A stretch of DNA of 64,000 nucleotides, from NCBI GenBank assembly GCA_958510875.1, contig OY294072.1, positions 1,116,001-1,180,000 of the forward strand, in the 5' to 3' direction. Under the pieces are notes generated by a model. It made no database searches and was not told the DNA's origin. It saw only the letters and a program-made list of their open reading frames with translations. A program made the translations under genes and the position numbers. Of this stretch, positions 1 to 64,000 are shown piece by piece (position 1 is the stretch's first letter; every line of letters starts with the position of its first letter). The DNA is from Endomychus coccineus. Lineage: Eukaryota > Arthropoda > Insecta > Coleoptera > Endomychidae.

Positions 1-60
1 ACAGCAAGCAATATGTGAGGTTAGGGAGAACTTCAATGTAAAGCAGCATCAAAATATTTT

Positions 61-130
61 TCTACACACGGGAATCGAACCCGAGGAATGAAATCCAGAG
101 CCAATTCCTTAACCGCTCAGCTATGGAGGA
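61..130 (-). ncRNA. tRNA-like Pol III module in TIR (E1 left)
   Basis: Read on the minus strand, there is an A-box-like TAGCTGAGCGG and a B-box-like GGTTCGATTCC about 33 nt later, inside a 70-nt tRNA-sized unit. The acceptor arms (TCCTCCA against TGTGTAGA) do not pair properly and I cannot fold a convincing anticodon stem. It is more likely a tRNA-derived promoter or SINE-head relic than a functional tRNA. Confidence 0.5.
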
Positions 131-409
131 ATTGAGAACAAGCGATTTTAATATTGTAGATATAACCGCGGTGTATCCGGGCTGAGTGATAAGTGCGAGT
201 ATATTGCAGTCTATATGATGCAGGTAATAGTTTTACATGACGTTAGTCATGCAGGTATGTCACGAAGCGAGGTATGGAATGTGAGACTTCATAGCGCTAG
301 CCCATAGGGGTTTTGAAATAGTGTTGTTTGTACATGTCGTCAGTCACGTGATTTTTGAAAGAGACCGGGCATTCATCGGAGGTATCATGGGAGGGCTGCT
401 GTTCCTTGA

Positions 410-823
410 ATGCATAGATGGAATGTTATATATAGTATAGAAATGATATCTTCTGCATCTCTCTCAAACGCGATGTTTATAAGGAAATTACTTTCAAAAA
501 CGTTTATTCAAGCTGTCTGTACCTTACTTGATTGCTATATTACAAAATGCGATTTCAATCATCTTAAACATATATGGAAATTATTTTTAGTATACAAAAT
601 GGAGTTGGGAGACTTCAATGGGGTATGGAATGTGAGGTTATACAGATTGTTTATGTATGACGTTAGTCATGTGAATTTGAATGAAGCTGGCGCGATCTCC
701 AACGAGACAGGTGTGTATGTGAGGTTATACAGAGTGTGCAGGTATAATGATGTCTATCACGCAGGTCTTCAGCGAGGTATCTACCTTGCAATGGAATGTG
801 GGGTTGTTTGTACATGCCGTTAG
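410..823 (+). CDS. TIR-encoded small ORF, unknown function (E1 left)
   Basis: 137 codons from an ATG. The same reading frame occurs in all six type A TIR copies in the window (103-164 aa). I recognise no domain. The N-terminal third is hydrophobic; the C-terminal half repeats a V-R-L-Y-R motif twice because the DNA contains an imperfect GAATGTGAGGTTATACAG repeat. In this copy the end differs from the right TIR copy (11599-12093) by a small deletion. It may be a real accessory gene or only a by-product of repeat structure; I lean to unproven. Confidence 0.3.
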   Translation: MHRWNVIYSIEMISSASLSNAMFIRKLLSKTFIQAVCTLLDCYITKCDFNHLKHIWKLFLVYKMELGDFNGVWNVRLYRLFMYDVSHVNLNEAGAISNETGVYVRLYRVCRYNDVYHAGLQRGIYLAMECGVVCTCR

Positions 824-1830
824 TCGCAGGGTTTTGTCTGAGTTATAATGATATCGTACGCGGCGCATTGTCTGCCCCCACAAGTCTTCAATAAGGGGTC
901 ATAACATCTAACATGCGATAGTTTACAAAAATGCTGCTTCTCATAATAGCGATATTATGAAGCGTTTGCAGAAATAACTATTAAATCATCTAAGGACTTT
1001 TTGCTTGATTAGTACTAGCGAGTACAATATTCGTTATAATATCATAAGTATGCATCATTAGCTTACTTATGCGATAAGATTGTGCTAAATCATGTCCAAC
1101 AGCAATGTATTCAACTTGGAATTATCGTAATGATGCGCGCGATCCTTCAATGTTAAAGTAGTTTCATAAGTTATCCGAAAGTAATATGAATATATATAAA
1201 ATGTTTTTCCAAAATTATTTCCGAAGTAAACATAATTCGCTATAATATTCATTCATGTATGTTTCATAAATTATCCGATATAAATCAAATAAGTTTTGTG
1301 GCAGGTTGAACAATATTCACTATCATATTTTGCGGTAGAGCTACAGCTGGTTCGAGAGATAAGAAAGATACGCCGATCACCTTCAAACGCGATGAGAATA
1401 CTTTATTTTAAATCACACATGTAGTATGTATATATTCAAATCATATTGATTGTAAATCGCATAATATGATCCGAAATCTAGCTGCTGCTGGGTGTAGCCC
1501 AATACCTATACAGAATCTAGACGAAGCGGTGTTACGCATCAAGATGATTATTCGAACTGTCTGTACGGCTCGATTGCTATATAACAAAATACATTTTTAA
1601 TCATCTTAAACATATAGATGTGCTAATATAATTTTTTCAGTATGCAAAAATATACTAATAAAACATTTTTCATCGACACACATTTCTTCATAGGATAGTT
1701 AGCTTTTTATAAAATTCAATCAATTTCAATGGGAAACATATATGCGAGGGAGTTTTATAGAGATCGAACTCATTTCCCCAACCACCCAAGAGGTAGAACT
1801 ATGATGAGGAATAGATGTGGATAATGATAA

Positions 1831-2640
1831 TAATCATATGAATATCTTCATAAGCGCTAATCTATATGACATTCAAACACATGCTTCATAAAAGTCTGAA
1901 TATTGAGTAGAGCTATAGTATCTTCTTCATAAGCGATCATTATCAACATTCAGACACTCGTTTAGCACGTGATTCAACAGCCTGGCATCATCGTTCACGA
2001 TCTATGATGGGCTGATGAGGAATAAAATACCAATAATAATTATATAAATATCTCCATTAGCAATCTGTACTATTTTCCTTCACGAGCACGACTTTTACAA
2101 ACTCCATACGTTCGCGTAAAAGATTATAATGATAAACACATTTTTGTTCATGGGTTTACATAATCATATGAATATCTTCATAAGCGCTAATCTATATGAC
2201 ATTCAAACACATGCTTCATAAAAGTCTGAACATTGAGTAGAGCTATAGTATCTTCATAAGCGATCATTATCAACATTCAGACACTTGTTTAGCACGTGAT
2301 TCAACAGCCTGGCATCATCGTTCACGATTTATGATGGGCTGATGAGGAATAAAATACCAATAATAATTATATAAATATCTCCATTAGCAATCTGTACTAT
2401 TTTCCTTCACGAGCACGAGTTTTACAAACTCCATACGTTCGCGTAAAAGATTATAATGATAAACACATTTTTGTTCATGGGTTTACATAATCATATGAAT
2501 ATCTTCATAAGCGCTAATCTATATGACATTCAAACACATGCTTCATAAAAGTCTGAACATTGAGTAGAGCTATAGTATCTTCATAAGCGATCATTATCAA
2601 CATTCAGACACTTGTTTAACACGTGGTTCAACAGCCTGTC
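1831..2640 (+). repeat. about 327-bp tandem repeat, ~2.5 units
   Basis: AATCATATGAATATCTTCATA recurs at about 1833, 2160 and 2487. Each unit carries CATTCAGACACTTGTTTAGCACGTG, which resembles the 20-bp CACGTG array near the ATPase, and a CATCGTTCACGA half-palindrome. The right TIR of E1 carries about one unit less; E3 and E4 carry one to two. Confidence 0.85.
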
Positions 2641-2676
2641 ACCATCGTTCACGAACCATAGTTCGTGAACGATGGT
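2641..2676. repeat. perfect hairpin, 15-bp stem with 6-nt loop
   Basis: ACCATCGTTCACGAA and its exact reverse complement flank CCATAG. The arms match the palindromic core of the 68-bp repeat found near every TIR, so this looks like the same module folded back on itself. Confidence 0.8.
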
Positions 2677-2880
2677 AACCATCATAATGGTTCGATGAGG
2701 ACTCAAACATTGAACAGATGAATCTTTGAGGTTAAATATCTGCTGTAGAAATTACCCCACTTTTATTACCTTTTATTTGAGAATATCGATATTTCCCATG
2801 TAACTAACCTAAAGCTATTTTGTATGCAACATTGCTATCATTTGCGAGCCTACGAGGGCCTGTATGTTGGTCGGGGCTAA

Positions 2881-3039
2881 ATGAATATGTTTGACTATTA
2901 TTACCTGTGGATTTATTTGAGATTCTTCAAGTTTGAGATTGATAACCCACATGAAGAAAGGTGCTTCAACGATTTGATATCAATGAATATTCGTTATTCT
3001 GAATGTGACAACTTTATCAGCTTCAACACTCGAGATTAG
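2881..3039 (+). CDS. small TIR ORF, 52 aa, unknown
   Basis: Starts MNMFDYYYLWIYLRF and ends at TAG 3037. The right TIR holds the counterpart (9786-9968, 60 aa). In E3 and E4 the same frame has TAG in place of the Trp codon near residue 10, so it is open only in E1. No known domain; low confidence that it is expressed. Confidence 0.25.
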   Translation: MNMFDYYYLWIYLRFFKFEIDNPHEERCFNDLISMNIRYSECDNFISFNTRD

Positions 3040-3050
3040 AGAGCATCGCA

Positions 3051-3415
3051 AACTGTCTTATAACCACTAGGTACTACATATTATAATAATTGAAAAGATA
3101 ACATATTTATCTGAATCACCTTTTGAGGAACATTATATGCAAACAGGTAATAAAAACAAAAAGTATATTTATAATTATATTTATTAATTAGACGGTTGCA
3201 TAAATTTTTTGTTTCTAGCTCTGAAACTATATTTATAATTTAGATTACAATCCTGATGGGCTGATCCAGGGACTGTCCTCAACCAAACGACTCGTTCATT
3301 ATCGTGATGTCTTGCGGGAAAGTGAGAGAAATAAAATACCAAAAATAATAATAAAAACATTTATTTAGAAAAATACATTTAGAATTAAAATAATAACATT
3401 ATGATTCATGGTTAT
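3051..3415. other. non-coding 3' flank of capsid gene in E1
   Basis: AT-rich stretch between TIR and MCP stop with A/T runs and AATAAA-like motifs on the minus strand near 3328-3370, plausible polyadenylation signals for the capsid-like gene. No ORF worth calling. Confidence 0.6.
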
Positions 3416-4618
3416 TCACACTAAACTCCGAACTGATCCTGTAATTGGAGAATACTCCATTATACGATCGTTAATGATGATGCAATAAGCCCTGGTGTTT
3501 TTGGGGAAATTCAGGAAACTTTCCATCTCTAGTTTGACGTCAACTGTTGATGACTTTATAGCATCGTTTTGTTTTGAACAGTCAATCACAAAAATTGCTC
3601 TATTCTTGAATGCTATATAATCTACCATGGGTTCGCTTATTATTTTATTTGAAAATGATTTCTGGAAATCATAGTACATCTGGTATGCTTCCACGTATTG
3701 CTGGTCGGTGAAATTCAATTTCATTGCTTCATATGGATAACACTCTGAATTCAAGTATAATTTTACATTTAGCAAGTTTATATTATCGAAATATGCACTG
3801 TGCTTAACAGGATTATTTTTTCGATCAGTTTGGAAAGCTAAAATCACATATCTGGGTCGTTCCAAATTCATTGATGTTTTAACAGCCCAAATGTCACGAG
3901 TGCTCTCCTTCATCAACGGATTTTCATGCAGATCCCAGCTGCGAAATGGAATCAAAATAGGCTTCTCAGCACTCAAATTCTCCAACATTTGAAATTTAAC
4001 CTGATCACTTGGAAACACATGTCGCACTTTTAATGCTATCGTCTTCACATTTATTTTAGCCGTTTTCGTGCCTGTGCTATTAGTATAGCAATCGTTATCG
4101 GTTCGAGACCTTATCAAGCGCAGCTTATGTTTTCCACTCAAACCTTTGTTATAGTCAATGAATAGACCTAGTAGAAAATTCAACGGTATCCATAAATTGA
4201 TTTTATTATTGTAGACTGAACTCAATACATCTTTAAATGACCATCCAGAAATAGCTAGAGGTATAGATTCATGTTTGTCATATGTTAGATAAGCTCTGAT
4301 GGTGCTGACAATACCAGGATCACGTACTTTGTCTATCTCTTTTCCATTCAATTCATAACTAATATATTCGAAGAGAAACGCTCCGAAATTATTCGTTAGT
4401 TTACATTCACCATCACCACTTGCTTCTGGCTGAAATTCTGCCTCGATGAATAAAGCAGACGATGCCAAATCTACCAACACATCTTGTTGATTGATTAATA
4501 TCTCAATTTCATCGCTGTTGCCAAAAGATGTTGTGTGTGGATAGTAGGTATGAGTTTCTTCCCGGATGATGTCTTCAATGAAGTTTGGCTCGTTGAATAT
4601 TTGAAGTTTTTCCGACAT
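3416..4618 (-). CDS. MCP: double-jelly-roll major capsid-like protein (E1)
   Basis: 400 codons starting MSEKLQIFNEPNF; upstream in-frame codons reach a stop without another ATG, so this start is preferred. The sequence resembles the invertebrate double-jelly-roll-like family linked to Polinton-type elements. Visible landmarks are a DEIEILINQQDVLVDL strand, FLFEYISYELNGKEID, and WIPLNFLLGLFIDYN near the middle. It is shorter than the 600-700 aa capsid proteins of many Polintons, so the capsid role is family-based inference. It is the last gene of the minus-strand block. The frame is fully open and nearly identical to the E3 copy. Confidence 0.75.
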   Translation of the reverse strand: MSEKLQIFNEPNFIEDIIREETHTYYPHTTSFGNSDEIEILINQQDVLVDLASSALFIEAEFQPEASGDGECKLTNNFGAFLFEYISYELNGKEIDKVRDPGIVSTIRAYLTYDKHESIPLAISGWSFKDVLSSVYNNKINLWIPLNFLLGLFIDYNKGLSGKHKLRLIRSRTDNDCYTNSTGTKTAKINVKTIALKVRHVFPSDQVKFQMLENLSAEKPILIPFRSWDLHENPLMKESTRDIWAVKTSMNLERPRYVILAFQTDRKNNPVKHSAYFDNINLLNVKLYLNSECYPYEAMKLNFTDQQYVEAYQMYYDFQKSFSNKIISEPMVDYIAFKNRAIFVIDCSKQNDAIKSSTVDVKLEMESFLNFPKNTRAYCIIINDRIMEYSPITGSVRSLV

Positions 4619-4790
4619 TGTAACCAAGGGACTTCAAAAAATTTATATTTTCCAATGATAGTGATGCAGAAGCAACCTTCTCCTTCTTCAATGACAGTGA
4701 TGCAGAAGCAACCTTCTCCCTCGAGCTCGTTGTAGATAATGACTGATGACCACTATGGAGATGTCTTTTATTGCTAAAATCCAAACCCAT
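4575..4790 (-). CDS. uORF overlapping capsid start, 71 aa (E1)
   Basis: ATG in a strong start context (AACATGG). The ORF overlaps the capsid ATG by 44 nt in another frame. It contains a 12-residue direct repeat (EKVASASLSL twice) from a 36-bp DNA duplication; E2 has a single unit. It is retained in all four complete copies. It may encode a small basic, serine-rich peptide or act as a translation-control uORF. No homologue is recognised. Confidence 0.4.
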   Translation of the reverse strand: MGLDFSNKRHLHSGHQSLSTTSSREKVASASLSLKKEKVASASLSLENINFLKSLGYNVGKTSNIQRAKLH

Positions 4791-4870
4791 GTTCTCAAGA
4801 GATGGCTACTGCAACCTTCTCAGTTGAATTCCTTTCATATAATGAGTGGTGGTGAGTATTGGATTATTAT

Positions 4871-5614
4871 TTATTGTTGTGAGCCATAATCCCTAGCGAT
4901 CTTTTTCAATTCCAATCGTATAATAATTTCCTCTCCACGAAAATTTACCGGTTTCCAATTCTGATCTAAAATATTCAGCGTGATGTTATCGAAGGACGTC
5001 TTGCTGATGACCGGTAGATAAATAAGATTCTTCGGCTCTATATCAATGGAAAACCCAGGTGGTACAAGAGGTGAGAACTCATATATCGTATGAGCTATCT
5101 TATTGTTATAATATGCTCCTGCGGTTAAGTTACACTCTACGCGTATAGTTTGAACTTTGATTATGTTTATAGGTCGATCAGATATGTGTAGTTCACGAGA
5201 TGTCAATTTCTTTTTGCTGAATCCCAACAGTTCGCTTATACTATCTTTAGGAATAAAATTCACTTTAAAATCACTCTTCAGCTCTGTGTGTAGAGTGTTG
5301 TTGTTAGATTTTATTGATAATTTCCGGTCACGCTCTTCTTGCTTCACTCCCATCCCACAAACTGTACTTTGTATGAAATCTTCGATGTCTGTCAACTCGT
5401 AGGACCCCGTAGGTATAGTAACTACTTTTTCCTCACCCTTCACATCTTCATAATAAAATTCATTAAAACCTTCTTCAATGTTCGGGATGCTATTGTACGT
5501 ATGCAAACCAACAAGTGCGATAGAATAATATGAATGAGGATCTAGTTCTATAGGTGGGTGAAAATCTACAGATAAACGAGAGCTCTTAGCCGTGATAGTG
5601 AACGTCTGAGACAT
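4871..5614 (-). CDS. penton/minor-capsid-like protein (E1)
   Basis: 247 aa beginning MSQTFTITAKSSRL. An upstream in-frame ATG exists here but is lost in E3 (ATA), so the MSQ start is conserved. The protein is beta-rich with an F-x-P-P-I-E-L-D motif followed by YYSIALVGLHTYNSIPNI. It sits between the PLA2/protease region and the capsid gene, the usual place of the vertex (penton) protein in Polintons. The assignment rests on position and size; I cannot name a domain. A TATATAAATA box lies just upstream. The frame is intact. Confidence 0.6.
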   Translation of the reverse strand: MSQTFTITAKSSRLSVDFHPPIELDPHSYYSIALVGLHTYNSIPNIEEGFNEFYYEDVKGEEKVVTIPTGSYELTDIEDFIQSTVCGMGVKQEERDRKLSIKSNNNTLHTELKSDFKVNFIPKDSISELLGFSKKKLTSRELHISDRPINIIKVQTIRVECNLTAGAYYNNKIAHTIYEFSPLVPPGFSIDIEPKNLIYLPVISKTSFDNITLNILDQNWKPVNFRGEEIIIRLELKKIARDYGSQQ

Positions 5615-5650
5615 GATTGATGAAAACTTCATCAACAATCTATTTATATA

Positions 5651-5869
5651 CTAATAAATGTTAGTCGACCAATTCCAAATATAACTGGCTACAATTATAA
5701 GTGTTATATTGCATGAAATATCGTGAAGACGGCAAGCTTTATCGAATGAATTGATACCCTGAATCTCCTCAACCGTTCTCCTAATTTTGCCCCTGGTATT
5801 GATTTGAAGTTCAAACGGGAGCTTGTTTATAAGCGTATTGAGAACAACTTCTCCCACGCACGCTTCCAT
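5651..5869 (-). pseudogene. PLA2-like gene remnant with internal deletion (E1)
   Basis: The 72 codons start like the E2 PLA2-like gene but jump, right after the catalytic HDIS motif, into sequence from the end of the protease region. About 0.6 kb relative to E2 (rest of PLA2, the membrane-active segment and the protease) is missing. The calcium-loop segment is also replaced: the Y-x-F-C-G-P-G stretch is absent. The HD pair remains, but an active enzyme is unlikely. The same junction occurs in E4, so the deletion predates their spread. Confidence 0.8.
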
Positions 5870-6062
5870 ACAGACTGATGAGAATTCAAGATTGCACCGT
5901 TATTTAACGAGGGGTGGGAGGAAGACCAAAGATCTCAAAATAATTTTTTTTTTTTTTATTAATTATCTCAATACAAAAGACTTAAGTATAATCTTAACAA
6001 TATATCTTTCAAATATCTCAATCTTGACTCTTGATTCATCGTCCTAGTCGTATTGCATATTC
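5870..6062. other. deletion scar region between PLA2 and integrase remnants (E1)
   Basis: Contains a T-rich tract (about 5944-5957) and sequence matching the E2 non-coding stretch 19440-19620. The integrase catalytic core found at this place in E2 is missing. Confidence 0.7.
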
Positions 6063-6167
6063 CTACCCCTTCCACCTATATTGAAGTCCTTTTATGTATG
6101 TTCGACGCTGGTAAAAGTTCTTTCTTCTGTGCTCATGAAGCTCATGCAAAACTTGTTCTCTACTCAT
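6063..6167 (-). pseudogene. integrase N-terminal remnant, 34 aa (E1)
   Basis: Starts MSREQVLHELHEH like the E2 integrase (18417) and keeps its basic N-terminal stretch, then stops. The whole DDE core and chromodomain are deleted. E3 and E4 carry the same deletion plus a further frameshift. Confidence 0.8.
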
Positions 6168-6184
6168 CTTATCAATGTGGAAAT

Positions 6185-6838
6185 CTAGTGTAGAATTAAT
6201 TTTTTGGGTATATTCACAGGATTTGGAGATATACGTTTCACAGAGGCCTGCTTTGATGTTGTGGATGATGAGGGTCTCTTCTTAGAAGGTTCCACAGATG
6301 TCATCCGTCGTTCTAACGCCTCCACTTTACTAGTAATGTCATTTAGACGCATGTTCATACTGTTAAATGTGTTATTGATCTCTTCCAATTCATTTCTGTT
6401 CTCCCTCACACTATCACTGATTGTTTTATACTCTGATTTTATATAGATTCCCATTTCATTATATTTATTCTGAATGTCCATCAGATGTTTATCAATGTTG
6501 AGAATAACCTTATCATTCGTTAAATTATGTTCATCCAGATCCTTGTTGATATCTTTGACCAAATTATCAACCCTAACATTGAAGGTATCTTTAAGACTGG
6601 TTTCCGTTTTCAGATTCAGTTTGTGTGTTAATTTATCAACATATACTTTATTTGCAACATCTCCATCATCATTCGGTGATTTTACGTTGCACAATCTACG
6701 ATTTTCCATATCATAACTTCCATCGCTCGTTAGGAATAATCCTTGTCCGTGAACTTGTTTGAAATTATTATTAAATACATTTGTATCATATATCCACATG
6801 GAAGAGGAGGCTCTGCCAAACTTATCCATTGAAACCAT
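6185..6838 (-). CDS. coiled-coil fibre-like protein (E1)
   Basis: 217 aa. The N-terminal ~65 residues include SSMWIYDTNVF and RRLCNVKSPNDDGDVANK followed by VYVDKL, a pattern seen in trimeric phage and virus fibre proteins before a coiled coil. Residues ~80-175 are heptad-like, rich in L/I/N/E/K, and the C-terminus is basic and serine-rich (KKRPSSSTTSK). I infer a trimeric spike or fibre-like virion protein. Its ATG overlaps the DUF8207 stop by 17 nt, so the two probably share a transcript. The frame is intact. Confidence 0.55.
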   Translation of the reverse strand: MVSMDKFGRASSSMWIYDTNVFNNNFKQVHGQGLFLTSDGSYDMENRRLCNVKSPNDDGDVANKVYVDKLTHKLNLKTETSLKDTFNVRVDNLVKDINKDLDEHNLTNDKVILNIDKHLMDIQNKYNEMGIYIKSEYKTISDSVRENRNELEEINNTFNSMNMRLNDITSKVEALERRMTSVEPSKKRPSSSTTSKQASVKRISPNPVNIPKKLILH

Positions 6839-7877
6839 CTTTATAACTGTGATGAATTTGTCTTACACCTGGTTTTTGTTCAATTACCCCTGCCTCTATC
6901 AATTCTTCTATTATAGAGATAATCTCATTATGGTTACCGGCATGCGAGGATGCAACAAGAAGTCTCAGTCTATCCACCATTCTGTTAACGTCATTCCAAT
7001 AAACATATTCGATAGGTTTCTCGTTATATTCAAGCATATCATTTTTGATATATGCACTTCCAGTGTATGTTTTGGCTCTTGGTCTTTTCATGGAATTAAT
7101 CAAAGGTTTCAGTACATGTTTGTATTTCACTGTGTATCTTATTCGATCAGCTGGATCGTTATTACGTCTATGGGCACTAGTCATTTCCATCATTTGACTG
7201 TAATTTTTCCCATCTTCCACAGTGTAAGTATCAGGTAGAACATCTTTGTAAAATATCAAATTATACAGTCCTGTGGTACCCTTGAACGGAGTACCCTTGA
7301 TAATTATATTACTCTCACTATCAATTTCTATAGGTTGATTACCCATGAACCATTTGTCTAAAGTTGAATTATATTGCAAACCCATTCTATCATCGTATTT
7401 CTTGACATCATCATCCAATAGGAATCCTTCCAAGTAATAACGTGCTAATGTGGGGTATTGTTGCAGAAACTCCTCTGTAGCCGCTGCATTATCTTTCTTA
7501 TGTTTTCTGAATTCTTCACGAATCTGATCGATAGTAGGTTCGGGTGTAAACACATCCTCCTCAGTATCTTGGGGGTTATATACGAATTCTTCACCTTCAG
7601 TTACAATATTTGGGATTGGTATGTTCTCCATTTGTGTTGCTGTAGAAACAATACTTTTAGGTTTAACCAACGAATGTTGTTTCATTATTTCAGCATTTTT
7701 CGCAATTTCCTCCAGAGGTTTAGATACATTCCTGAACATGTTATCTAGAATCTCATCATTTTCAGCTTTACCCAATTTCACAGCCATATATTTTTTCCTC
7801 AAAACGTTTGCTAACTCCCAAATTTTTTTCTTCAATTGTTGTTTTTCCCTTAGCATGTTACTCACACCCACGTCCAT
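6822..7877 (-). CDS. DUF8207-like protein (E1, only intact copy)
   Basis: 351 aa starting MDVGVSNMLREKQQ. The N-terminal third is charged and helical; the C-terminal half (from about residue 165) carries GLYNLIFYKDVLPDTYTVED, RRNNDPADR and KHVLKPLINSMKRP, the pattern I associate with DUF8207 proteins of invertebrate Polinton-type elements. Molecular function is unknown; its place next to the ATPase and fibre suggests a virion or morphogenesis role. E3 and E4 carry a stop at codon 97 and E2 has two frameshifts, so this is the only full-length frame in the window. A TATATATAC box lies about 30 nt upstream. Confidence 0.75.
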   Translation of the reverse strand: MDVGVSNMLREKQQLKKKIWELANVLRKKYMAVKLGKAENDEILDNMFRNVSKPLEEIAKNAEIMKQHSLVKPKSIVSTATQMENIPIPNIVTEGEEFVYNPQDTEEDVFTPEPTIDQIREEFRKHKKDNAAATEEFLQQYPTLARYYLEGFLLDDDVKKYDDRMGLQYNSTLDKWFMGNQPIEIDSESNIIIKGTPFKGTTGLYNLIFYKDVLPDTYTVEDGKNYSQMMEMTSAHRRNNDPADRIRYTVKYKHVLKPLINSMKRPRAKTYTGSAYIKNDMLEYNEKPIEYVYWNDVNRMVDRLRLLVASSHAGNHNEIISIIEELIEAGVIEQKPGVRQIHHSYKDGFNG

Positions 7878-7919
7878 GCTGAGCGGGTTGTCTATTTCAA
7901 ATGAAAGTATATATACATG

Positions 7920-8644
7920 TTAGATGTATATATAACTATCAAAACCTTTGCGATAACGTCCTTTATTCATATCACAGTCTTTGTTTATCATAAGGAATCC
8001 ATATTTATCTTTCCAACATACGCTACATATCTCTTTGAATTTTTCGAGTGACATGTCGGTACTTACATGATCGGTGAATATATGCTTCAAATTGAGCTCA
8101 TCCTGTTTGAAAATAATCAAGCAATTGGCATTGTCGCGCAATCCATGTTTTGGACATTTAGCAAAAGACTGACAAAGATAGAAACTATCAATTGAGTTGT
8201 GTCTCCCTCTTGAAAAATAAGCACGAATTTTCTGCTGTTTCTCAAACATCACGTCATCGAATATTATTATCGAATTAGGCCTCGCTTCTGTGGGGTCTAT
8301 GACCTCATCACTTTCGGTACAAGGAAAATATCCAAGACCCTCAATTTTCTTCAATGTCTCCTTTAGTAACTGGTATTTGGTTGGTGTAAAGACTTTGAAT
8401 ATATGTACACGTTTTCAAATTTCAGGCCGTTAGCATCCAACAATAGAGATAACATCACATTTGTTTTCCCACAATTACTTGGACCACAGATTATTGTTCG
8501 TAAAGTATTAGGCAGCAAAGAGCTGTGACGTTGTGGTTGTTCAACATTCTCATTGCTTGACCCTAAGTTCATAATACTCAACGAGTCTTTTTGCTTAACA
8601 ATCTTTATCATGCCTGAAGGCGAATCGAAATCATACTGGAACAT
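7920..8644 (-). pseudogene. ATP: A32/FtsK-HerA-type packaging ATPase, frameshifted (E1)
   Basis: Matches the intact 241-aa ATPase of E2/E3. The Walker A GPSNCGKT is in the upstream part (8363-8644) and the Walker B SIIIFDDV in the downstream part (7920-8354). One T is missing in the TATTT run near 8368 compared with TATTTT in E3, which splits the frame. Everything else is conserved, so the loss is recent or an assembly error. Confidence 0.9.
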
Positions 8645-8722
8645 ATGTTAATAAGCATTTGTTTATATACTAGATGATGATGTTATATTGTGTATGTCTG
8701 ATCACGCGGTTAGGTACTTCTA

Positions 8723-8725
<3 letters not shown>

Positions 8726-8774
<49 letters not shown>
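8726..8774. repeat. (CT)n microsatellite
   Basis: About 24 CT dinucleotides between the ATPase promoter and the CACGTG array in E1 only; the other copies have ordinary sequence here. Confidence 0.95.
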
Positions 8775-8778
<4 letters not shown>

Positions 8779-8808
8779 TCAGGTATCAAATACATGTTAA
8801 ATAGGTAT

Positions 8809-9386
8809 GAATGTTGAAACACGTGTCTGAAACACGTGTCTGAATGTTGAAACACGTGTCTGAAACACGTGTCTGAATGCTGAAACACGTGTCTGAATGT
8901 TGAAACACGTGTCTGGAACACGTGTCTGAATGCTGAAACACGTGTCTGAATGCTGAAACACGTGTCTGAAACACGTGTCTGAATGCTGAAACACGTGTCT
9001 GAATGTTGAAACACGTGTCTGAATGTTGAAACACGTGTCTGAAACACGTGTCTGAATGCTGAAACACGTGTCTGAATGCTGAAACACGTGTCTGAATGCT
9101 GAAACACGTGTCTGAATATTGAAACACGTGTCTGAAACACGTGTCTGAATGCTGAAACACGTGTCTGAATGCTGAAACACGTGTCTGAATATTGAAACAC
9201 GTGTCTGAAACACGTGTCTGAATGCTGAAACACGTGTCTGAATGCTGAAACACGTGTCTGAATGTTGAAACACCTGTCTGAAACACGTGTCTGAATGCTG
9301 AAACACGTGTCTGAATGCTGAAACACGTGTCTGAATGTTGAAACACGTGTCTGAAACACGTGTCTGAAACACGTGTCTGAATGTTA
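8809..9386. repeat. CACGTG minisatellite array (E1)
   Basis: Alternation of a 13-bp core (GAAACACGTGTCT) with or without a 7-bp spacer (GAATGCT/GAATGTT), giving 20-bp and 13-bp steps. Each core has the 8-bp palindrome ACACGTGT with an E-box CACGTG. The array is free of stops in all three minus-strand frames, which I attribute to repeat composition. It lies upstream of the ATPase in all four complete elements and could be an enhancer or replication-associated array. Confidence 0.9.
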
Positions 9387-9471
9387 AAGCATGTGTTGAA
9401 TCATGCGATAAAACATGTGCATGAATGTATTACAAACATTATGATTATTATTAACATTTTATTCCTCATTA

Positions 9472-9668
9472 GCCCATCATAGTTCGTGAACGATGATGAC
9501 GTCATCATCGTTCGTAAACTATGGTCGCCGGGTTGAATCAGTTACTGTCATTGGCTTGAAGCAGTGACGTCATCATCGTTCGTGAACGATGGTCGCCGGA
9601 TTGAATCAGTTACTGTCATTGGCTTGAAGCAGTGACGTCATCATCGTTCGTGAACGATGGTCGCCGGA
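9472..9668. repeat. 68-bp repeats with TGACGTCA palindrome (E1)
   Basis: Units of GTTACTGTCATTGGCTTGAA + GCAGTGACGTCATCATCGTTCG, about 2.5 copies. The first unit is a ~46-bp near-palindrome centred on TGACGTCA (CRE/ATF-type site). It occupies the junction between the unique region and the TIR side. Confidence 0.85.
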
Positions 9669-9793
9669 TCTTCAATTCAATAAAACACCACTTACTCGTC
9701 AAAATCCTTATGTATTTCGATTCACATAAAGCTATAGTCTGATGTTCTCACCCACCCCAATTTGTATGCATCATATTGATTTTCCCTACATCA
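9669..9793. other. spacer between 68-bp repeats and right TIR (E1)
   Basis: Short unique stretch ending CCCTACATCAGCGGTAA, shared with E3 (51340-51460) and E4 (54248-54372, inverted). No ORF. Confidence 0.6.
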
Positions 9794-9968
9794 GCGGTAA
9801 ACATTCTCTCTTATCTCGAGTGTTGAAGCCGATAAAGTTGTCACATTCAGAATAGCAAATATTCATTGATATCAAATCGTTGAAGCACCTTTCTTCATGT
9901 GGGTTATCAATCTCAAACTTGATGAATCTCAAATAAATCCACAGGTAATAATAGTCAAACATATTCAT
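9786..9968 (-). CDS. small TIR ORF, 60 aa, unknown (E1 right)
   Basis: Counterpart of 2881-3039 with the same start (MNMFDYYYL) and a longer end because the stop there is replaced by a Lys codon. Carries FEIDNPHEERCFNDLISMN. Both E1 copies are open; E3/E4 copies are interrupted. Function unknown. Confidence 0.25.
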   Translation of the reverse strand: MNMFDYYYLWIYLRFIKFEIDNPHEERCFNDLISMNICYSECDNFIGFNTRDKRECLPLM

Positions 9969-11598
9969 TTAGCCCCGACCAACATACAGGCCCTCGTAGG
10001 CTCGCAAATGATAACAATGTTGCATACACAATAGCTTTAGGTTAGTTACATGGGAAATATTGATATTCTCAAATAAAAGGTAATAAAAGTGGGGTAATTT
10101 CTACAGCAGATATTTAACCTCAAAGATTCATCTGTTCAATGTTTGAGTCCTCATCCAACCATCATAGTTCGTGAACGATGGTGACAGGCTGTTGAATCAC
10201 GTGCTAAACAAGTGTCTGAATGTTGATAATGATCGCTTATGAAGATACTATAGCTCTACTCAATGTTCAGACTTTTATGAAGCATGTGTTTGAATGTCAT
10301 ATAGATTAGCGCTTATGAAGATATTCATATGATTATGTAAACCCATGAACAAAAATGTGTTTATCATTATAATCTCTTACGCGAACGTATGGAGTTTGTA
10401 AAAGTCGTGCTCGTGAAGGAAAATAGTACAGATTGCTAATGGAGATATTTATATAATTATTATTGGTATTTTATTCCTCATCAGCCCATCATAGTTCGTG
10501 AACGATGATGCCAGGCTGTTGAATCACGTGCTAAACAAGTGTCTGAATGTTGATAATGATCGCTTATGAAGATACTATAGCTCTACTCAATGTTCAGACT
10601 TTTATGAAGCATGTGTTTGAATGTCATATAGATTAGCGCTTATGAAGATATTCATATGATTATTATCAATATCCACATCTATTCCTCATCATAGTTCTAC
10701 CTCTTGGGTGGTTGGGGAAATGAGTTCGATCTCTATAAAACTCCCTCGCATATATGTTTCCCATTGAAATTGATTGAATTTTATAAAAAGCTAACTATCC
10801 TATGGAGAAATGTGTGTCGATGAAAAATGTTTTATTAGTATATTTTTGCATACTGAAAAAATTATATTAGCACATCTATATGTTTAAGATGATTAAAAAT
10901 GTATTTTGTTATATAGCAATCGAGCTGTACAGACAGTTCGAATAATCATCGTGATGCGTAACACCGCTTCGTCTAGATTCTGTATAGGTATTGGGCTACA
11001 CCCAGCAGCAGCTAGATTTCGGATCATATTATGCGATTTACAATCAATATGATTCGAATATATACATACTACATGTGTGATTTAAAATAAAGTATTCTCA
11101 TCGCGTTTGAAGGTGATCGGCCTATCTTTCTTATCTCTCGAACCAGCTGTAGCTCTACCGCAAAATATGATAGTGAATATTGTTCAACCTGCCACAAAAC
11201 CTATTTGATTTATATCGGATAATTTATGAAACATACATGAATGAATATTATAGCGAATTATGTTTACTTCGGAACTAATTTTGGAAAAACATTTTATATA
11301 TATTCATATTACTTTCGGATAACTTATGAAACTACTTTAACATTGAAGGATCGCGCGCATCATTACGATAATTCCAAGTTGAATACATTGCTGTTGGACA
11401 TGATTTAGCACAATCTTATCGCATAAGTAAGCTAATGATGCATACTTATAATATTATAACGAATATTGTACTCGCTAGTACTAATCAAGCAAAAAGTCCT
11501 CAGATGATTTAATAGTTATTTCTGCAAACGCTTCATAATATCGCTATTATGAGAAGCAGCATTTTTGTAAACTATCGCATGTTAGATGTTATGACCCC

Positions 11599-12093
11599 TT
11601 ATTGAAGACTTGTGGGGGCAGACAATGCGCCGCGTACGATATCATTATAACTCAGACAAAACCCTGCGACTAACGGCATGTACAAACAACCCCACATTCC
11701 ATTGAAGGCTCCTGGAAGGTAGATACCTCGCTGAAGACCTGCGTGATAGACATCATTATACCTGCACACTCTGTATAACCTCACATACACACCTGTCTCG
11801 TTGGAGATCGCGCCAGCTTCATTCAAATTCACATGACTAACGTCATACATAAATAATCTGTATAACCTCACATTCCATACCCCATTGAAGTCTCCCAACT
11901 CCATTTTGTATACTAAAAATAATTTCCATATATGTTTAAGATGATTGAAATCGCATTTTGTAATATAGCAATCAAGTAAGGTACAGACAGCTTGAATAAA
12001 CGTTTTTGAAAGTAATTTCCTTATAAACATCGCGTTTGAGAGAGATGCAGAAGATATCATTTCTATACTATATATAACATTCCATCTATGCAT
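11599..12093 (-). CDS. TIR-encoded ORF, 164 aa (E1 right)
   Basis: Longest version of the TIR ORF (others 103-137 aa). Same start as 410-823; reads on through the region deleted in the left copy. Hydrophobic N-terminal third, tyrosine/arginine-rich repeats after residue 75. No domain recognised. Presence in every type A TIR means two doses per element, unusual for a Polinton gene. Confidence 0.35.
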   Translation of the reverse strand: MHRWNVIYSIEMISSASLSNAMFIRKLLSKTFIQAVCTLLDCYITKCDFNHLKHIWKLFLVYKMELGDFNGVWNVRLYRLFMYDVSHVNLNEAGAISNETGVYVRLYRVCRYNDVYHAGLQRGIYLPGAFNGMWGCLYMPLVAGFCLSYNDIVRGALSAPTSLQ

Positions 12094-12372
12094 TCAAGGA
12101 ACAGCAGCCCTCCCATGATACCTCCGATGAATGCCCGGTCTCTTTCAAAAATCACGTGACTGACGACATGTACAAACAACACTATTTCAAAACCCCTATG
12201 GGCTAGCGCTATGAAGTCTCACATTCCATACCTCGCTTCGTGACATACCTGCATGACTAACGTCATGTAAAACAATTACCTGCATCATATAGACTGCAAT
12301 ATACTCGCACTTATCACTCAGCCCGGATACACCGCGGTTATATCTACAACATTAAAATCGCTTGTTCTCAAT

Positions 12373-12442
12373 TCCTCCATAGCTGAGCGGTTAAGGAATT
12401 GGCTTTGGATTTCATTTCTCTGGTTCGATTCCCGTGTGTAGA
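12373..12442 (+). ncRNA. tRNA-like Pol III module in TIR (E1 right)
   Basis: Same module as at 61-130. The arm before the B-box reads TTCTCTGGTTCG here instead of TTCTCGGGTTCG. Transcription would run outward towards the element end. Confidence 0.5.
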
Positions 12443-12793
12443 AAAATATTTTGATGCTGCTTTACATTGAAGTTCTCCCTAACCTCACATATTGCTTGCT
12501 GTCTACCTTGAACGATCTTGTATATACAGGCTGATTACCACTACTTGGTCTCCATCATACAACCATAGCAGAAGGGCCCCTAGCGGTCAGAGACCACACC
12601 CTAACCGTCTACCCGGTAACACCTAGACGTTAGAGGCGAGACCACACCCTAATCGTCTACCCAGGCCGGTAATACAGGGTCAGTACTTACCGATACCTGT
12701 CTGGGCATACCGCGCATGCACGAGTGTATCACTGGTTGCCTACATCTGATAAGGCTCTCTGTCTGGCCGCCCAAGGTGCCCCGATACCTACTA

Positions 12794-13698
12794 ATGAGTG
12801 TGGAAGAAGGTGATTCTAGATCCATTGGGGATAGTAGTGTATCTTGGATCTACACAAAAAGGAAGGAGGAACTGGAAGTAGAACTGTTCAAAGTTGGACT
12901 CAGCGTGATGGGAACAGTAGATGACATGAGAAAGCGATTGGTGGAGTTCTACCGAACTCATCCCAGAACAGCAGATGAAGAAAGAGATCTCACGTCGAGA
13001 GGAGAATTTTCTCAAATCCCTCCATCCCCCCTGACAACAGGGATCGATCAAAGCTCATGGACCAGGTGCGAAAATGGGGTTTGCATTTTGATGGAAAGAA
13101 GGATAGTTTAGAATTCCTGGAACGATTTTCCGAATTGAAAGAATCGTACGGAATTGAGGATACAGACTGTCTTCATGTATTACCGGAAGTGCTGAAAGGG
13201 TAAGCTTTATTGTGGTACCGGAATAATAACCGACAATGGGTCACGTGGGATGACTTCATTGCCGATTTCGAACTGTATTTTCTACCGACAAACTATCGCC
13301 GAAATATCCTGGATTTCATTATAAAAAGGGTTCAGGCTCCGCAAGAGTCCCCTAAGGACTACGTGATTGCTCTGCAAACTTTATGCAGGCGTGGACAAGT
13401 ATTGTCGAAAACCGAAGAATTATCAAGGATTTATAAAAATCTCCGCCCGGATGTGAGACAATATGTACGGCCCAGAGATTTTACTTCTCTCGCCGAATTG
13501 ATCCGATTATGTGAGGAATATGAAATTGTAGAGCAAGAACGGGTGCATACTAAAGCGAAGTCCAAGGTACCGAAAAACACCAACTCGCCTCGCGATATCA
13601 ACATGATTCTTCCTCCCACGGGATCCAGGGCCCAGGAGATATGTTGGAGATGTGGAGGGAAAGGACACAGGCGGTTCCAATGCAGGGGTCCCTTATGA
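12794..13698 (+). pseudogene. gag: gypsy gag, decayed
   Basis: From ATG 12794 (within the presumed E1 target duplication). The N-terminus looks SAP-like (ELEVELFKVGL then GTVDDMRKRLVEF). A frameshift lies near 13040 and a TAA at 13201. The capsid-type segment follows (WVTWDDFIADFELYFLP, then FIIKRVQAPQESPKDYV). A zinc knuckle CWRCGGKGHRRFQC is encoded at about 13642-13683, then a TGA at 13696 and a second, imperfect knuckle lacking its His. Non-functional. Confidence 0.85.
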
Positions 13699-13829
13699 AA
13701 ATTTTGTTCCCGATGCGGAAAACAAGGCGTGTTAACCAAGGATTGTGGATGCCCGAAGGCATTTTCGGGAAACGCCCGAACGTCCGACGCCAAGGCAGGC
13801 TTCGTCGGAACGTTATAAGTCCGTTGCCT

Positions 13830-13961
13830 GTCACCGGAAATGTATCCACGCTTGCCGAAGCGTTGCCCGATCCGAAGATACATTTAGAGGTGAAAATCGG
13901 ATCAAGGAAATTCTCCGCTTCAATTGATACGGGATCGGTTAAATCCTATATCAATGATGAC
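13830..13961 (+). pseudogene. pol: gypsy retropepsin, 5' part, cut by E2
   Basis: Contains the aspartic protease motif DTGS (in SASIDTGSVKSYIN). The frame is interrupted at GATGAC (13956-13961), the E2 target site, and resumes at 26656 after the second GATGAC copy. Confidence 0.85.
13956..13961. repeat. E2 target-site duplication GATGAC (partner 26656-26661)
   Basis: Exact 6-bp duplication flanking E2, located in the codons after the protease DTG motif. Removing E2 and one copy leaves an open protease frame across the site, which confirms the insertion boundaries. Confidence 0.95.
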
Positions 13962-14162
13962 AGTAGATGAACTGGACGCGTTCGGGCTCAGGATATCCGG
14001 TCTCCACTTCCGGTCTAGCTGTCGATGTGCATCCGGTGCATGAGCTCGTCCTTATCAGTTTTGAAAGGATGTAGGTGATAAGGATTTTATTTTATTTGTA
14101 AAGAGTATACAGGGTGTGTTCAAAAAGTGTGTCACATGTACAGAGTCACGTGACTAACACAT

Positions 14163-15330
14163 GACAGCATGGCGGCCCTAAGGTCCAACTGTCATGGCGA
14201 CCATAAGGTCCAGCTGTCATGGCGACCATAAGGACCAGCTGTCATGGCGATCATAAGGACCAGCTGTCATGGCGACCAAAAGGTCCAGCTGTCATGGCGA
14301 CCATAAGGACCAGCTGTCATGGCGACCATAAGGACCAGCTGTCATGGCGGCCATAAGGACCAGCTGTCATGGCGGGCCTAAGGTACAGATTGCTTCGTAG
14401 AGATGTCGCCATCAAGTGACAGCTGTCATGGCAGACCTAAGGTACAGACTGCTTCGTGGAGGGGGCTCCGCCCACCTCTAGGAAGCAATAAGGTCCAACT
14501 GTCATGGCGACCATAAGGTCCAGCTGTCATGGCGACCATAAGGACCAGCTGTCATGGCGACCATAAGGACCAGCTGTCATGGCGGGCATAAGGACCAGCT
14601 GTCATGGCGACCATAAGGACCAGCTGTCATGGCAATCATAAGGTACAGGTTGCTTCGTGTAGGTGTCACCACCAAGTGACAGCTGTCATGGTGACCATAA
14701 GGTCCAGCTGTCATGGCGACCATAAGGTCCAGCTGTCATGGCGAGCATGAGGTACAGCTGTCATGGCTACCATAAGGTCCAGCTGTCATGGCGACCATAA
14801 GGTACAGCTGTCATGGCGAACCCAAGGTACGGACTGCTTCGTGGAGGGGGCTCCGCCACCTCTAGGAAGCAATCTGTACCTTTGGTCCAAAGGTACAGGC
14901 TGCTTCATGAAGATGTCACTACCACGTGACAGCTGTCATCGAAGGTACAGAATGCTTCGTGGAGATGTCGCCACCACGTGACAGCTGTCATGGCGACCCT
15001 TGGGTACAGACTGCTTCATGGAGATGTCGCCACCACATGACAGCTGTCATGGCGGACCAACGGTACAGGTTGCTCCGTGTGGGTGTCACCACCACGTGAC
15101 AGCTGTCATGGTGAGCTAAAGGTACAGGCTGCTTCATGGAGATGTCGCCACCACATGACAGCTGTCATGGTGAACCAAAGGTACAGGTTGCTTCGTGTAG
15201 GTGTCACCAACACGTGACAGCTGTCATGGTGAGCTAAAGGTACAGGCTGCTTCGTGTAGGTGTCACGTGACAGATGTCATGGCGGACCGAAGGTACAGGC
15301 TGCTTCGTGTAGGTGTCACCACCACGTGAC
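14163..15330. repeat. CAGCTG minisatellite (E2 left TIR)
   Basis: The outer part is a 25-bp unit (CAGCTGTCATGGCGACCATAAGGTC). The inner part is a ~59-bp unit adding GGTACAGGTTGCTTCGTGTAG and GTGTCACCACCACGTGAC. Every unit has the palindrome GACAGCTGTC or a variant with an E-box CAGCTG; the longer units add CACGTG. ORFs here are repeat artefacts. Confidence 0.9.
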
Positions 15331-15351
15331 AAACACTGCTTTGTCATTGTT

Positions 15352-15482
15352 TCAATCCGGCGACCATAGTTTACGAACGATGATGACGTCACTGCTTCGA
15401 ACCGATGACAGTAACTGATTCAATCCGGCGACCATAGTTCACGAACGATGATGACGTCATCATCGTTCACGAACTATGATGG
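15352..15482. repeat. 68-bp TGACGTCA repeats (E2 left)
   Basis: About two units, the inner one forming the near-perfect palindrome around TGACGTCA (CATAGTTCACGAACGATGA mirrored). Same family as in type A elements, showing the two types are related outside the genes too. Confidence 0.85.
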
Positions 15483-15566
15483 GCTAATGAGGAATAAAAT
15501 GTGAATAATCATAATGATTGTATCACATTCATACACATGTTTTTTCGCATGCGTTGACATGCTTTA

Positions 15567-15820
15567 ACATTCAGACAAGTGATTCAACATTCAGACACGT
15601 GTTTCAACATTCAGACACGTGTTTCAACATTCAGACACGTGTTTCAACATTCAGACACGTGTTTCAACATTCAGACACGTGTTTCAGCATTCAGACACGT
15701 GTTTCAGACACGTGTTTCAACATTCAGACACGTGTTTCAGCATTCAGACACGTGTTTCAGACACGTGTTTCAACATTCAGACACGTGTTTCAACATTCAG
15801 ACACGTGTTTCAGCATTCAT
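15567..15820. repeat. CACGTG minisatellite array (E2)
   Basis: Shortest of the four arrays. Left part is pure 20-bp steps (CATTCAGACACGTGTTTCAA), right part mixes 13-bp steps. Located about 120-370 bp upstream of the ATPase ATG. Confidence 0.9.
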
Positions 15821-15940
15821 ACCTATTTAACATGTATTTGATACCTGATTTTGACAGAAATGTAGAAGCACCTAACCGCGTGATCAGACATACACAATAT
15901 AACATCATCATCTAGTAAATAAACAAATGCTTATTAACAT

Positions 15941-16666
15941 ATGTTCCAGTATGATTTCGATTCGCCTTCAGGCATGATGAAGATTGTTAAGCAAAAAGAC
16001 TCGTTGAGTATTATGAACTTAGGGTCAAGCAATGAGAATGTTGAACAACCACAACGTCACAGCTCTTTGCTGCCTAATACTCTAAGAACAATAATCTGTG
16101 GTCCAAGTAATTGTGGGAAAACAAATGTGATGTTATCTCTATTGTCAGATGCAAACGGTCTGAAATTTGAAAACGTGTACATATATTCAAAGTCTTTACA
16201 CCAACCAAAATACCAGTTACTAAAGGAGACATTGAAGAAAATTGAGGGGCTTGGATATTTTCCTTGTACCGAAAGTGATGAGGTCATAGACCCCACAGAA
16301 GCGAGGCCTAATTCAATCATAATATTCGATGACGTGATGTTTGAGAAACAGGAGAAAATTCGTGCTTATTTTTCAAGAGGGAGACACAACTCAATTGATA
16401 GTTTCTATCTTTGCCAGTCTTTTGCTAAATGTCCAAAACATGGATTGCGCGACAATGCCAATTGCTTGATTATTTTCAAACAGGATGAGCTCAATTTGAA
16501 ACATATATTCACCGATCATGTAAGTACCGACATGTCACTCGAAAAATTCAAAGAGATATGTAGCGTATGTTGGAAAGATAAATATGGATTCCTTATGATA
16601 AACAAAGACTGTGATATGAACAAAGGACGTTATCGCAAAGGTTTTGATAGTTATATATACATCTAA
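15941..16666 (+). CDS. ATP: A32/FtsK-HerA-type packaging ATPase (E2)
   Basis: 241 aa, intact. Walker A GPSNCGKT at residues 54-61, Walker B SIIIFDDV at ~125-132, and a conserved FSRGRHNSIDSFYLCQSF block at ~144-161 typical of A32-like genome-packaging ATPases. Such enzymes drive DNA into preformed capsids, so its presence with capsid genes argues for a virion-forming ancestry. The AT-rich promoter has TAAATAAA where E3/E4 have TATATAAA. First gene of the plus-strand block; DUF8207 follows after 42 nt. Confidence 0.92.
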   Translation: MFQYDFDSPSGMMKIVKQKDSLSIMNLGSSNENVEQPQRHSSLLPNTLRTIICGPSNCGKTNVMLSLLSDANGLKFENVYIYSKSLHQPKYQLLKETLKKIEGLGYFPCTESDEVIDPTEARPNSIIIFDDVMFEKQEKIRAYFSRGRHNSIDSFYLCQSFAKCPKHGLRDNANCLIIFKQDELNLKHIFTDHVSTDMSLEKFKEICSVCWKDKYGFLMINKDCDMNKGRYRKGFDSYIYI

Positions 16667-16708
16667 CATGTATATATACTTTCATTTGAAATAGACAACC
16701 CGCTCAGC

Positions 16709-17762
16709 ATGGACGTGGGTGTGAGTAACACGCTTAAAGAAAAACAACAATTGAAAAAAAAATTTGGGAGTTCTCAAAAGTTGTGAGGAAAAAATATATG
16801 GCTGTGAAATTGGGTAAAGCTGAAAATGATGAGATTCTAGATAATATGTTCAGGAATGTATCTAAACCTCTGGAGGAAATTGCGAAAAATGCTGAAATAA
16901 TCAAACAAAATTCGTTGGTTAAACCTAAAAGTATTGTTTCTACAGCAACACAAATGGAGAACATACCAATCCCAAATATTGTAACTGAAGGGGAAGAGTT
17001 CGTATATAACCCCCAAAATACTGAGGAGGATGTGTTTACCCTCGAACCTACTATCGATCAGATTCGTGAAGAATTCAGAAAACATAAGAAAGATAATGCA
17101 GAGGAGTTTCTGCAACAATACCCCACATTAGCACGTTATTACTTGGAAGGATTCCTATTGGATGATGATGTCAAGAAATACGATGATAGAATGGGATTGC
17201 AATATGATTCAACTTTAGACAAATGGTTCATGGGTAATCAACCTATAGAAATTGATAGTGAGAGTAATATAATTATCAAGGGTACTCCGTTCAAGGGTAC
17301 CACAGGACTGTATAATTTGATATTTTACAGAGATGTTCTACCTGATACTTACACTGTGGAAGATGGGAAAAATTACAGTCAAATGATGGAAATGACTAGT
17401 GTTATAGACGTAATAACGATCCAGCTGATCGAATAAGAAACATTGTAAAATACAAAAATGTACTGAAACCTTTGATTAATTCCATGAAAAGACCCAGAGC
17501 CAAAACATACACTGGAAGTGCATATATCAAAAATGATATGCTTGAATATAACGAGAAACCTATCGAACATGTTTATTGGGATGACGTTAACGAAATTGTG
17601 GATAGATTGAGACTTCTTGTTGCATCCTCGCATGCAGGTAACCATAATCATCACAATGAGATAATCTCTATAATATAAGAGTTGATAGAGGCGGGGGTAA
17701 TTGAACAAAAACCAGGTGTAAGACAAATTCATCTCAGTTGTAAAGATGGTTTCAATGGATAA
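16709..17762 (+). pseudogene. DUF8207-like gene, broken (E2)
   Basis: Same ATG as the intact E1 copy. One A is missing in the A-run at 16755-16763, one base is lost near 17400 (GTGTTATAGA for GTGCCCATAGA), and a TAA occurs near 17678. A 6-bp duplication (ATCATC-type) lies at about 17647. The TEEFL-preceding Ala-Ala-Thr residues are also deleted in frame. Not translatable as a whole. Confidence 0.9.
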
Positions 17763-18399
17763 GTTTGGCAGAGCCTCCTCTTCCATGTGGATATATGATA
17801 CAAATGTATTTAATAATAATTTCAAACAAGTTCACGGACAAGGATTATTCCTAACGAGCGATGGAAGTTATGATATGGAAAATCGTAGATTGTGCAACGT
17901 GAAATCACCTAATGATGATGGAGATGTTGCAAATAAAGTATATGTTGATAAATTAACACACAAACTGAATCTGAAAACGGAAACCAGTCTTAAAGATACC
18001 TTCGATGTTAGGGTTGATAATTTGATCATAGATATCAACAAGGATCTGGATGAACATAACTTAACGAAAGACAAGGTTATTCTCAACATTGATAAACATC
18101 TGATGGACATTCAGAATAAATATAATTGAATGGGGATCTATATAAAATCAGAGTATAAAACAATCAGTGATAGTGTGAGGGAAAACAGAAATGAATTTAA
18201 AGAGATCAATAACACATTTAACAGTGTGAACATGCGTCTAAATGACATTACTAGTAAAGTGGAGGCGTTAGAACGACGGATGACATCTGTGGAACCTTCT
18301 AAGAAGAGACCCTCATCATCCACAACAACAAAGCAGGGCTCTGTGAAACGTATATCTCCAAATCCTGTGAATATACCCAAAAAATTAATTCTACACTAG
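17746..18399 (+). pseudogene. fibre-like coiled-coil gene with internal stop (E2)
   Basis: Homologous to the intact 217-aa E1/E3/E4 protein; TGA at 18127-18129 replaces the Glu codon after NKYN. The rest stays in frame, so a single nonsense change inactivates it. Ends 17 nt before the integrase ATG. Confidence 0.9.
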
Positions 18400-18416
18400 A
18401 TTTCCACATTGATAAG

Positions 18417-19340
18417 ATGAGTAGAGAACAAGTTGTGCATGAGCTTCATAAGCCGAGTAGGAAGAATTTCAAACGACGCAGAACGATCATAAAAGGTTTG
18501 GATGATTTGTGGCAAATGGAACTGGCAGAAATGGGTAATTACGCTCGTGAAAATAGAGGATTCAAATACATTTTGATTACGATCGATTGTTTCTCAAAAT
18601 TTCTATGGACACACCCGCTGAAAACGAAATCAGCCGAAGAAGTTCTGAAAGCGGTCAGTTCTATATTGCTAGAAGGACATCGTAAGCCTAGGAATCTGCA
18701 AAGCGATCAGGGAAAAGAATTCTTCAATAAACACTTTAACGATCTAATGAAGAAACATAATATCAATCATTATAATACGTATAGTGTGAAAAAAGCAGCC
18801 ATTGCTGAACGTGTCATTCGAACGTTAAAGGAATCGCTCTACAATTATTTCAGTCTCAGCGGGAAATACAAATGGCTTGATATACTGGAAGAAACCACAG
18901 AAAAATATAATAAACGTAAACATAGTACTATAAATATGGCTCCAATAAAAGTGACGAAACAGATTGAGAGCGAGATATTGAAGCGATCCTACTCACATAT
19001 CAAGTTAGCTCTGCCTCACAAATACAACGTTGGAGATGTGGTACGAATAAGTGAGGCTAAACATATTTTTGAGAAGGGATTTACACCCAATTGGAGTACG
19101 GAATTATTTAAAATCATCAAAGTAAAAATTACCAACCCGGTCACATATCTACTAGAAGATATGACCAACGCACCAATCAGCGGCTGTTTCTACGAGGAAG
19201 AATTACAGAAAACAAAACAACCCGATGTGTATTTAGTCGAAAAAATATTACGAAAGAGGAGGGGTCAACAGTATGTGAAATGGTTGGGTCTAGATAATAA
19301 TCACAACAGTTGGATCAATAATTCGGATCTCGTTCAATGA
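18417..19340 (+). CDS. INT: retroviral-type integrase with chromodomain (E2)
   Basis: 307 aa, the only full integrase in the window. The rve/DDE core has D97 (LQSDQGKEFF) and E131 (AIAERVIRTLKES), 33 residues apart, with YILITIDCFSKFLW before them. The usual first Asp (W-x-x-D-L) is Glu35 here (WQMELAEM), an unusual substitution that may reduce or abolish activity. The C-terminus (~270-307, DVYLVEKILRKRRGQQYVKW) is chromodomain-like, as in Maverick and gypsy integrases, and may direct insertion to heterochromatin. It would act on TIR ends and make 6-bp duplications. Confidence 0.9.
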   Translation: MSREQVVHELHKPSRKNFKRRRTIIKGLDDLWQMELAEMGNYARENRGFKYILITIDCFSKFLWTHPLKTKSAEEVLKAVSSILLEGHRKPRNLQSDQGKEFFNKHFNDLMKKHNINHYNTYSVKKAAIAERVIRTLKESLYNYFSLSGKYKWLDILEETTEKYNKRKHSTINMAPIKVTKQIESEILKRSYSHIKLALPHKYNVGDVVRISEAKHIFEKGFTPNWSTELFKIIKVKITNPVTYLLEDMTNAPISGCFYEEELQKTKQPDVYLVEKILRKRRGQQYVKWLGLDNNHNSWINNSDLVQ

Positions 19341-19620
19341 ATCCATCATTGACCATTTGGAGATTATTAGGAACAAACAAATAGCTGGAATATTATTGAC
19401 TCGAGGGTATGGTTATTATAATAGAACAAAAATTCCGTGAATATGAGGGTGAATCAAGAGTGAAGATTATAATATTTGAAACATATATTGTTAAGATTAT
19501 ACTTAAGTCTTTTGTATTGAGAAAATTTTGAAATTAATAAAAAATATTATTTTGAGATCTTTGGTCTTTCTCCCTCCCCTCGTTAAATAACGGTGCAATC
19601 TTGAATTTTCATCAGTCTGT
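19341..19620. other. non-coding spacer between integrase and PLA2 genes (E2)
   Basis: AT-rich; TTAAATAA about 35 nt before the PLA2 ATG is a possible promoter element. Partly retained in type A elements on the proximal side of their integrase deletion. Confidence 0.6.
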
Positions 19621-20130
19621 ATGGAAGCGTACGTAGGAGAAGGTGTTCTCAATACGCTTATAAACAAGCTCCCGTTTGAACTTCATATTCCTGGTTATCA
19701 ATTCTGTGGTCCCGGTACAAAATTAGAAGAACGGTTGAGAAGAGGAGATTCAGGTATCAATCCACTCGATAAAGCTTGCCGCCAACACGATATTTCATAT
19801 CTGCGAAACGCTAGTTTGGAAGGACGTCACGAGGCGGATAAAATATTAGAGAACGCTGCTTGGCAACGTGTCAAATCTAAAGACACAAAATTTGGAGAAA
19901 GGATTGCCGCTTTCGGTGTGAATAAAATTATGAAGGCAAAGAGGAAATTGGGAATGGGTATGAGAAAGAAGGTTGGGTTCGGAAGTGCAATTGTCGATGG
20001 GGTGAGAAAAGTTATGAAGAATAAGTTTGACTCATCCAATCTGAGGAAAACATCCCAAACAGCGTTGAAAGTTGCACGAAAACAATTCAAAAAAGCGGGT
20101 GGTCGGAAAAATGTTCGGTACCAAGAGTAA
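19621..20130 (+). CDS. PLA2-like virion protein, N-terminal part (E2)
   Basis: 169 aa. Calcium-loop-like GYQFCGPGT at residues 25-33 and catalytic-type LDKACRQHDISY at ~49-60 (His56-Asp57) match the phospholipase A2-like domain known from parvovirus VP1 and from some Polinton/adintovirus proteins. The C-terminal ~70 residues are strongly basic (KRKLGMGMRKK...), compatible with DNA or membrane contact. In relatives such a domain helps virions leave endosomes; here that is inference. The frame ends where a related segment continues in another frame (next entry), suggesting loss of one base near 20117. Confidence 0.8.
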   Translation: MEAYVGEGVLNTLINKLPFELHIPGYQFCGPGTKLEERLRRGDSGINPLDKACRQHDISYLRNASLEGRHEADKILENAAWQRVKSKDTKFGERIAAFGVNKIMKAKRKLGMGMRKKVGFGSAIVDGVRKVMKNKFDSSNLRKTSQTALKVARKQFKKAGGRKNVRYQE

Positions 20131-20402
20131 TTCCTATTCCAAAGACTGGAGGATTTCTACCATTTTTAATACCTCTGTTTGCCGGCTTATCAGCTGCTGG
20201 AGCATTGGCGGGGGATGGTGCAGGCATCGCTAAGGCCGTCAACGACAGCAAAGCAGCTCGGAAAACCTTGGAGGAAACGGAAAGACATAATAAAACAATG
20301 GAAGCTATAGCTTTGGGGAAACAAGGATCTGGTCTATATTTGAAAAAGTATCGCAAAGGTCTTGGTCTATATTTAAATAAACATCCAAAAAACTGTCAGT
20401 AA
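20112..20402 (+). pseudogene. hydrophobic membrane-active/pX-like segment, out of frame (E2)
   Basis: An open stretch directly following the PLA2 part but in another frame. It has a glycine/alanine-rich hydrophobic segment (GGFLPFLIPLFAGLSAAGAL), then an amphipathic RHNKTMEAIALGK region and a YRKGLGLYL end, a layout I associate with minor virion proteins of Polinton/adintovirus type. It was probably the C-terminal half of the PLA2 protein or a gene overlapping it. It has no good ATG before the hydrophobic part. Confidence 0.6.
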
Positions 20403-20772
20403 ACCTACCCAGAAGACCTCTGACCGATCTCGATCTACGAAAACTAGCAAAAGCTCTGAAAATTCCCCATTTTAGAGGAGTATTTATGCGTGATGAACTA
20501 CCATCCAACGGACCATGGAAAAACGAGCGTGGAATAGTTAATTTAGATAGCTCGGACAATGGAGGCACTCACTGGGTTGGGTTTAATAAAGTCGGTGATA
20601 CAGTTTTATATTATGATAGTTTTGGCAATTTACGCCCCCTCGCGAACTAGTGGATTATTTCAAAAAGTGTGAGATATTATTCAATCACGATAATTTTCAA
20701 CAATATAACACTTATAATTGTGGTCAGTTATGTTTAGATTTCCTCTCTAACTCTTCAGTTGTGGTCGACTAA
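20381..20772 (+). pseudogene. PRO: adenain-like cysteine protease, frameshifted (E2)
   Basis: Adenovirus-type (C5) protease features: GGTHWVGF with the catalytic His, YYDSFG with the acidic partner, and QQYNTYNCGQLC with Gln and catalytic Cys. An extra or missing base in the C-run 20635-20639 shifts the frame between Asp and Gln/Cys. The first ATG in frame is 20486, but similarity starts upstream, so the original start is unclear. Normally matures capsid proteins. It is absent from E1, E3 and E4. Confidence 0.85.
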
Positions 20773-20788
20773 CATTGCATTTTATTAG

Positions 20789-20798
20789 TATATAAATA
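20789..20798 (+). promoter_or_regulatory. TATA box of penton-like gene (E2)
   Basis: TATATAAATA, ending 26 nt before the ATG at 20825. With usual spacing the transcript would start only a few bases before the ATG. The box is preserved in E1 and E3. Confidence 0.55.
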
Positions 20799-20824
20799 GA
20801 TTGTTGGTAAAGTTTGCATCAATC

Positions 20825-21565
20825 ATGTCTCAGACGTTCACTATCACGGGTAAGAGCTCCCGCTTATCTGTAGATTTCCACCCACCTATAGAACTAGATC
20901 CTCATTCATATTATTCTATCGCACTTGTTGGCTTGCATACGTACAATAGCATTCCGAACATTGAAGAAGGTTTTAATAAATTTTATTATAAAAATGTGAA
21001 GGGTGAGGAAGAAGTAGTAACTATACCTACGGGGTCCTACGAGTTGACAGACATCGAAGATTTCATACAAAGTACAGTTTGTGGGATAGGAGTGAAGCAA
21101 GAAGAGCGTGACCGGAAATTATCAATAAAATCTAACAACACTCTACACACAGAGTTGAAGAGTGATTTTGAAGTGAATTTTATTCCTAAAGATAGTATAA
21201 GCGAACTGTTGGGATTCAGCAAAAAGAAATTGACATCTCGCGAACTACACGTATCTGATCGACCTATAAACATAATCAAAGTTCAAACAATACGTGTTGA
21301 GTGTAACTTAACCGCAGGAGCATATTATAACAATAAGATAGCTCATACGATATATGAGTTCTCACCTCTTGTACCACCTGGGTTTTCCATTGATATAGAG
21401 CCGAAGAATCTTATTTATCTACCGGTCATCAGCAAGACGTCCTTCGATAACATCACGCTGAATATTTTAGATCAGAATTGGAAACCGGTAAATTTTCGTG
21501 GAGAAGAAATTATTATACGATTGGAATTGAAAAAGATCGTTAGGGATTATACCTCACAACAATAA
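20825..21565 (+). CDS. penton/minor-capsid-like protein (E2)
   Basis: 246 aa from the MSQTFTITGKSS start; a near-upstream TTG-led extension is not conserved as ATG. Intact, one residue shorter than E1 (one Asn fewer in the SNNTLH run). Ends in TSQQ where E1/E3 end GSQQ. Lies 52 nt after the protease. Confidence 0.62.
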   Translation: MSQTFTITGKSSRLSVDFHPPIELDPHSYYSIALVGLHTYNSIPNIEEGFNKFYYKNVKGEEEVVTIPTGSYELTDIEDFIQSTVCGIGVKQEERDRKLSIKSNNTLHTELKSDFEVNFIPKDSISELLGFSKKKLTSRELHVSDRPINIIKVQTIRVECNLTAGAYYNNKIAHTIYEFSPLVPPGFSIDIEPKNLIYLPVISKTSFDNITLNILDQNWKPVNFRGEEIIIRLELKKIVRDYTSQQ

Positions 21566-21645
21566 ATAATAATCCAATACTCACCACCACTCATTATATG
21601 AAAGGAATTCAACTGAGAAGGTTGCAGTAGCCATCACTTGAGAAC

Positions 21646-21825
21646 ATGGGTTTGGATTTCAGCAATAAAAGACATCTCCATAGTGGTCATCAGTCATTAT
21701 CTACAACGAGCTCGAGGGAGAAGGTTGCTTCTGCATCACTATCATTGGAAAATATCAATTTTTTGAAGTCCCTTGGTTACAATGTCGGAAAAACTTCAAA
21801 TATTCAACGAGCCAAACTTCAATGA
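21646..21825 (+). CDS. uORF overlapping capsid start, 59 aa (E2)
   Basis: As in the other elements but with a single EKVASASLSL unit, and it ends at KLQ because of one base change. The overlap with the capsid ATG (21782) is 44 nt, in another frame. Confidence 0.4.
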   Translation: MGLDFSNKRHLHSGHQSLSTTSSREKVASASLSLENINFLKSLGYNVGKTSNIQRAKLQ

Positions 21826-22984
21826 AGACATCATCCGAGAAGAAACTCTTACCTACTATCCCCACTGAACATCTTTTGGCAACAGCGATGAAATTGAGAT
21901 ATTAATCAATCAACAAGATGTGTTGGTAGATTTGGCCTCGTCTGCTTTATTCATCGAGGCAGAATTCCAGCCAGAAGCAAGTGGTGATGGTGAATGTAAA
22001 CTAACGAATAATTTCGGAGCGTTTCTCTTCGAATATATCAGTTATGAATTGAATGGAAAAGAGATAGACAAAGTACGTGATCCTGGTATTGTCAGCACCA
22101 TCAGAGCTTATCTAACATATGCCAAACATGAATCTATACCTCTAGCTATTTCTGGATGGTCATTTAAGGATGTATTGAGTTCAGTCTACAATAATAAAAT
22201 CAATTTATGGATACCGTTGAATTTTCTACTAGGCCTATTCATTGACTATAACAAAGTTTTGAGTGGAAAACATAAGCTGCGCTTGCTAAGGTCTCGAACC
22301 GATAACGATTGCTATACTAATAGCACAGGCACGAAAACGGCTAAAATAAATGTGAAGACGATAGCATTAAAAGTGCGACATGCGTTTCCAAGTGATCAAG
22401 TTAGATTTCAAATGTTGGGGAATTTGAGTGCTGAGAAGCCTATTTTGATTCCATTCCGTAGTTGGGATCTGCATGAAAATCCGTTGATGAAGGAGAGCAC
22501 TCGCGACATTTGGGCTGTTAAAACTTCAATGAATTTGGAACGACCCAGATATGTGATTCTAGCTTTCCAAATTGATCGAAAAAATAATCCTGTTGAGCAC
22601 AGTGCATATTTCGATAATATAAACTTGCTAAATGTTAAATTATACTTGAATTCAGAGTGTTATCCATATGAAGCAATGAAATTGAATTTCACCGACCAGC
22701 AATACGTGGAAGCATACCAGATGTACTATGATTTCCAGAAATCATTTTCAAATAAAATAATAAGCGAACCCATGTTAGATTATATAGCATTCAAGAATAG
22801 AGCAATTTTTGTGATTGACTGTTCAAAACAAAACGATGCTATAAAGTCATCAACAGTTGACGTCAAACTAGAGATGGAAAGTTTCCTGAATTTCCCCAAA
22901 AACACCAGGGCTTATTGCATCATCATTAACGATCGTATAATGGAGTATTCTTCGATTACAGGATCAGTTCGGAATTTGGTGTGA
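21782..22984 (+). pseudogene. MCP: capsid-like gene with early stop (E2)
   Basis: Identical layout to the intact E1/E3 gene, but TGA at 21866-21868 (codon 29) follows YYPH. The remaining 372 codons are open, so inactivation seems recent. No in-frame ATG soon after the stop gives the complete protein. Confidence 0.88.
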
Positions 22985-23320
22985 AGAACCAGGTGATGAA
23001 TCATAATGTTATAATTTATGTTCTAAATGATGTACTATCAAAATGTATCTTTCCCAATAAATGTTATTATTATTATTATATTTGATATTTTATCTCTCAA
23101 ACGGTAGGTGGTGATGTAAACATCCGACGATCATAGTTTGTAAACTATGGTAATCGGTTGCTGGAAATGAAACAAATTGAAACAACTAGTGACGTTATCA
23201 GTCAGTTATCAACGTTTGCAATGATATCGAAACGGAGAGTTACCCCCCACCCTCACTATTCACGTTCACGTTCTCACGTATGTAAGAGAGAATCATTTCA
23301 GAAAATGTTCAGTTATAAAA
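22985..23320. other. spacer between capsid and MSV199-like genes (E2)
   Basis: AATAAATGTTATTATTATT (about 23056) looks like a polyadenylation region for the capsid gene. ATAGTTTGTAAACTATGG at about 23135 is a short palindrome. TTATAAAA abuts the next ATG. The E4 insertion in E5 lies in the homologous place (AATAAC). Confidence 0.6.
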
Positions 23321-24317
23321 ATGAACTTAGCAGCGTGCGTTCGTGATTCAAATGTGGCTACATGGTCCACCAACAATTTTATTAAGTTAACAGTTAATGA
23401 AGTGTGTCTAAAATTTGGGATCGATATAAGAAACGATAAAAGAAACTATTCATTCTGGAATATTCAACTAAACCAACGCGTTCTGATGAATGAAGATCTA
23501 TTGGATTGGTTAGGTTATCGCGGCAAAAAATATCATGCTAAAAAGGGTGTTATAACAAGATTGTTGAGGAAAAACCCGCATATACACCATTTAGAAATTT
23601 GTGATAAGACTGATGCACGAAAGAAATATTATGTTCTAGATGCTATTGATTTCGAATCATTATTGATGCAAATGCGAACTCCTAAAGTCATTGAGTTACG
23701 TGAACTTTTTTCGTTAATGAAATTTATTATGATGAAATATTGTGAGTACGAGAAATTCTATGAACAACAAGAACGTCAAAGAGCTGAGGAACGTGAATGT
23801 CTTGCGAAAGAACGATCTCAACGCTTATCTCAACAAATTCAAATGAATGTTATCACCTCACGGAATAACATTGCACCAAATATTGTTCCACCTCCTATAA
23901 ATTTTGGAAAGAGACGAAATTTAGGTAATTACTTTGTTTTTTATAATAAAATTTATATAATATATATTATTTAGGATTATATCGAACATCGAATGATATG
24001 AGACCAGAATGATACCTAATGCGTCGACAGGAGGATGGTTGGCGTGATGCCGACAGAAAATTACAAAATCGGGGAATGCGATTAATACGTAAATGGTCTA
24101 ACATATCTCATGCTATCGATATTGGTAACGAAGTGAAACAGAATTTCCGCCGCGATTTGAAATGGTATGCAAGAGGAAATATTATTCATGCCGCAGAAGA
24201 AGAGGGGGTGAACAATTGATTAGTGATATCAACATCGAGTCATTGATAGAATGTGTAATCAATCACAAAAATAAAGCTTATGAACTAGCAAATGATAATG
24301 TCAATATATTATTATAA
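23321..24317 (+). pseudogene. MSV199/BRO-like DNA-virus protein gene with 50-nt intron (E2)
   Basis: Exon 1 is 23321-23924, intron 23925-23974 (GTAATT...TTTAG, phase 1), then exon 2. The N-terminal ~145 residues resemble the MSV199-type domain of insect iridoviruses and entomopoxviruses (FWNIQLNQRVLMNEDLLDWL, then GYRGKKYHAKKGV). A long charged coiled coil with many Q/R/E follows (~145-175), then a C-terminal part with RRQEDGWRDADRKLQNRGMR. The copy is broken by TGA 24010-24012 and by one G lost in the run at about 24204-24208; E5 lacks these two lesions but has another. Role unknown; BRO/MSV199 proteins usually bind DNA. Confidence 0.7.
23925..23974 (+). other. 50-nt GT-AG intron in MSV199-like gene
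   Basis: Removing it joins two frames that are otherwise offset. The E5 copy has the same 50-nt segment with the same borders (37873-37922). T-rich tract before the AG. Confidence 0.75.
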
Positions 24318-24362
24318 TTATCATTCCTTTTGTTTTATTAAAACACTTATATCTTCATACAA

Positions 24363-24866
24363 TCATTTATTTACATGGTAAATAGCCTTCTTTACATATT
24401 TAACAAACATTTTCAACATTAGTACTGATAAAGAAGATAAAATTGCATACAAAATTGCGAAAATTTTAGAAATTTCTTCGTCTAGTGAGGATGATGTACG
24501 TGTGGAAGGTGTTGATATTGTCTTCTGTATGACATGTGGTAAACATGATGATTGTTGGAGCAATTGCCATTCAGCCATATCTCCCTCACTCCGATCAAAG
24601 AATAAAAGTTTAAGTTTATAATGTATGGTGGTACGATTATCTTGAGGAATGTTGAATGCGAATACCTCTAATTGATTATCGTTGATTTTTCTAAAATTCA
24701 TCGGAATCCATTCGGTACGGTTACACCCCCCACCACCATCGGTTACAACATCCTTCAGACAAATATGAATGCGCTCAACGTGTTGGGGAAAGTTCGCGTA
24801 TAGAATACCATTCAGAATTGTGGTTAGAATCACGAAATTTGTTTTTAACATCCCCACTCCCATCAT
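24363..24866 (-). CDS. C-terminally anchored membrane protein, unknown (E2)
   Basis: 167 aa from ATG 24866. Hydrophobic N-terminus (MLKTNFVILTTILNGILYA), a Gly/Cys-containing central region (TDGGGGCNRTEWIPMN), then a C-terminal membrane segment (IFAILYAILSSLSVLMLKMF) followed by a basic tail. It converges on the MSV199-like gene with a 45-nt gap. The first part overlaps another open frame (24775-25014). An envelope or anti-host membrane role is possible but unproven. Confidence 0.55.
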   Translation of the reverse strand: MMGVGMLKTNFVILTTILNGILYANFPQHVERIHICLKDVVTDGGGGCNRTEWIPMNFRKINDNQLEVFAFNIPQDNRTTIHYKLKLLFFDRSEGDMAEWQLLQQSSCLPHVIQKTISTPSTRTSSSLDEEISKIFAILYAILSSLSVLMLKMFVKYVKKAIYHVNK

Positions 24867-25014
24867 TATCTTCACTTTTTGCACTTGTAAATGTATTCAA
24901 CAGTCTTATAACTTTTATTTTATCTTCGTAAAAATTCAAGTCTCTTCTTAGTTCATGAACTTTCTCCACTATTTTTCTAAGTATACGTGTGCATTCTTCA
25001 AAAGATATATGCAT
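24775..25014 (-). CDS. overlapping upstream ORF of membrane gene, 79 aa (E2)
   Basis: Starts MHISFEECTRILRKIVEKVH, helical and charged, then SEDNDGSGDVKNKF. Its composition looks more protein-like than the hydrophobic frame it overlaps, so the membrane gene may originally have started here with a frame change near 24780. In E5 one A is missing (CTAGAAG for CTAAGAAG) and the ORF stops after 25 codons. Confidence 0.4.
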   Translation of the reverse strand: MHISFEECTRILRKIVEKVHELRRDLNFYEDKIKVIRLLNTFTSAKSEDNDGSGDVKNKFRDSNHNSEWYSIRELSPTR

Positions 25015-25120
25015 AATGACACATTTACAAACTCACTGGATATCTTCATCATAACCTCCAACTATTCACATTTACACATAGAGTATCATTATTATTACTC
25101 GCATTTCATTCCTCATCTGA

Positions 25121-25313
25121 CCATCATAGTTCGTGAACGATGATGACGTCATCATCGTTCGTAAAGTATGGTCGCCGGGTTGAATCAGTTACTGTCATTG
25201 GCTTGAAGCAGTGACGTCATCATCGTTCGTGAACTATGGTCGCCGGATTGAATCAGTTACTGTCATCGGTTCGAAGCAGTGACATCATCGTTCGTAAACT
25301 ATGGTCGCCGGAT
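25121..25313. repeat. 68-bp TGACGTCA repeats (E2 right)
   Basis: About 2.5 units; the third has lost part of TGACGTCA (TGACATCATCG). Confidence 0.85.
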
Positions 25314-25315
25314 TG

Positions 25316-26456
25316 AAACAATGACAAAGCAGTCTTTGTCACGTGGTGGTGACACCTACACGAAGCAGCCTGTACCTTCGGTCCGCCATGACATCTGTCA
25401 CGTGACACCTACACGAAGCAGCCTGTACCTTTAGCTCACCATGACAACTGTCACGTGTTGGTGACACCTACACGAAGCAACCTGTACCTTTGGTTCACCA
25501 TGACAGCTGTCATGTGGTGGCGACATCCCCATGAAGCAGCCTGTACCTTTAGCTCACCATGACAGCTGTCACGTGGTGGTGACACCTACACGAAGCAACC
25601 TGTACCGTTGGACCGCCATGACAGCTGTCATGTGGTGGCGACATCTCCATGAAGCAGTCTGTACCCAAGGGTCGCCATGACAGCTGTCACGTGGTGGCGA
25701 CATCTCCACGAAGCATTCTGTACCTGCGATGACAGCTGTCACGTGGTGGTGACATCTCCATGAAGCAGCCTGTACCTTTGGACCAAAGGTACAGATTGCT
25801 TCCTAGAGGTGGCGGAGCCCCCTCCACGAAGCAGTCTGTACCTTGGGTTCGCCATGACAGCTGTACCTTATGGTCGCCATGACAGCTGGACCTTATGGTA
25901 GCCATGACAGCTGTACCTCATGCTCGCCATGACAGCTGGACCTTATGGTCGCCATGACAGCTGGACCTTATGGTCACCATGACAGCTGTCACTTGGTGGT
26001 GACACCTACACGAAGCAACCTGTACCTTATGATTGCCATGACAGCTGGTCCTTATGGTCGCCATGACAGCTGATCCTTATGCCCGCCATGACAGCTGGTC
26101 CTTATTGCTTCCTAGAGGTGGCGGAGCCCCCTCCACGAAGCAGTCTGTACCTTAGGTCCGCCATGACAGCTGTCACTTGATGGCGACATCTCTACGAAGC
26201 AATCTGTACCTTAGTCCCGCCATGACAGCTGGTCCTTATGGCCGCCATGACAGCTGGTCCTTATGGTCGCCATGACAGCTGGTCCTTATGGTCGCCATGA
26301 CAGCTGGACCTTATGGTCGCCATGACAGCTGGTCCTTATACCCACCATGACAGCTGGTCCTTATGGTCGCCATGACAGCTGGTCCTTATGGTCGCCATGA
26401 CAGCTGGACCTTATGGTCGCCATGACAGTTGGACCTTAGGGCCGCCATGCTGTCAT
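25316..26456. repeat. CAGCTG minisatellite (E2 right TIR)
   Basis: Mirror image of the left array: ~59-bp units inside, 25-bp units (CCATGACAGCTGGACCTTATGGTCG) outside. Confidence 0.9.
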
Positions 26457-26655
26457 GTGTTAGTCACGTGACTCTGTACATGTGACACACTTTTTGAACA
26501 CACCCTGTATACTCTTTACAAATAAAATAAAATCCTTATCACCTACATCCTTTCAAAACTGATAAGGACGAGCTCATGCACCGGATGCACATCGACAGCT
26601 AGACCGGAAGTGGAGACCGGATATCCTGAGCCCGAACGCGTCCAGTTGATCTACT

Positions 26656-27100
26656 GATGACGTCGCCGATTATTGTAATGAACTAAATATTCCGGAAACC
26701 CGCACTTGTCAAAAGGCTAGCTTAGCAGATGGAACTATTATTAATATACAGAGAGGATACTATATTAAATGTACCACAGCCTCGCAGGATAAGGAAGGTC
26801 AATTTTTAGTACTTCCCGGTATGGTATCGCAAATGCTTATTGGAATAGATTTGATTCGCCACTGGAGAGTGACAATCAACTTCAGCGAACCTAGGACTTT
26901 CGACTCTAGTAAGCGAGAAGAGGTTGATCCCATACAGTCGATAACTCGATTAGCGACGACCCAGGAAGCACGGTTGCAGGCATTTTTGAAGGAAGAATTA
27001 AAACTATTTGAGGGTATTAAAGGATGTACTCCTTTGGTAGAACATCAAATTAAATTAAAGAACATAACTCCGATTAAACAACGATCCGACCTCAAAATCC
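26656..27100 (+). pseudogene. pol: gypsy protease end and RT linker
   Basis: Resumes the retropepsin frame after the E2 duplication (ADGTIINIQRGYYIKC, later VSQMLIGIDLIRHW), then leads to the RT start. A frameshift near 27100 separates it from the RT frame. Confidence 0.75.
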
Positions 27101-27104
27101 TGCT

Positions 27105-27601
27105 ATGCAAAAAGTTCTGGATGAGGAGGTGGACAAAATGTTGAAAGAAGGGATCATTGAACCATCCAGTAGTCCGTGGAGCTCGCCTGTCGTTCTTGTG
27201 AAAAAGAACGAAGGAAAATACCGTTTCTGCATAGACTTCAGGAAAGTCAATGACCAATCTGAAAAAGATGCATATCCCTTGCCGTTTATTACGGCAACAT
27301 TGGAGAAACTGAAAGAGGCTCGATATGTATCCACTTTAGACTTGAAACAGGCTTATTGGCAAGTACCGCTCACTCCAGATAGTAAACCGGTTACAGCTTT
27401 TACCGTACCAGGCCGGGGGTTATATCAATTCACGGTGATGCCCTTCGGCTTACATTCAGCACCAGCGTCATTCCAAAGACTTTTAGATAAAGTCATTGGA
27501 CCCGATATGGAGCCCAACGTCTACCCCTATATCGATGACATAATCGTCGTGAGCAAGACCTTCGAGGAACATCTGACCCATTTGGGAAAGGTCTTTGCTA
27601 G
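27105..27601 (+). pseudogene. pol: gypsy reverse transcriptase (RNase H missing)
   Basis: Contains VVLVKKNEGKYRFCIDFRKV, DLKQAYWQVPL, MPFGLHSAPASFQRL and the active-site YIDD. After EEHLTHLGKVFA the sequence jumps into the integrase zinc finger, so thumb/connection and RNase H are deleted. Confidence 0.9.
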
Positions 27602-27604
27602 ATC

Positions 27605-28627
27605 AAGACAATCTCGCAATATGTTCGTAATTGTCCCTAATGTTTGAAACATAAGGCCTCGCAACAACAACCGGCAGGACTAATGCAGCAAAGTCGAGTG
27701 TCACAGATCGGGGAACTAGTGAGTGTAGACTTGGTGGGACCCTTACCAGGCTCATCGAAAGCTAATAATTATTTACTAGTGTTTCAGGACGAAATGACGA
27801 AATGGGTAGAATGTCAAGACTTTCGGAAAGCCAATACCGCAACGGTTCTTCGAATTTTCCAGGAAAGAATATTGATGCGATTTGGATGTCCTCGAGTTCT
27901 GATCAGTGATAATGGCTCTCAGTTTATAGCCAACCAATTCAAAAGTTTTCTAACGGAAATTGGCACACGGCACAAATTGACCTCTCCGTATACACCGCAA
28001 GCGAATCCCGTAGAGAGGGTTGATAAAGTTATCAAAACCATGGTCGCTCAAATGTGCGAAGTCGATCACCGAAAATGGGATGTGAGTCTACCCGAATTGA
28101 TGTTTGCCCTCAATACCGCCCGTCATGACTCCACTGGTTTCACCTAGGCCTTCTTAAATTATGGGAGAGAGCTGAAACAACCACGCACGTTGTTTCGAGA
28201 AGCTCAAGGACAACCCGACGCTTGCAAAGAAAATTTCGAACCCGCCGTACATGCACAGTATTTGACTGACTTACAAGACGTGATGAGTTTTGTGAAACTT
28301 AAGTTGAACAGGGCCTATAATGTCCAGAGCCATCGCTATAATTTGAGACGTCTTCTCTTCAACATCCGCCCCTCCCCCAAGGCAGAGACTTCTATTCCCA
28401 GTGTAAATAACCCAGTGCCCCAGAGTGAAAGAGACACCATTAGTGGCATAATTAGGATGAGTAGTATTAAGACTAGCATTAAGAATATTTGTAAACGTCC
28501 GCGCCGGAAGAAATTCCGCTATTATCGGGTTAGGGATCCTTCTGGTAAAGTAATAGTCCGCGTTAAGCTGCCCTGGGACAGCATAGAGACGCCAACTTAC
28601 CAGGAGTATTTGGATGGAAAATTTTAA
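27605..28627 (+). pseudogene. pol: gypsy integrase
   Basis: Starts within the HHCC finger (YVRNCP, then TAA 27638, then CLKHK). The rve core has DLVGPLPG, LISDNGSQF and the acidic residue in NPVERVDKV. TAG at 28145 interrupts it; the C-terminal part with RYYRVRDPSGKVIVR ends at 28627. Confidence 0.88.
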
Positions 28628-28660
28628 TAAAATTAAAATTTTTCCGAAGAAAGGGAGGTG

Positions 28661-28980
28661 TGTAACGAAGGGTCGTTACTAATTAATATTATTGCCCAAG
28701 TAAGTCACCTCTACCGAAATAAAGGAATCAAACTTTGTTACACTATGTGTATAAAAACACGACAGCAGAGTGTAGCTCCTGATAAGCGAGTCCGCGTTCC
28801 GGCGACATTCTCAATGACATGACGTGTCAACTTCAGAGTATAAAAGGAGGCCGGTCTCCCATCTAAAAATCACTCGCCAGGAGACCACCGTAGCTGAAGC
28901 AGTAAACCCGAGATACCGAAAGTAGAGTTTTTCCATTCAATCCGATAAATGGAGAGTGAGAATATTCTCGACTTTGCTAA
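28661..28980 (+). repeat. gypsy 3' LTR (right border approximate)
   Basis: Begins TGTAACGAAGGG right after the polypurine tract. Has TATAAAAGG (about 28840) and AATAAAG (about 28721). Ends before the first satellite unit; I could not identify the exact CA end because the 5' LTR is outside the window. Confidence 0.6.
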
Positions 28981-29870
28981 TTAAAATCGTTTTAAGAACC
29001 GCTATTGGAATGAACTATGGGTCATGATGTTCAGAAAAATTATTCAAATTCGAATCCGGGACATAAAATGATTTTAGAATTCTTTTGGCTAAACGCGTAC
29101 ACTCATGGATCTGAAGATGTCATATCTTTAGTTCCCGAGATAAACGCGACAATGTACGAAGCGAATGAATCGTCGATCTAGAAGTTTACATTGGGTATAC
29201 TAAAATCGTTATAAGAACAGCTATTGACATAAACTGTGGGTCGGAATTTTAAGAAATATGTTTCAAATTTGAATCCAGTACGGAAATTGATTTTGAAATC
29301 CTCTTGTCTGAACGCGTACACTCCTGGATCTGAAGGTGTCATATTTTCAGTATCCGAGATGAATGCGAAAATGCACGAAGCGAATGAATCGTCGATCTAG
29401 ACGTTTACATTGGGTATACTTAAATCGTTATATGAACAGTTATCGACATGAACAATGGGTCAAGATGTTTAGAAATATGTTTCAAATTCGAATAAGGCAC
29501 TGAAAATGATTTTAGATTCCTCCTGGCAGAACGCGTACCCTTCTGAATCTGAAGATGTCATATCTTTAGTTTTCGAGATAAACGCGACAATGTACGAATC
29601 GAACGAGGAGTCGATCCAGACGTTCACATTGGGTATACTTAAATCGTTATTAGATCAGCTATCGACATGAACTATGGTCGGATGGTCAGAAATATGTTTC
29701 AAATTTGAATCCAGGACTAAAAATGATTCTAAAGTCACACACTCCTGGATCTGAAAATGTCATATCTTCAGTTTTCAATATAAACGCGACAACGTAAGAA
29801 GCAAATGAATAGTCGACCTGGAGTTTTACATTGGGTATACTAAAATCCTTATAAGAACAGATATTGACAT
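28981..29870. repeat. 219-bp satellite, left block (~4 units)
   Basis: Units repeat AATCGTCGATCTAGACGTTTAC at ~219-bp spacing (29165, 29384, 29603). Each has CTGAAGATGTCATATCTTCAG, an 8-bp inverted repeat. No coding capacity. Confidence 0.9.
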
Positions 29871-31640
29871 TGTAACGGTTTGCGTTACGGGATTGTATAG
29901 AACTTGGTAATAAACAGATTAGATTTCTTTTGGCTATTTAAAGAAATCTGCCGGTCAATAAAACTTAGATCATTGAGACTACCATTCCTGAGGTGAGATG
30001 TCACTAAATATCGCGGAGTGGGAATATAGGATAGCGGAAATCGGAAATTATTCATTGTGGTTTGTTCCTTTGTCTAGGTAAGTCGAGAATTCGTAATTCA
30101 TTGTCATACAATACATTCTCTTAATTTTGCTTCCGAAATATCATCACATCAGGCTATTTAATTTGATTTAGAATTGTTATTTAACGTCTGGATGTACAAA
30201 GCCTGATTGTGATAATATTTCGGCGGTTTTTTTTTATCTCGATTTGCCTAGGGGGGCAAGCCCGATCATTTTGCGGATAGCATATTTCAAAGAATATCTT
30301 TTCCATCACAGCATTGATTGTTGTAACTCTTGTAAGAGAATAATCTATCGGAACGAAGGCTGGTTCTCATGATAACATTTCTGTAGTCCTGGTAAGTTTA
30401 ATTCCGCATTGGCACATGCTATTTTTTGTGATTCGCAAGAGTCGCCATTTTGTAATCTGATACGTAGTATTCAGAGCTGTCTTCGATTGCATCGTGCTAT
30501 AAATAGTATTTGGAATTAACACAAGGTCTTATTCAATTATTGCTTATTGAATTCTTAATTATCAGGACTGTTGCGTTCACGTGATTTCAGAGAAGAGTAA
30601 TACATCAATTTGATGCAAATCAATTCCAGTTTCTAGATTTGTGCTAACTAGCAAATTCAACGTTTTGGTTATTTCCTTTCAGTCACAATTTGATTATTTT
30701 TCTTTCCATTTCATTTTTTGTATCGTTAATTCAGTCACATATTATTTATTGTTTAAATTTAAGTAATTCTTGTAATTATATAATTCCTGCAGATTAAATT
30801 ATATTTTTGTCTAAATTGATATCTCTTCAAGATATCAATTTTGTAATAGTGTTTTACATATTGGGGAAGATAACATTATCGGAGGTGGAATCATTTGGTT
30901 ATTCCGGCCGACGGTGTTACTTGTCCTTTGATCTCAAGTCAGGTACTGTTCGTTCTTTGACATTACAGGGTTTGAACGTCTGGGGTTCCTCACCCCTTCA
31001 CTCCAAGACGGTTTAGAGACTATCCTGACAGGACCAGCTTCCAGTTCCTACGAGTTCCAAGGAGGGTAACATTCTCTTGTTGAGTGACCACTATTTCATT
31101 TTCTGATTTTGTTGTTCACCAAAATTGTATTTCGCTAAATTTTTTTAGAGCCATTCGTGGTCTTTTTATTATTTAACTATCCATTATTTCAATTAAGAAA
31201 CTGAGTTAATTTCATAACTATTTACTCAAAATTCTTTTTATTCAAATTGATTAATTTTGTAATTGTTACTTCAAAATTCATTTTATTTATAAATTAATAC
31301 ATTATATAAACTGTAATTTTATTTTTGTTAATTATCAAATTCCATCTGGAATAAATCAAATTGTTAGGTTGAACTTTTATTGTTTTTCTAATTTCCATCA
31401 ACTAATAAACCATCTCGTGGTGCTTGTATTCTAGGCTATGAATTCATTTATTTTTATAGTTGTTCAGTAAGCAATTGGCGCGCAAACAATTCACCAGTCT
31501 AGAAGCACAAGGCACGTTTCACTACGAGCCCTGAGATTAACTATTCCAAATTGAGCTAGTTGGGTCAATATATACCGACCCAAGCGGGTCCGTTTCACTG
31601 GCGCCCAGCATAGATGGGCTGCCGTTTCACATCCGTTACA
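29871..31640 (+). mobile_element. LTR-type insertion in satellite, 1.77 kb, TSD ACAT
   Basis: Starts TGTAACGG, ends CCGTTACA (8-bp inverted ends with TG...CA), flanked by ACAT at 29867-29870 and 31641-31644, and splits one satellite unit. No retroviral domain is seen and I found no internal direct repeat, so a long solo LTR is the best guess. TGGCGCCCA about 60 nt before the end resembles a primer-binding site and would fit a rearranged element. Confidence 0.7.
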
Positions 31641-34600
31641 ACATGAACTATGGGTCAGGATGTTCAGAAATATGTTTCAAATTTGAATCCGGAACTAAGA
31701 ATGATTCCAGAATTCTCTCGGCTGAACGCGTACACTTCTGGATCTGAAGATGACTATCTTCAGCTTCCGAGATGAACGCGACAATGTACGAAGCGTATGA
31801 ATCGTCGATCTAGACGTTTTAACTGGGTATACTAAAATCGTTATAAGATCAGCTGTTGACATAAACTATGTGTCGGGATGTTCGGAAATATGTTTTAAAT
31901 TTGAATCCGCAACTAAAAATGATTTTACAATCCTTTTTGCTAAACGCGTACACTCCTGAATCTGAAAATGTCATATCTTCAGTTTCCGAGATAAATGCGA
32001 CAACGAAAGAAGCGAACGAAACGTCGATCTAGACATTTACATTGGGTATACTGAAATTGTTATGAGAACAGCTATTGACATGACCTATGAGTCGGGATGT
32101 TCAGAAATATGTTTCAAATTCGAATATGGGACGAAAAATGATTTGAGAATTCTTTCGGCTAATCGCGTACACTCCTGGATTTGGAGATTTCATATCTTCA
32201 GTTTGCAAGATAAACGAGACATTGTACAAAGCGTATGAATCGTCGATCTAGACTTTTAAACTGGGTATACTAAAATTGTTATAGGACCAGCTATTGACAT
32301 AAACTATGGATCAGGATATTCAGGAATATGTTTCAAATATGAATCCGATACTAAGAATGATTTAAGGATTCTCTTGGCTGAACGCGTACACTCCTGGATC
32401 TGAAGATGTCATATCTTCAGCTTACGAGATAAACGCGACAATGTACGAAGCGTATGAATCGTCGATCTAGACGTTTACATTGGGTATACTCAAATCATTA
32501 TAAGAACAGCTATCGACATGAACTATGGGTGGGGAAGTTCAGAAATATGTTTCAAATTTGAATCCAGGACTGAAAATGATTTTAAAATCACACACTCCTG
32601 GATCTGAAGATGGCATATCTTCAGTTTTCAATATAAACGCGACAACGTTAGAAGGGAATGAATCGTCGATCTGTTGTTTTACATTTGTTATACTAAAGTC
32701 GTTATAAGTACCGCTATTGACAAGAAATATGGGTCAGGATGTTCAGAAAAATGTTTCAAATATGGATCTGGGACTAAGAATGATTTCAGAATTCTCTTGG
32801 CTGAACGCGTACACTCCTGGATCTGAAGATGTCATATCTTCAGTTTTCGGGATAAACGCGAAAATGTACGAAACGAAGGAATCGTCGATCTAGACGTTTA
32901 CATTGGGTATACTTAAATCGTTATTAGAACAGCTATCGCCATGAACTATGGGTCGGGATGTTCAGAAATATGTTTTAAATCTGAATCCGGGACTAAAAAT
33001 GATGTTAGAACTCTCTTGACTGAACGCATGCACTCCTGGATCTGGAGATGTCATATCTTCAGTTTTCGAGATAAACGCGGCAGTGTACGTAGCGAATGAA
33101 TCGTCAATCTGGACGTTCAGATTTGGTATACTCAAATCGTTATTAGAACTGCTATCGCCATGAACTATGGGTCGAGATGTTCAGAAATATGTTTTTAATT
33201 CGAATCCGGGACTAAAAATGATTTTAGAATCCTCTTGGATAAACGCGTACTCTCCTGGACCTGAAGATGTCATATTTCCAGTTTTCAAGATCAACGCTAT
33301 AATGCACGAAGCGAATGCATTGTCGATCTAGCTGTTTACATTGGGTATACTGAAATCGTTATATGAACAGCTATCGACAGGAGGTATGGTTCGAGATGTT
33401 ACGAAATATGTGTTAAATTTGAATCCGAAAATAAAAATTATTTTAAAATACTCTTGGGTGAACGCGTACACTCCTTGATCTGAAGATGTCATATCTGTCA
33501 TAAACGCGAGAATGTACGAAGCGAATGGATCGTCGATCTGGACTTTAACGATGGGTATACTGAAATCGTTATAAGAGCAGCTATTGACATGAACTATGCG
33601 TCGGGATATTCAAAAAAATATTTAAAATTTGAATCCGAGACGAAAAATGATTTAGGAATTCTCTTCGATAAACGCATACACTCATGGATCTATACGTTTA
33701 CATTGGGTATACTCAAATCGTTATTAGAACAGCCATCGACATGAACTATGGCTCAAGATAGTCAGGAATATGTTTTTGAATTGAATCCGGGACTAAAAAT
33801 GATTCTGGAATCTTCTTGGCTGGACGCGTAGACTCCTGGATCTGAAGATGTCATATCTTCAGTTATCGAGATGAACGCGGAAATGAACAAAGAAAGCTAA
33901 TCGTTGATCTAGACGTTATTATTGAGGATACTAAAATCGTCATAAGAACGGCTATCGACATGAACTGTGGGTCGGGATGTTCGGAAATATGTTTTAAATT
34001 TGAATCCAGGACTAAAAATGATTTGAGAATGCTCTCGCCTGAACACGTACACTCATGGATCTGAAGATGTCATATCTTCAGTTTTCGAGATTTACCCGAC
34101 GATGTACGGAGCGAACGAATCGTCGATCTAGACGTTCACATTGGGAATGATTGAGTCGTTATTAGAACATTTATCGCCATGAATTATAGGTCGGAATGTT
34201 CAGAAGTATGTTTTGAATTTGAATCTGGGACTAAAAATGATTGTAGAATCCTATTGGCTGAACGCGTTAACTCCTGGATCTGAAGATGTCATATCTTCAG
34301 TTTCCGAGATAAATGCGACAATGTACGAAGCGAATGAATCGTCGATCTAGACGATTACATTGGGAATGATTGAATCGTTATTAGAACATTTATCGCCATG
34401 AATTATAGGTCGGAATGTTCAGAAATATGTTTTGAATTTGAATCTGAAACTAAAAATGATTGTAGAATCCTATTGGCTGAACGCGTTAACTCCTGGATCT
34501 GAAAATGTCATATCTTCAGTTTTCGATATAAACGCGACAATGTACGAAGCGAATGATTCGTCGATCTAGACGTTTACATTGGGTTTACTCAAATCGCTAT

Positions 34601-34825
34601 AAAACTCCCATCGACATGAAATATGGGTCGGGTTATTCAGAAATATGTTTTGAATTTCAATTCGGGACTAAAAATGATTTTAGAATCCTCTTGGCTGAAC
34701 GAGCACACTCCTGGATCTGGAGATGTCATATCTTCAGTTTCCGAGATAAACGCGGCAGTGTACGTAGCGAATGAATCGTCGATCTGGACGTTCAGATTGG
34801 GTATACTTAAATCGTTATTATAACA
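31641..34825. repeat. 219-bp satellite, right block (~14.5 units)
   Basis: Continuation of the left block, units 5-15% different by eye, with one truncated unit near 33660-33700. ORFs of 60-73 codons here are chance. The block ends where E5 starts. Confidence 0.9.
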
Positions 34826-35009
34826 AGTAGATGAACACCACGAGTCCTGCGACAGGATATCCGGTCTAGCTGTCGATGTGCATCCGGTGTGAGCTTGTCC
34901 TTATCAGTTTTGAAAGGATGTAGGTGATAAGGATTTTATTTGTAAAGAGTATACAGGATGTGTATAAAAAGTGTGTCACATGTACAGAGTCACGTGACTA
35001 ACACATGAC

Positions 35010-35930
35010 CGCATGGTGGCCCTGAGGTACAACTGTCATGGCGACCATAAGGTCCAGCTGTCATGGCGACCATAAGGTCCAGCTGTCATGGCGATCATAA
35101 GGTACAGCTGTCATGGCGACCATAAGGACCAGCTGTCATGGCGACCATAAGGTCCAGCTGTCATGGCGACCATAAGGACCAGCTGTCATGGCGGCCATAA
35201 GGTACAGCTGTCATGGCGACCATAAGGACCAGCTGTCATGGCGACCATAAGGACCAGCTGTCATGGCGACCATGAGGACCTGCTGTCATGGCAATCATAA
35301 GGACCAGCTGTCATGGCAACCATAAGGTCCAGCTGTCATGGCGACCATAAGGTCCAGCTGTCATGGCGACCATAAGGTACAGATAGCATCGTAGAGATGT
35401 CGCCATCAAGTGACAGCTGTCATGGTGACCATAAGGTCCAGCTGTCATGGAGGTCCTAAGGTACAAATAGCTTCGTGCAGATGTCACAACCACATGACAG
35501 CTGTCATGGTGTACCCAAGGTACAGACTGCTTCGTGGAGGGGGCTCTGCCACCTCCAGGAAACAATCTCTACCTTTGGTCCAAAGGTACAGGCTGCTTCA
35601 TGAAGATGCTACTACCACGTGACAGCTGTCATCGAAGGTACAAGCTGCTTCTTGGAGATGTCGCAACCACATGACAGCTGTCATGGCGGACCAAAGGTAC
35701 AGGTTGCTTCGTGTAGGTGTCACCACCACGTGACAGCTGTCATGGCGGACCAAAGGTACAGGTTGCTTCGTGTAGGTGTCGCCATCACGTGACAGCTGTC
35801 ATGGTGGGCTATAGGTACAGGCTGCTCCGTGTAGGTGTCACCACCACGTGACAGCTGTCATCGAAGGTTCAGGCTGCTTCGTGTAGGTGTCACCACCATG
35901 TGACAGCTGTTATCGAAGGTACAGGCTGCT
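35010..35930. repeat. CAGCTG minisatellite (E5 TIR)
   Basis: Same 25-bp and ~59-bp units as E2, in the same outer/inner order, with a different number of units. Confidence 0.9.
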
Positions 35931-36449
35931 TCGTGTAGGTGGCGCCACCAGTTCGGCTCGTCCGACTCGTGCGAATCCAAGATGACAGGCTGCTATCACA
36001 GGGCAGACGTGTGACGTCACAGCATGAAGGTACAGACTGCTTCGCGGAGGTGTCGCCACCAGTTCGACTCGTCCGACTCATGCGACTCGTACGGTTTTGA
36101 AATCACATGATCTGTCACGCGGTGAGATATGGTGTCTGTCACTTTGACGGAGTGTCTGTCACAAGGTGTCATGGTGGCTATCACGTACCATAGAGCTGGA
36201 GGTTATAGAGCTAACCCAACTCAAAACCATAGAGCATCATGGTGGTGGAAAGAGTTGTCATGGTGTCTGTCATGGGAGGTCTTCATCGAGGTGTCATGTC
36301 GCGTCTTGGAGGGCGTGACGTGGTGGATTCATGCAGCACCTGTCACGCGAACTGTCATGACGGATCTATGAATGTCAACCATAGCTTTATAGGTATCAAA
36401 TGAAAAGACTTAATATGCAGAATGTTAATTTTATTGAATTGAAGATACT

Positions 36450-36704
36450 GCGATCATAGTTTACGAACGATGATGACGTCACGGGAGGCATTTATTGTTT
36501 CAATCCGGCGACCATAGTTTACGAACGATGATGACGTCACTGCTTCGGACCGATGACAGTAACTGATTCAATCCGGCGACCATAGTTCACGAACGATGAT
36601 GACGTCACTGCTTCGAACCGATGACAGTAACTGATTCAATCCGGCGACCATAGTTCACGAACGATGATGACGTCATCATCGTTCACGAACTATGATGGTC
36701 AGAT
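36450..36704. repeat. 68-bp TGACGTCA repeats (E5)
   Basis: About 3.5 units, innermost forming the full palindrome (36647-36695). Confidence 0.85.
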
Positions 36705-36837
36705 GAGGAATGAAATGCGAGTAATAATAATGATATCTACTCATTATTCATCACATTGATATTGAGAACTCAATGTGTAAATGTGAATAGTTGGAGGTTA
36801 TGATAAAGATATCCAGTAAGTTTGTAAATGTGTCATT

Positions 36838-37488
36838 ATGCATATATCTTTTGAAGAATACACACGAATACTTCGAAAATTTGTGGAGAAAGTTCATGAA
36901 CTAGAAGAGACTTGAATTTTTACGAAGATAAAATAAAAGTTATAAGACTGTTGAATACATTTACAAGTGTGAAAAGTGGAGATAATGATGGGAGTGGGGA
37001 TGTTAAAAACAAATTTCGTGATTCTAACCACAATTCTGAATGGTATTCTATACGCGAACGTTCCCCAACACGTTGAGCGCATTCATATTTGTGTGAAGGA
37101 TGTTGCAACCGATGGTGGTGGGGGGTGTAGCCGTACCGAATGGATTCCGATGAATTTTAGAAAAATCAACGATAATCAATTAGAGGTATTCGCATTCGAC
37201 ATTCCTCAAGACAATCGTACCACCATACATTATAAACTTAAACTTTTATTCTTTGATCGGAGTGAGGGAGATATGGCTGAATGGCAATTGCTCCAACAAT
37301 CATCATGTTTACCACATGTCATACAAAAGACAATATCAACACCATCCACATGTACATCATCCTCACTAGACGAAGAAATTTCTAAAATTTTCGCAATTTT
37401 GTATGCAATTTTATCTTCTTCATCAGTACTAATGTTGAAAATGTTTGTTAAATATGTAAAGAAGGCTATTTACCATGTAAATAAATGA
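36838..37488 (+). pseudogene. membrane protein gene with upstream ORF (E5)
   Basis: The 167-aa frame (ATG 36985-37488) is open and matches E2 with few changes (NVPQHVERIHICVKDVATDG). The overlapping upstream ORF from 36838 stops after 25 codons because of a missing A near 36902. The C-terminal membrane segment is conserved (IFAILYAILSSSSVLMLKMF). Confidence 0.5.
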
Positions 37489-37528
37489 TTGTATGAAGAT
37501 ATAAGTAATAAAACAAAAGGAATGATAA

Positions 37529-38526
37529 TTATAATAATAGATTGACATTATCATTTGCTAGTTCATAAGCTTTATTTTTGTGATTGATAACACATTCTAT
37601 CAATGACTCGATGTTGATATCACTAATCAATTGTTCACCCCCCTCTTCTTCTGCGGCATGAATAATATTTCCTCTTGCATACCATTTCAAATCGGGGCGG
37701 AAATTCTGTTTCACTTCGTTACCAATATCGATAGCCTGAGATATGTTAGACCATTTACGTATTAATCGCATTCCTCGATTTTGTAATTTTCTGTCGGCAT
37801 CACGCCAACCATCCTCCTGTCGACGCATTAGGTACCATTCTGGTCTCATATCATTCGATGTTCGATATAATCCTAAATAATATATATTATATAAATTTTA
37901 ATATAAAAAACAAAGTAATTACCTAAATTTCGTCTCTTTCCGAAATTTATAGGAGGTGGAACAATATTTGGTGCAATGTTATTCCGTAAGGTGATAACAT
38001 TCATTTGAATTTGTTGAGATAAGCGTTGTGATCGTTCTTTCGCAAGTCATTCACGTTCCTCAGCTCTTTGACGTTCTTGTTGTGATTATAATTTCTCGTA
38101 CTCACAATATTTCATCATAATAAATTTCATTAACGAAACCAGTTCACGTAACTCGATGACTTTAGGAGTTCGCATTTGCATCAATAATGATTCGAAATCA
38201 ATAGCATCTAGAACATAATATTTCTTTCGTGCATCAGTCTTATCACAAATTTCTAAATGGTATATATGCGGGTTTTTCCTCAACAATCTTGTTATAACAC
38301 CCTTTTTAGAATGATATTTTTTGCCGCGATAACCTAACCAATCCAATAGATCTTCATTCATGAGAACGCGTTGGTTTAGTTGAATATTCCAGAATAAGTA
38401 GTTTCTTTTATCGTTTCTTATATCGATCCCAAATTTTGGACACACTTCATTAACTGTTAACTTAATAAGATTGTTGGTGGACCATGTAGCCACATTTGAA
38501 TCACGAACGCACGCTGCTAAGTTCAT
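37529..38526 (-). pseudogene. MSV199/BRO-like gene with intron (E5)
   Basis: Intron at 37873-37922. Exon 2 is fully open (Trp where E2 has a stop, and six G's where E2 has five), but exon 1 has TAA at 38086-38088 after CEYEKL. E2 and E5 thus carry different lesions in an otherwise conserved gene, which supports the intron and the reading frame as real. Confidence 0.7.
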
Positions 38527-38779
38527 TTTTATAACTGAACATCTTCTGAAATGATTCTCTCTTACATACGTGAGAACGTGAACGTGAATAGTGAGGGTGG
38601 GGGGGTAACTCTCCGTTTGGATGTCATTGCAAACGTTGATAACTGACTGATAACGTCACTAGTTGTTTCAATTTGTTTCAATTCCAGCAACCAACTACCA
38701 TAGTTTACAAACTATGATCGTCGGATGTTTACATCACCACCTACCGTTTGAGAAATAAAATATCAAATATAATAATAAT
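38527..38779. other. E5 spacer upstream of E4
   Basis: Equivalent of E2 23070-23320; includes TAGTTTACAAACTATGATCG. No gene. Confidence 0.6.
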
Positions 38780-38785
38780 AATAAC
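38780..38785. repeat. E4 target-site duplication AATAAC (partner 63636-63641)
   Basis: Exact 6-bp match on both sides of E4, in the AT-rich 3' flank of the E5 capsid gene. Confidence 0.93.
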
Positions 38786-39057
38786 AGAAGGTATCCCCTT
38801 ACTTGGGGCGGCCAGACAGAGAGCCTTATCAGATGCAGGCAACCAGTGATACACTCGTGCATGCGCGGTATGCCCAGACAGGTATCGGTAAGTACTGACC
38901 CTGTATTACCGGCCTGGGTAGACGGTTAGGGTGTGGTCTCGCCTCTAACCTCTAGGTGTTACCGGGTAGACGGCTAGGGCTTGATCGTTCAAGGTGGACA
39001 GCAAGCAATATGTGAGGTTAGGGATAACTTCAATGTAAAGCAGCATCAAAATATTTT

Positions 39058-39127
39058 TCTACACACGGGAATCGAACCCGAGAAATGAAATCCAAAGCCA
39101 ATTCCTTAACCGCTCAGCTATGGAGGA
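39058..39127 (-). ncRNA. tRNA-like Pol III module (E4 left)
   Basis: A-box TAGCTGAGCGG and B-box GGGTTCGATTCCC on the minus strand, facing the element end. Identical to the E4 right copy except for one base in the D-loop-like part. Confidence 0.5.
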
Positions 39128-39439
39128 ATTGAGAACAAGCGATTTTAATGTTGTAGATATAACCGCAGGGTACCCGGTCTGAGTGATAAGTGCGAGTATA
39201 TTGCAGTCTATATGATGCAGGTAATTGTTTTACATGACGTTAGTCATGCAGGTATGTCACGAAGCGAGGTATGGAATGTGAGACTTCATAGCGCTAGCCC
39301 ATAGGGGTTTTGAAATAGTGTTATTTGTACATGTCGTCAGTCACGTGATTTTTGAAAGAGACCGGGCATTCATCGGAGGTATCATGGGAGGGCTGCTGTT
39401 CCTTGAATACATAGATGGAATGTTATATATAGTATAGAA

Positions 39440-39808
39440 ATGATATCTTCTGCATCTCTCTCAAACGCGATGTTTATAAGGAAATTACTTTCAAAAACGT
39501 TTATTCAAGCTGTCTGTACCTTACTTGATTGCTATATTACAAAATGCAATTTCAATCATCTTAAACATATATGGAAATTATTTTTAGTATACAAAATGGA
39601 GTTGGGAAACTTCAATGGGGTATGGAATGTGAGGTTATACAGATTGTTTATGTATGACGTTATTCATGTGAATTTGAATGAAGCTGGCGCGATCTCCAAC
39701 GAGACAGGTGTGTATGTGAGGTTATACAGAGTGTGCAGGTATAATGATGTCTATCACGCAGGTCTTCAGCGAGGTATCTACCTTGCAGGAGCCTTCAATG
39801 AAATGTGA
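39440..39808 (+). CDS. TIR ORF, 122 aa (E4 left)
   Basis: Lacks the MHRWN start of E1 because ATG is ATA here; begins at MISSASLSNAM. Open to GAFNEM. The right copy (62613) differs by two residues. Confidence 0.3.
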   Translation: MISSASLSNAMFIRKLLSKTFIQAVCTLLDCYITKCNFNHLKHIWKLFLVYKMELGNFNGVWNVRLYRLFMYDVIHVNLNEAGAISNETGVYVRLYRVCRYNDVYHAGLQRGIYLAGAFNEM

Positions 39809-41578
39809 GGTTGTTTGTACATGCCGTTAGTCGCAGGGTTTTGTCTGAGTTATAATGATATCGTACGCGGCGCATTGTCTGCCCCCACAAGTCTTCAATA
39901 AGGGGATCATAACATCTAACATGTGATAGTTTACAAAAATGCTGCTTCTCATAATAGCGATATTATGAAGCGTTTGCAGAAATAACTATTAAATCATCTA
40001 AGGACTTTTTGCTTGATTAGTACTAGCGAGTACAATATTCGTTATAATATTATAAGTATGTATCATTAGCTTACTTGTGCGATGAGGTTGTGTTAAATCA
40101 TGTCCAACAGCAATGTATTCAACTTGGAATTATCGTAATGATGCGCGATCCTTCAATGTTAAAGTAGTTTCATAAGTTATCCGAAAGTAATATGAATATA
40201 TTAAATGTTTTTCCAAAATTAGTTCCGAAGTAAACATAATTCGCTATAATATTCATTCATGTATGTTACATAAATTAGCCTATATAATTCAAATAAGGTT
40301 GAACAATATTCACTATCATATTTTGCGGTAGAGCTACAGCTCGCTCGAGAGAGATAAGAAAGATACGCCGATCACCTTCAAACGCGATGAGAATACTTTA
40401 TTTTAAATCACACATATAGTATGTATATATTCGAATCATATTGATTGTAAATCGCATAATATGATCCGAAATCTAGCTGCTGCTGGGGTGTAGCCCAATA
40501 CAGAATCTAGACGAAGCGGTGTTACGCATCACGATGATTATTCGAACTGTCTGTACAGCTCGATTGCTATATAACAAAGTACATTTTTTTAATCATCTTA
40601 AACATATAGATGTGCTAATATAATTTTTTCAGTATACAAAAATATACTAATAAAACATTTTTCATCGACACACATTTCTTCATAGGATAGTTGACTTTTT
40701 ATAAAATTCAATCAATTTCAATGGGAAACATATATGCGAGGGAGTTTTATAGAGATCGAACTCATTTCCCCAACCTCCCAAGAGGTAGAACTATGATGAG
40801 GAATAGATGTGGATAATAACCATATGAATATCTTCATAAGCGCTAATCTATACGACATTCAAACACGTGCTTCATAAAAGTCTGAATATTGAGTAGAGCT
40901 ATAGTATCTTCTTCATAAGCGATCATTATCATCATTCAGACACTTGTTTAGCACGTGATTCAACAGCCTGGCATCATCGTTCACGAACTATGATGGGCTG
41001 ATGAGGAATAAAATACCAATAATAATTATATAAATATCTCCATTAGCAATCTGTACTATTTTCCTTCACGAGCACGACTTTTACAAACTCCATACGTTCG
41101 CGTAAAAGATTATAATGATAAACACATTTTTGTTCACGGGTTTACATAATCATATGAATATCTTCATAAACGCTAATCTATATGACATTCAAGCACGTGA
41201 TTCAACAGCCTGGCATCATCGTTCACGAACTATGATGGTTCGATGAGGACTCAAACATTGAACAGATGAATCTTTGAGGTTAAACATCTGCTGTAGAAAT
41301 TACCCCACTTTTATTACCTTTTATTTGAGAATATCGATATCTCCCATGTAATGGCTTATTGCCTAAAGCTATTTTGTATGCAACATTGTTATCATTTGCG
41401 AGCCTACGAGGGCCTGTGTTGGTCGGTGCTAAATGAATATGTTTGACTATTATTACCTCTAGATTTATTTGAGATTCTTCAAGTTTGAGATTGATAACCC
41501 ACATGAAGAAAGAAGCTTCAACGAATTGATAGGTTATTTATTATTTTCATATTCGCTATTCTGAATGTGACAACTTTA

Positions 41579-41584
41579 TCGGCT
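41579..41584. repeat. E3 target-site duplication TCGGCT (partner 54210-54215)
   Basis: Joining the flanks across E3 restores the TIR sequence ...ACTTTATCGGCTTC... seen in the other copies, which proves the nested insertion. Confidence 0.95.
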
Positions 41585-44337
41585 AGTAGGGATCGGGACA
41601 CTTGGGCCCGCCCGACAGAGAGCCTTATCAGATGTAGGCAACCTGTAGCGCATGCGCGGTATGCCCAGACAGGTATCGGTGAGTATTGGTATTATCGGTC
41701 GGGTAGAGAGTGTGACCTCTAGGTGACCTTCTGCTAGGGATTTGTGGGGGTGTGACCTCTAGGGTGTGGTGACCTTCTGCTGGGGTTTTGTGGTAATCAG
41801 CTTGTATATACAAGCAGCCTGTAGGGTTGGGGCATATACAAGGTCTCACGAATCAGCTTGTAGGGCTGGGGCATACACAATGTGAGGTTAGGGAGAATTT
41901 CAGCTGTAAACATATTCTCTGACAAAAGATACGAGGCAGTTGAGAGTCTGTGAATATTCACGAAAATAAACTATATTCTTAAAATAATTCAACTCGTCAT
42001 TCTATAGTAACAATTGCGGTTAAATAAATCATATCTGTTTGGAACACCTAGCCAACGCGTTAAATTATTATTAAAATGAAATAATTCAATTTATCGTTCT
42101 ATCGCGGTTAAATGGATAAATCATATCTGTTTATGAAACATATCGCAAGACGGCAGCGCGTTAGAAGTCGCAAATATTTATATGATAATGTTAATATTTA
42201 CCAGGCTCGGACCAAGGCATTTACCAGGCTCGGACCCCGACATTTGTTTCTCCACGTGGCTTCATAGTCCTAGGGTTTTGAAATAGTGTTGTTTGTACAT
42301 GTCGTCAGTCACGTGATTTTTGAAAGAGACCGGGCATTCATCGGAGGTATCATGGGAGGGCTGCTGTTCCTTGAATGCATAGATGGAATGTTATATAGTA
42401 TAGAAATGATATCTTCTACATTCCTCAAACGCGATGTTTATAAGGAAATTACTTTAAAAAAAAACGTTTATTCAAGCCGTCTATACCTTACTTGATTGCT
42501 ATATTACAAAAGGCGATTTCAATCATCTTAAACATATATGGAAATTATTTTTAGTATACAAAATGGAATTGGGAGACTTCAATGGGGTATGGAATGTGGG
42601 GTTGTTTATGTATGACATTAGTCATGTGAATTTGAATGAAGCTGACGTGATCTCCAACGAGACAGGTGTGTATGTGAGGTTATACAGAGTGTGCAGGTAT
42701 AATGATGTCTATCACGCAGGTCTTCAGCGAGGTATCTACCTTGCAGGAGCCTTCAATGAAATGTGGGGTTGTTTGTACAGGCCGTTAGTCGCAGGGTTTT
42801 GTCTGAGTTATAATGATATCGGTCGCGATGCATCGGCTGCTCCACAAATCTTCAATAAGGGCCATAACATCTAACATGCGATAGTTTACAAAAAATGCTG
42901 CTTCTCATAATAGCGATATTATGAAGCGTTTGCAGAAATAACTATTGAATCATCTAAGGACTTTTTGCTTGATTAGTACTAGCGAGTACAAAATTCGTTA
43001 AAATATTATAAGTATGCATCATTAGCTTACTTGTGCGATAAGGTTGTGCTAAATCATGTCCAACAGCATTGTATTCAACTTGGAATTATCGTAATGATGC
43101 GCACGATCCTTCAATGTTAAAGTAGTTTTATAAGTTATCCGAAAGTAATATGAATATATATAAAATGTTTTTCCAAAATTAGTTCCGAAGTAAACATAAT
43201 TCGCTATAATATTCATTCATGTATGTTTCATAAATTATCCGATATAAATCAAATAAGTTTATGTCGTAGGTTGAACAATATTCACTATCACATTTTGCGG
43301 TAGAGCTACAGCTGGTTCGAGAGAGATAAGAAAGATACGCCGATCACCTTCAAACGCGATGAGAATACTTTATTTTAAATCACACATGTAGTATGTATAT
43401 ATTCGAATCATATTGATTGTAAATCGCATAATATGACCCGAAATCTAGCTGCTGCTGGGTGTAGCCCAATACCTATACAGAATCTAGACGAAGCGGTGTT
43501 ACGCATCACGATGATTATTCGAACTGTCTGTACAGCTCGATTGCTATATAACAAAATACATTTTTAATCATCTTAAACATATAGATGTGCTAATATAATT
43601 TTTTCAGTATACAAAAATATACTAATAAAACATTTTTCATCGACACACATTTCTTCATAGTATGGTTAGTTTTTATAAAATTCAATCAATTTCAATGGGA
43701 AACATATATGCGAGGGAGTTTTATAGAGATCGAACTCATTTCCCCAACCTCCCAAGAGGTAGAACTATGATGAGGAATAGATGTGGATAATAATCATATG
43801 AATATCTTCATAAGCGCTGATCTATACGACATTCAAACACATGCTTCATAAAAGTCTGAACATTGAGTAGAGCTATAGTATCTTCTTCATAAGCGATCAT
43901 TATCAACATTCAGACACTTGTTTAGCACGTGATTCAACAAGCTGACATCATCGTTCACGAACTATGATGGTTCGATGAGGACTCAAACATTGAACAGATG
44001 AATCTTTGAGGTTAAATATCTGGTGTAGAAATTACCCCACCTTTATTACCTTTTATTTGACAATATCGATATTTCCCATGTAACGAATTATTGCCTAAAG
44101 CTATTTTGTATGCAACATTGTTATCATTTGGGAGCCTACGAGAAATTTGGCTGGGGCTAAATGAATATGTTTGACTATTATTACCTGTAGATTTATTTGA
44201 GATTCTTCGAGTTTGAGATTGATAACCCACATGAAGAAAGAAGCTTCAACGAATTGATATCAATGAATATTCGCTATTCTGAATGTGACAACTTTATCGG
44301 CTTCAACACTCGAGATAAGAGAGAGAATATTTACCGC
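41585..44337 (+). repeat. E3 left terminal inverted repeat
   Basis: 2,753 bp. The outer ~700 bp differ from E1/E4: no tRNA-like module, and a TTTACCAGGCTCGGACC direct repeat at 42195-42235 instead. The inner 2 kb is the common type A TIR. Confidence 0.92.
42563..42874 (+). CDS. TIR ORF, 103 aa (E3 left)
   Basis: In-frame relative of the TIR ORF; one VRLYR unit is missing and the first part is split off by a frameshift (42286-42495 holds an N-terminal fragment in another frame). Confidence 0.25.
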   Translation: MELGDFNGVWNVGLFMYDISHVNLNEADVISNETGVYVRLYRVCRYNDVYHAGLQRGIYLAGAFNEMWGCLYRPLVAGFCLSYNDIGRDASAAPQIFNKGHNI

Positions 44338-44698
44338 AAACTGTCTTATAACCACTAGGTACCTACTACATATTATAATAATTGAAAAGATAACATAATA
44401 ATCTGAATCACTTTTTGAGGAACATTATATGCAAACAGGTAATAAAACAAAAGTATATTTATATTTATTAATTAGATAGTAACACAAATTTTTTTTTGTT
44501 TCTAACTCTGAAGCGATATTTATAATTCAGATTACAATCCTGATGGGTTGATCCAAGGGACTGTACTTTACCAACGGCTCGTTCATTATTGTGATGTCTT
44601 GCGGGAAAGTGAGATAAATAAAATACCAAAAATAATAATAATAACATTTATTTAGAAAAATACATTTAGAATTAAAATAATAACAGATTCATGGTTCT
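44338..44698. other. 3' flank of capsid gene (E3)
   Basis: Same as E1 3051-3415: AT-rich, possible polyadenylation signals, no gene. Confidence 0.6.
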
Positions 44699-45901
44699 TC
44701 ACACTAAACTCCGAACTGATCCTGTAATTGGAGAATACTCCATTATACGATCGTTAATGATGATGCAATAAGCCCTGGTGTTTTTGGGGAAATTCAGGAA
44801 ACTTTCCATCTCTAGTTTGACGTCAACTGTTGATGACTTTATAGCATCGTTTTGTTTTGAACAGTCAATCACAAAAATTGCTCTATTCTTGAATGCTATA
44901 TAATCCAACATGGGTTCGCTTATTATTTTATTTGAAAATGATTTCTGGAAATCATAGTACATCTGGTATGCTTCCACGTATTGCTGGTCGGTGAAATTCA
45001 ATTTCATTGCTTCATATGGATAACACTCTGAATTCAAGTATAATTTTACATTTAGCAAGTTTATATTATCGAAATATGCACTGTGCTTAACAGGATTATT
45101 TTTTCGATCAGTTTGGAAAGCTAAAATCACATATCTGGGACGTTCCAAATTCATTGAAGTTTTAACAGCCCAAATGTCGCGAGTGCTCTCCTTCATCAAC
45201 GGATTTTCATGCAGATCCCAGCTGCGAAATGGAATCAAAATAGGCTTCTCAGCACTCAAATTCTCCAACATTTGAAATTTAACCTGATCACTTGGAAACA
45301 CATGTCGCACTTTTAATGCTATCGTCTTCACATTTATTTTAGCCCTCTTCGTACCTGTGCTATTGGTATAGCAATCGTTATCGGTTCGAGACCTTATCAA
45401 GCGCAGCTTATGTTTTCCACTTAAGACTTTGTTATAGTCAATGAATAGGCCTAGTAGAAAATTCAACGGTATCCATAAATTGATTTTATTATTGTAGACT
45501 GAACTCAATGCATCCTTAAATGACCATCCAGAAATAGCTAGAGGTATAGATTCATGTTTGGCATATGTTAGATAAGCTCTGATGGTGCTGACAATACCAG
45601 GATCACGTACTTTGTCTATCTCTTTTCCATTCAATTCATAACTAATATATTCGAAGAGAAACGCTCCGAAATTATTCGTTAGTTTACATTCACCATCACC
45701 ACTTGCTTCTGGCTGAAATTCTGCCTCGATGAATAAAGCAGACGATGCCAAATCTACCAACACATCTTGTTGATTGATTAATATCTCAATTTCATCGCTG
45801 TTGCCAAAAGATGTTGTATGTGGATAGTAGGTATGAGTTTCTTCCCGGATGATGTCTTCAATGAAGTTTGGCTCGTTGAATATTTGAAGTTTTTCCGACA
45901 T
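44699..45901 (-). CDS. MCP: double-jelly-roll major capsid-like protein (E3)
   Basis: 400 aa, intact. Differs from E1 at a handful of sites (for example Lys/Arg in TGTK(R/T)AK, MLDYIAF for MVDYIAF). The low divergence and open frame contrast with the decayed host gypsy around E1/E2. Confidence 0.75.
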   Translation of the reverse strand: MSEKLQIFNEPNFIEDIIREETHTYYPHTTSFGNSDEIEILINQQDVLVDLASSALFIEAEFQPEASGDGECKLTNNFGAFLFEYISYELNGKEIDKVRDPGIVSTIRAYLTYAKHESIPLAISGWSFKDALSSVYNNKINLWIPLNFLLGLFIDYNKVLSGKHKLRLIRSRTDNDCYTNSTGTKRAKINVKTIALKVRHVFPSDQVKFQMLENLSAEKPILIPFRSWDLHENPLMKESTRDIWAVKTSMNLERPRYVILAFQTDRKNNPVKHSAYFDNINLLNVKLYLNSECYPYEAMKLNFTDQQYVEAYQMYYDFQKSFSNKIISEPMLDYIAFKNRAIFVIDCSKQNDAIKSSTVDVKLEMESFLNFPKNTRAYCIIINDRIMEYSPITGSVRSLV

Positions 45902-46073
45902 TGTAACCAAGGGACTTCAAAAAATTTATATTTTCCAATGATAGTGATGCAGAAGCAACCTTCTCCTTCTTCAATGACAGTGATGCAGAAGCAACCTTCT
46001 CCCTCGAGCTCGTTGTAGATAATGACTGATGACCACTATGGAGATGTCTTTTATTGCTAAAATCTAAACCCAT
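45858..46073 (-). CDS. uORF overlapping capsid start, 71 aa (E3)
   Basis: Identical to the E1 peptide, two EKVASASLSL units. Conserved even though the surrounding non-coding DNA varies slightly. Confidence 0.4.
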   Translation of the reverse strand: MGLDFSNKRHLHSGHQSLSTTSSREKVASASLSLKKEKVASASLSLENINFLKSLGYNVGKTSNIQRAKLH

Positions 46074-46153
46074 GTTCTCAAGTGACGGCTACTGCAACCT
46101 TCTCAGTTGAATTCCTTTCATATAATGAGTGGTGGTGAGTATTGGATTAATAT

Positions 46154-46897
46154 TTATTGTTGTGAGCCATAATCCCTAGCGATCTTTTTCAATTCCAATC
46201 GTATAATAATTTCTTCTCCACGAAAATTTACCGGTTTCCAATTCTGATCTAGAATATTCAGTGTGATGTTATCGAAGGACGTCTTGCTGATGACCGGTAG
46301 ATAAATAAGATTCTTCGGCTCTATATCAATGGAAAACCCAGGTGGTACAAGAGGTGAGAACTCATATATCGTATGAGCTATCTTATTGTTATAATATGCT
46401 CCTGCGGTTAAGTTACACTCTACGCGTATAGTTTGAACTTTGATTATGTTTATAGGTCGATCAGATACGTGTAGTTCACGAGATGTCAATTTCTTTTTGC
46501 TGAATCCCAACAGTTCGCTTATACTATCTTTAGGAATAAAATTCACTTTAAAATCACTCTTCAGCTCTGTGTGTAGAGTGTTGTTGTTAGATTTTATTGA
46601 TAATTTCCGGTCACGCTCTTCTTGCTTCACTCCTAGCCCACAAACTGCACTTTGTATGAAATCTTCGATGTCTGTCAACTCGTAGGACCCCGTAGGTATA
46701 GTAACTACTTTTTCCTCACCCTTCACATCTTCATAATAAAATTTATTAAAACCTTCTTCAATGTTCGGGATGCTATTGTACGTATGCAAACCAACAAGTG
46801 CGATAGAATAATATGAATGAGGATCTAGTTCTATAGGTGGGTGAAAATCTACAGATAAACGGGAGCTCTTACCCGTGATAGTGAACGTCTGAGACAT
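46154..46897 (-). CDS. penton/minor-capsid-like protein (E3)
   Basis: 247 aa, intact; the upstream codon that is ATG in E1 is ATA here, which fixes the start at MSQTFT. Two small changes against E1 (QSAVCGLG for QSTVCGMG). Confidence 0.62.
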   Translation of the reverse strand: MSQTFTITGKSSRLSVDFHPPIELDPHSYYSIALVGLHTYNSIPNIEEGFNKFYYEDVKGEEKVVTIPTGSYELTDIEDFIQSAVCGLGVKQEERDRKLSIKSNNNTLHTELKSDFKVNFIPKDSISELLGFSKKKLTSRELHVSDRPINIIKVQTIRVECNLTAGAYYNNKIAHTIYEFSPLVPPGFSIDIEPKNLIYLPVISKTSFDNITLNILDQNWKPVNFRGEEIIIRLELKKIARDYGSQQ

Positions 46898-47206
46898 GAT
46901 TGATGAAAACTTTATCAACAATCTATTTATATACTAATAAAATGCTATGTTAGTCGACCACAACCGAAGAGTTAGAGAGAGCACGCTTCCATACAGACTG
47001 ATGAGAATTCAAGATTGCACCGTTATTTAACGAGGGTGGGAGGAAGACCAAAGACCTCAAAATAATTTTTTTATTAATTTTCTCTATACAAAAGACTTAA
47101 GTATAATCTTAACAATATATGTTTCAAATATCTCAATCTTGACTCTTGATTCATCGTCCTAGTCGTATTGCATATTCCTACCCCTTCCACCTATATTGAA
47201 GTCCTT
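46898..47206. other. enlarged deletion scar, PLA2 start only (E3)
   Basis: The PLA2-like gene is reduced to six codons (ATG at 46992, minus strand), joined to the end of the protease region. It is a larger deletion than in E1/E4. TATATAAATA of the penton promoter is kept. Confidence 0.75.
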
Positions 47207-47281
47207 TTATGTATGTTCGACGCTGGTAAAAGTTCTTTCTTCTGTGCTCATGAAGCTCATGAACAACTTGTTTTCACTCAT
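47207..47281 (-). pseudogene. integrase N-terminal remnant, frameshifted (E3)
   Basis: ATG as in E1/E2, then a frameshift after the second codon and stop after 24 codons; identical to E4 (57700-57774). Confidence 0.75.
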
Positions 47282-47298
47282 CTTATCAATGTGGAAAT

Positions 47299-47952
47299 CT
47301 AGTGTAGAATTAATTTTTTGGGTATATTCACAGGATTTGGAGATATACGTTTCACAGAGGCCTGCTTTGATGTTGTGGATGATGGAGGTCTCTCCTTAGA
47401 AGGTTCCACAAATGTCATCCGTCGTTCTAACGCCTCCACTTTACTAGTAATGTCATTTAGACGCATGTTCACACTGTTAAATGTGTTATTGATCTCTTCC
47501 AATTTATTTCTGTTCTCCCTCACACAATCACTGATTGTTTTATACTCTGATTTTATATAGATTCCCATTTCATTATATTTATTCTGAATGTCCATCAGAT
47601 GTTTATCAATGTTGAGAATAACCTTATCATTCGTTAAGTTATGTTCATCCAGATCCTTGTTGATATCTTTGATCAAATTATCAATCCTAACATTGAAGGT
47701 ATCTTTAAGACTGGTTTCCGTTTTCAGATTCAGTTTGTGTGTTAATTTATCAACATACACTTTATTTGCAACATCTCCATCATCATTCGGTGATTTTACG
47801 TTACACAATCTACGATTTTCCATATCATAACTTCCATCGCTCGTTAGGAATAATCCTTGTCCGTGAACTTGTTTGAAATTATAATTAAATACATTTGTAT
47901 CATATATCCACATGGAAGAGGAGGCTCTGCCAAACTTATCCATTGAAACCAT
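47299..47952 (-). CDS. coiled-coil fibre-like protein (E3)
   Basis: 217 aa, intact. A few replacements relative to E1 (SDCVRENRNKLEEINN, VEPSKERPPSS), all keeping the heptad pattern. Overlaps the DUF8207 stop by 17 nt. Confidence 0.55.
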   Translation of the reverse strand: MVSMDKFGRASSSMWIYDTNVFNYNFKQVHGQGLFLTSDGSYDMENRRLCNVKSPNDDGDVANKVYVDKLTHKLNLKTETSLKDTFNVRIDNLIKDINKDLDEHNLTNDKVILNIDKHLMDIQNKYNEMGIYIKSEYKTISDCVRENRNKLEEINNTFNSVNMRLNDITSKVEALERRMTFVEPSKERPPSSTTSKQASVKRISPNPVNIPKKLILH

Positions 47953-48991
47953 CTTTATAACTGTGATGAATTTGTCTTACACCTGGTTTTTGTTCAATTA
48001 CCCCTGCCTCTATCAATTCTTCTATTATAGAGATTATCTCATTATGGTTACCTGCATACGAGGATGCAACAAGAAGTCTCAGTCTATTCACCATTTCGTT
48101 AACGTCATCCCAATAAACATATTCGATAGGTTTCTCGTTATATTCAAGCATATCATTTTTGGTATATGCACTTCCAGTGTATGTTTTGGCTCTGGGTCTT
48201 TTCATGGAATTAATCAAAGGTTTCAGTACATTTTTGTATTTTACAATGTTTCTTATTCGATCAGCTGGATCGTTATTACGCCTATGGGCACTAGTCATTT
48301 CCATCATTTGACTGTAATTTTTCCCATCTTCCACAGTGTAAGTATCAGGTAGAACATCTCTGTAAAATATCAAATTATACAGTCCTGTGGTACCCTTGAA
48401 CGGAGTACCCTTGATAATTATATTACTCTCACTATCAATTTCTATAGGTTGATTACCCATGAACCATTTGTCTAAAGTTGAATTATATTGCAATCCCATT
48501 CTATCATCGTATTTCTTGACATCATCATCCAATAGGAATCCTTCCAAGTAATAACGTGCTAATGTGGGGTATTGTTGCAGAAACTCCTCTGTAGCCTCTG
48601 CATTATCTTTCTTATGTTTTCTGAATTCTTCACGAATCTGATCGATAGTAGGTTCGGGTGTAAACACATCCTCCTCAGTATCTTGGGGGTTATATACGAA
48701 TTATTCACCTTCAGTTACAATATTTGGGATTGGTATGTTCTCCATTTGTGTTGCTGTAGAAACAATACTTTTAGGTTTAACCAACGAATTTTGTTTGATT
48801 ATTTCAGCATTTTTCGCAATTTCCTCCAGAGGTTTAGATACATTCCTGAACATATTATCTAGAATCTCATCATTTTCAGCTTTACCCAATTTCACAGCCA
48901 TATATTTTTTCCTCACAACGTTTGCTAACTCCCAAATTTTTTTCTTCAATTGTTGTTTTTCTTTAAGCGTGTTACTCACACCCACGTCCAT
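47936..48991 (-). pseudogene. DUF8207-like gene with stop at codon 97 (E3)
   Basis: TAA replaces the Glu codon after VTEGE. Codons 1-96 and the following part (from 48667) are otherwise open. The identical change in E4 means the element spread with it or that it arose in their common parent. Confidence 0.85.
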
Positions 48992-49033
48992 GCTGAGCGG
49001 GTTGTCTATTTCAAATGAAAGTATATATACATG

Positions 49034-49759
49034 TTAGATGTATATATAACTATCAAAACCTTTGCGATAACGTCCTTTGTTCATATCACAGTCTTTGTTT
49101 ATCATAAGGAATCCATATTTATCTTTCCAACATACGCTACATATCTCTTTGAATTTTTCGAGTGACATGTCGGTACCTATATGATCGGTGAATATATGTT
49201 TCAAATTGAGCTCATCCTGTTTGAAAATAATCAAGCAATTGGCATTGTCGCGCAATCCATGTTTTGGACATTTAGCAAAAGACTGGCAAAGATAGAAACT
49301 ATCAATTGAGTTGTGTCTCCCTCTTGAAAAATGAGCACGAATTTTCTCCTGTTTCTCAAACATCACGTCATCGAATATTATGATTGAATTAGGCCTCGCT
49401 TCTGTGGGGTCTATGACCTCATCACTTTCGGTACAAGGAAAATATCCAAGCCCCTCAATTTTCTTCAATGTCTCCTTTAGTAACTGGTATTTTGGTTGGT
49501 GTAAAGACTTTGAATATATGTACACGTTTTCAAATTTCAGACCGTTTGCATCTAACAATAGAGATAACATCACATTTGTTTTCCCACAATTACTTGGACC
49601 ACAGATTATTGTTCGTAGAGTATTAGGCAGCAAAGAGCTGTGACGTTGTGGTTGTTCAACATTCTCATTGCTTGACCCTAAGTTCATAATACTCAACGAG
49701 TCTTTTTGCTTAACAATCTTCATCATGCCTGAAGGCGAATCGAAATCATACTGGAACAT
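49034..49759 (-). CDS. ATP: packaging ATPase (E3)
   Basis: 241 aa, intact, with Walker A GPSNCGKT and Walker B SIIIFDD; TATATAAAC lies just upstream. Differs from E2 at few positions (LLLDANG for LLSDANG, RAHFSRG for RAYFSRG). Confidence 0.92.
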   Translation of the reverse strand: MFQYDFDSPSGMMKIVKQKDSLSIMNLGSSNENVEQPQRHSSLLPNTLRTIICGPSNCGKTNVMLSLLLDANGLKFENVYIYSKSLHQPKYQLLKETLKKIEGLGYFPCTESDEVIDPTEARPNSIIIFDDVMFEKQEKIRAHFSRGRHNSIDSFYLCQSFAKCPKHGLRDNANCLIIFKQDELNLKHIFTDHIGTDMSLEKFKEICSVCWKDKYGFLMINKDCDMNKGRYRKGFDSYIYI

Positions 49760-49881
49760 ATGTTAATAAGCATTTGTTTATATACTAGATGATGATGTTA
49801 TATTGTGTATGTCTGATCGCGCGGTTAGGTGCTTCTACGGTTCTGTCAAAATCAGGTATCAAATACATGTTAAATAGGTAT

Positions 49882-50577
49882 GAATGCTGGAACACGTGTC
49901 TGAATGTTGAAACACGTGTCTGAATGTTGAAACACGTGTCTGAAACACGTGTCTGAATGCTGAAACACGTGTCTGAATGCTGAAACACGTGTCTGAAACA
50001 CGTGTCTGAATGCTGAAACACGTGTCTGAATGCTGAAACACGTGTCTGAATGTTGAAACACGTGTCTGAATGTTGAAACACGTGTCTGAAACACGTGTCT
50101 GAATGCTGAAACACGTGTCTGAATGCTGAAACACGTGTCTGAATGTTGAAACACGTGTCTGAATGTTGAAACACGTGTCTGAAACACGTGTCTGAATGCT
50201 GAAACACGTGTCTGAATGCTGAAACACGTGTCTGAAACACGTGTCTGAATGCTGAAACACGTGTCTGAATGCTGAAACACGTGTCTGAATGTTGAAACAC
50301 GTGTCTGAATGTTGAAACACGTGTCTGAAACACGTGTCTGAATGCTGAAACACGTGTCTGAAACACGTGTCTGAAACACGTGTCTGAATGCTGAAACACG
50401 TGTCTGAATGTTGAAACACGTGTCTGAAACACGTGTCTGAAACACGTGTCTGAATGTTGAAACACGTGTCTGAATGTTGAAACACTTGTCCGAATGTTGA
50501 AACACGTGTCTGAATGTTGAAACACGTGTCTGAATGTTGAAACACGTGTCTGAATGTTGAAACACGTGTCTGAATAC
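49882..50577. repeat. CACGTG minisatellite array (E3, longest)
   Basis: About 700 bp of the 20/13-bp pattern; the distal end is pure 20-bp units. Internal order suggests amplification in larger blocks, with several 13-13-20 groups repeated. Confidence 0.9.
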
Positions 50578-50662
50578 TAAAGCATGTGTTGAATCATGCG
50601 ATAAAACATGTGCATGAATGTATTACAAACATTATGATTATTCACATTTTATTCCTCATTAG

Positions 50663-51334
50663 TCCATCATAGTTCGTGAACGATGATGACGTCATCATCG
50701 TTCGTAAACTATGGTCGCCGGGTTGAATCAGTTACTGTCATTGGCTTGAAGCAGTGACGTCATCATCGTTCGTGAACGATGGTCGCCGGATTGAATCAAT
50801 TACTGTCATTGGCTTGAAGCAGTGACGTCATCATCGTTCGTGAACGATGGTCGCCGGATTGAATCAATTACTGTCATTGGCTTGAAGCAGTGACGTCATC
50901 ATCGTTCGTGAACGATGGTCGCCGGATTGAATCAATTACTGTCATTGGCTTGAAGCAGTGACGTCATCATCGTTCGTGAACGATGGTCGCCGGGTTGAAT
51001 CAGTTACTGTCATTGGCTTGAAGCAGTGACGTCATCATCGTTCGTGAACGATGGTCGCCGGATTGAATCAATTACTGTCATTGGCTTGAAGCAGTGACGT
51101 CATCATCGTTCGTGAACGATGGTCGCCGGGTTGAATCAGTTACTGTCATTGGCTTGAAGCAGTGACGTCATCATCGTTCGTGAACGATGGTCGCCGGATT
51201 GAATCAATTACTGTCATTGGCTTGAAGCAGTGACGTCATCATCGTTCGTGAACGATGGTCGCCGGATTGAATCAATTACTGTCATTGGCTTGAAGCAGTG
51301 ACGTCATCATCGTTCGTGAACGATGATCGCCGGA
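50663..51334. repeat. 68-bp TGACGTCA repeats, ~10 units (E3)
   Basis: Nearly identical units GTTACTGTCATTGGCTTGAA + GCAGTGACGTCATC, far more than the 2-3 units of the other elements. The first is the ~46-bp palindrome. Confidence 0.92.
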
Positions 51335-51459
51335 TCTTCAATTCAATAAAACACCACTTACTCGTCAAAATCCTTATGTATTTCGATACACATAAAGCTA
51401 TAGTCTGATGTTCTCACCCACCCCAATTTGTAGGCATCATATTGATTTTCCCTACATCA

Positions 51460-54209
51460 GCGGTAAATATTCTCTCTCTCTCTTATCTCGAGTGTTGAAG
51501 CCGATAAAGTTGTCACATTCAGAATAGCGAATATTCATTGATATCAATTCGTTGAAGCTTCTTTCTTCATGTGGGTTATCAATCTCAAACTCGAAGAATC
51601 TCAAATAAATCTACAGGTAATAATAGTCAAACATATTCATTTAGCCCCAGCCAAATTTCTCGTAGGCTCCCAAATGATAACAATGTTGCATACAAAATAG
51701 CTTTAGGCAATAATTCGTTACATGGGAAATATCGATATTGTCAAATAAAAGGTAATAAAGGTGGGGTAATTTCTACACCAGATATTTAACCTCAAAGATT
51801 CATCTGTTCAATGTTTGAGTCCTCATCGAACCATCATAGTTCGTGAACGATGATGTCAGCTTGTTGAATCACGTGCTAAACAAGTGTCTGAATGTTGATA
51901 ATGATCGCTTATGAAGAAGATACTATAGCTCTACTCAATGTTCAGACTTTTATGAAGCATGTGTTTGAATGTCGTATAGATCAGCGCTTATGAAGATATT
52001 CATATGATTATTATCCACATCTATTCCTCATCATAGTTCTACCTCTTGGGAGGTTGGGGAAATGAGTTCGATCTCTATAAAACTCCCTCGCATATATGTT
52101 TCCCATTGAAATTGATTGAATTTTATAAAAACTAACCATACTATGAAGAAATGTGTGTCGATGAAAAATGTTTTATTAGTATATTTTTGTATACTGAAAA
52201 AATTATATTAGCACATCTATATGTTTAAGATGATTAAAAATGTATTTTGTTATATAGCAATCGAGCTGTACAGACAGTTCGAATAATCATCGTGATGCGT
52301 AACACCGCTTCGTCTAGATTCTGTATAGGTATTGGGCTACACCCAGCAGCAGCTAGATTTCGGGTCATATTATGCGATTTACAATCAATATGATTCGAAT
52401 ATATACATACTACATGTGTGATTTAAAATAAAGTATTCTCATCGCGTTTGAAGGTGATCGGCGTATCTTTCTTATCTCTCTCGAACCAGCTGTAGCTCTA
52501 CCGCAAAATGTGATAGTGAATATTGTTCAACCTACGACATAAACTTATTTGATTCATATCGGATAATTTATGAAACATACATGAATGAATATTATAGCGA
52601 ATTATGTTTACTTCGGAACTAATTTTGGAAAAACATTTTATATATATTCATATTACTTTCGGATAACTTATAAAACTACTTTAACATTGAAGGATCGTGC
52701 GCATCATTACGATAATTCCAAGTTGAATACAATGCTGTTGGACATGATTTAGCACAACCTTATCGCACAAGTAAGCTAATGATGCATACTTATAATATTT
52801 TAACGAATTTTGTACTCGCTAGTACTAATCAAGCAAAAAGTCCTCAGATGATTCAATAGTTATTTCTGCAAACGCTTCATAATATCGCTATTATGAGAAG
52901 CAGCATTTTTTGTAAACTATCGCATGTTAGATGTTATGGCCCTTATTGAAGATTTGTGGAGCAGCCGATGCATCGCGACCGATATCATTATAACTCAGAC
53001 AAAACCCTGCGACTAACGGCCTGTACAAACAACCCCACATTTCATTGAAGGCTCCTGCAAGGTAGATACCTCGCTGAAGACCTGCGTGATAGACATCATT
53101 ATACCTGCACACTCTGTATAACCTCACATACACACCTGTCTCGTTGGAGATCACGTCAGCTTCATTCAAATTCACATGACTAATGTCATACATAAACAAC
53201 CCCACATTCCATACCCCATTGAAGTCTCCCAATTCCATTTTGTATACTAAAAATAATTTCCATATATGTTTAAGATGATTGAAATCGCCTTTTGTAATAT
53301 AGCAATCAAGTAAGGTATAGACGGCTTGAATAAACGTTTTTTTTTAAAGTAATTTCCTTATAAACATCGCGTTTGAGGAATGTAGAAGATATCATTTCTA
53401 TACTATATAACATTCCATCTATGCATTCAAGGAACAGCAGCCCTCCCATGATACCTCCGATGAATGCCCGGTCTCTTTCAAAAATCACGTGACTGACGAC
53501 ATGTACAAACAACACTATTTCAAAACCCTAGGACTATGAAGCCACGTGGAGAAACAAATGTCGGGGTCCGAGCCTGGTAAATGCCTTGGTCCGAGCCTGG
53601 TAAATATTAACATTATCATATAAATACTTCTAACGAACTGCCGTCTTGCGATATGTTTCATAAACAGATATGATTTATCCATTTAACCGCGATAGAACGA
53701 TAAATTGAATTATTTCATTTTAATAATAATTTAACGCGTTGGCTAGGTGTTCCAAACAGATATGATTTATTTAACCGCAATTGTTACTATAGAATGACGA
53801 GTTGAATTATTTTAAGAATATAGTTTATTTTCGTGAATATTCACAGACTCTCAACTGCCTCGTATCTTTTGTCAGAGAATATGTTTACAGCTGAAATTCT
53901 CCCTAACCTCACATTGTGTATGCCCCAGCCCTACAAGCTGATTCGTGAGACCTTGTATATGCCCCAACCCTACAGGCTGCTTGTATATACAAGCTGATTA
54001 CCACAAAACCCCAGCAGAAGGTCACCACACCCTAGAGGTCACACCCCCACAAATCCCTAGCAGAAGGTCACCTAGAGGTCACACTCTCTACCCGACCGAT
54101 AATACCAATACTCACCGATACCTGTCTGGGCATACCGCGCATGCGCTACAGGTTGCCTACATCTGATAAGGCTCTCTGTCGGGCGGGCCCAAGTGTCCCG
54201 ATCCCTACT
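51460..54209 (-). repeat. E3 right terminal inverted repeat
   Basis: 2,750 bp, inverse of 41585-44337. The 3-bp length difference is explained at least partly by a CT microsatellite at 51471-51482. Confidence 0.92.
52927..53238 (-). CDS. TIR ORF, 103 aa (E3 right)
   Basis: Identical translation to 42563-42874, as expected for near-identical TIRs. Confidence 0.25.
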   Translation of the reverse strand: MELGDFNGVWNVGLFMYDISHVNLNEADVISNETGVYVRLYRVCRYNDVYHAGLQRGIYLAGAFNEMWGCLYRPLVAGFCLSYNDIGRDASAAPQIFNKGHNI

Positions 54210-54215
54210 TCGGCT

Positions 54216-54248
54216 TCCACACTCGAGATAAGAGAGAATATTTACCGC
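54216..54248 (+). repeat. E4 left TIR, inner end after E3
   Basis: Continues TCCACACTCGAGATAAGAGAG from the E3 insertion point to TTTACCGC, where similarity with the right TIR stops. Confidence 0.85.
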
Positions 54249-54372
54249 TGATGTAGGGAAAATCAATATGATGCATACAATTCGGGGTGGGTGAGAACAT
54301 CAGAACTGTAGCTTTATGTTTATCGAAATACGTAAGGATTTTGACGAGTAAGTGATGTTTTATTGAATTGAA
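54249..54372. other. spacer between E4 left TIR and 68-bp repeats
   Basis: Inverted equivalent of 9669-9793. No gene. Confidence 0.6.
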
Positions 54373-54502
54373 GATCCGGCGACCATCGTTCACGAACGAT
54401 GATGACGTCACTGCTTCAAGCCAATGACAGTAACTGATTCAATCCGGCGACCATAGTTTACGAACGATGATGACGTCATCATCGTTCACGAACTATGATG
54501 GG
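54373..54502. repeat. 68-bp TGACGTCA repeats (E4)
   Basis: About two units; the inner one is the near-perfect palindrome. Confidence 0.85.
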
Positions 54503-54585
54503 CTAATGAGGAATAAAATGTGAATAATCATAATGTTTGTAATACATTCATGCACATGTTTTATCGCATGATTCAACACATGCTT

Positions 54586-55100
54586 TAACATTCAGACACG
54601 TGTTTCAGACATGTGTTTCAACATTCAGACATGTGTTTCAACATTCAGACACGTGTTTCAGCATTCAGACACGTGTTTCAGCATTCCGACACGTGTTTCA
54701 GACACGTGTTTCAGCATTCAGACACGTGTTTCAACATTCAGACACGTGTTTCAGACACGTGTTTCAACATTCAGACACGTGTTTCAACATTCAGACACGT
54801 GTTTCAGCATTCAGACACGTGTTTCAGACACGTGTTTCAACATTCAGACACGTGTTTCAGCATTCAGACACGTGTTTCAGACACGTGTTTCAACATTCAG
54901 ACACGTGTTTCAGCATTCAGACACGTGTTTCAGACACGTGTTTCAGCATTCAGACACGTGTTTCAGACACGTGTTTCAACATTCAGATACGTGTTTCAGC
55001 ATTCAGACACGTGTTTCAGACACGTGTTTCAGCATTCAGACACGTGTTTCAGACATTCAGACACGTGTTTCAGCATTCAGACACGTGTTCCAGCATTCAT
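54586..55100. repeat. CACGTG minisatellite array (E4)
   Basis: About 515 bp, oriented opposite to E1/E3. Includes a variant 14-bp join (CAGACATTCAGACACG) at 55047-55062 and a few ACATGTGT variants at the distal end. Confidence 0.9.
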
Positions 55101-55195
55101 ACCTATTTAACATGTATTTGATACCTGATTTTGACAGAAGCGTAGAAGCACCTAACCGCGTGATCCGACATACACAATATAACATCATCATCTAG

Positions 55196-55203
55196 TATAT
55201 AAA
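55196..55203 (+). promoter_or_regulatory. TATA box of ATPase gene (E4)
   Basis: TATATAAA, ending 17 nt before the ATG at 55221. Same place in E1 and E3; TAAATAAA in E2. Confidence 0.5.
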
Positions 55204-55220
55204 CAAATGCTTATTAACAT

Positions 55221-55940
55221 ATGTTCCAGTATGATTTCGATTCGCCTTCAGGCATGATGAAGATTGTTAAGCAAAAAGACTCGTTGAGTATTATGAACTT
55301 AGGGTCAAGCAATGAGAATGTTGAACAACCACAACGTCACAGCTCTTTGCTGCCTAATACTCTACGAACAATAATCTGTGGTCCAAGTAATTGTGGGAAA
55401 ACAAATGTGATGTTATCTCTATTGTTAGATGCAAACGGTCTGAAATTTGAAAACGTGTACATATATTCAAAGTCTTCACACCAGCCAAAATACCAGTTAC
55501 TAAAGGAGACATTGAAGAAAATTGAGGGGCTTGGATATTTTCCTTGTACCGAAAGTGATGAGGTCATAGACCCCACAGAAGCGAGACCTAATTCGATAAT
55601 AATATTCGATGACGTGATGTTTGAGAAACAGCAGAAAATTCGTGCTTATTTTTCAAGAGGGAGACACAACTCAATTGATAGTTTCTATCTTTGTCAGTCT
55701 TTTGCTAAATGTCCAAAACATGGGTTGCGCGACAATGCCAATTGCTTGATTATTTTCAAACAGGATGAGCTCAATTTGAAGCATATATTCACCGATCATG
55801 TAAGTACCAACATGTCACTCGAAAAATTCAAAGAGATATGTAGCGTATGTTGGAAAGATAAATATGGATTCCTTATGATAAACAAAGACTGTGATATGAA
55901 CAAAGGACGTTATCGCAAAGGTTTTGATAGTTATATCTAA
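55221..55940 (+). CDS. ATP: packaging ATPase (E4)
   Basis: 239 aa, two residues shorter than E2/E3 because the last codons changed to a stop (SYI end). Walker motifs intact; VSTNMSLEKF replaces VSTDMSLEKF. Confidence 0.9.
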   Translation: MFQYDFDSPSGMMKIVKQKDSLSIMNLGSSNENVEQPQRHSSLLPNTLRTIICGPSNCGKTNVMLSLLLDANGLKFENVYIYSKSSHQPKYQLLKETLKKIEGLGYFPCTESDEVIDPTEARPNSIIIFDDVMFEKQQKIRAYFSRGRHNSIDSFYLCQSFAKCPKHGLRDNANCLIIFKQDELNLKHIFTDHVSTNMSLEKFKEICSVCWKDKYGFLMINKDCDMNKGRYRKGFDSYI

Positions 55941-55951
55941 CATCTAACATG

Positions 55952-55960
55952 TATATATAC
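55952..55960 (+). promoter_or_regulatory. TATA box of DUF8207 gene (E4)
   Basis: TATATATAC, 29 nt before the ATG at 55990; conserved in all four elements (for example 16671-16679 in E2). Confidence 0.5.
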
Positions 55961-55989
55961 TTTCATTTGAAATAGACAACCCGCTCAGC

Positions 55990-57045
55990 ATGGACGTGGG
56001 TGTGAGTAACATGCTTAAAGAAAAACAACAATTGAAGAAAAAAATTTGGGAGTTAGCAAACGTTGTGAGGAAAAAATATATGGCTGTGAAATTGGGTAAA
56101 GCTGAAAATGATGAGATTCTAGATAATATGTTCAGGAATGTATCTAAACCTCTGGAGGAAATTGCGAGAAATGCTGAAATAATCAAACAAAATTCGTTGG
56201 TTAAACCTAAAAGTATTGTTTCTACAGCAACACAAATGGAGAACATACCAATCCCAAATATTGTAACTGAAGGTGAATAATTCGTATATAACCCCCAAGA
56301 TACTGAGGAGGATGTGTTTACACCCGAACCTACTATCGATCAGATTCGTGAAGAATTCAGAAAACATAAGAAAGATAATGCAGCGGCTACAGAGGAGTTT
56401 CTGCAACAATACCCCACATTAGCACGTTATTACTTGGAAGGATTCCTATTGGATGATGATGTTAAGAGATATGATGATAAAATGGGTTTGCAATATAATT
56501 CAACTTTAGACAAATGGTTCATGGGTAATCAACCTATAGAAATTGATAGTGAGAGTAATATAATTATCAAGGGTACTCCGTTCAAAGGTACCACAGGACT
56601 GTATAATTTGATATTTTACAAAGATGTTCTACCTGATACTTACACTGTGGAAGATGGGAAAAATTACAGTCAAATGATGGAAATGACTAGTGCCCATAGA
56701 CGTAATAACGATCCAGCTGATCGAATGAGATACACAGTGAAATACAAACATGTACTGAAACCTTTGATTAATTCCATGAAAAAACCCAGAGCCAAAACAT
56801 ACACTGGAAGTGCATATATCAAAAATGATATGCTTGAATATAACGAGAAGCCTATCGAATATATTTTTTGGGATGACGTTAACGAAATGGTGGATAGACT
56901 GAGACTTCTTGTTGCATCCTCGCATGCCGGTAACCATAATGAGATAATCTCTATAATAGAAGAATTGATAGAGGCAGGGGTAATTGAACAAAAACCTGGT
57001 GTAAGACAAATTCATCTCAGTTATAAAGATGGTTTCAATGGATAA
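55990..57045 (+). pseudogene. DUF8207-like gene with stop at codon 97 (E4)
   Basis: TAA after VTEGE exactly as in E3. The downstream part (56314-57045) is open and carries the DUF8207-like region. Independent substitutions elsewhere (KRYDDKMGLQ) show that time has passed since the shared change. Confidence 0.85.
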
Positions 57046-57682
57046 GTTTGGCAGAGCCTCCTCTTCCATGTGGATATATGATACAAATGTATTTAATAAT
57101 AATTTCAAACAAGTTCACGGACAAGGATTATCCCTAACGAGCGATGGAAGTTATGATATGGAAAATCGTAGATTGTGTAACGTAAAATCACCGAATGATG
57201 ATGGAGATGTTGCAAATAAAGTATATGTTGATAAATTAACACACAAACTGAATCTGAAAACGGAAACCAGTCTTAAAGATACCTTCAATGTTAGGGTTGA
57301 TAATTTGATCAAAGATATCAACAAGGATCTGGATGAACATAACTTAACGAATGATAAGGTTATTCTCAACATTGATAAACATCTGATGGACATTCAGAAT
57401 AAATATAATGAAATGGGAATCTATATAAAATCAGAGTATGAAACAATCAGTGATAGTGTGAGGGAGAACAGAAATGAATTGGAAGAGATCAATAACACAT
57501 TTAACAGTATGAACATGCGTCTAAATGACATTACTAGTAAAGTGGAGGCGTTAGAACGACGGATGACATCTGTGGAACCTTCTAAGAAGAGACCTTCATC
57601 ATCCACAACATCAAAGCAGGCCTCTGTGAAACGTATATCTCCAAATCCTGTGAATATACCCAAAAAATTAATTCTACACTAG
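57029..57682 (+). CDS. coiled-coil fibre-like protein (E4)
   Basis: 217 aa, intact, almost identical to E1 (GLSLTSDGSY for GLFLTSDGSY; SEYETISD for SEYKTISD). Confidence 0.55.
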   Translation: MVSMDKFGRASSSMWIYDTNVFNNNFKQVHGQGLSLTSDGSYDMENRRLCNVKSPNDDGDVANKVYVDKLTHKLNLKTETSLKDTFNVRVDNLIKDINKDLDEHNLTNDKVILNIDKHLMDIQNKYNEMGIYIKSEYETISDSVRENRNELEEINNTFNSMNMRLNDITSKVEALERRMTSVEPSKKRPSSSTTSKQASVKRISPNPVNIPKKLILH

Positions 57683-57699
57683 ATTTCCACATTGATAAG

Positions 57700-57774
57700 A
57701 TGAGTGAAAACAAGTTGTTCATGAGCTTCATGAGCACAGAAGAAAGAACTTTCACCAGCGTCGAACATACATAA
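57700..57774 (+). pseudogene. integrase N-terminal remnant, frameshifted (E4)
   Basis: 24 codons, same frameshift as E3; catalytic core absent. Confidence 0.75.
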
Positions 57775-57987
57775 AAGGACTTCAATATAGGTGGAAGGGG
57801 TAGGAATATACAATACGACTAGAACGATGAATCAAGAGTCAAGATTGAGATATTTGAAACATATATTGTTAAGATTATACATAAGTCTTTTGTATTGAGA
57901 AAATTAATAAAAAATTATTTTGAGATCTTTGGTCTTCCTCCCACCCTCGTTAAATAACGGTGCAATCTTGAATTCTCACCAGTCTGT

Positions 57988-58227
57988 ATGGAAGCGTGCG
58001 TGGAAGAAGTTGTTCTCAATACGCTTATAAACAAGCTCCCGATTGAACTTCAAATCAATACCAGGGGCAAAATTAGAAGAACGGTTGAGGAGATTCAGGG
58101 TATCAATTCATTCGATAAAGCTTGCCGTCTACACGATATTTCATGCAATATAACACTTATAATTGTAGCCAGTTATATTTGGAATTCCTCTCTAACTCTT
58201 CAGTTGTGCTCGACTAACATTTATTAG
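57988..58227 (+). pseudogene. PLA2-like gene remnant (E4)
   Basis: 79 codons with the same junction after HDIS as E1, and a slightly longer tail because 21 bp more of the protease end remain. Confidence 0.8.
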
Positions 58228-58263
58228 TATATAGATAGATTGTTGGTAATGTTTTCATCAATC

Positions 58264-59007
58264 ATGTCTCAGACGTTCACTATCACGGGTAAGAGCTCCC
58301 GCTTATCTGTAGATTTTCACCCACCTATAGAACTAGATCCTCATTCGTATTATTCTATAGCACTTGTTGGTTTGCATACGTACAATAGCATCCCGAACAT
58401 TGAAGAAGGTTTTAATAAATTTTATTATGAAGATGTGAAGGGTGAGGAAAAAGTAGTCACTATACCCACGGGGTCCTACGAGTTGACAGACATCGAAGAT
58501 TTCATACAAAGTACAGTTTGTGGGATAGGAGTGAAGCAAGAAGAGCGTGACCGGAAATTATCAATAAAATCTAACAACAACACTCTACACACAGAGCTGA
58601 AGAGTGATTTTAAAGTGAATTTTATTCCTAAAGATAGTATAAGCGAACTGTTGGGATTCAGCAAAAAGAAATTGACATCTCGTGAAATACACGTATCTGA
58701 TCGACCTATAAACATAATCAAAGTTCAAACTATACGCGTAGAGTGTAACTTAACCGCGGGAGCATATTATAACAATAAGATAGCTCATACGATATATGAG
58801 TTCTCACCTCTTGTACCACCTGGGTTTTAAATTGATATAGAGCCGAAGAATCTTATTTATCTACCGGTCATCAGCAAGACGTCCTTCGATAACATCACAC
58901 TGAATATTCTAGATCAGAATTGGAAACCGGTAAATTTTCGTGGAGAAGAAATTATTATACGATTGGAATTGAAAAAGATCGTTAGGGATTATACCTCACA
59001 ACAATAA
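58264..59007 (+). pseudogene. penton-like gene with internal stop (E4)
   Basis: Open for 188 codons, then TAA at 58828-58830 in place of a Ser codon after PPGF; the remaining 59 codons stay in frame. Confidence 0.85.
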
Positions 59008-59087
59008 ATAATAATCCAATACTCACCACCACTCATTATATGAAAGAAATTCAACTGAGAAGGTTGCAGTAGCCATCGCTTGAGAAC

Positions 59088-59303
59088 ATGGGTTTGGATT
59101 TTAGCAATAAAAGACATCTCCATAGTGGTCATCAGTCATTATCTACAACGAGCTCGAGGGAGAAGGTTGCTTCTGCATCACTGTCATTGAAGAAGGAGAA
59201 GGTTGCTTCTGCATCACTATCATTGGAAAATATAAATTTTTTGAAGTCCCTTGGTTACAATGTCGGAAAAACTTCAAATATTCAACGAGCCAAACTTCAT
59301 TGA
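59088..59303 (+). CDS. uORF overlapping capsid start, 71 aa (E4)
   Basis: Same peptide as E1 and E3, two repeat units, strong start context. Confidence 0.4.
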   Translation: MGLDFSNKRHLHSGHQSLSTTSSREKVASASLSLKKEKVASASLSLENINFLKSLGYNVGKTSNIQRAKLH

Positions 59304-60441
59304 AGACATCATCCGGGAAGAAACTCATACCTACTATCCACACACAACATCTTTTGGCAACAGCGAAGAAATTGAGATATTAATCAATCAACAAGATGTG
59401 TTGGTAGATTTGGCATCGTCTGCTTTATTCATCGAGGCAGAATTCCAGCCAGAAGCAAGTGGTGATGGTGAATGTAAACTAACGAATAATTTCGGAGCGT
59501 TTCTCTTCGAATATATTAGTTATGAATTGAATGGAAAAGAGATAGACATAGTACGTGATCCTGGTATTGTCAGCACCATCAGAGCTTATCTAACATATGC
59601 CAAACATGAATCTATACCTCTAGCTATTTCTGGATGGTCATTTAAGGATGCATTGAGTTCAGTCTACAATAATAAAATCAATTTATGGATACCGTTGAAT
59701 TTTCTACTAGGCCTATTCATTGACTATAACAAAGTCTTGAGTGGAAAACATAAGCAGCGCTTGATAAGGTCTCGAACCGATAACGATTGCTATACCAATA
59801 GCACAGGTACGAAGAGGGCTAAAATAAATGTGAAGACGATAGCATTAGAAGTGCGACATGTGTTTCCAAGTGATCAGGTTAAATTTCAAATGTTGGAGAA
59901 TTTGAGTGCTGAGAAGCCTATTTTGATTCCATTTCGCAGCTGGGATCTGCATGAAAATCCGTTGATGAAGGAGAGCACTCGTGACATTTGGGCTGTTAAA
60001 ACTTCAATGAATTTGGAACGTCCCAGATATGTGATTTTAGCTTTCCAAACTGATCGAAAAAATAATCCTGTTAAGCACAGTGCATATTTCGATAATATAA
60101 ACTTGCTAAATGTAAAATTATACTTGAATTCAGAGTGTTATCCATATGAAGCAATGAAATTGAATTTCACCGACCAGCAATACGTGGAAGCATACCAGAT
60201 GTACTATGATTTCCAGAAATCATTTTCAAATAAAATAATAAGCGAACCCATGTTGGATTATATAGCATTCAAGAATAGAGCAATTTTTGTGATTGACTGT
60301 TCAAAACAAAACGATGCTATAAAGTCATCAACAGTTGACGTCAAACTAGAGATGGAAAGTTTCCTGAATTTCCCCAAAAACACCAGGGCTTATTGCATCA
60401 TCATTAACGATCGTATAATGGAGTATTCTCCAATTACATGA
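59260..60441 (+). CDS. MCP: double-jelly-roll capsid-like protein, 7 residues short (E4)
   Basis: 393 aa from MSEKLQIF; TGA replaces the Gly codon after YSPIT, removing the last seven residues. Otherwise as E3 (NSEEIEILINQ for NSDEIEILINQ; HKQRLIRS for HKLRLIRS). Function may be kept. Confidence 0.72.
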   Translation: MSEKLQIFNEPNFIEDIIREETHTYYPHTTSFGNSEEIEILINQQDVLVDLASSALFIEAEFQPEASGDGECKLTNNFGAFLFEYISYELNGKEIDIVRDPGIVSTIRAYLTYAKHESIPLAISGWSFKDALSSVYNNKINLWIPLNFLLGLFIDYNKVLSGKHKQRLIRSRTDNDCYTNSTGTKRAKINVKTIALEVRHVFPSDQVKFQMLENLSAEKPILIPFRSWDLHENPLMKESTRDIWAVKTSMNLERPRYVILAFQTDRKNNPVKHSAYFDNINLLNVKLYLNSECYPYEAMKLNFTDQQYVEAYQMYYDFQKSFSNKIISEPMLDYIAFKNRAIFVIDCSKQNDAIKSSTVDVKLEMESFLNFPKNTRAYCIIINDRIMEYSPIT

Positions 60442-60817
60442 TCAGTTCGGAGTTTAGTGTGAAGAACCATGAATCATAATGTTATTATTTTAATTCTAAA
60501 TGTATTTTTCTAAATAAACGTTATTATTATTATTTTTGGTATTTTATTTATCTCACTTTCCCGCAAGACATCACAATAATGAACGAGCCGTTGGTAAAGT
60601 ACAGTCCCTTGGATCAACCCATCAGGAATGTAATCTAAATTATAAATATCGCTTCAGAGTTAGAAACAAAAAATTTATGTTACTATCTAATTAATAAATA
60701 TAAATATACTTTTGTTTTATTACCTGTTTGCATATAATGTTCCTCAAAAGTGATTCAGATTATTATGTTATCTTTTCAATTATTATAATATGTAGTAGTA
60801 GTGGTTATAAGACAGTT
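60442..60817. other. 3' flank of capsid gene (E4)
   Basis: AATAAACGTTATTATTATT at about 60512 is a probable polyadenylation region. No gene. Confidence 0.6.
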
Positions 60818-62612
60818 TGCGGTAAATATTCTCTCTTATCTCGAGTGTTGAAGCCGATAAAGTTGTCACATTCAGAATAGCGAATATGAAAATAATAAAT
60901 AACCTATCAATTCGTTGAAGCTTCTTTCTTCAATCTCAAACTTGAAGAATCTCAAATAAATCTAGAGGTAATAATAGTCAAACATATTCATTTAGCACCG
61001 ACCAACACACAGGCCCTCGTAGGCTCGCAAATGATAACAATGTTGCATACAAAATAGCTTTAGGCAATAAGCCGTTACATGGGAGATATCGATATTCTCA
61101 AATAAAAGGTAATAAAAGTGGGGTACTTTCTACAGCAGATATTTAACCTCAAAGATTCATCTGTTCAATGTTTGAGTCCTCATCGAACCATCATAGTTCG
61201 TGAACGATGATGCCAGGCTGTTGAATCACGTGCTTGAATGTCATATAGATTAGCGTTTATGAAGATATTCATATGATTATGTAAACCCGTGAACAAAAAT
61301 GTGTTTATCATTATAATCTTTTACGCGAACGTATGGAGTTTGTAAAAGTCGTGCTCGTGAAGGAAAATAGTACAGCTTGCTAATGGAGATATTGATATAA
61401 TTATTATTGGTATTTTATTCCTCATCAGCCCATCATAGTTCGTGAACGATGATGCCAGGCGGTTGAATCACGTGCTAAACAAGTGTCTGAATGATGATAA
61501 TGATCGCTTATGAAGAAGATACTATAGCTCTACATAATATTCAGACTTTTATGAAGCACGTGTTTGAATGTCGTATAGATTAGCGCTTATGAAGATATTC
61601 ATATGGTTATTATCCACATCTATTCCTCATCATAGTTCTACCTCTTGGGAGGTTGGGGAAATGAGTTCGATCTCTATAAAACTCCCTCGCATATATGTTT
61701 CCCATTGAAATTGATTGAATTTTATAAAAAGCCAACTATCCTATGAAGAAATGTGTGTCGATGAAAAATGTTTTATTAGTATATTTTTGTATACTGAAAA
61801 AATTATATTAGCACATCTATATGTTTAAGATGATTAGAAAAATGTATTTTGTTATATAGCAATCGAGCTGTACAGACAGTTCGAATAATCATCGTGATGC
61901 GTAACACCGCTTCGTCTAGATTCTGTATAGGGCTACACCCCAGCAGCAGCTAGATTTCGGATCATATTATGCGATTTACAATCAATATGATTCGAATATA
62001 TACATACTATATGTGTGATTTAAAATAAAGTATTCTCATCGCGTTTGAAGGTGATCGGCGTATCTTTCTTATCTCTCTCGAGCGAGCTGTAGCTCTACCG
62101 CAAAATATGTTAGTGAATATTGTTCAACCTTATTTGAATTATATAGGCTAATTTATGTAACATACATGAATGAATATTATAGCGAATTATGTTTACTTCG
62201 GAACTAATTTTGGAAAAACATTTAATATATTCATATTACTTTCGGATAACTTATGAAACTACTTTAACATTGAAGGATCGCGCATCATTACGATAATTCC
62301 AAGTTGAATACATTGCTGTTGGACATGATTTAACACAACCTTATCGCACAAGTAAGCTAATGATACATACTTATAATATTATAACGAATATTGTACTCGC
62401 TAGTACTAATCAAGCAAAAAGTCCTTAGATGATTTAATAGTTATTTCTGCAAACGCTTCATAATATCGCTATTATAAGAAGCAGCATTTTTGTAAACTAT
62501 CACATGTTAGATGTTATTGTTATTGAAGACTTGTGGGGGCAGACAATGCGCCGCGTACGATATCATTATAACTCAGACAAAACCCTGCGACTAACGGCAT
62601 GTACAAACAACC

Positions 62613-62981
62613 TCACATTTCATTGAAGGCTCCTGCAAGGTAGATACCTCGCTGAAGACCTGCGTGATAGACATCATTATACCTGCACACTCTGTATAAC
62701 CTCACATACACACCTGTCTCGTTGGAGATCGCGCCAGCTTCATTCAAATTCACATGAATAACGTCATACATAAACAATCTGTATAACCTCACATTCCATA
62801 CCCCATTGAAGTCTCCCAACTCCATTTTGTATAATAAAAATAATTTCCATATATGTTTAAGATGATTGAAATTGCATTTTGTAATATAGCAATCAAGTAA
62901 GGTACAGACAGCTTGAATAAACGTTTTTGAAAGTAATTTCCTTATAAACATCGCGTTTGAGAGAGATGCAGAAGATATCAT
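62613..62981 (-). CDS. TIR ORF, 122 aa (E4 right)
   Basis: As 39440-39808 with two replacements (LLYKMELGD for LVYKMELGN). Confidence 0.3.
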   Translation of the reverse strand: MISSASLSNAMFIRKLLSKTFIQAVCTLLDCYITKCNFNHLKHIWKLFLLYKMELGDFNGVWNVRLYRLFMYDVIHVNLNEAGAISNETGVYVRLYRVCRYNDVYHAGLQRGIYLAGAFNEM

Positions 62982-63293
62982 TTCTATACTATATATAACA
63001 TTCCATCTATGTATTCAAGGAACAGCAGCCCTCCCATGATACCTCCGATGAATGCCCGGTCTCTTTCAAAAATCACGTGACTGACGACATGTACAAATAA
63101 CACTATTTCAAAACCCCTATGGGCTAGCGCTATGAAGTCTCACATTCCATACCTCGCTTCGTGACATACCTGCATGACTAACGTCATGTAAAACAATTAC
63201 CTGCATCATATAGACTGCAATATACTCGCACTTATCACTCAGACCGGGTACCCTGCGGTTATATCTACAACATTAAAATCGCTTGTTCTCAAT

Positions 63294-63363
63294 TCCTCCA
63301 TAGCTGAGCGGTTGAGGAATTGGCTTTGGATTTCATTTCTCGGGTTCGATTCCCGTGTGTAGA
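63294..63363 (+). ncRNA. tRNA-like Pol III module (E4 right)
   Basis: Same boxes as the other copies, GGTTGAGG instead of GGTTAAGG after the A-box. Confidence 0.5.
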
Positions 63364-63719
63364 AAAATATTTTGATGCTGCTTTACATTGAAGTTATCCC
63401 TAACCTCACATATTGCTTGCTGTCCACCTTGAACGATCAAGCCCTAGCCGTCTACCCGGTAACACCTAGAGGTTAGAGGCGAGACCACACCCTAACCGTT
63501 TACCCAGGCCGGTAATACAGGGTCAGTACTTACCGATACCTGTCTGGGCATACCGCGCATGCACGAGTGTATCACTGGTTGCCTACATCTGATAAGGCTC
63601 TCTGTCTGGCCGCCCCAAGTAAGGGGATACCTACTAATAACATTCATTGAGAAAGACACATTTTGATAGTACATCATTTAGAACTAAAATTATAACATTA
63701 TGATTCATCACCTGGTTCT

Positions 63720-64000
63720 TCACACCAAATTCCGAACTGATCCTGTGATCGGAGAATACTCCATTATACGATCGTTAATGATGATGCAATAAGCCCTGGT
63801 GTTTTTGGGGAAATTCAGGAAACTTTCCATCTCTAGTTTGACGTCAACTGTTGATGACTTCATAGCATCGTTTTGTTTTGAACAGTCAATCACAAAAATT
63901 GCTCTATTCTTGAATGCTATATAATCTAACATTTAACTTATTATTTTATTTGAAAATGATTTCTGGAAATCATAGTACATCTGGTATGCTTCCACGTATT
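63720..64000 (-). pseudogene. MCP: capsid-like gene, 3' part (E5), cut by window end
   Basis: The C-terminal 70 codons are open. At about 63932 the Glu-Pro codons before MLDYIAF are replaced by a TAA with a 3-bp deletion, so the copy is broken. The stop-side flank leads to E4. Confidence 0.85.

Follow-up and report, generated by a model that had tools for sequence, protein, structure and literature searches.

A likely satellite, carrying a capsid but no enzymes, in a probable layered community of Polintons in the beetle Endomychus coccineus

Virophages and satellite viruses have capsid genes of their own and depend on a helper, and it is still debated whether Polintons move as transposons or in particles. 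PMC8097293 argues from selection for particle spread of Polintons and, citing Belshaw 2005, describes endogenous retroviruses in which some genes are complemented in trans while env drifts neutrally. A passage of PMC4028283 reports nine Polintons lacking MCP that also lack PRO and ATPase, and section 16 of PMC11071296 names a chromodomain integrase for Polintons and mentions in passing Meldvirus genomes, which have adenovirus-class virion proteins without recognizable PolB or integrase. The elements designated here as type A were analyzed in a window of 64,000 nucleotides (contig OY294072.1, positions 1,116,001 to 1,180,000, forward strand) and genome-wide. They share with Polintons/Mavericks (Eupolintoviridae, adintoviruses; family name as given in a passage of PMC12567637) a 6-bp target-site duplication (TSD), AGT-starting inverted ends, a double jelly-roll capsid protein and a packaging ATPase. 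They differ from them in lacking integrase, protease and any visible PolB, the last also not being seen in the pieces read of C, a sister form of integrase-bearing relatives with mostly open genes. Type A would parallel virophages and satellite viruses in having its own capsid genes and depending on a helper, but its candidate helpers are resident relatives instead of giant viruses. Gene loss by module is seen also in the virion-module-less Polintons, as PMC4028283 presents them, but in the opposite direction: in type A it is the integrase that is gone, and capsid and ATPase have been retained. Meldvirus, as mentioned in PMC11071296, resembles type A in having virion genes without PolB and integrase, whereas here one genome contains candidate helpers together with many integrated copies that have TSDs and a deletion in common. 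The endogenous retroviruses of the PMC8097293 account would be alike in having some genes served in trans, yet there env is neutral, whereas in type A the enzymes are gone and the shell genes stay.

The window contains three type A copies (E1, E3 and E4). E1 (1..12792, minus strand, TSD AATGAG) has its left end before the window, and its left terminal inverted repeat (TIR; 1..2354, outer part beyond the window) is 98.2% identical to 10142-12502 within the right TIR (10142..12792). The type B element E2 (13962..26655, plus strand, TSD GATGAC) lies within a Ty3/gypsy element. E5, a second type B element (34826..38785, minus strand, resuming at 63636), is split just 3' of its capsid gene by E4 (38786..63635, plus strand, TSD AATAAC), which itself holds E3 (41585..54209, minus strand, TSD TCGGCT). 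Type A has AGT-type TIRs, as Polintons/Mavericks do, with termini AGTAGG../..CCTACT (AGTAGGG../..CCCTACT in E3); the left tip of E4 reads AGAAGG, that is, AGA rather than AGT. The TIR arms of the window elements are 98.2-99.5% identical across 2.3-2.8 kb, and the elements are therefore not a product of chance. The three insertions with Polinton-type ends proposed by an earlier, sequence-only reading of this DNA are thus confirmed by AGTAG-type tips and three different 6-bp TSDs. Genome-wide, both ends could be read in six type A elements and the 6-bp TSD was found in five of them, a count that leaves out the elements at C1:188M and C1:57.7M, whose end windows hold no recognized tip; for the type A copy on contig C8, both ends were read and no matching TSD was found. 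The two arms of one element diverge by 0.09-0.91% and different elements by 1-13%, although E1 and the copy at C5:29.5M differ by 0.96-1.23%, hardly above the 0.91% between the arms of E1.

The virion genes of type A include both Polinton/Maverick hallmarks, the double jelly-roll capsid protein and the packaging ATPase. E1 encodes, all on the minus strand, the major capsid protein (3416..4627; PF21738, E = 1.2e-87), a penton-like or minor capsid candidate labeled by its position (4871..5638), a fibre-like protein of 217 aa (6185..6838), a protein P of 351 aa without assigned function (6822..7877) and a Pox_A32-like packaging ATPase with one frameshift (7920..8645, start approximate). In E3 the capsid (44699..45910), penton-like (46154..46921), fibre-like (47299..47952) and ATPase (49034..49759; Pox_A32, E = 1.5e-5) genes, all on the minus strand, are open, and P has one stop. 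On the plus strand of E4 the ATPase (55221..55940) is open over the part compared and the fibre-like gene (57029..57682) is open, while P, the penton-like gene and the capsid gene (59251..60441) have one stop each; the remaining virion genes of the three elements are open. The terms fibre and penton remain labels for candidate proteins, as both predicted models are poor: the E3 fibre-like protein is modeled with low confidence (pLDDT 53.7) as a coiled coil, the penton-like model is unusable (pLDDT 40.3), and the E3 penton-like copy matches its counterpart in the complete Polintons (D) only weakly (E = 0.055). Where they carry virion genes, the interiors of type A elements match E2 at about 94-99% identity. 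Of the 16 independent elements of type A compared across the genome, 5 have neither stops nor frameshifts in any of the five virion genes, in agreement with the suggestion that these genes are still open in many copies.

The enzymes missing from type A are present, in part, in E2, which encodes on its plus strand an integrase that has an rve core and weakly matches a chromodomain (18417..19340), as in Polintons/Mavericks, a phospholipase A2-like frame that ends early (19621..20130; PF08398), a protease region broken into matches in two frames (20381..20769), a capsid protein with one stop (21920..22984) and an ORF with an MSV199 domain (23321..23974). The E2 parts lacking in type A are 18497-19438 (integrase) and 19799-20684 (19631-20742 for E3). 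The retrovirus-like integrase, a Polinton/Maverick feature found in E2 and C, survives in the 16 independent type A elements as residues 1-33 at most (E1, 6069..6167, minus, a 33-residue match in the E1 duplicates; E3, 47184..47282, minus; E4, 57699..57797, plus; all ends approximate). At the integrase junction, the 14 rows listed (11 independent and 3 E1 duplicates) carry one and the same filler, differing at 0-2 of 100 bases, and in another 5 rows the alignment stops at 18469 and resumes at the same 19439. Hence, the single integrase deletion attributed to E1, E3 and E4 holds, with about 33 codons remaining. The loss of their protease was likewise correctly noted, with only the last 25 residues kept in E4: of this Adenain/Ulp1-type enzyme, another Polinton/Maverick feature, which has 130 residues, type A retains at most these C-terminal 25, and does so in 9 of the 16 elements, including E4 and excluding E1 and E3. 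The phospholipase, which that reading had not mentioned, is reduced to the first 69-76 of 270 residues in 12 of the 16 (E1, first 69 codons, 5714..5899, minus; E4, together with the protease remnant, 57958..58214, plus).

Selection on the virion genes was assessed by splitting the variants found only in type A into singletons and variants common to several type A copies. Plain dN/dS between the type A copies of the window (0.24-0.40) was set aside as proof of selection, since changes that predate insertion, changes that follow it and recombination all enter into it. Private singletons look neutral (S = 64, N = 198, plus 8 stops; omega 1.11), whereas private shared variants are constrained (S = 31, N = 23, plus 2 stops; omega 0.27, p = 1.5e-6), similar to the 0.28-0.31 seen in C elements; dN/dS is therefore not near 1 in all type A genes, one of two outcomes considered beforehand as contrary evidence. 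Constraint on shared variants is strong for capsid and ATPase and absent from P (S = 4, N = 11), omega falling to 0.16 without P (S = 27, N = 12); fibre by itself does not reach significance (p = 0.14), and fibre and penton together, the genes flanking the deletion, give S = 12, N = 10 and omega 0.30 (p = 0.006). Two of eight private shared capsid variants were also found outside type A once the non-A capsid rows were raised from 8 to 15. The other contrary outcome, a full integrase at most type A loci, was not encountered either, as none of 20 regions fetched genome-wide beside type A TIRs holds integrase beyond residue 33. With neutral singletons, constrained shared variants and no integrase in those regions, an integrase-less lineage so appears to have kept spreading with its virion genes under selection, although recombination with relatives that bear integrase could yield part of the signal. 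Type A is, as had been claimed, the reverse of the usual non-autonomous element, which is internally deleted and lacks structural genes: its structural genes have been neither lost nor left to decay neutrally (5 of 16 elements intact, shared omega 0.27), P alone looking neutral.

Selection could instead have acted only on the integrase-bearing C and B elements, with type A moving as plain DNA and owing its conserved look to recombination with C. Trees of the ATPase, fibre and P genes intermix A and C rows, so that recombination could import constrained variants; dS of the E3 ATPase to E2 is 0.007, versus 0.077 for E1 and 0.068 for E4, and part of the shared variants (S = 34, N = 30) are found in C or E2 as well. 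However, shared variants that E2 and the C rows sampled do not have are equally constrained (omega 0.27 versus 0.32, Fisher p = 0.71), the fibre and penton genes beside the deletion also fall below neutral expectation, and 11 sites show no overlap between A and C/E2, making this account rather unlikely. Still less probable is an autonomous type A that has a full integrase and escaped sampling, of which the copies seen would be defective products. Sampling did favor the places ranked best by TIR similarity (of 1073 candidates, the best 40 were scored), and at the protein level the integrase remnant shares only 60-73% identity with E2, but one deletion, not many, is common to the elements holding the region, integrase is absent from all 20 regions, and at 36 of the 40 TIR places no listed C-type integrase lies closer than 121 kb; at the other four, on contig C7, the nearest is that of E2 adjoining E1 or of a duplicate of this pair. 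The multiplication of dead copies by duplication of host DNA, to which the four occurrences of E1 within a duplicated block of contig C7 might point, is already contradicted by five loci with different TSDs and flanks and by the non-neutral spectrum of shared variants, and we consider it very improbable.

Type A is therefore best read, with a probability of roughly 0.55, as a non-autonomous lineage that derives from a Polinton/adintovirus-like element and encodes a capsid, spread by enzymes supplied in trans and with its virion genes under selection. A single ancestral copy, with terminal repeats unlike those of its B and C relatives, lost integrase and phospholipase/protease, as is shown by an integrase junction that the examined copies have in common. 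Its descendants went on inserting as integrase-less units, as 6-bp duplications at five loci show, with capsid, ATPase and penton-like genes probably under purifying selection during the spread, a statistical signal subject to the recombination caveat. Integrase may have come from the many intact C-type genes, from a Polinton family with type-A-like tips, or from both, and DNA polymerase from PolB-bearing Polintons. Type A seems to borrow its enzymes from relatives; small amounts would suffice and be obtainable from resident copies, while virion genes could be retained if particles carry type A between cells or if type A genomes prefer their own shell proteins. Shell genes would be what the lineage cannot borrow, and enzymes what it can. 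An integrase-less lineage with selected capsid and ATPase separates transposon and particle functions, and offers a testable animal example of virus-like satellites parasitizing endogenous relatives.

To name type B as the helper would be too simple. The spread without integrase and the signal of selection on virion genes after its loss stood up, but the analysis did not show that type B helps: in E2 the P, fibre-like and capsid genes are themselves broken, neither E2 nor the pieces read of C yielded a PolB, and the tips of type B share only AGTAG with type A. The suggested comparison of TIR tips pointed elsewhere, as type A has AGTAG alone in common with B and C and matches a stretch of ~54 bp inside the complete Polintons (D). 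Related tips delimit a further three intervals (F), and a polymerase lies in one of them, 17.2 kb long; no listed C-type integrase and no match to a D integrase query was found inside the three, the D part being read by eye. Integrase genes lack stops at 127 of 129 scored places, and a C protease frame, 44% identical to that of D, matches Peptidase_C5 weakly (E = 0.022). The largest frame in the window is 403 aa, and a six-frame PF03175 search gave no window match among the matches listed; elsewhere in the genome 76 PolB candidates were scored, the closest PolB-integrase pair among those listed being 42 kb apart. We would tentatively picture a layered community in which D, and perhaps F, are complete with polymerase, C lacks polymerase and keeps integrase and virion genes, and A, with D/F-like tips, also lacks integrase and protease and may be evolving as particle-forming satellites, the whole amounting to a dispersed multi-component virus with enzymes shared via the host genome; this is possible, if doubtful. 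A PolB frame of 1267 codons elsewhere resembles the window DNA only in simple repeat and in matches of 39-45 bases. A region with a type A TIR, MSV199 and membrane-protein genes and a frame of 1635 codons was first taken for a polymerase segment; Pfam identified the frame as a gypsy Gag-Pol, and the two-segment reading built on it was dropped.

Self-comparison of the window, C7:1116001-1180000, and reading of element ends resolved five nested virus-like elements. Three (E1, E3 and E4) are type A, that is, Polinton-like elements with virion genes that lack a full integrase and a protease, and two (E2 and E5) are type B, their integrase-bearing relatives. E1 has its right end at window position 12792 and a target site duplication (TSD) of AATGAG; type B E2 (13962-26655, TSD GATGAC) has a Ty3/gypsy element as its host site; the second type B element, E5, starts at 34826 and is interrupted by another element; E4 (38786-63635, TSD AATAAC) sits in E5, directly 3' of the E5 capsid gene, and has E3 (41585-54209, TSD TCGGCT) nested within it. 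The Ty3/gypsy element comprises gag, RT and integrase pieces in two halves, 12793-13961 and 26656-28627, separated by E2, and a tandem satellite with a 219-bp unit spans 28982-34825, broken at 29.9-31.6 kb, its right edge being the E5 start. The E1 block is a duplicated segment with four occurrences on the 5.3-Mb contig C7 (about 1.116, 1.868, 2.536 and 3.071 Mb). The terminal inverted repeats (TIRs) of all three type A elements hold a putative 103-164 aa reading frame (410-823, 11599-12093, 39440-39808, 42563-42874, 52927-53238 and 62613-62981), and the ORF listed from 12716 for the first gypsy half starts within the E1 TIR. Arrays of 20/13 bp at 8827-9401, 49881-50594 and 54571-55099 yield long reading frames that are probably spurious; similar arrays occur near the ends of C elements, a sister integrase-bearing form found elsewhere in the genome.

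Gene order in types B and C is ATPase (Pox_A32-like), P, fibre-like, integrase (rve plus a weak chromodomain), phospholipase A2-like, protease, penton-like and capsid (PF21738). After the capsid, E2 has an MSV199 ORF and an ORF that, from its sequence, we infer to be membrane-like; E5 has both as well. The names fibre and penton are labels taken from gene position and from the sequence-only reading, with poor structure models for both; the fibre-like protein is a probable coiled coil. Among the best 120 of 523 capsid relatives, those with species names were mostly from beetles, plus one ant, pointing to a beetle as the probable host.

Over virion-gene stretches, the type A interior is about 94-99% identical to E2. 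Relative to E2, a first jump (18496 to 19439) removes the integrase, and a second runs from 19798 to 20681-20686, widening in E3 and three other copies to 19630-20743 in E2 coordinates. In 14 aligned rows (three being E1 duplicates), one filler sequence, with 0-2 differences per 100 bases, occupies the integrase junction; in the 5 remaining rows, alignment to E2 runs to 18469 and picks up again at the same 19439. The 906-Mb assembly was searched with a 601-base type-A TIR, the best 40 of 1073 candidate places were scored, and 20 regions adjoining TIR matches were retrieved, none of which (0/20) contained integrase past aa 33. Virion genes surround the integrase position in fifteen single regions and in one element in two halves (L020, L021); L017 and L018 show larger deletions than the others. 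L022 (C2:101242713), where a type-A end is followed by MSV199 and membrane-like genes, a gypsy insertion and no virion genes, is another gene set carried on type-A ends. With the E1 duplicates (L010-L012) left out and E1, E3 and E4 included, 16 independent elements remained, and in five of them none of the five virion genes has a stop or a frameshift. TSDs matched in 5 of 6 type A elements readable at both ends; the C8 copy had no matching TSD, and two further elements had no recognised tip within the end stretches retrieved.

Over 2192 common TIR columns, divergence between the two arms of an element is 0.09% for C5:29.5M, 0.18% for E3, 0.82% for E4 and 0.91% for E1, against 0.96-3.74% between E1, E4 and C5:29.5M. 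Recent insertions therefore exist, although for E1 and C5:29.5M the between-element difference barely exceeds that of the E1 arms. E3 differs from these three by 12.6-13.5%, and its ends therefore represent another TIR subfamily on the same deleted interior.

Selection was assessed by comparing variants in the 16 type A rows with E2 and 7 to 9 of 10 sampled C elements per gene, with omega computed at kappa 3 and p-values treating sites as independent. Variants absent from E2 and the sampled C rows (A-private) were neutral when confined to a single copy (64 synonymous, 198 nonsynonymous, 8 stops; omega 1.11, p 0.53) and constrained when shared by two or more copies (31 synonymous, 23 nonsynonymous, 2 stops; omega 0.27, p 1.5e-6). 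By gene, shared omega was 0.05 for capsid, 0.04 for ATPase, 0.26 for penton-like, 0.36 for fibre-like (not significant) and 0.99 for P, which is therefore without constraint. We read these data as type A having continued to insert while its virion genes were selected. The strongest rival is that selected variants were brought into type A by recombination with C: gene trees mix A and C rows. Omega is similar within C (0.28-0.31) and for shared variants also found in C or E2 (34 synonymous, 30 nonsynonymous; omega 0.32). Adding seven more C capsid rows reduced the A-private shared capsid class from 7 synonymous and 1 nonsynonymous to 5 and 1. Single-copy variants also occurring in C or E2, counted separately, comprised 20 synonymous and 4 nonsynonymous.

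Polintons that jointly lost capsid, protease and ATPase are described in PMC4028283; these lost virion-side genes, whereas type A is the reverse case, with integrase lost. PMC8097293 uses purifying selection to argue that Mavericks spread as particles, and PMC11071296 mentions genomes with adenovirus-class virion genes and neither PolB nor integrase. Among the openly accessible papers listed in literature searches, we saw none that describes a Polinton lineage lacking integrase whose virion genes are under selection.

Integrase and polymerase for type A must, we infer, be supplied in trans by one family or another. The best 129 of 7475 candidate integrase places (including E2 and one E2 duplicate) were 96-100% identical to the E2 integrase, and 127 were without a stop. 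Of these places, 10 were inspected in part for adjoining genes and 7 more for capsid. The C elements there hold genes for ATPase, P, fibre, integrase, phospholipase, protease, penton-like protein and capsid, and few of these genes are broken: the first 10 include a single frameshifted capsid, and the 7 more include two capsids with stops and one with gaps. Neither penton nor capsid was seen in one C element, and only a partial capsid gene at the expected place in another. The C pieces read contained no PolB frame, and the nearest integrase-PolB pair, among the 129 integrase places and at least 76 PolB loci in the matches listed, lies 42 kb apart. PolB occurs in other elements: a complete Polinton (D) at about C1:238646634-238659584 (tips AGTAGTAAGAG, TSD GCCATG) combines PolB and integrase with genes for ATPase, phospholipase and a double jelly-roll capsid and with a protease-like frame. 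The D protease-like frame contains a GSHW stretch, which we take to be a mark of adenain-like proteases; the B/C protease matches Pfam weakly (E 0.022), yet its frame is 44% identical to that of D. The D integrase and ATPase genes are separated by a stretch that includes a 54-bp match to the type-A tip (score 40 versus at most 14 in 20 shuffles), likewise present in a second, partly read D element (L058:1425-1478, L061:2081-2134). This 54-bp match recurs at 11 other genome places (93-95%), six of which pair in inverted order and delimit intervals termed F, known from their tips and listed positions. Of three F intervals examined, C1:139512299-139529546 (17,248 bp) encloses a PolB, where chance would put 0.0014 in any one interval of this kind; the matches listed included no PolB in C1:202446413-202459967 and C92:288946-319800, and no integrase in any of the three. 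In sequence terms, type A is a C-like interior minus integrase and protease, with ends related to D and F. What may be a further integrase group in the genome comprises 84 matches at 40-43% to the D integrase, of which 83 have no stop.
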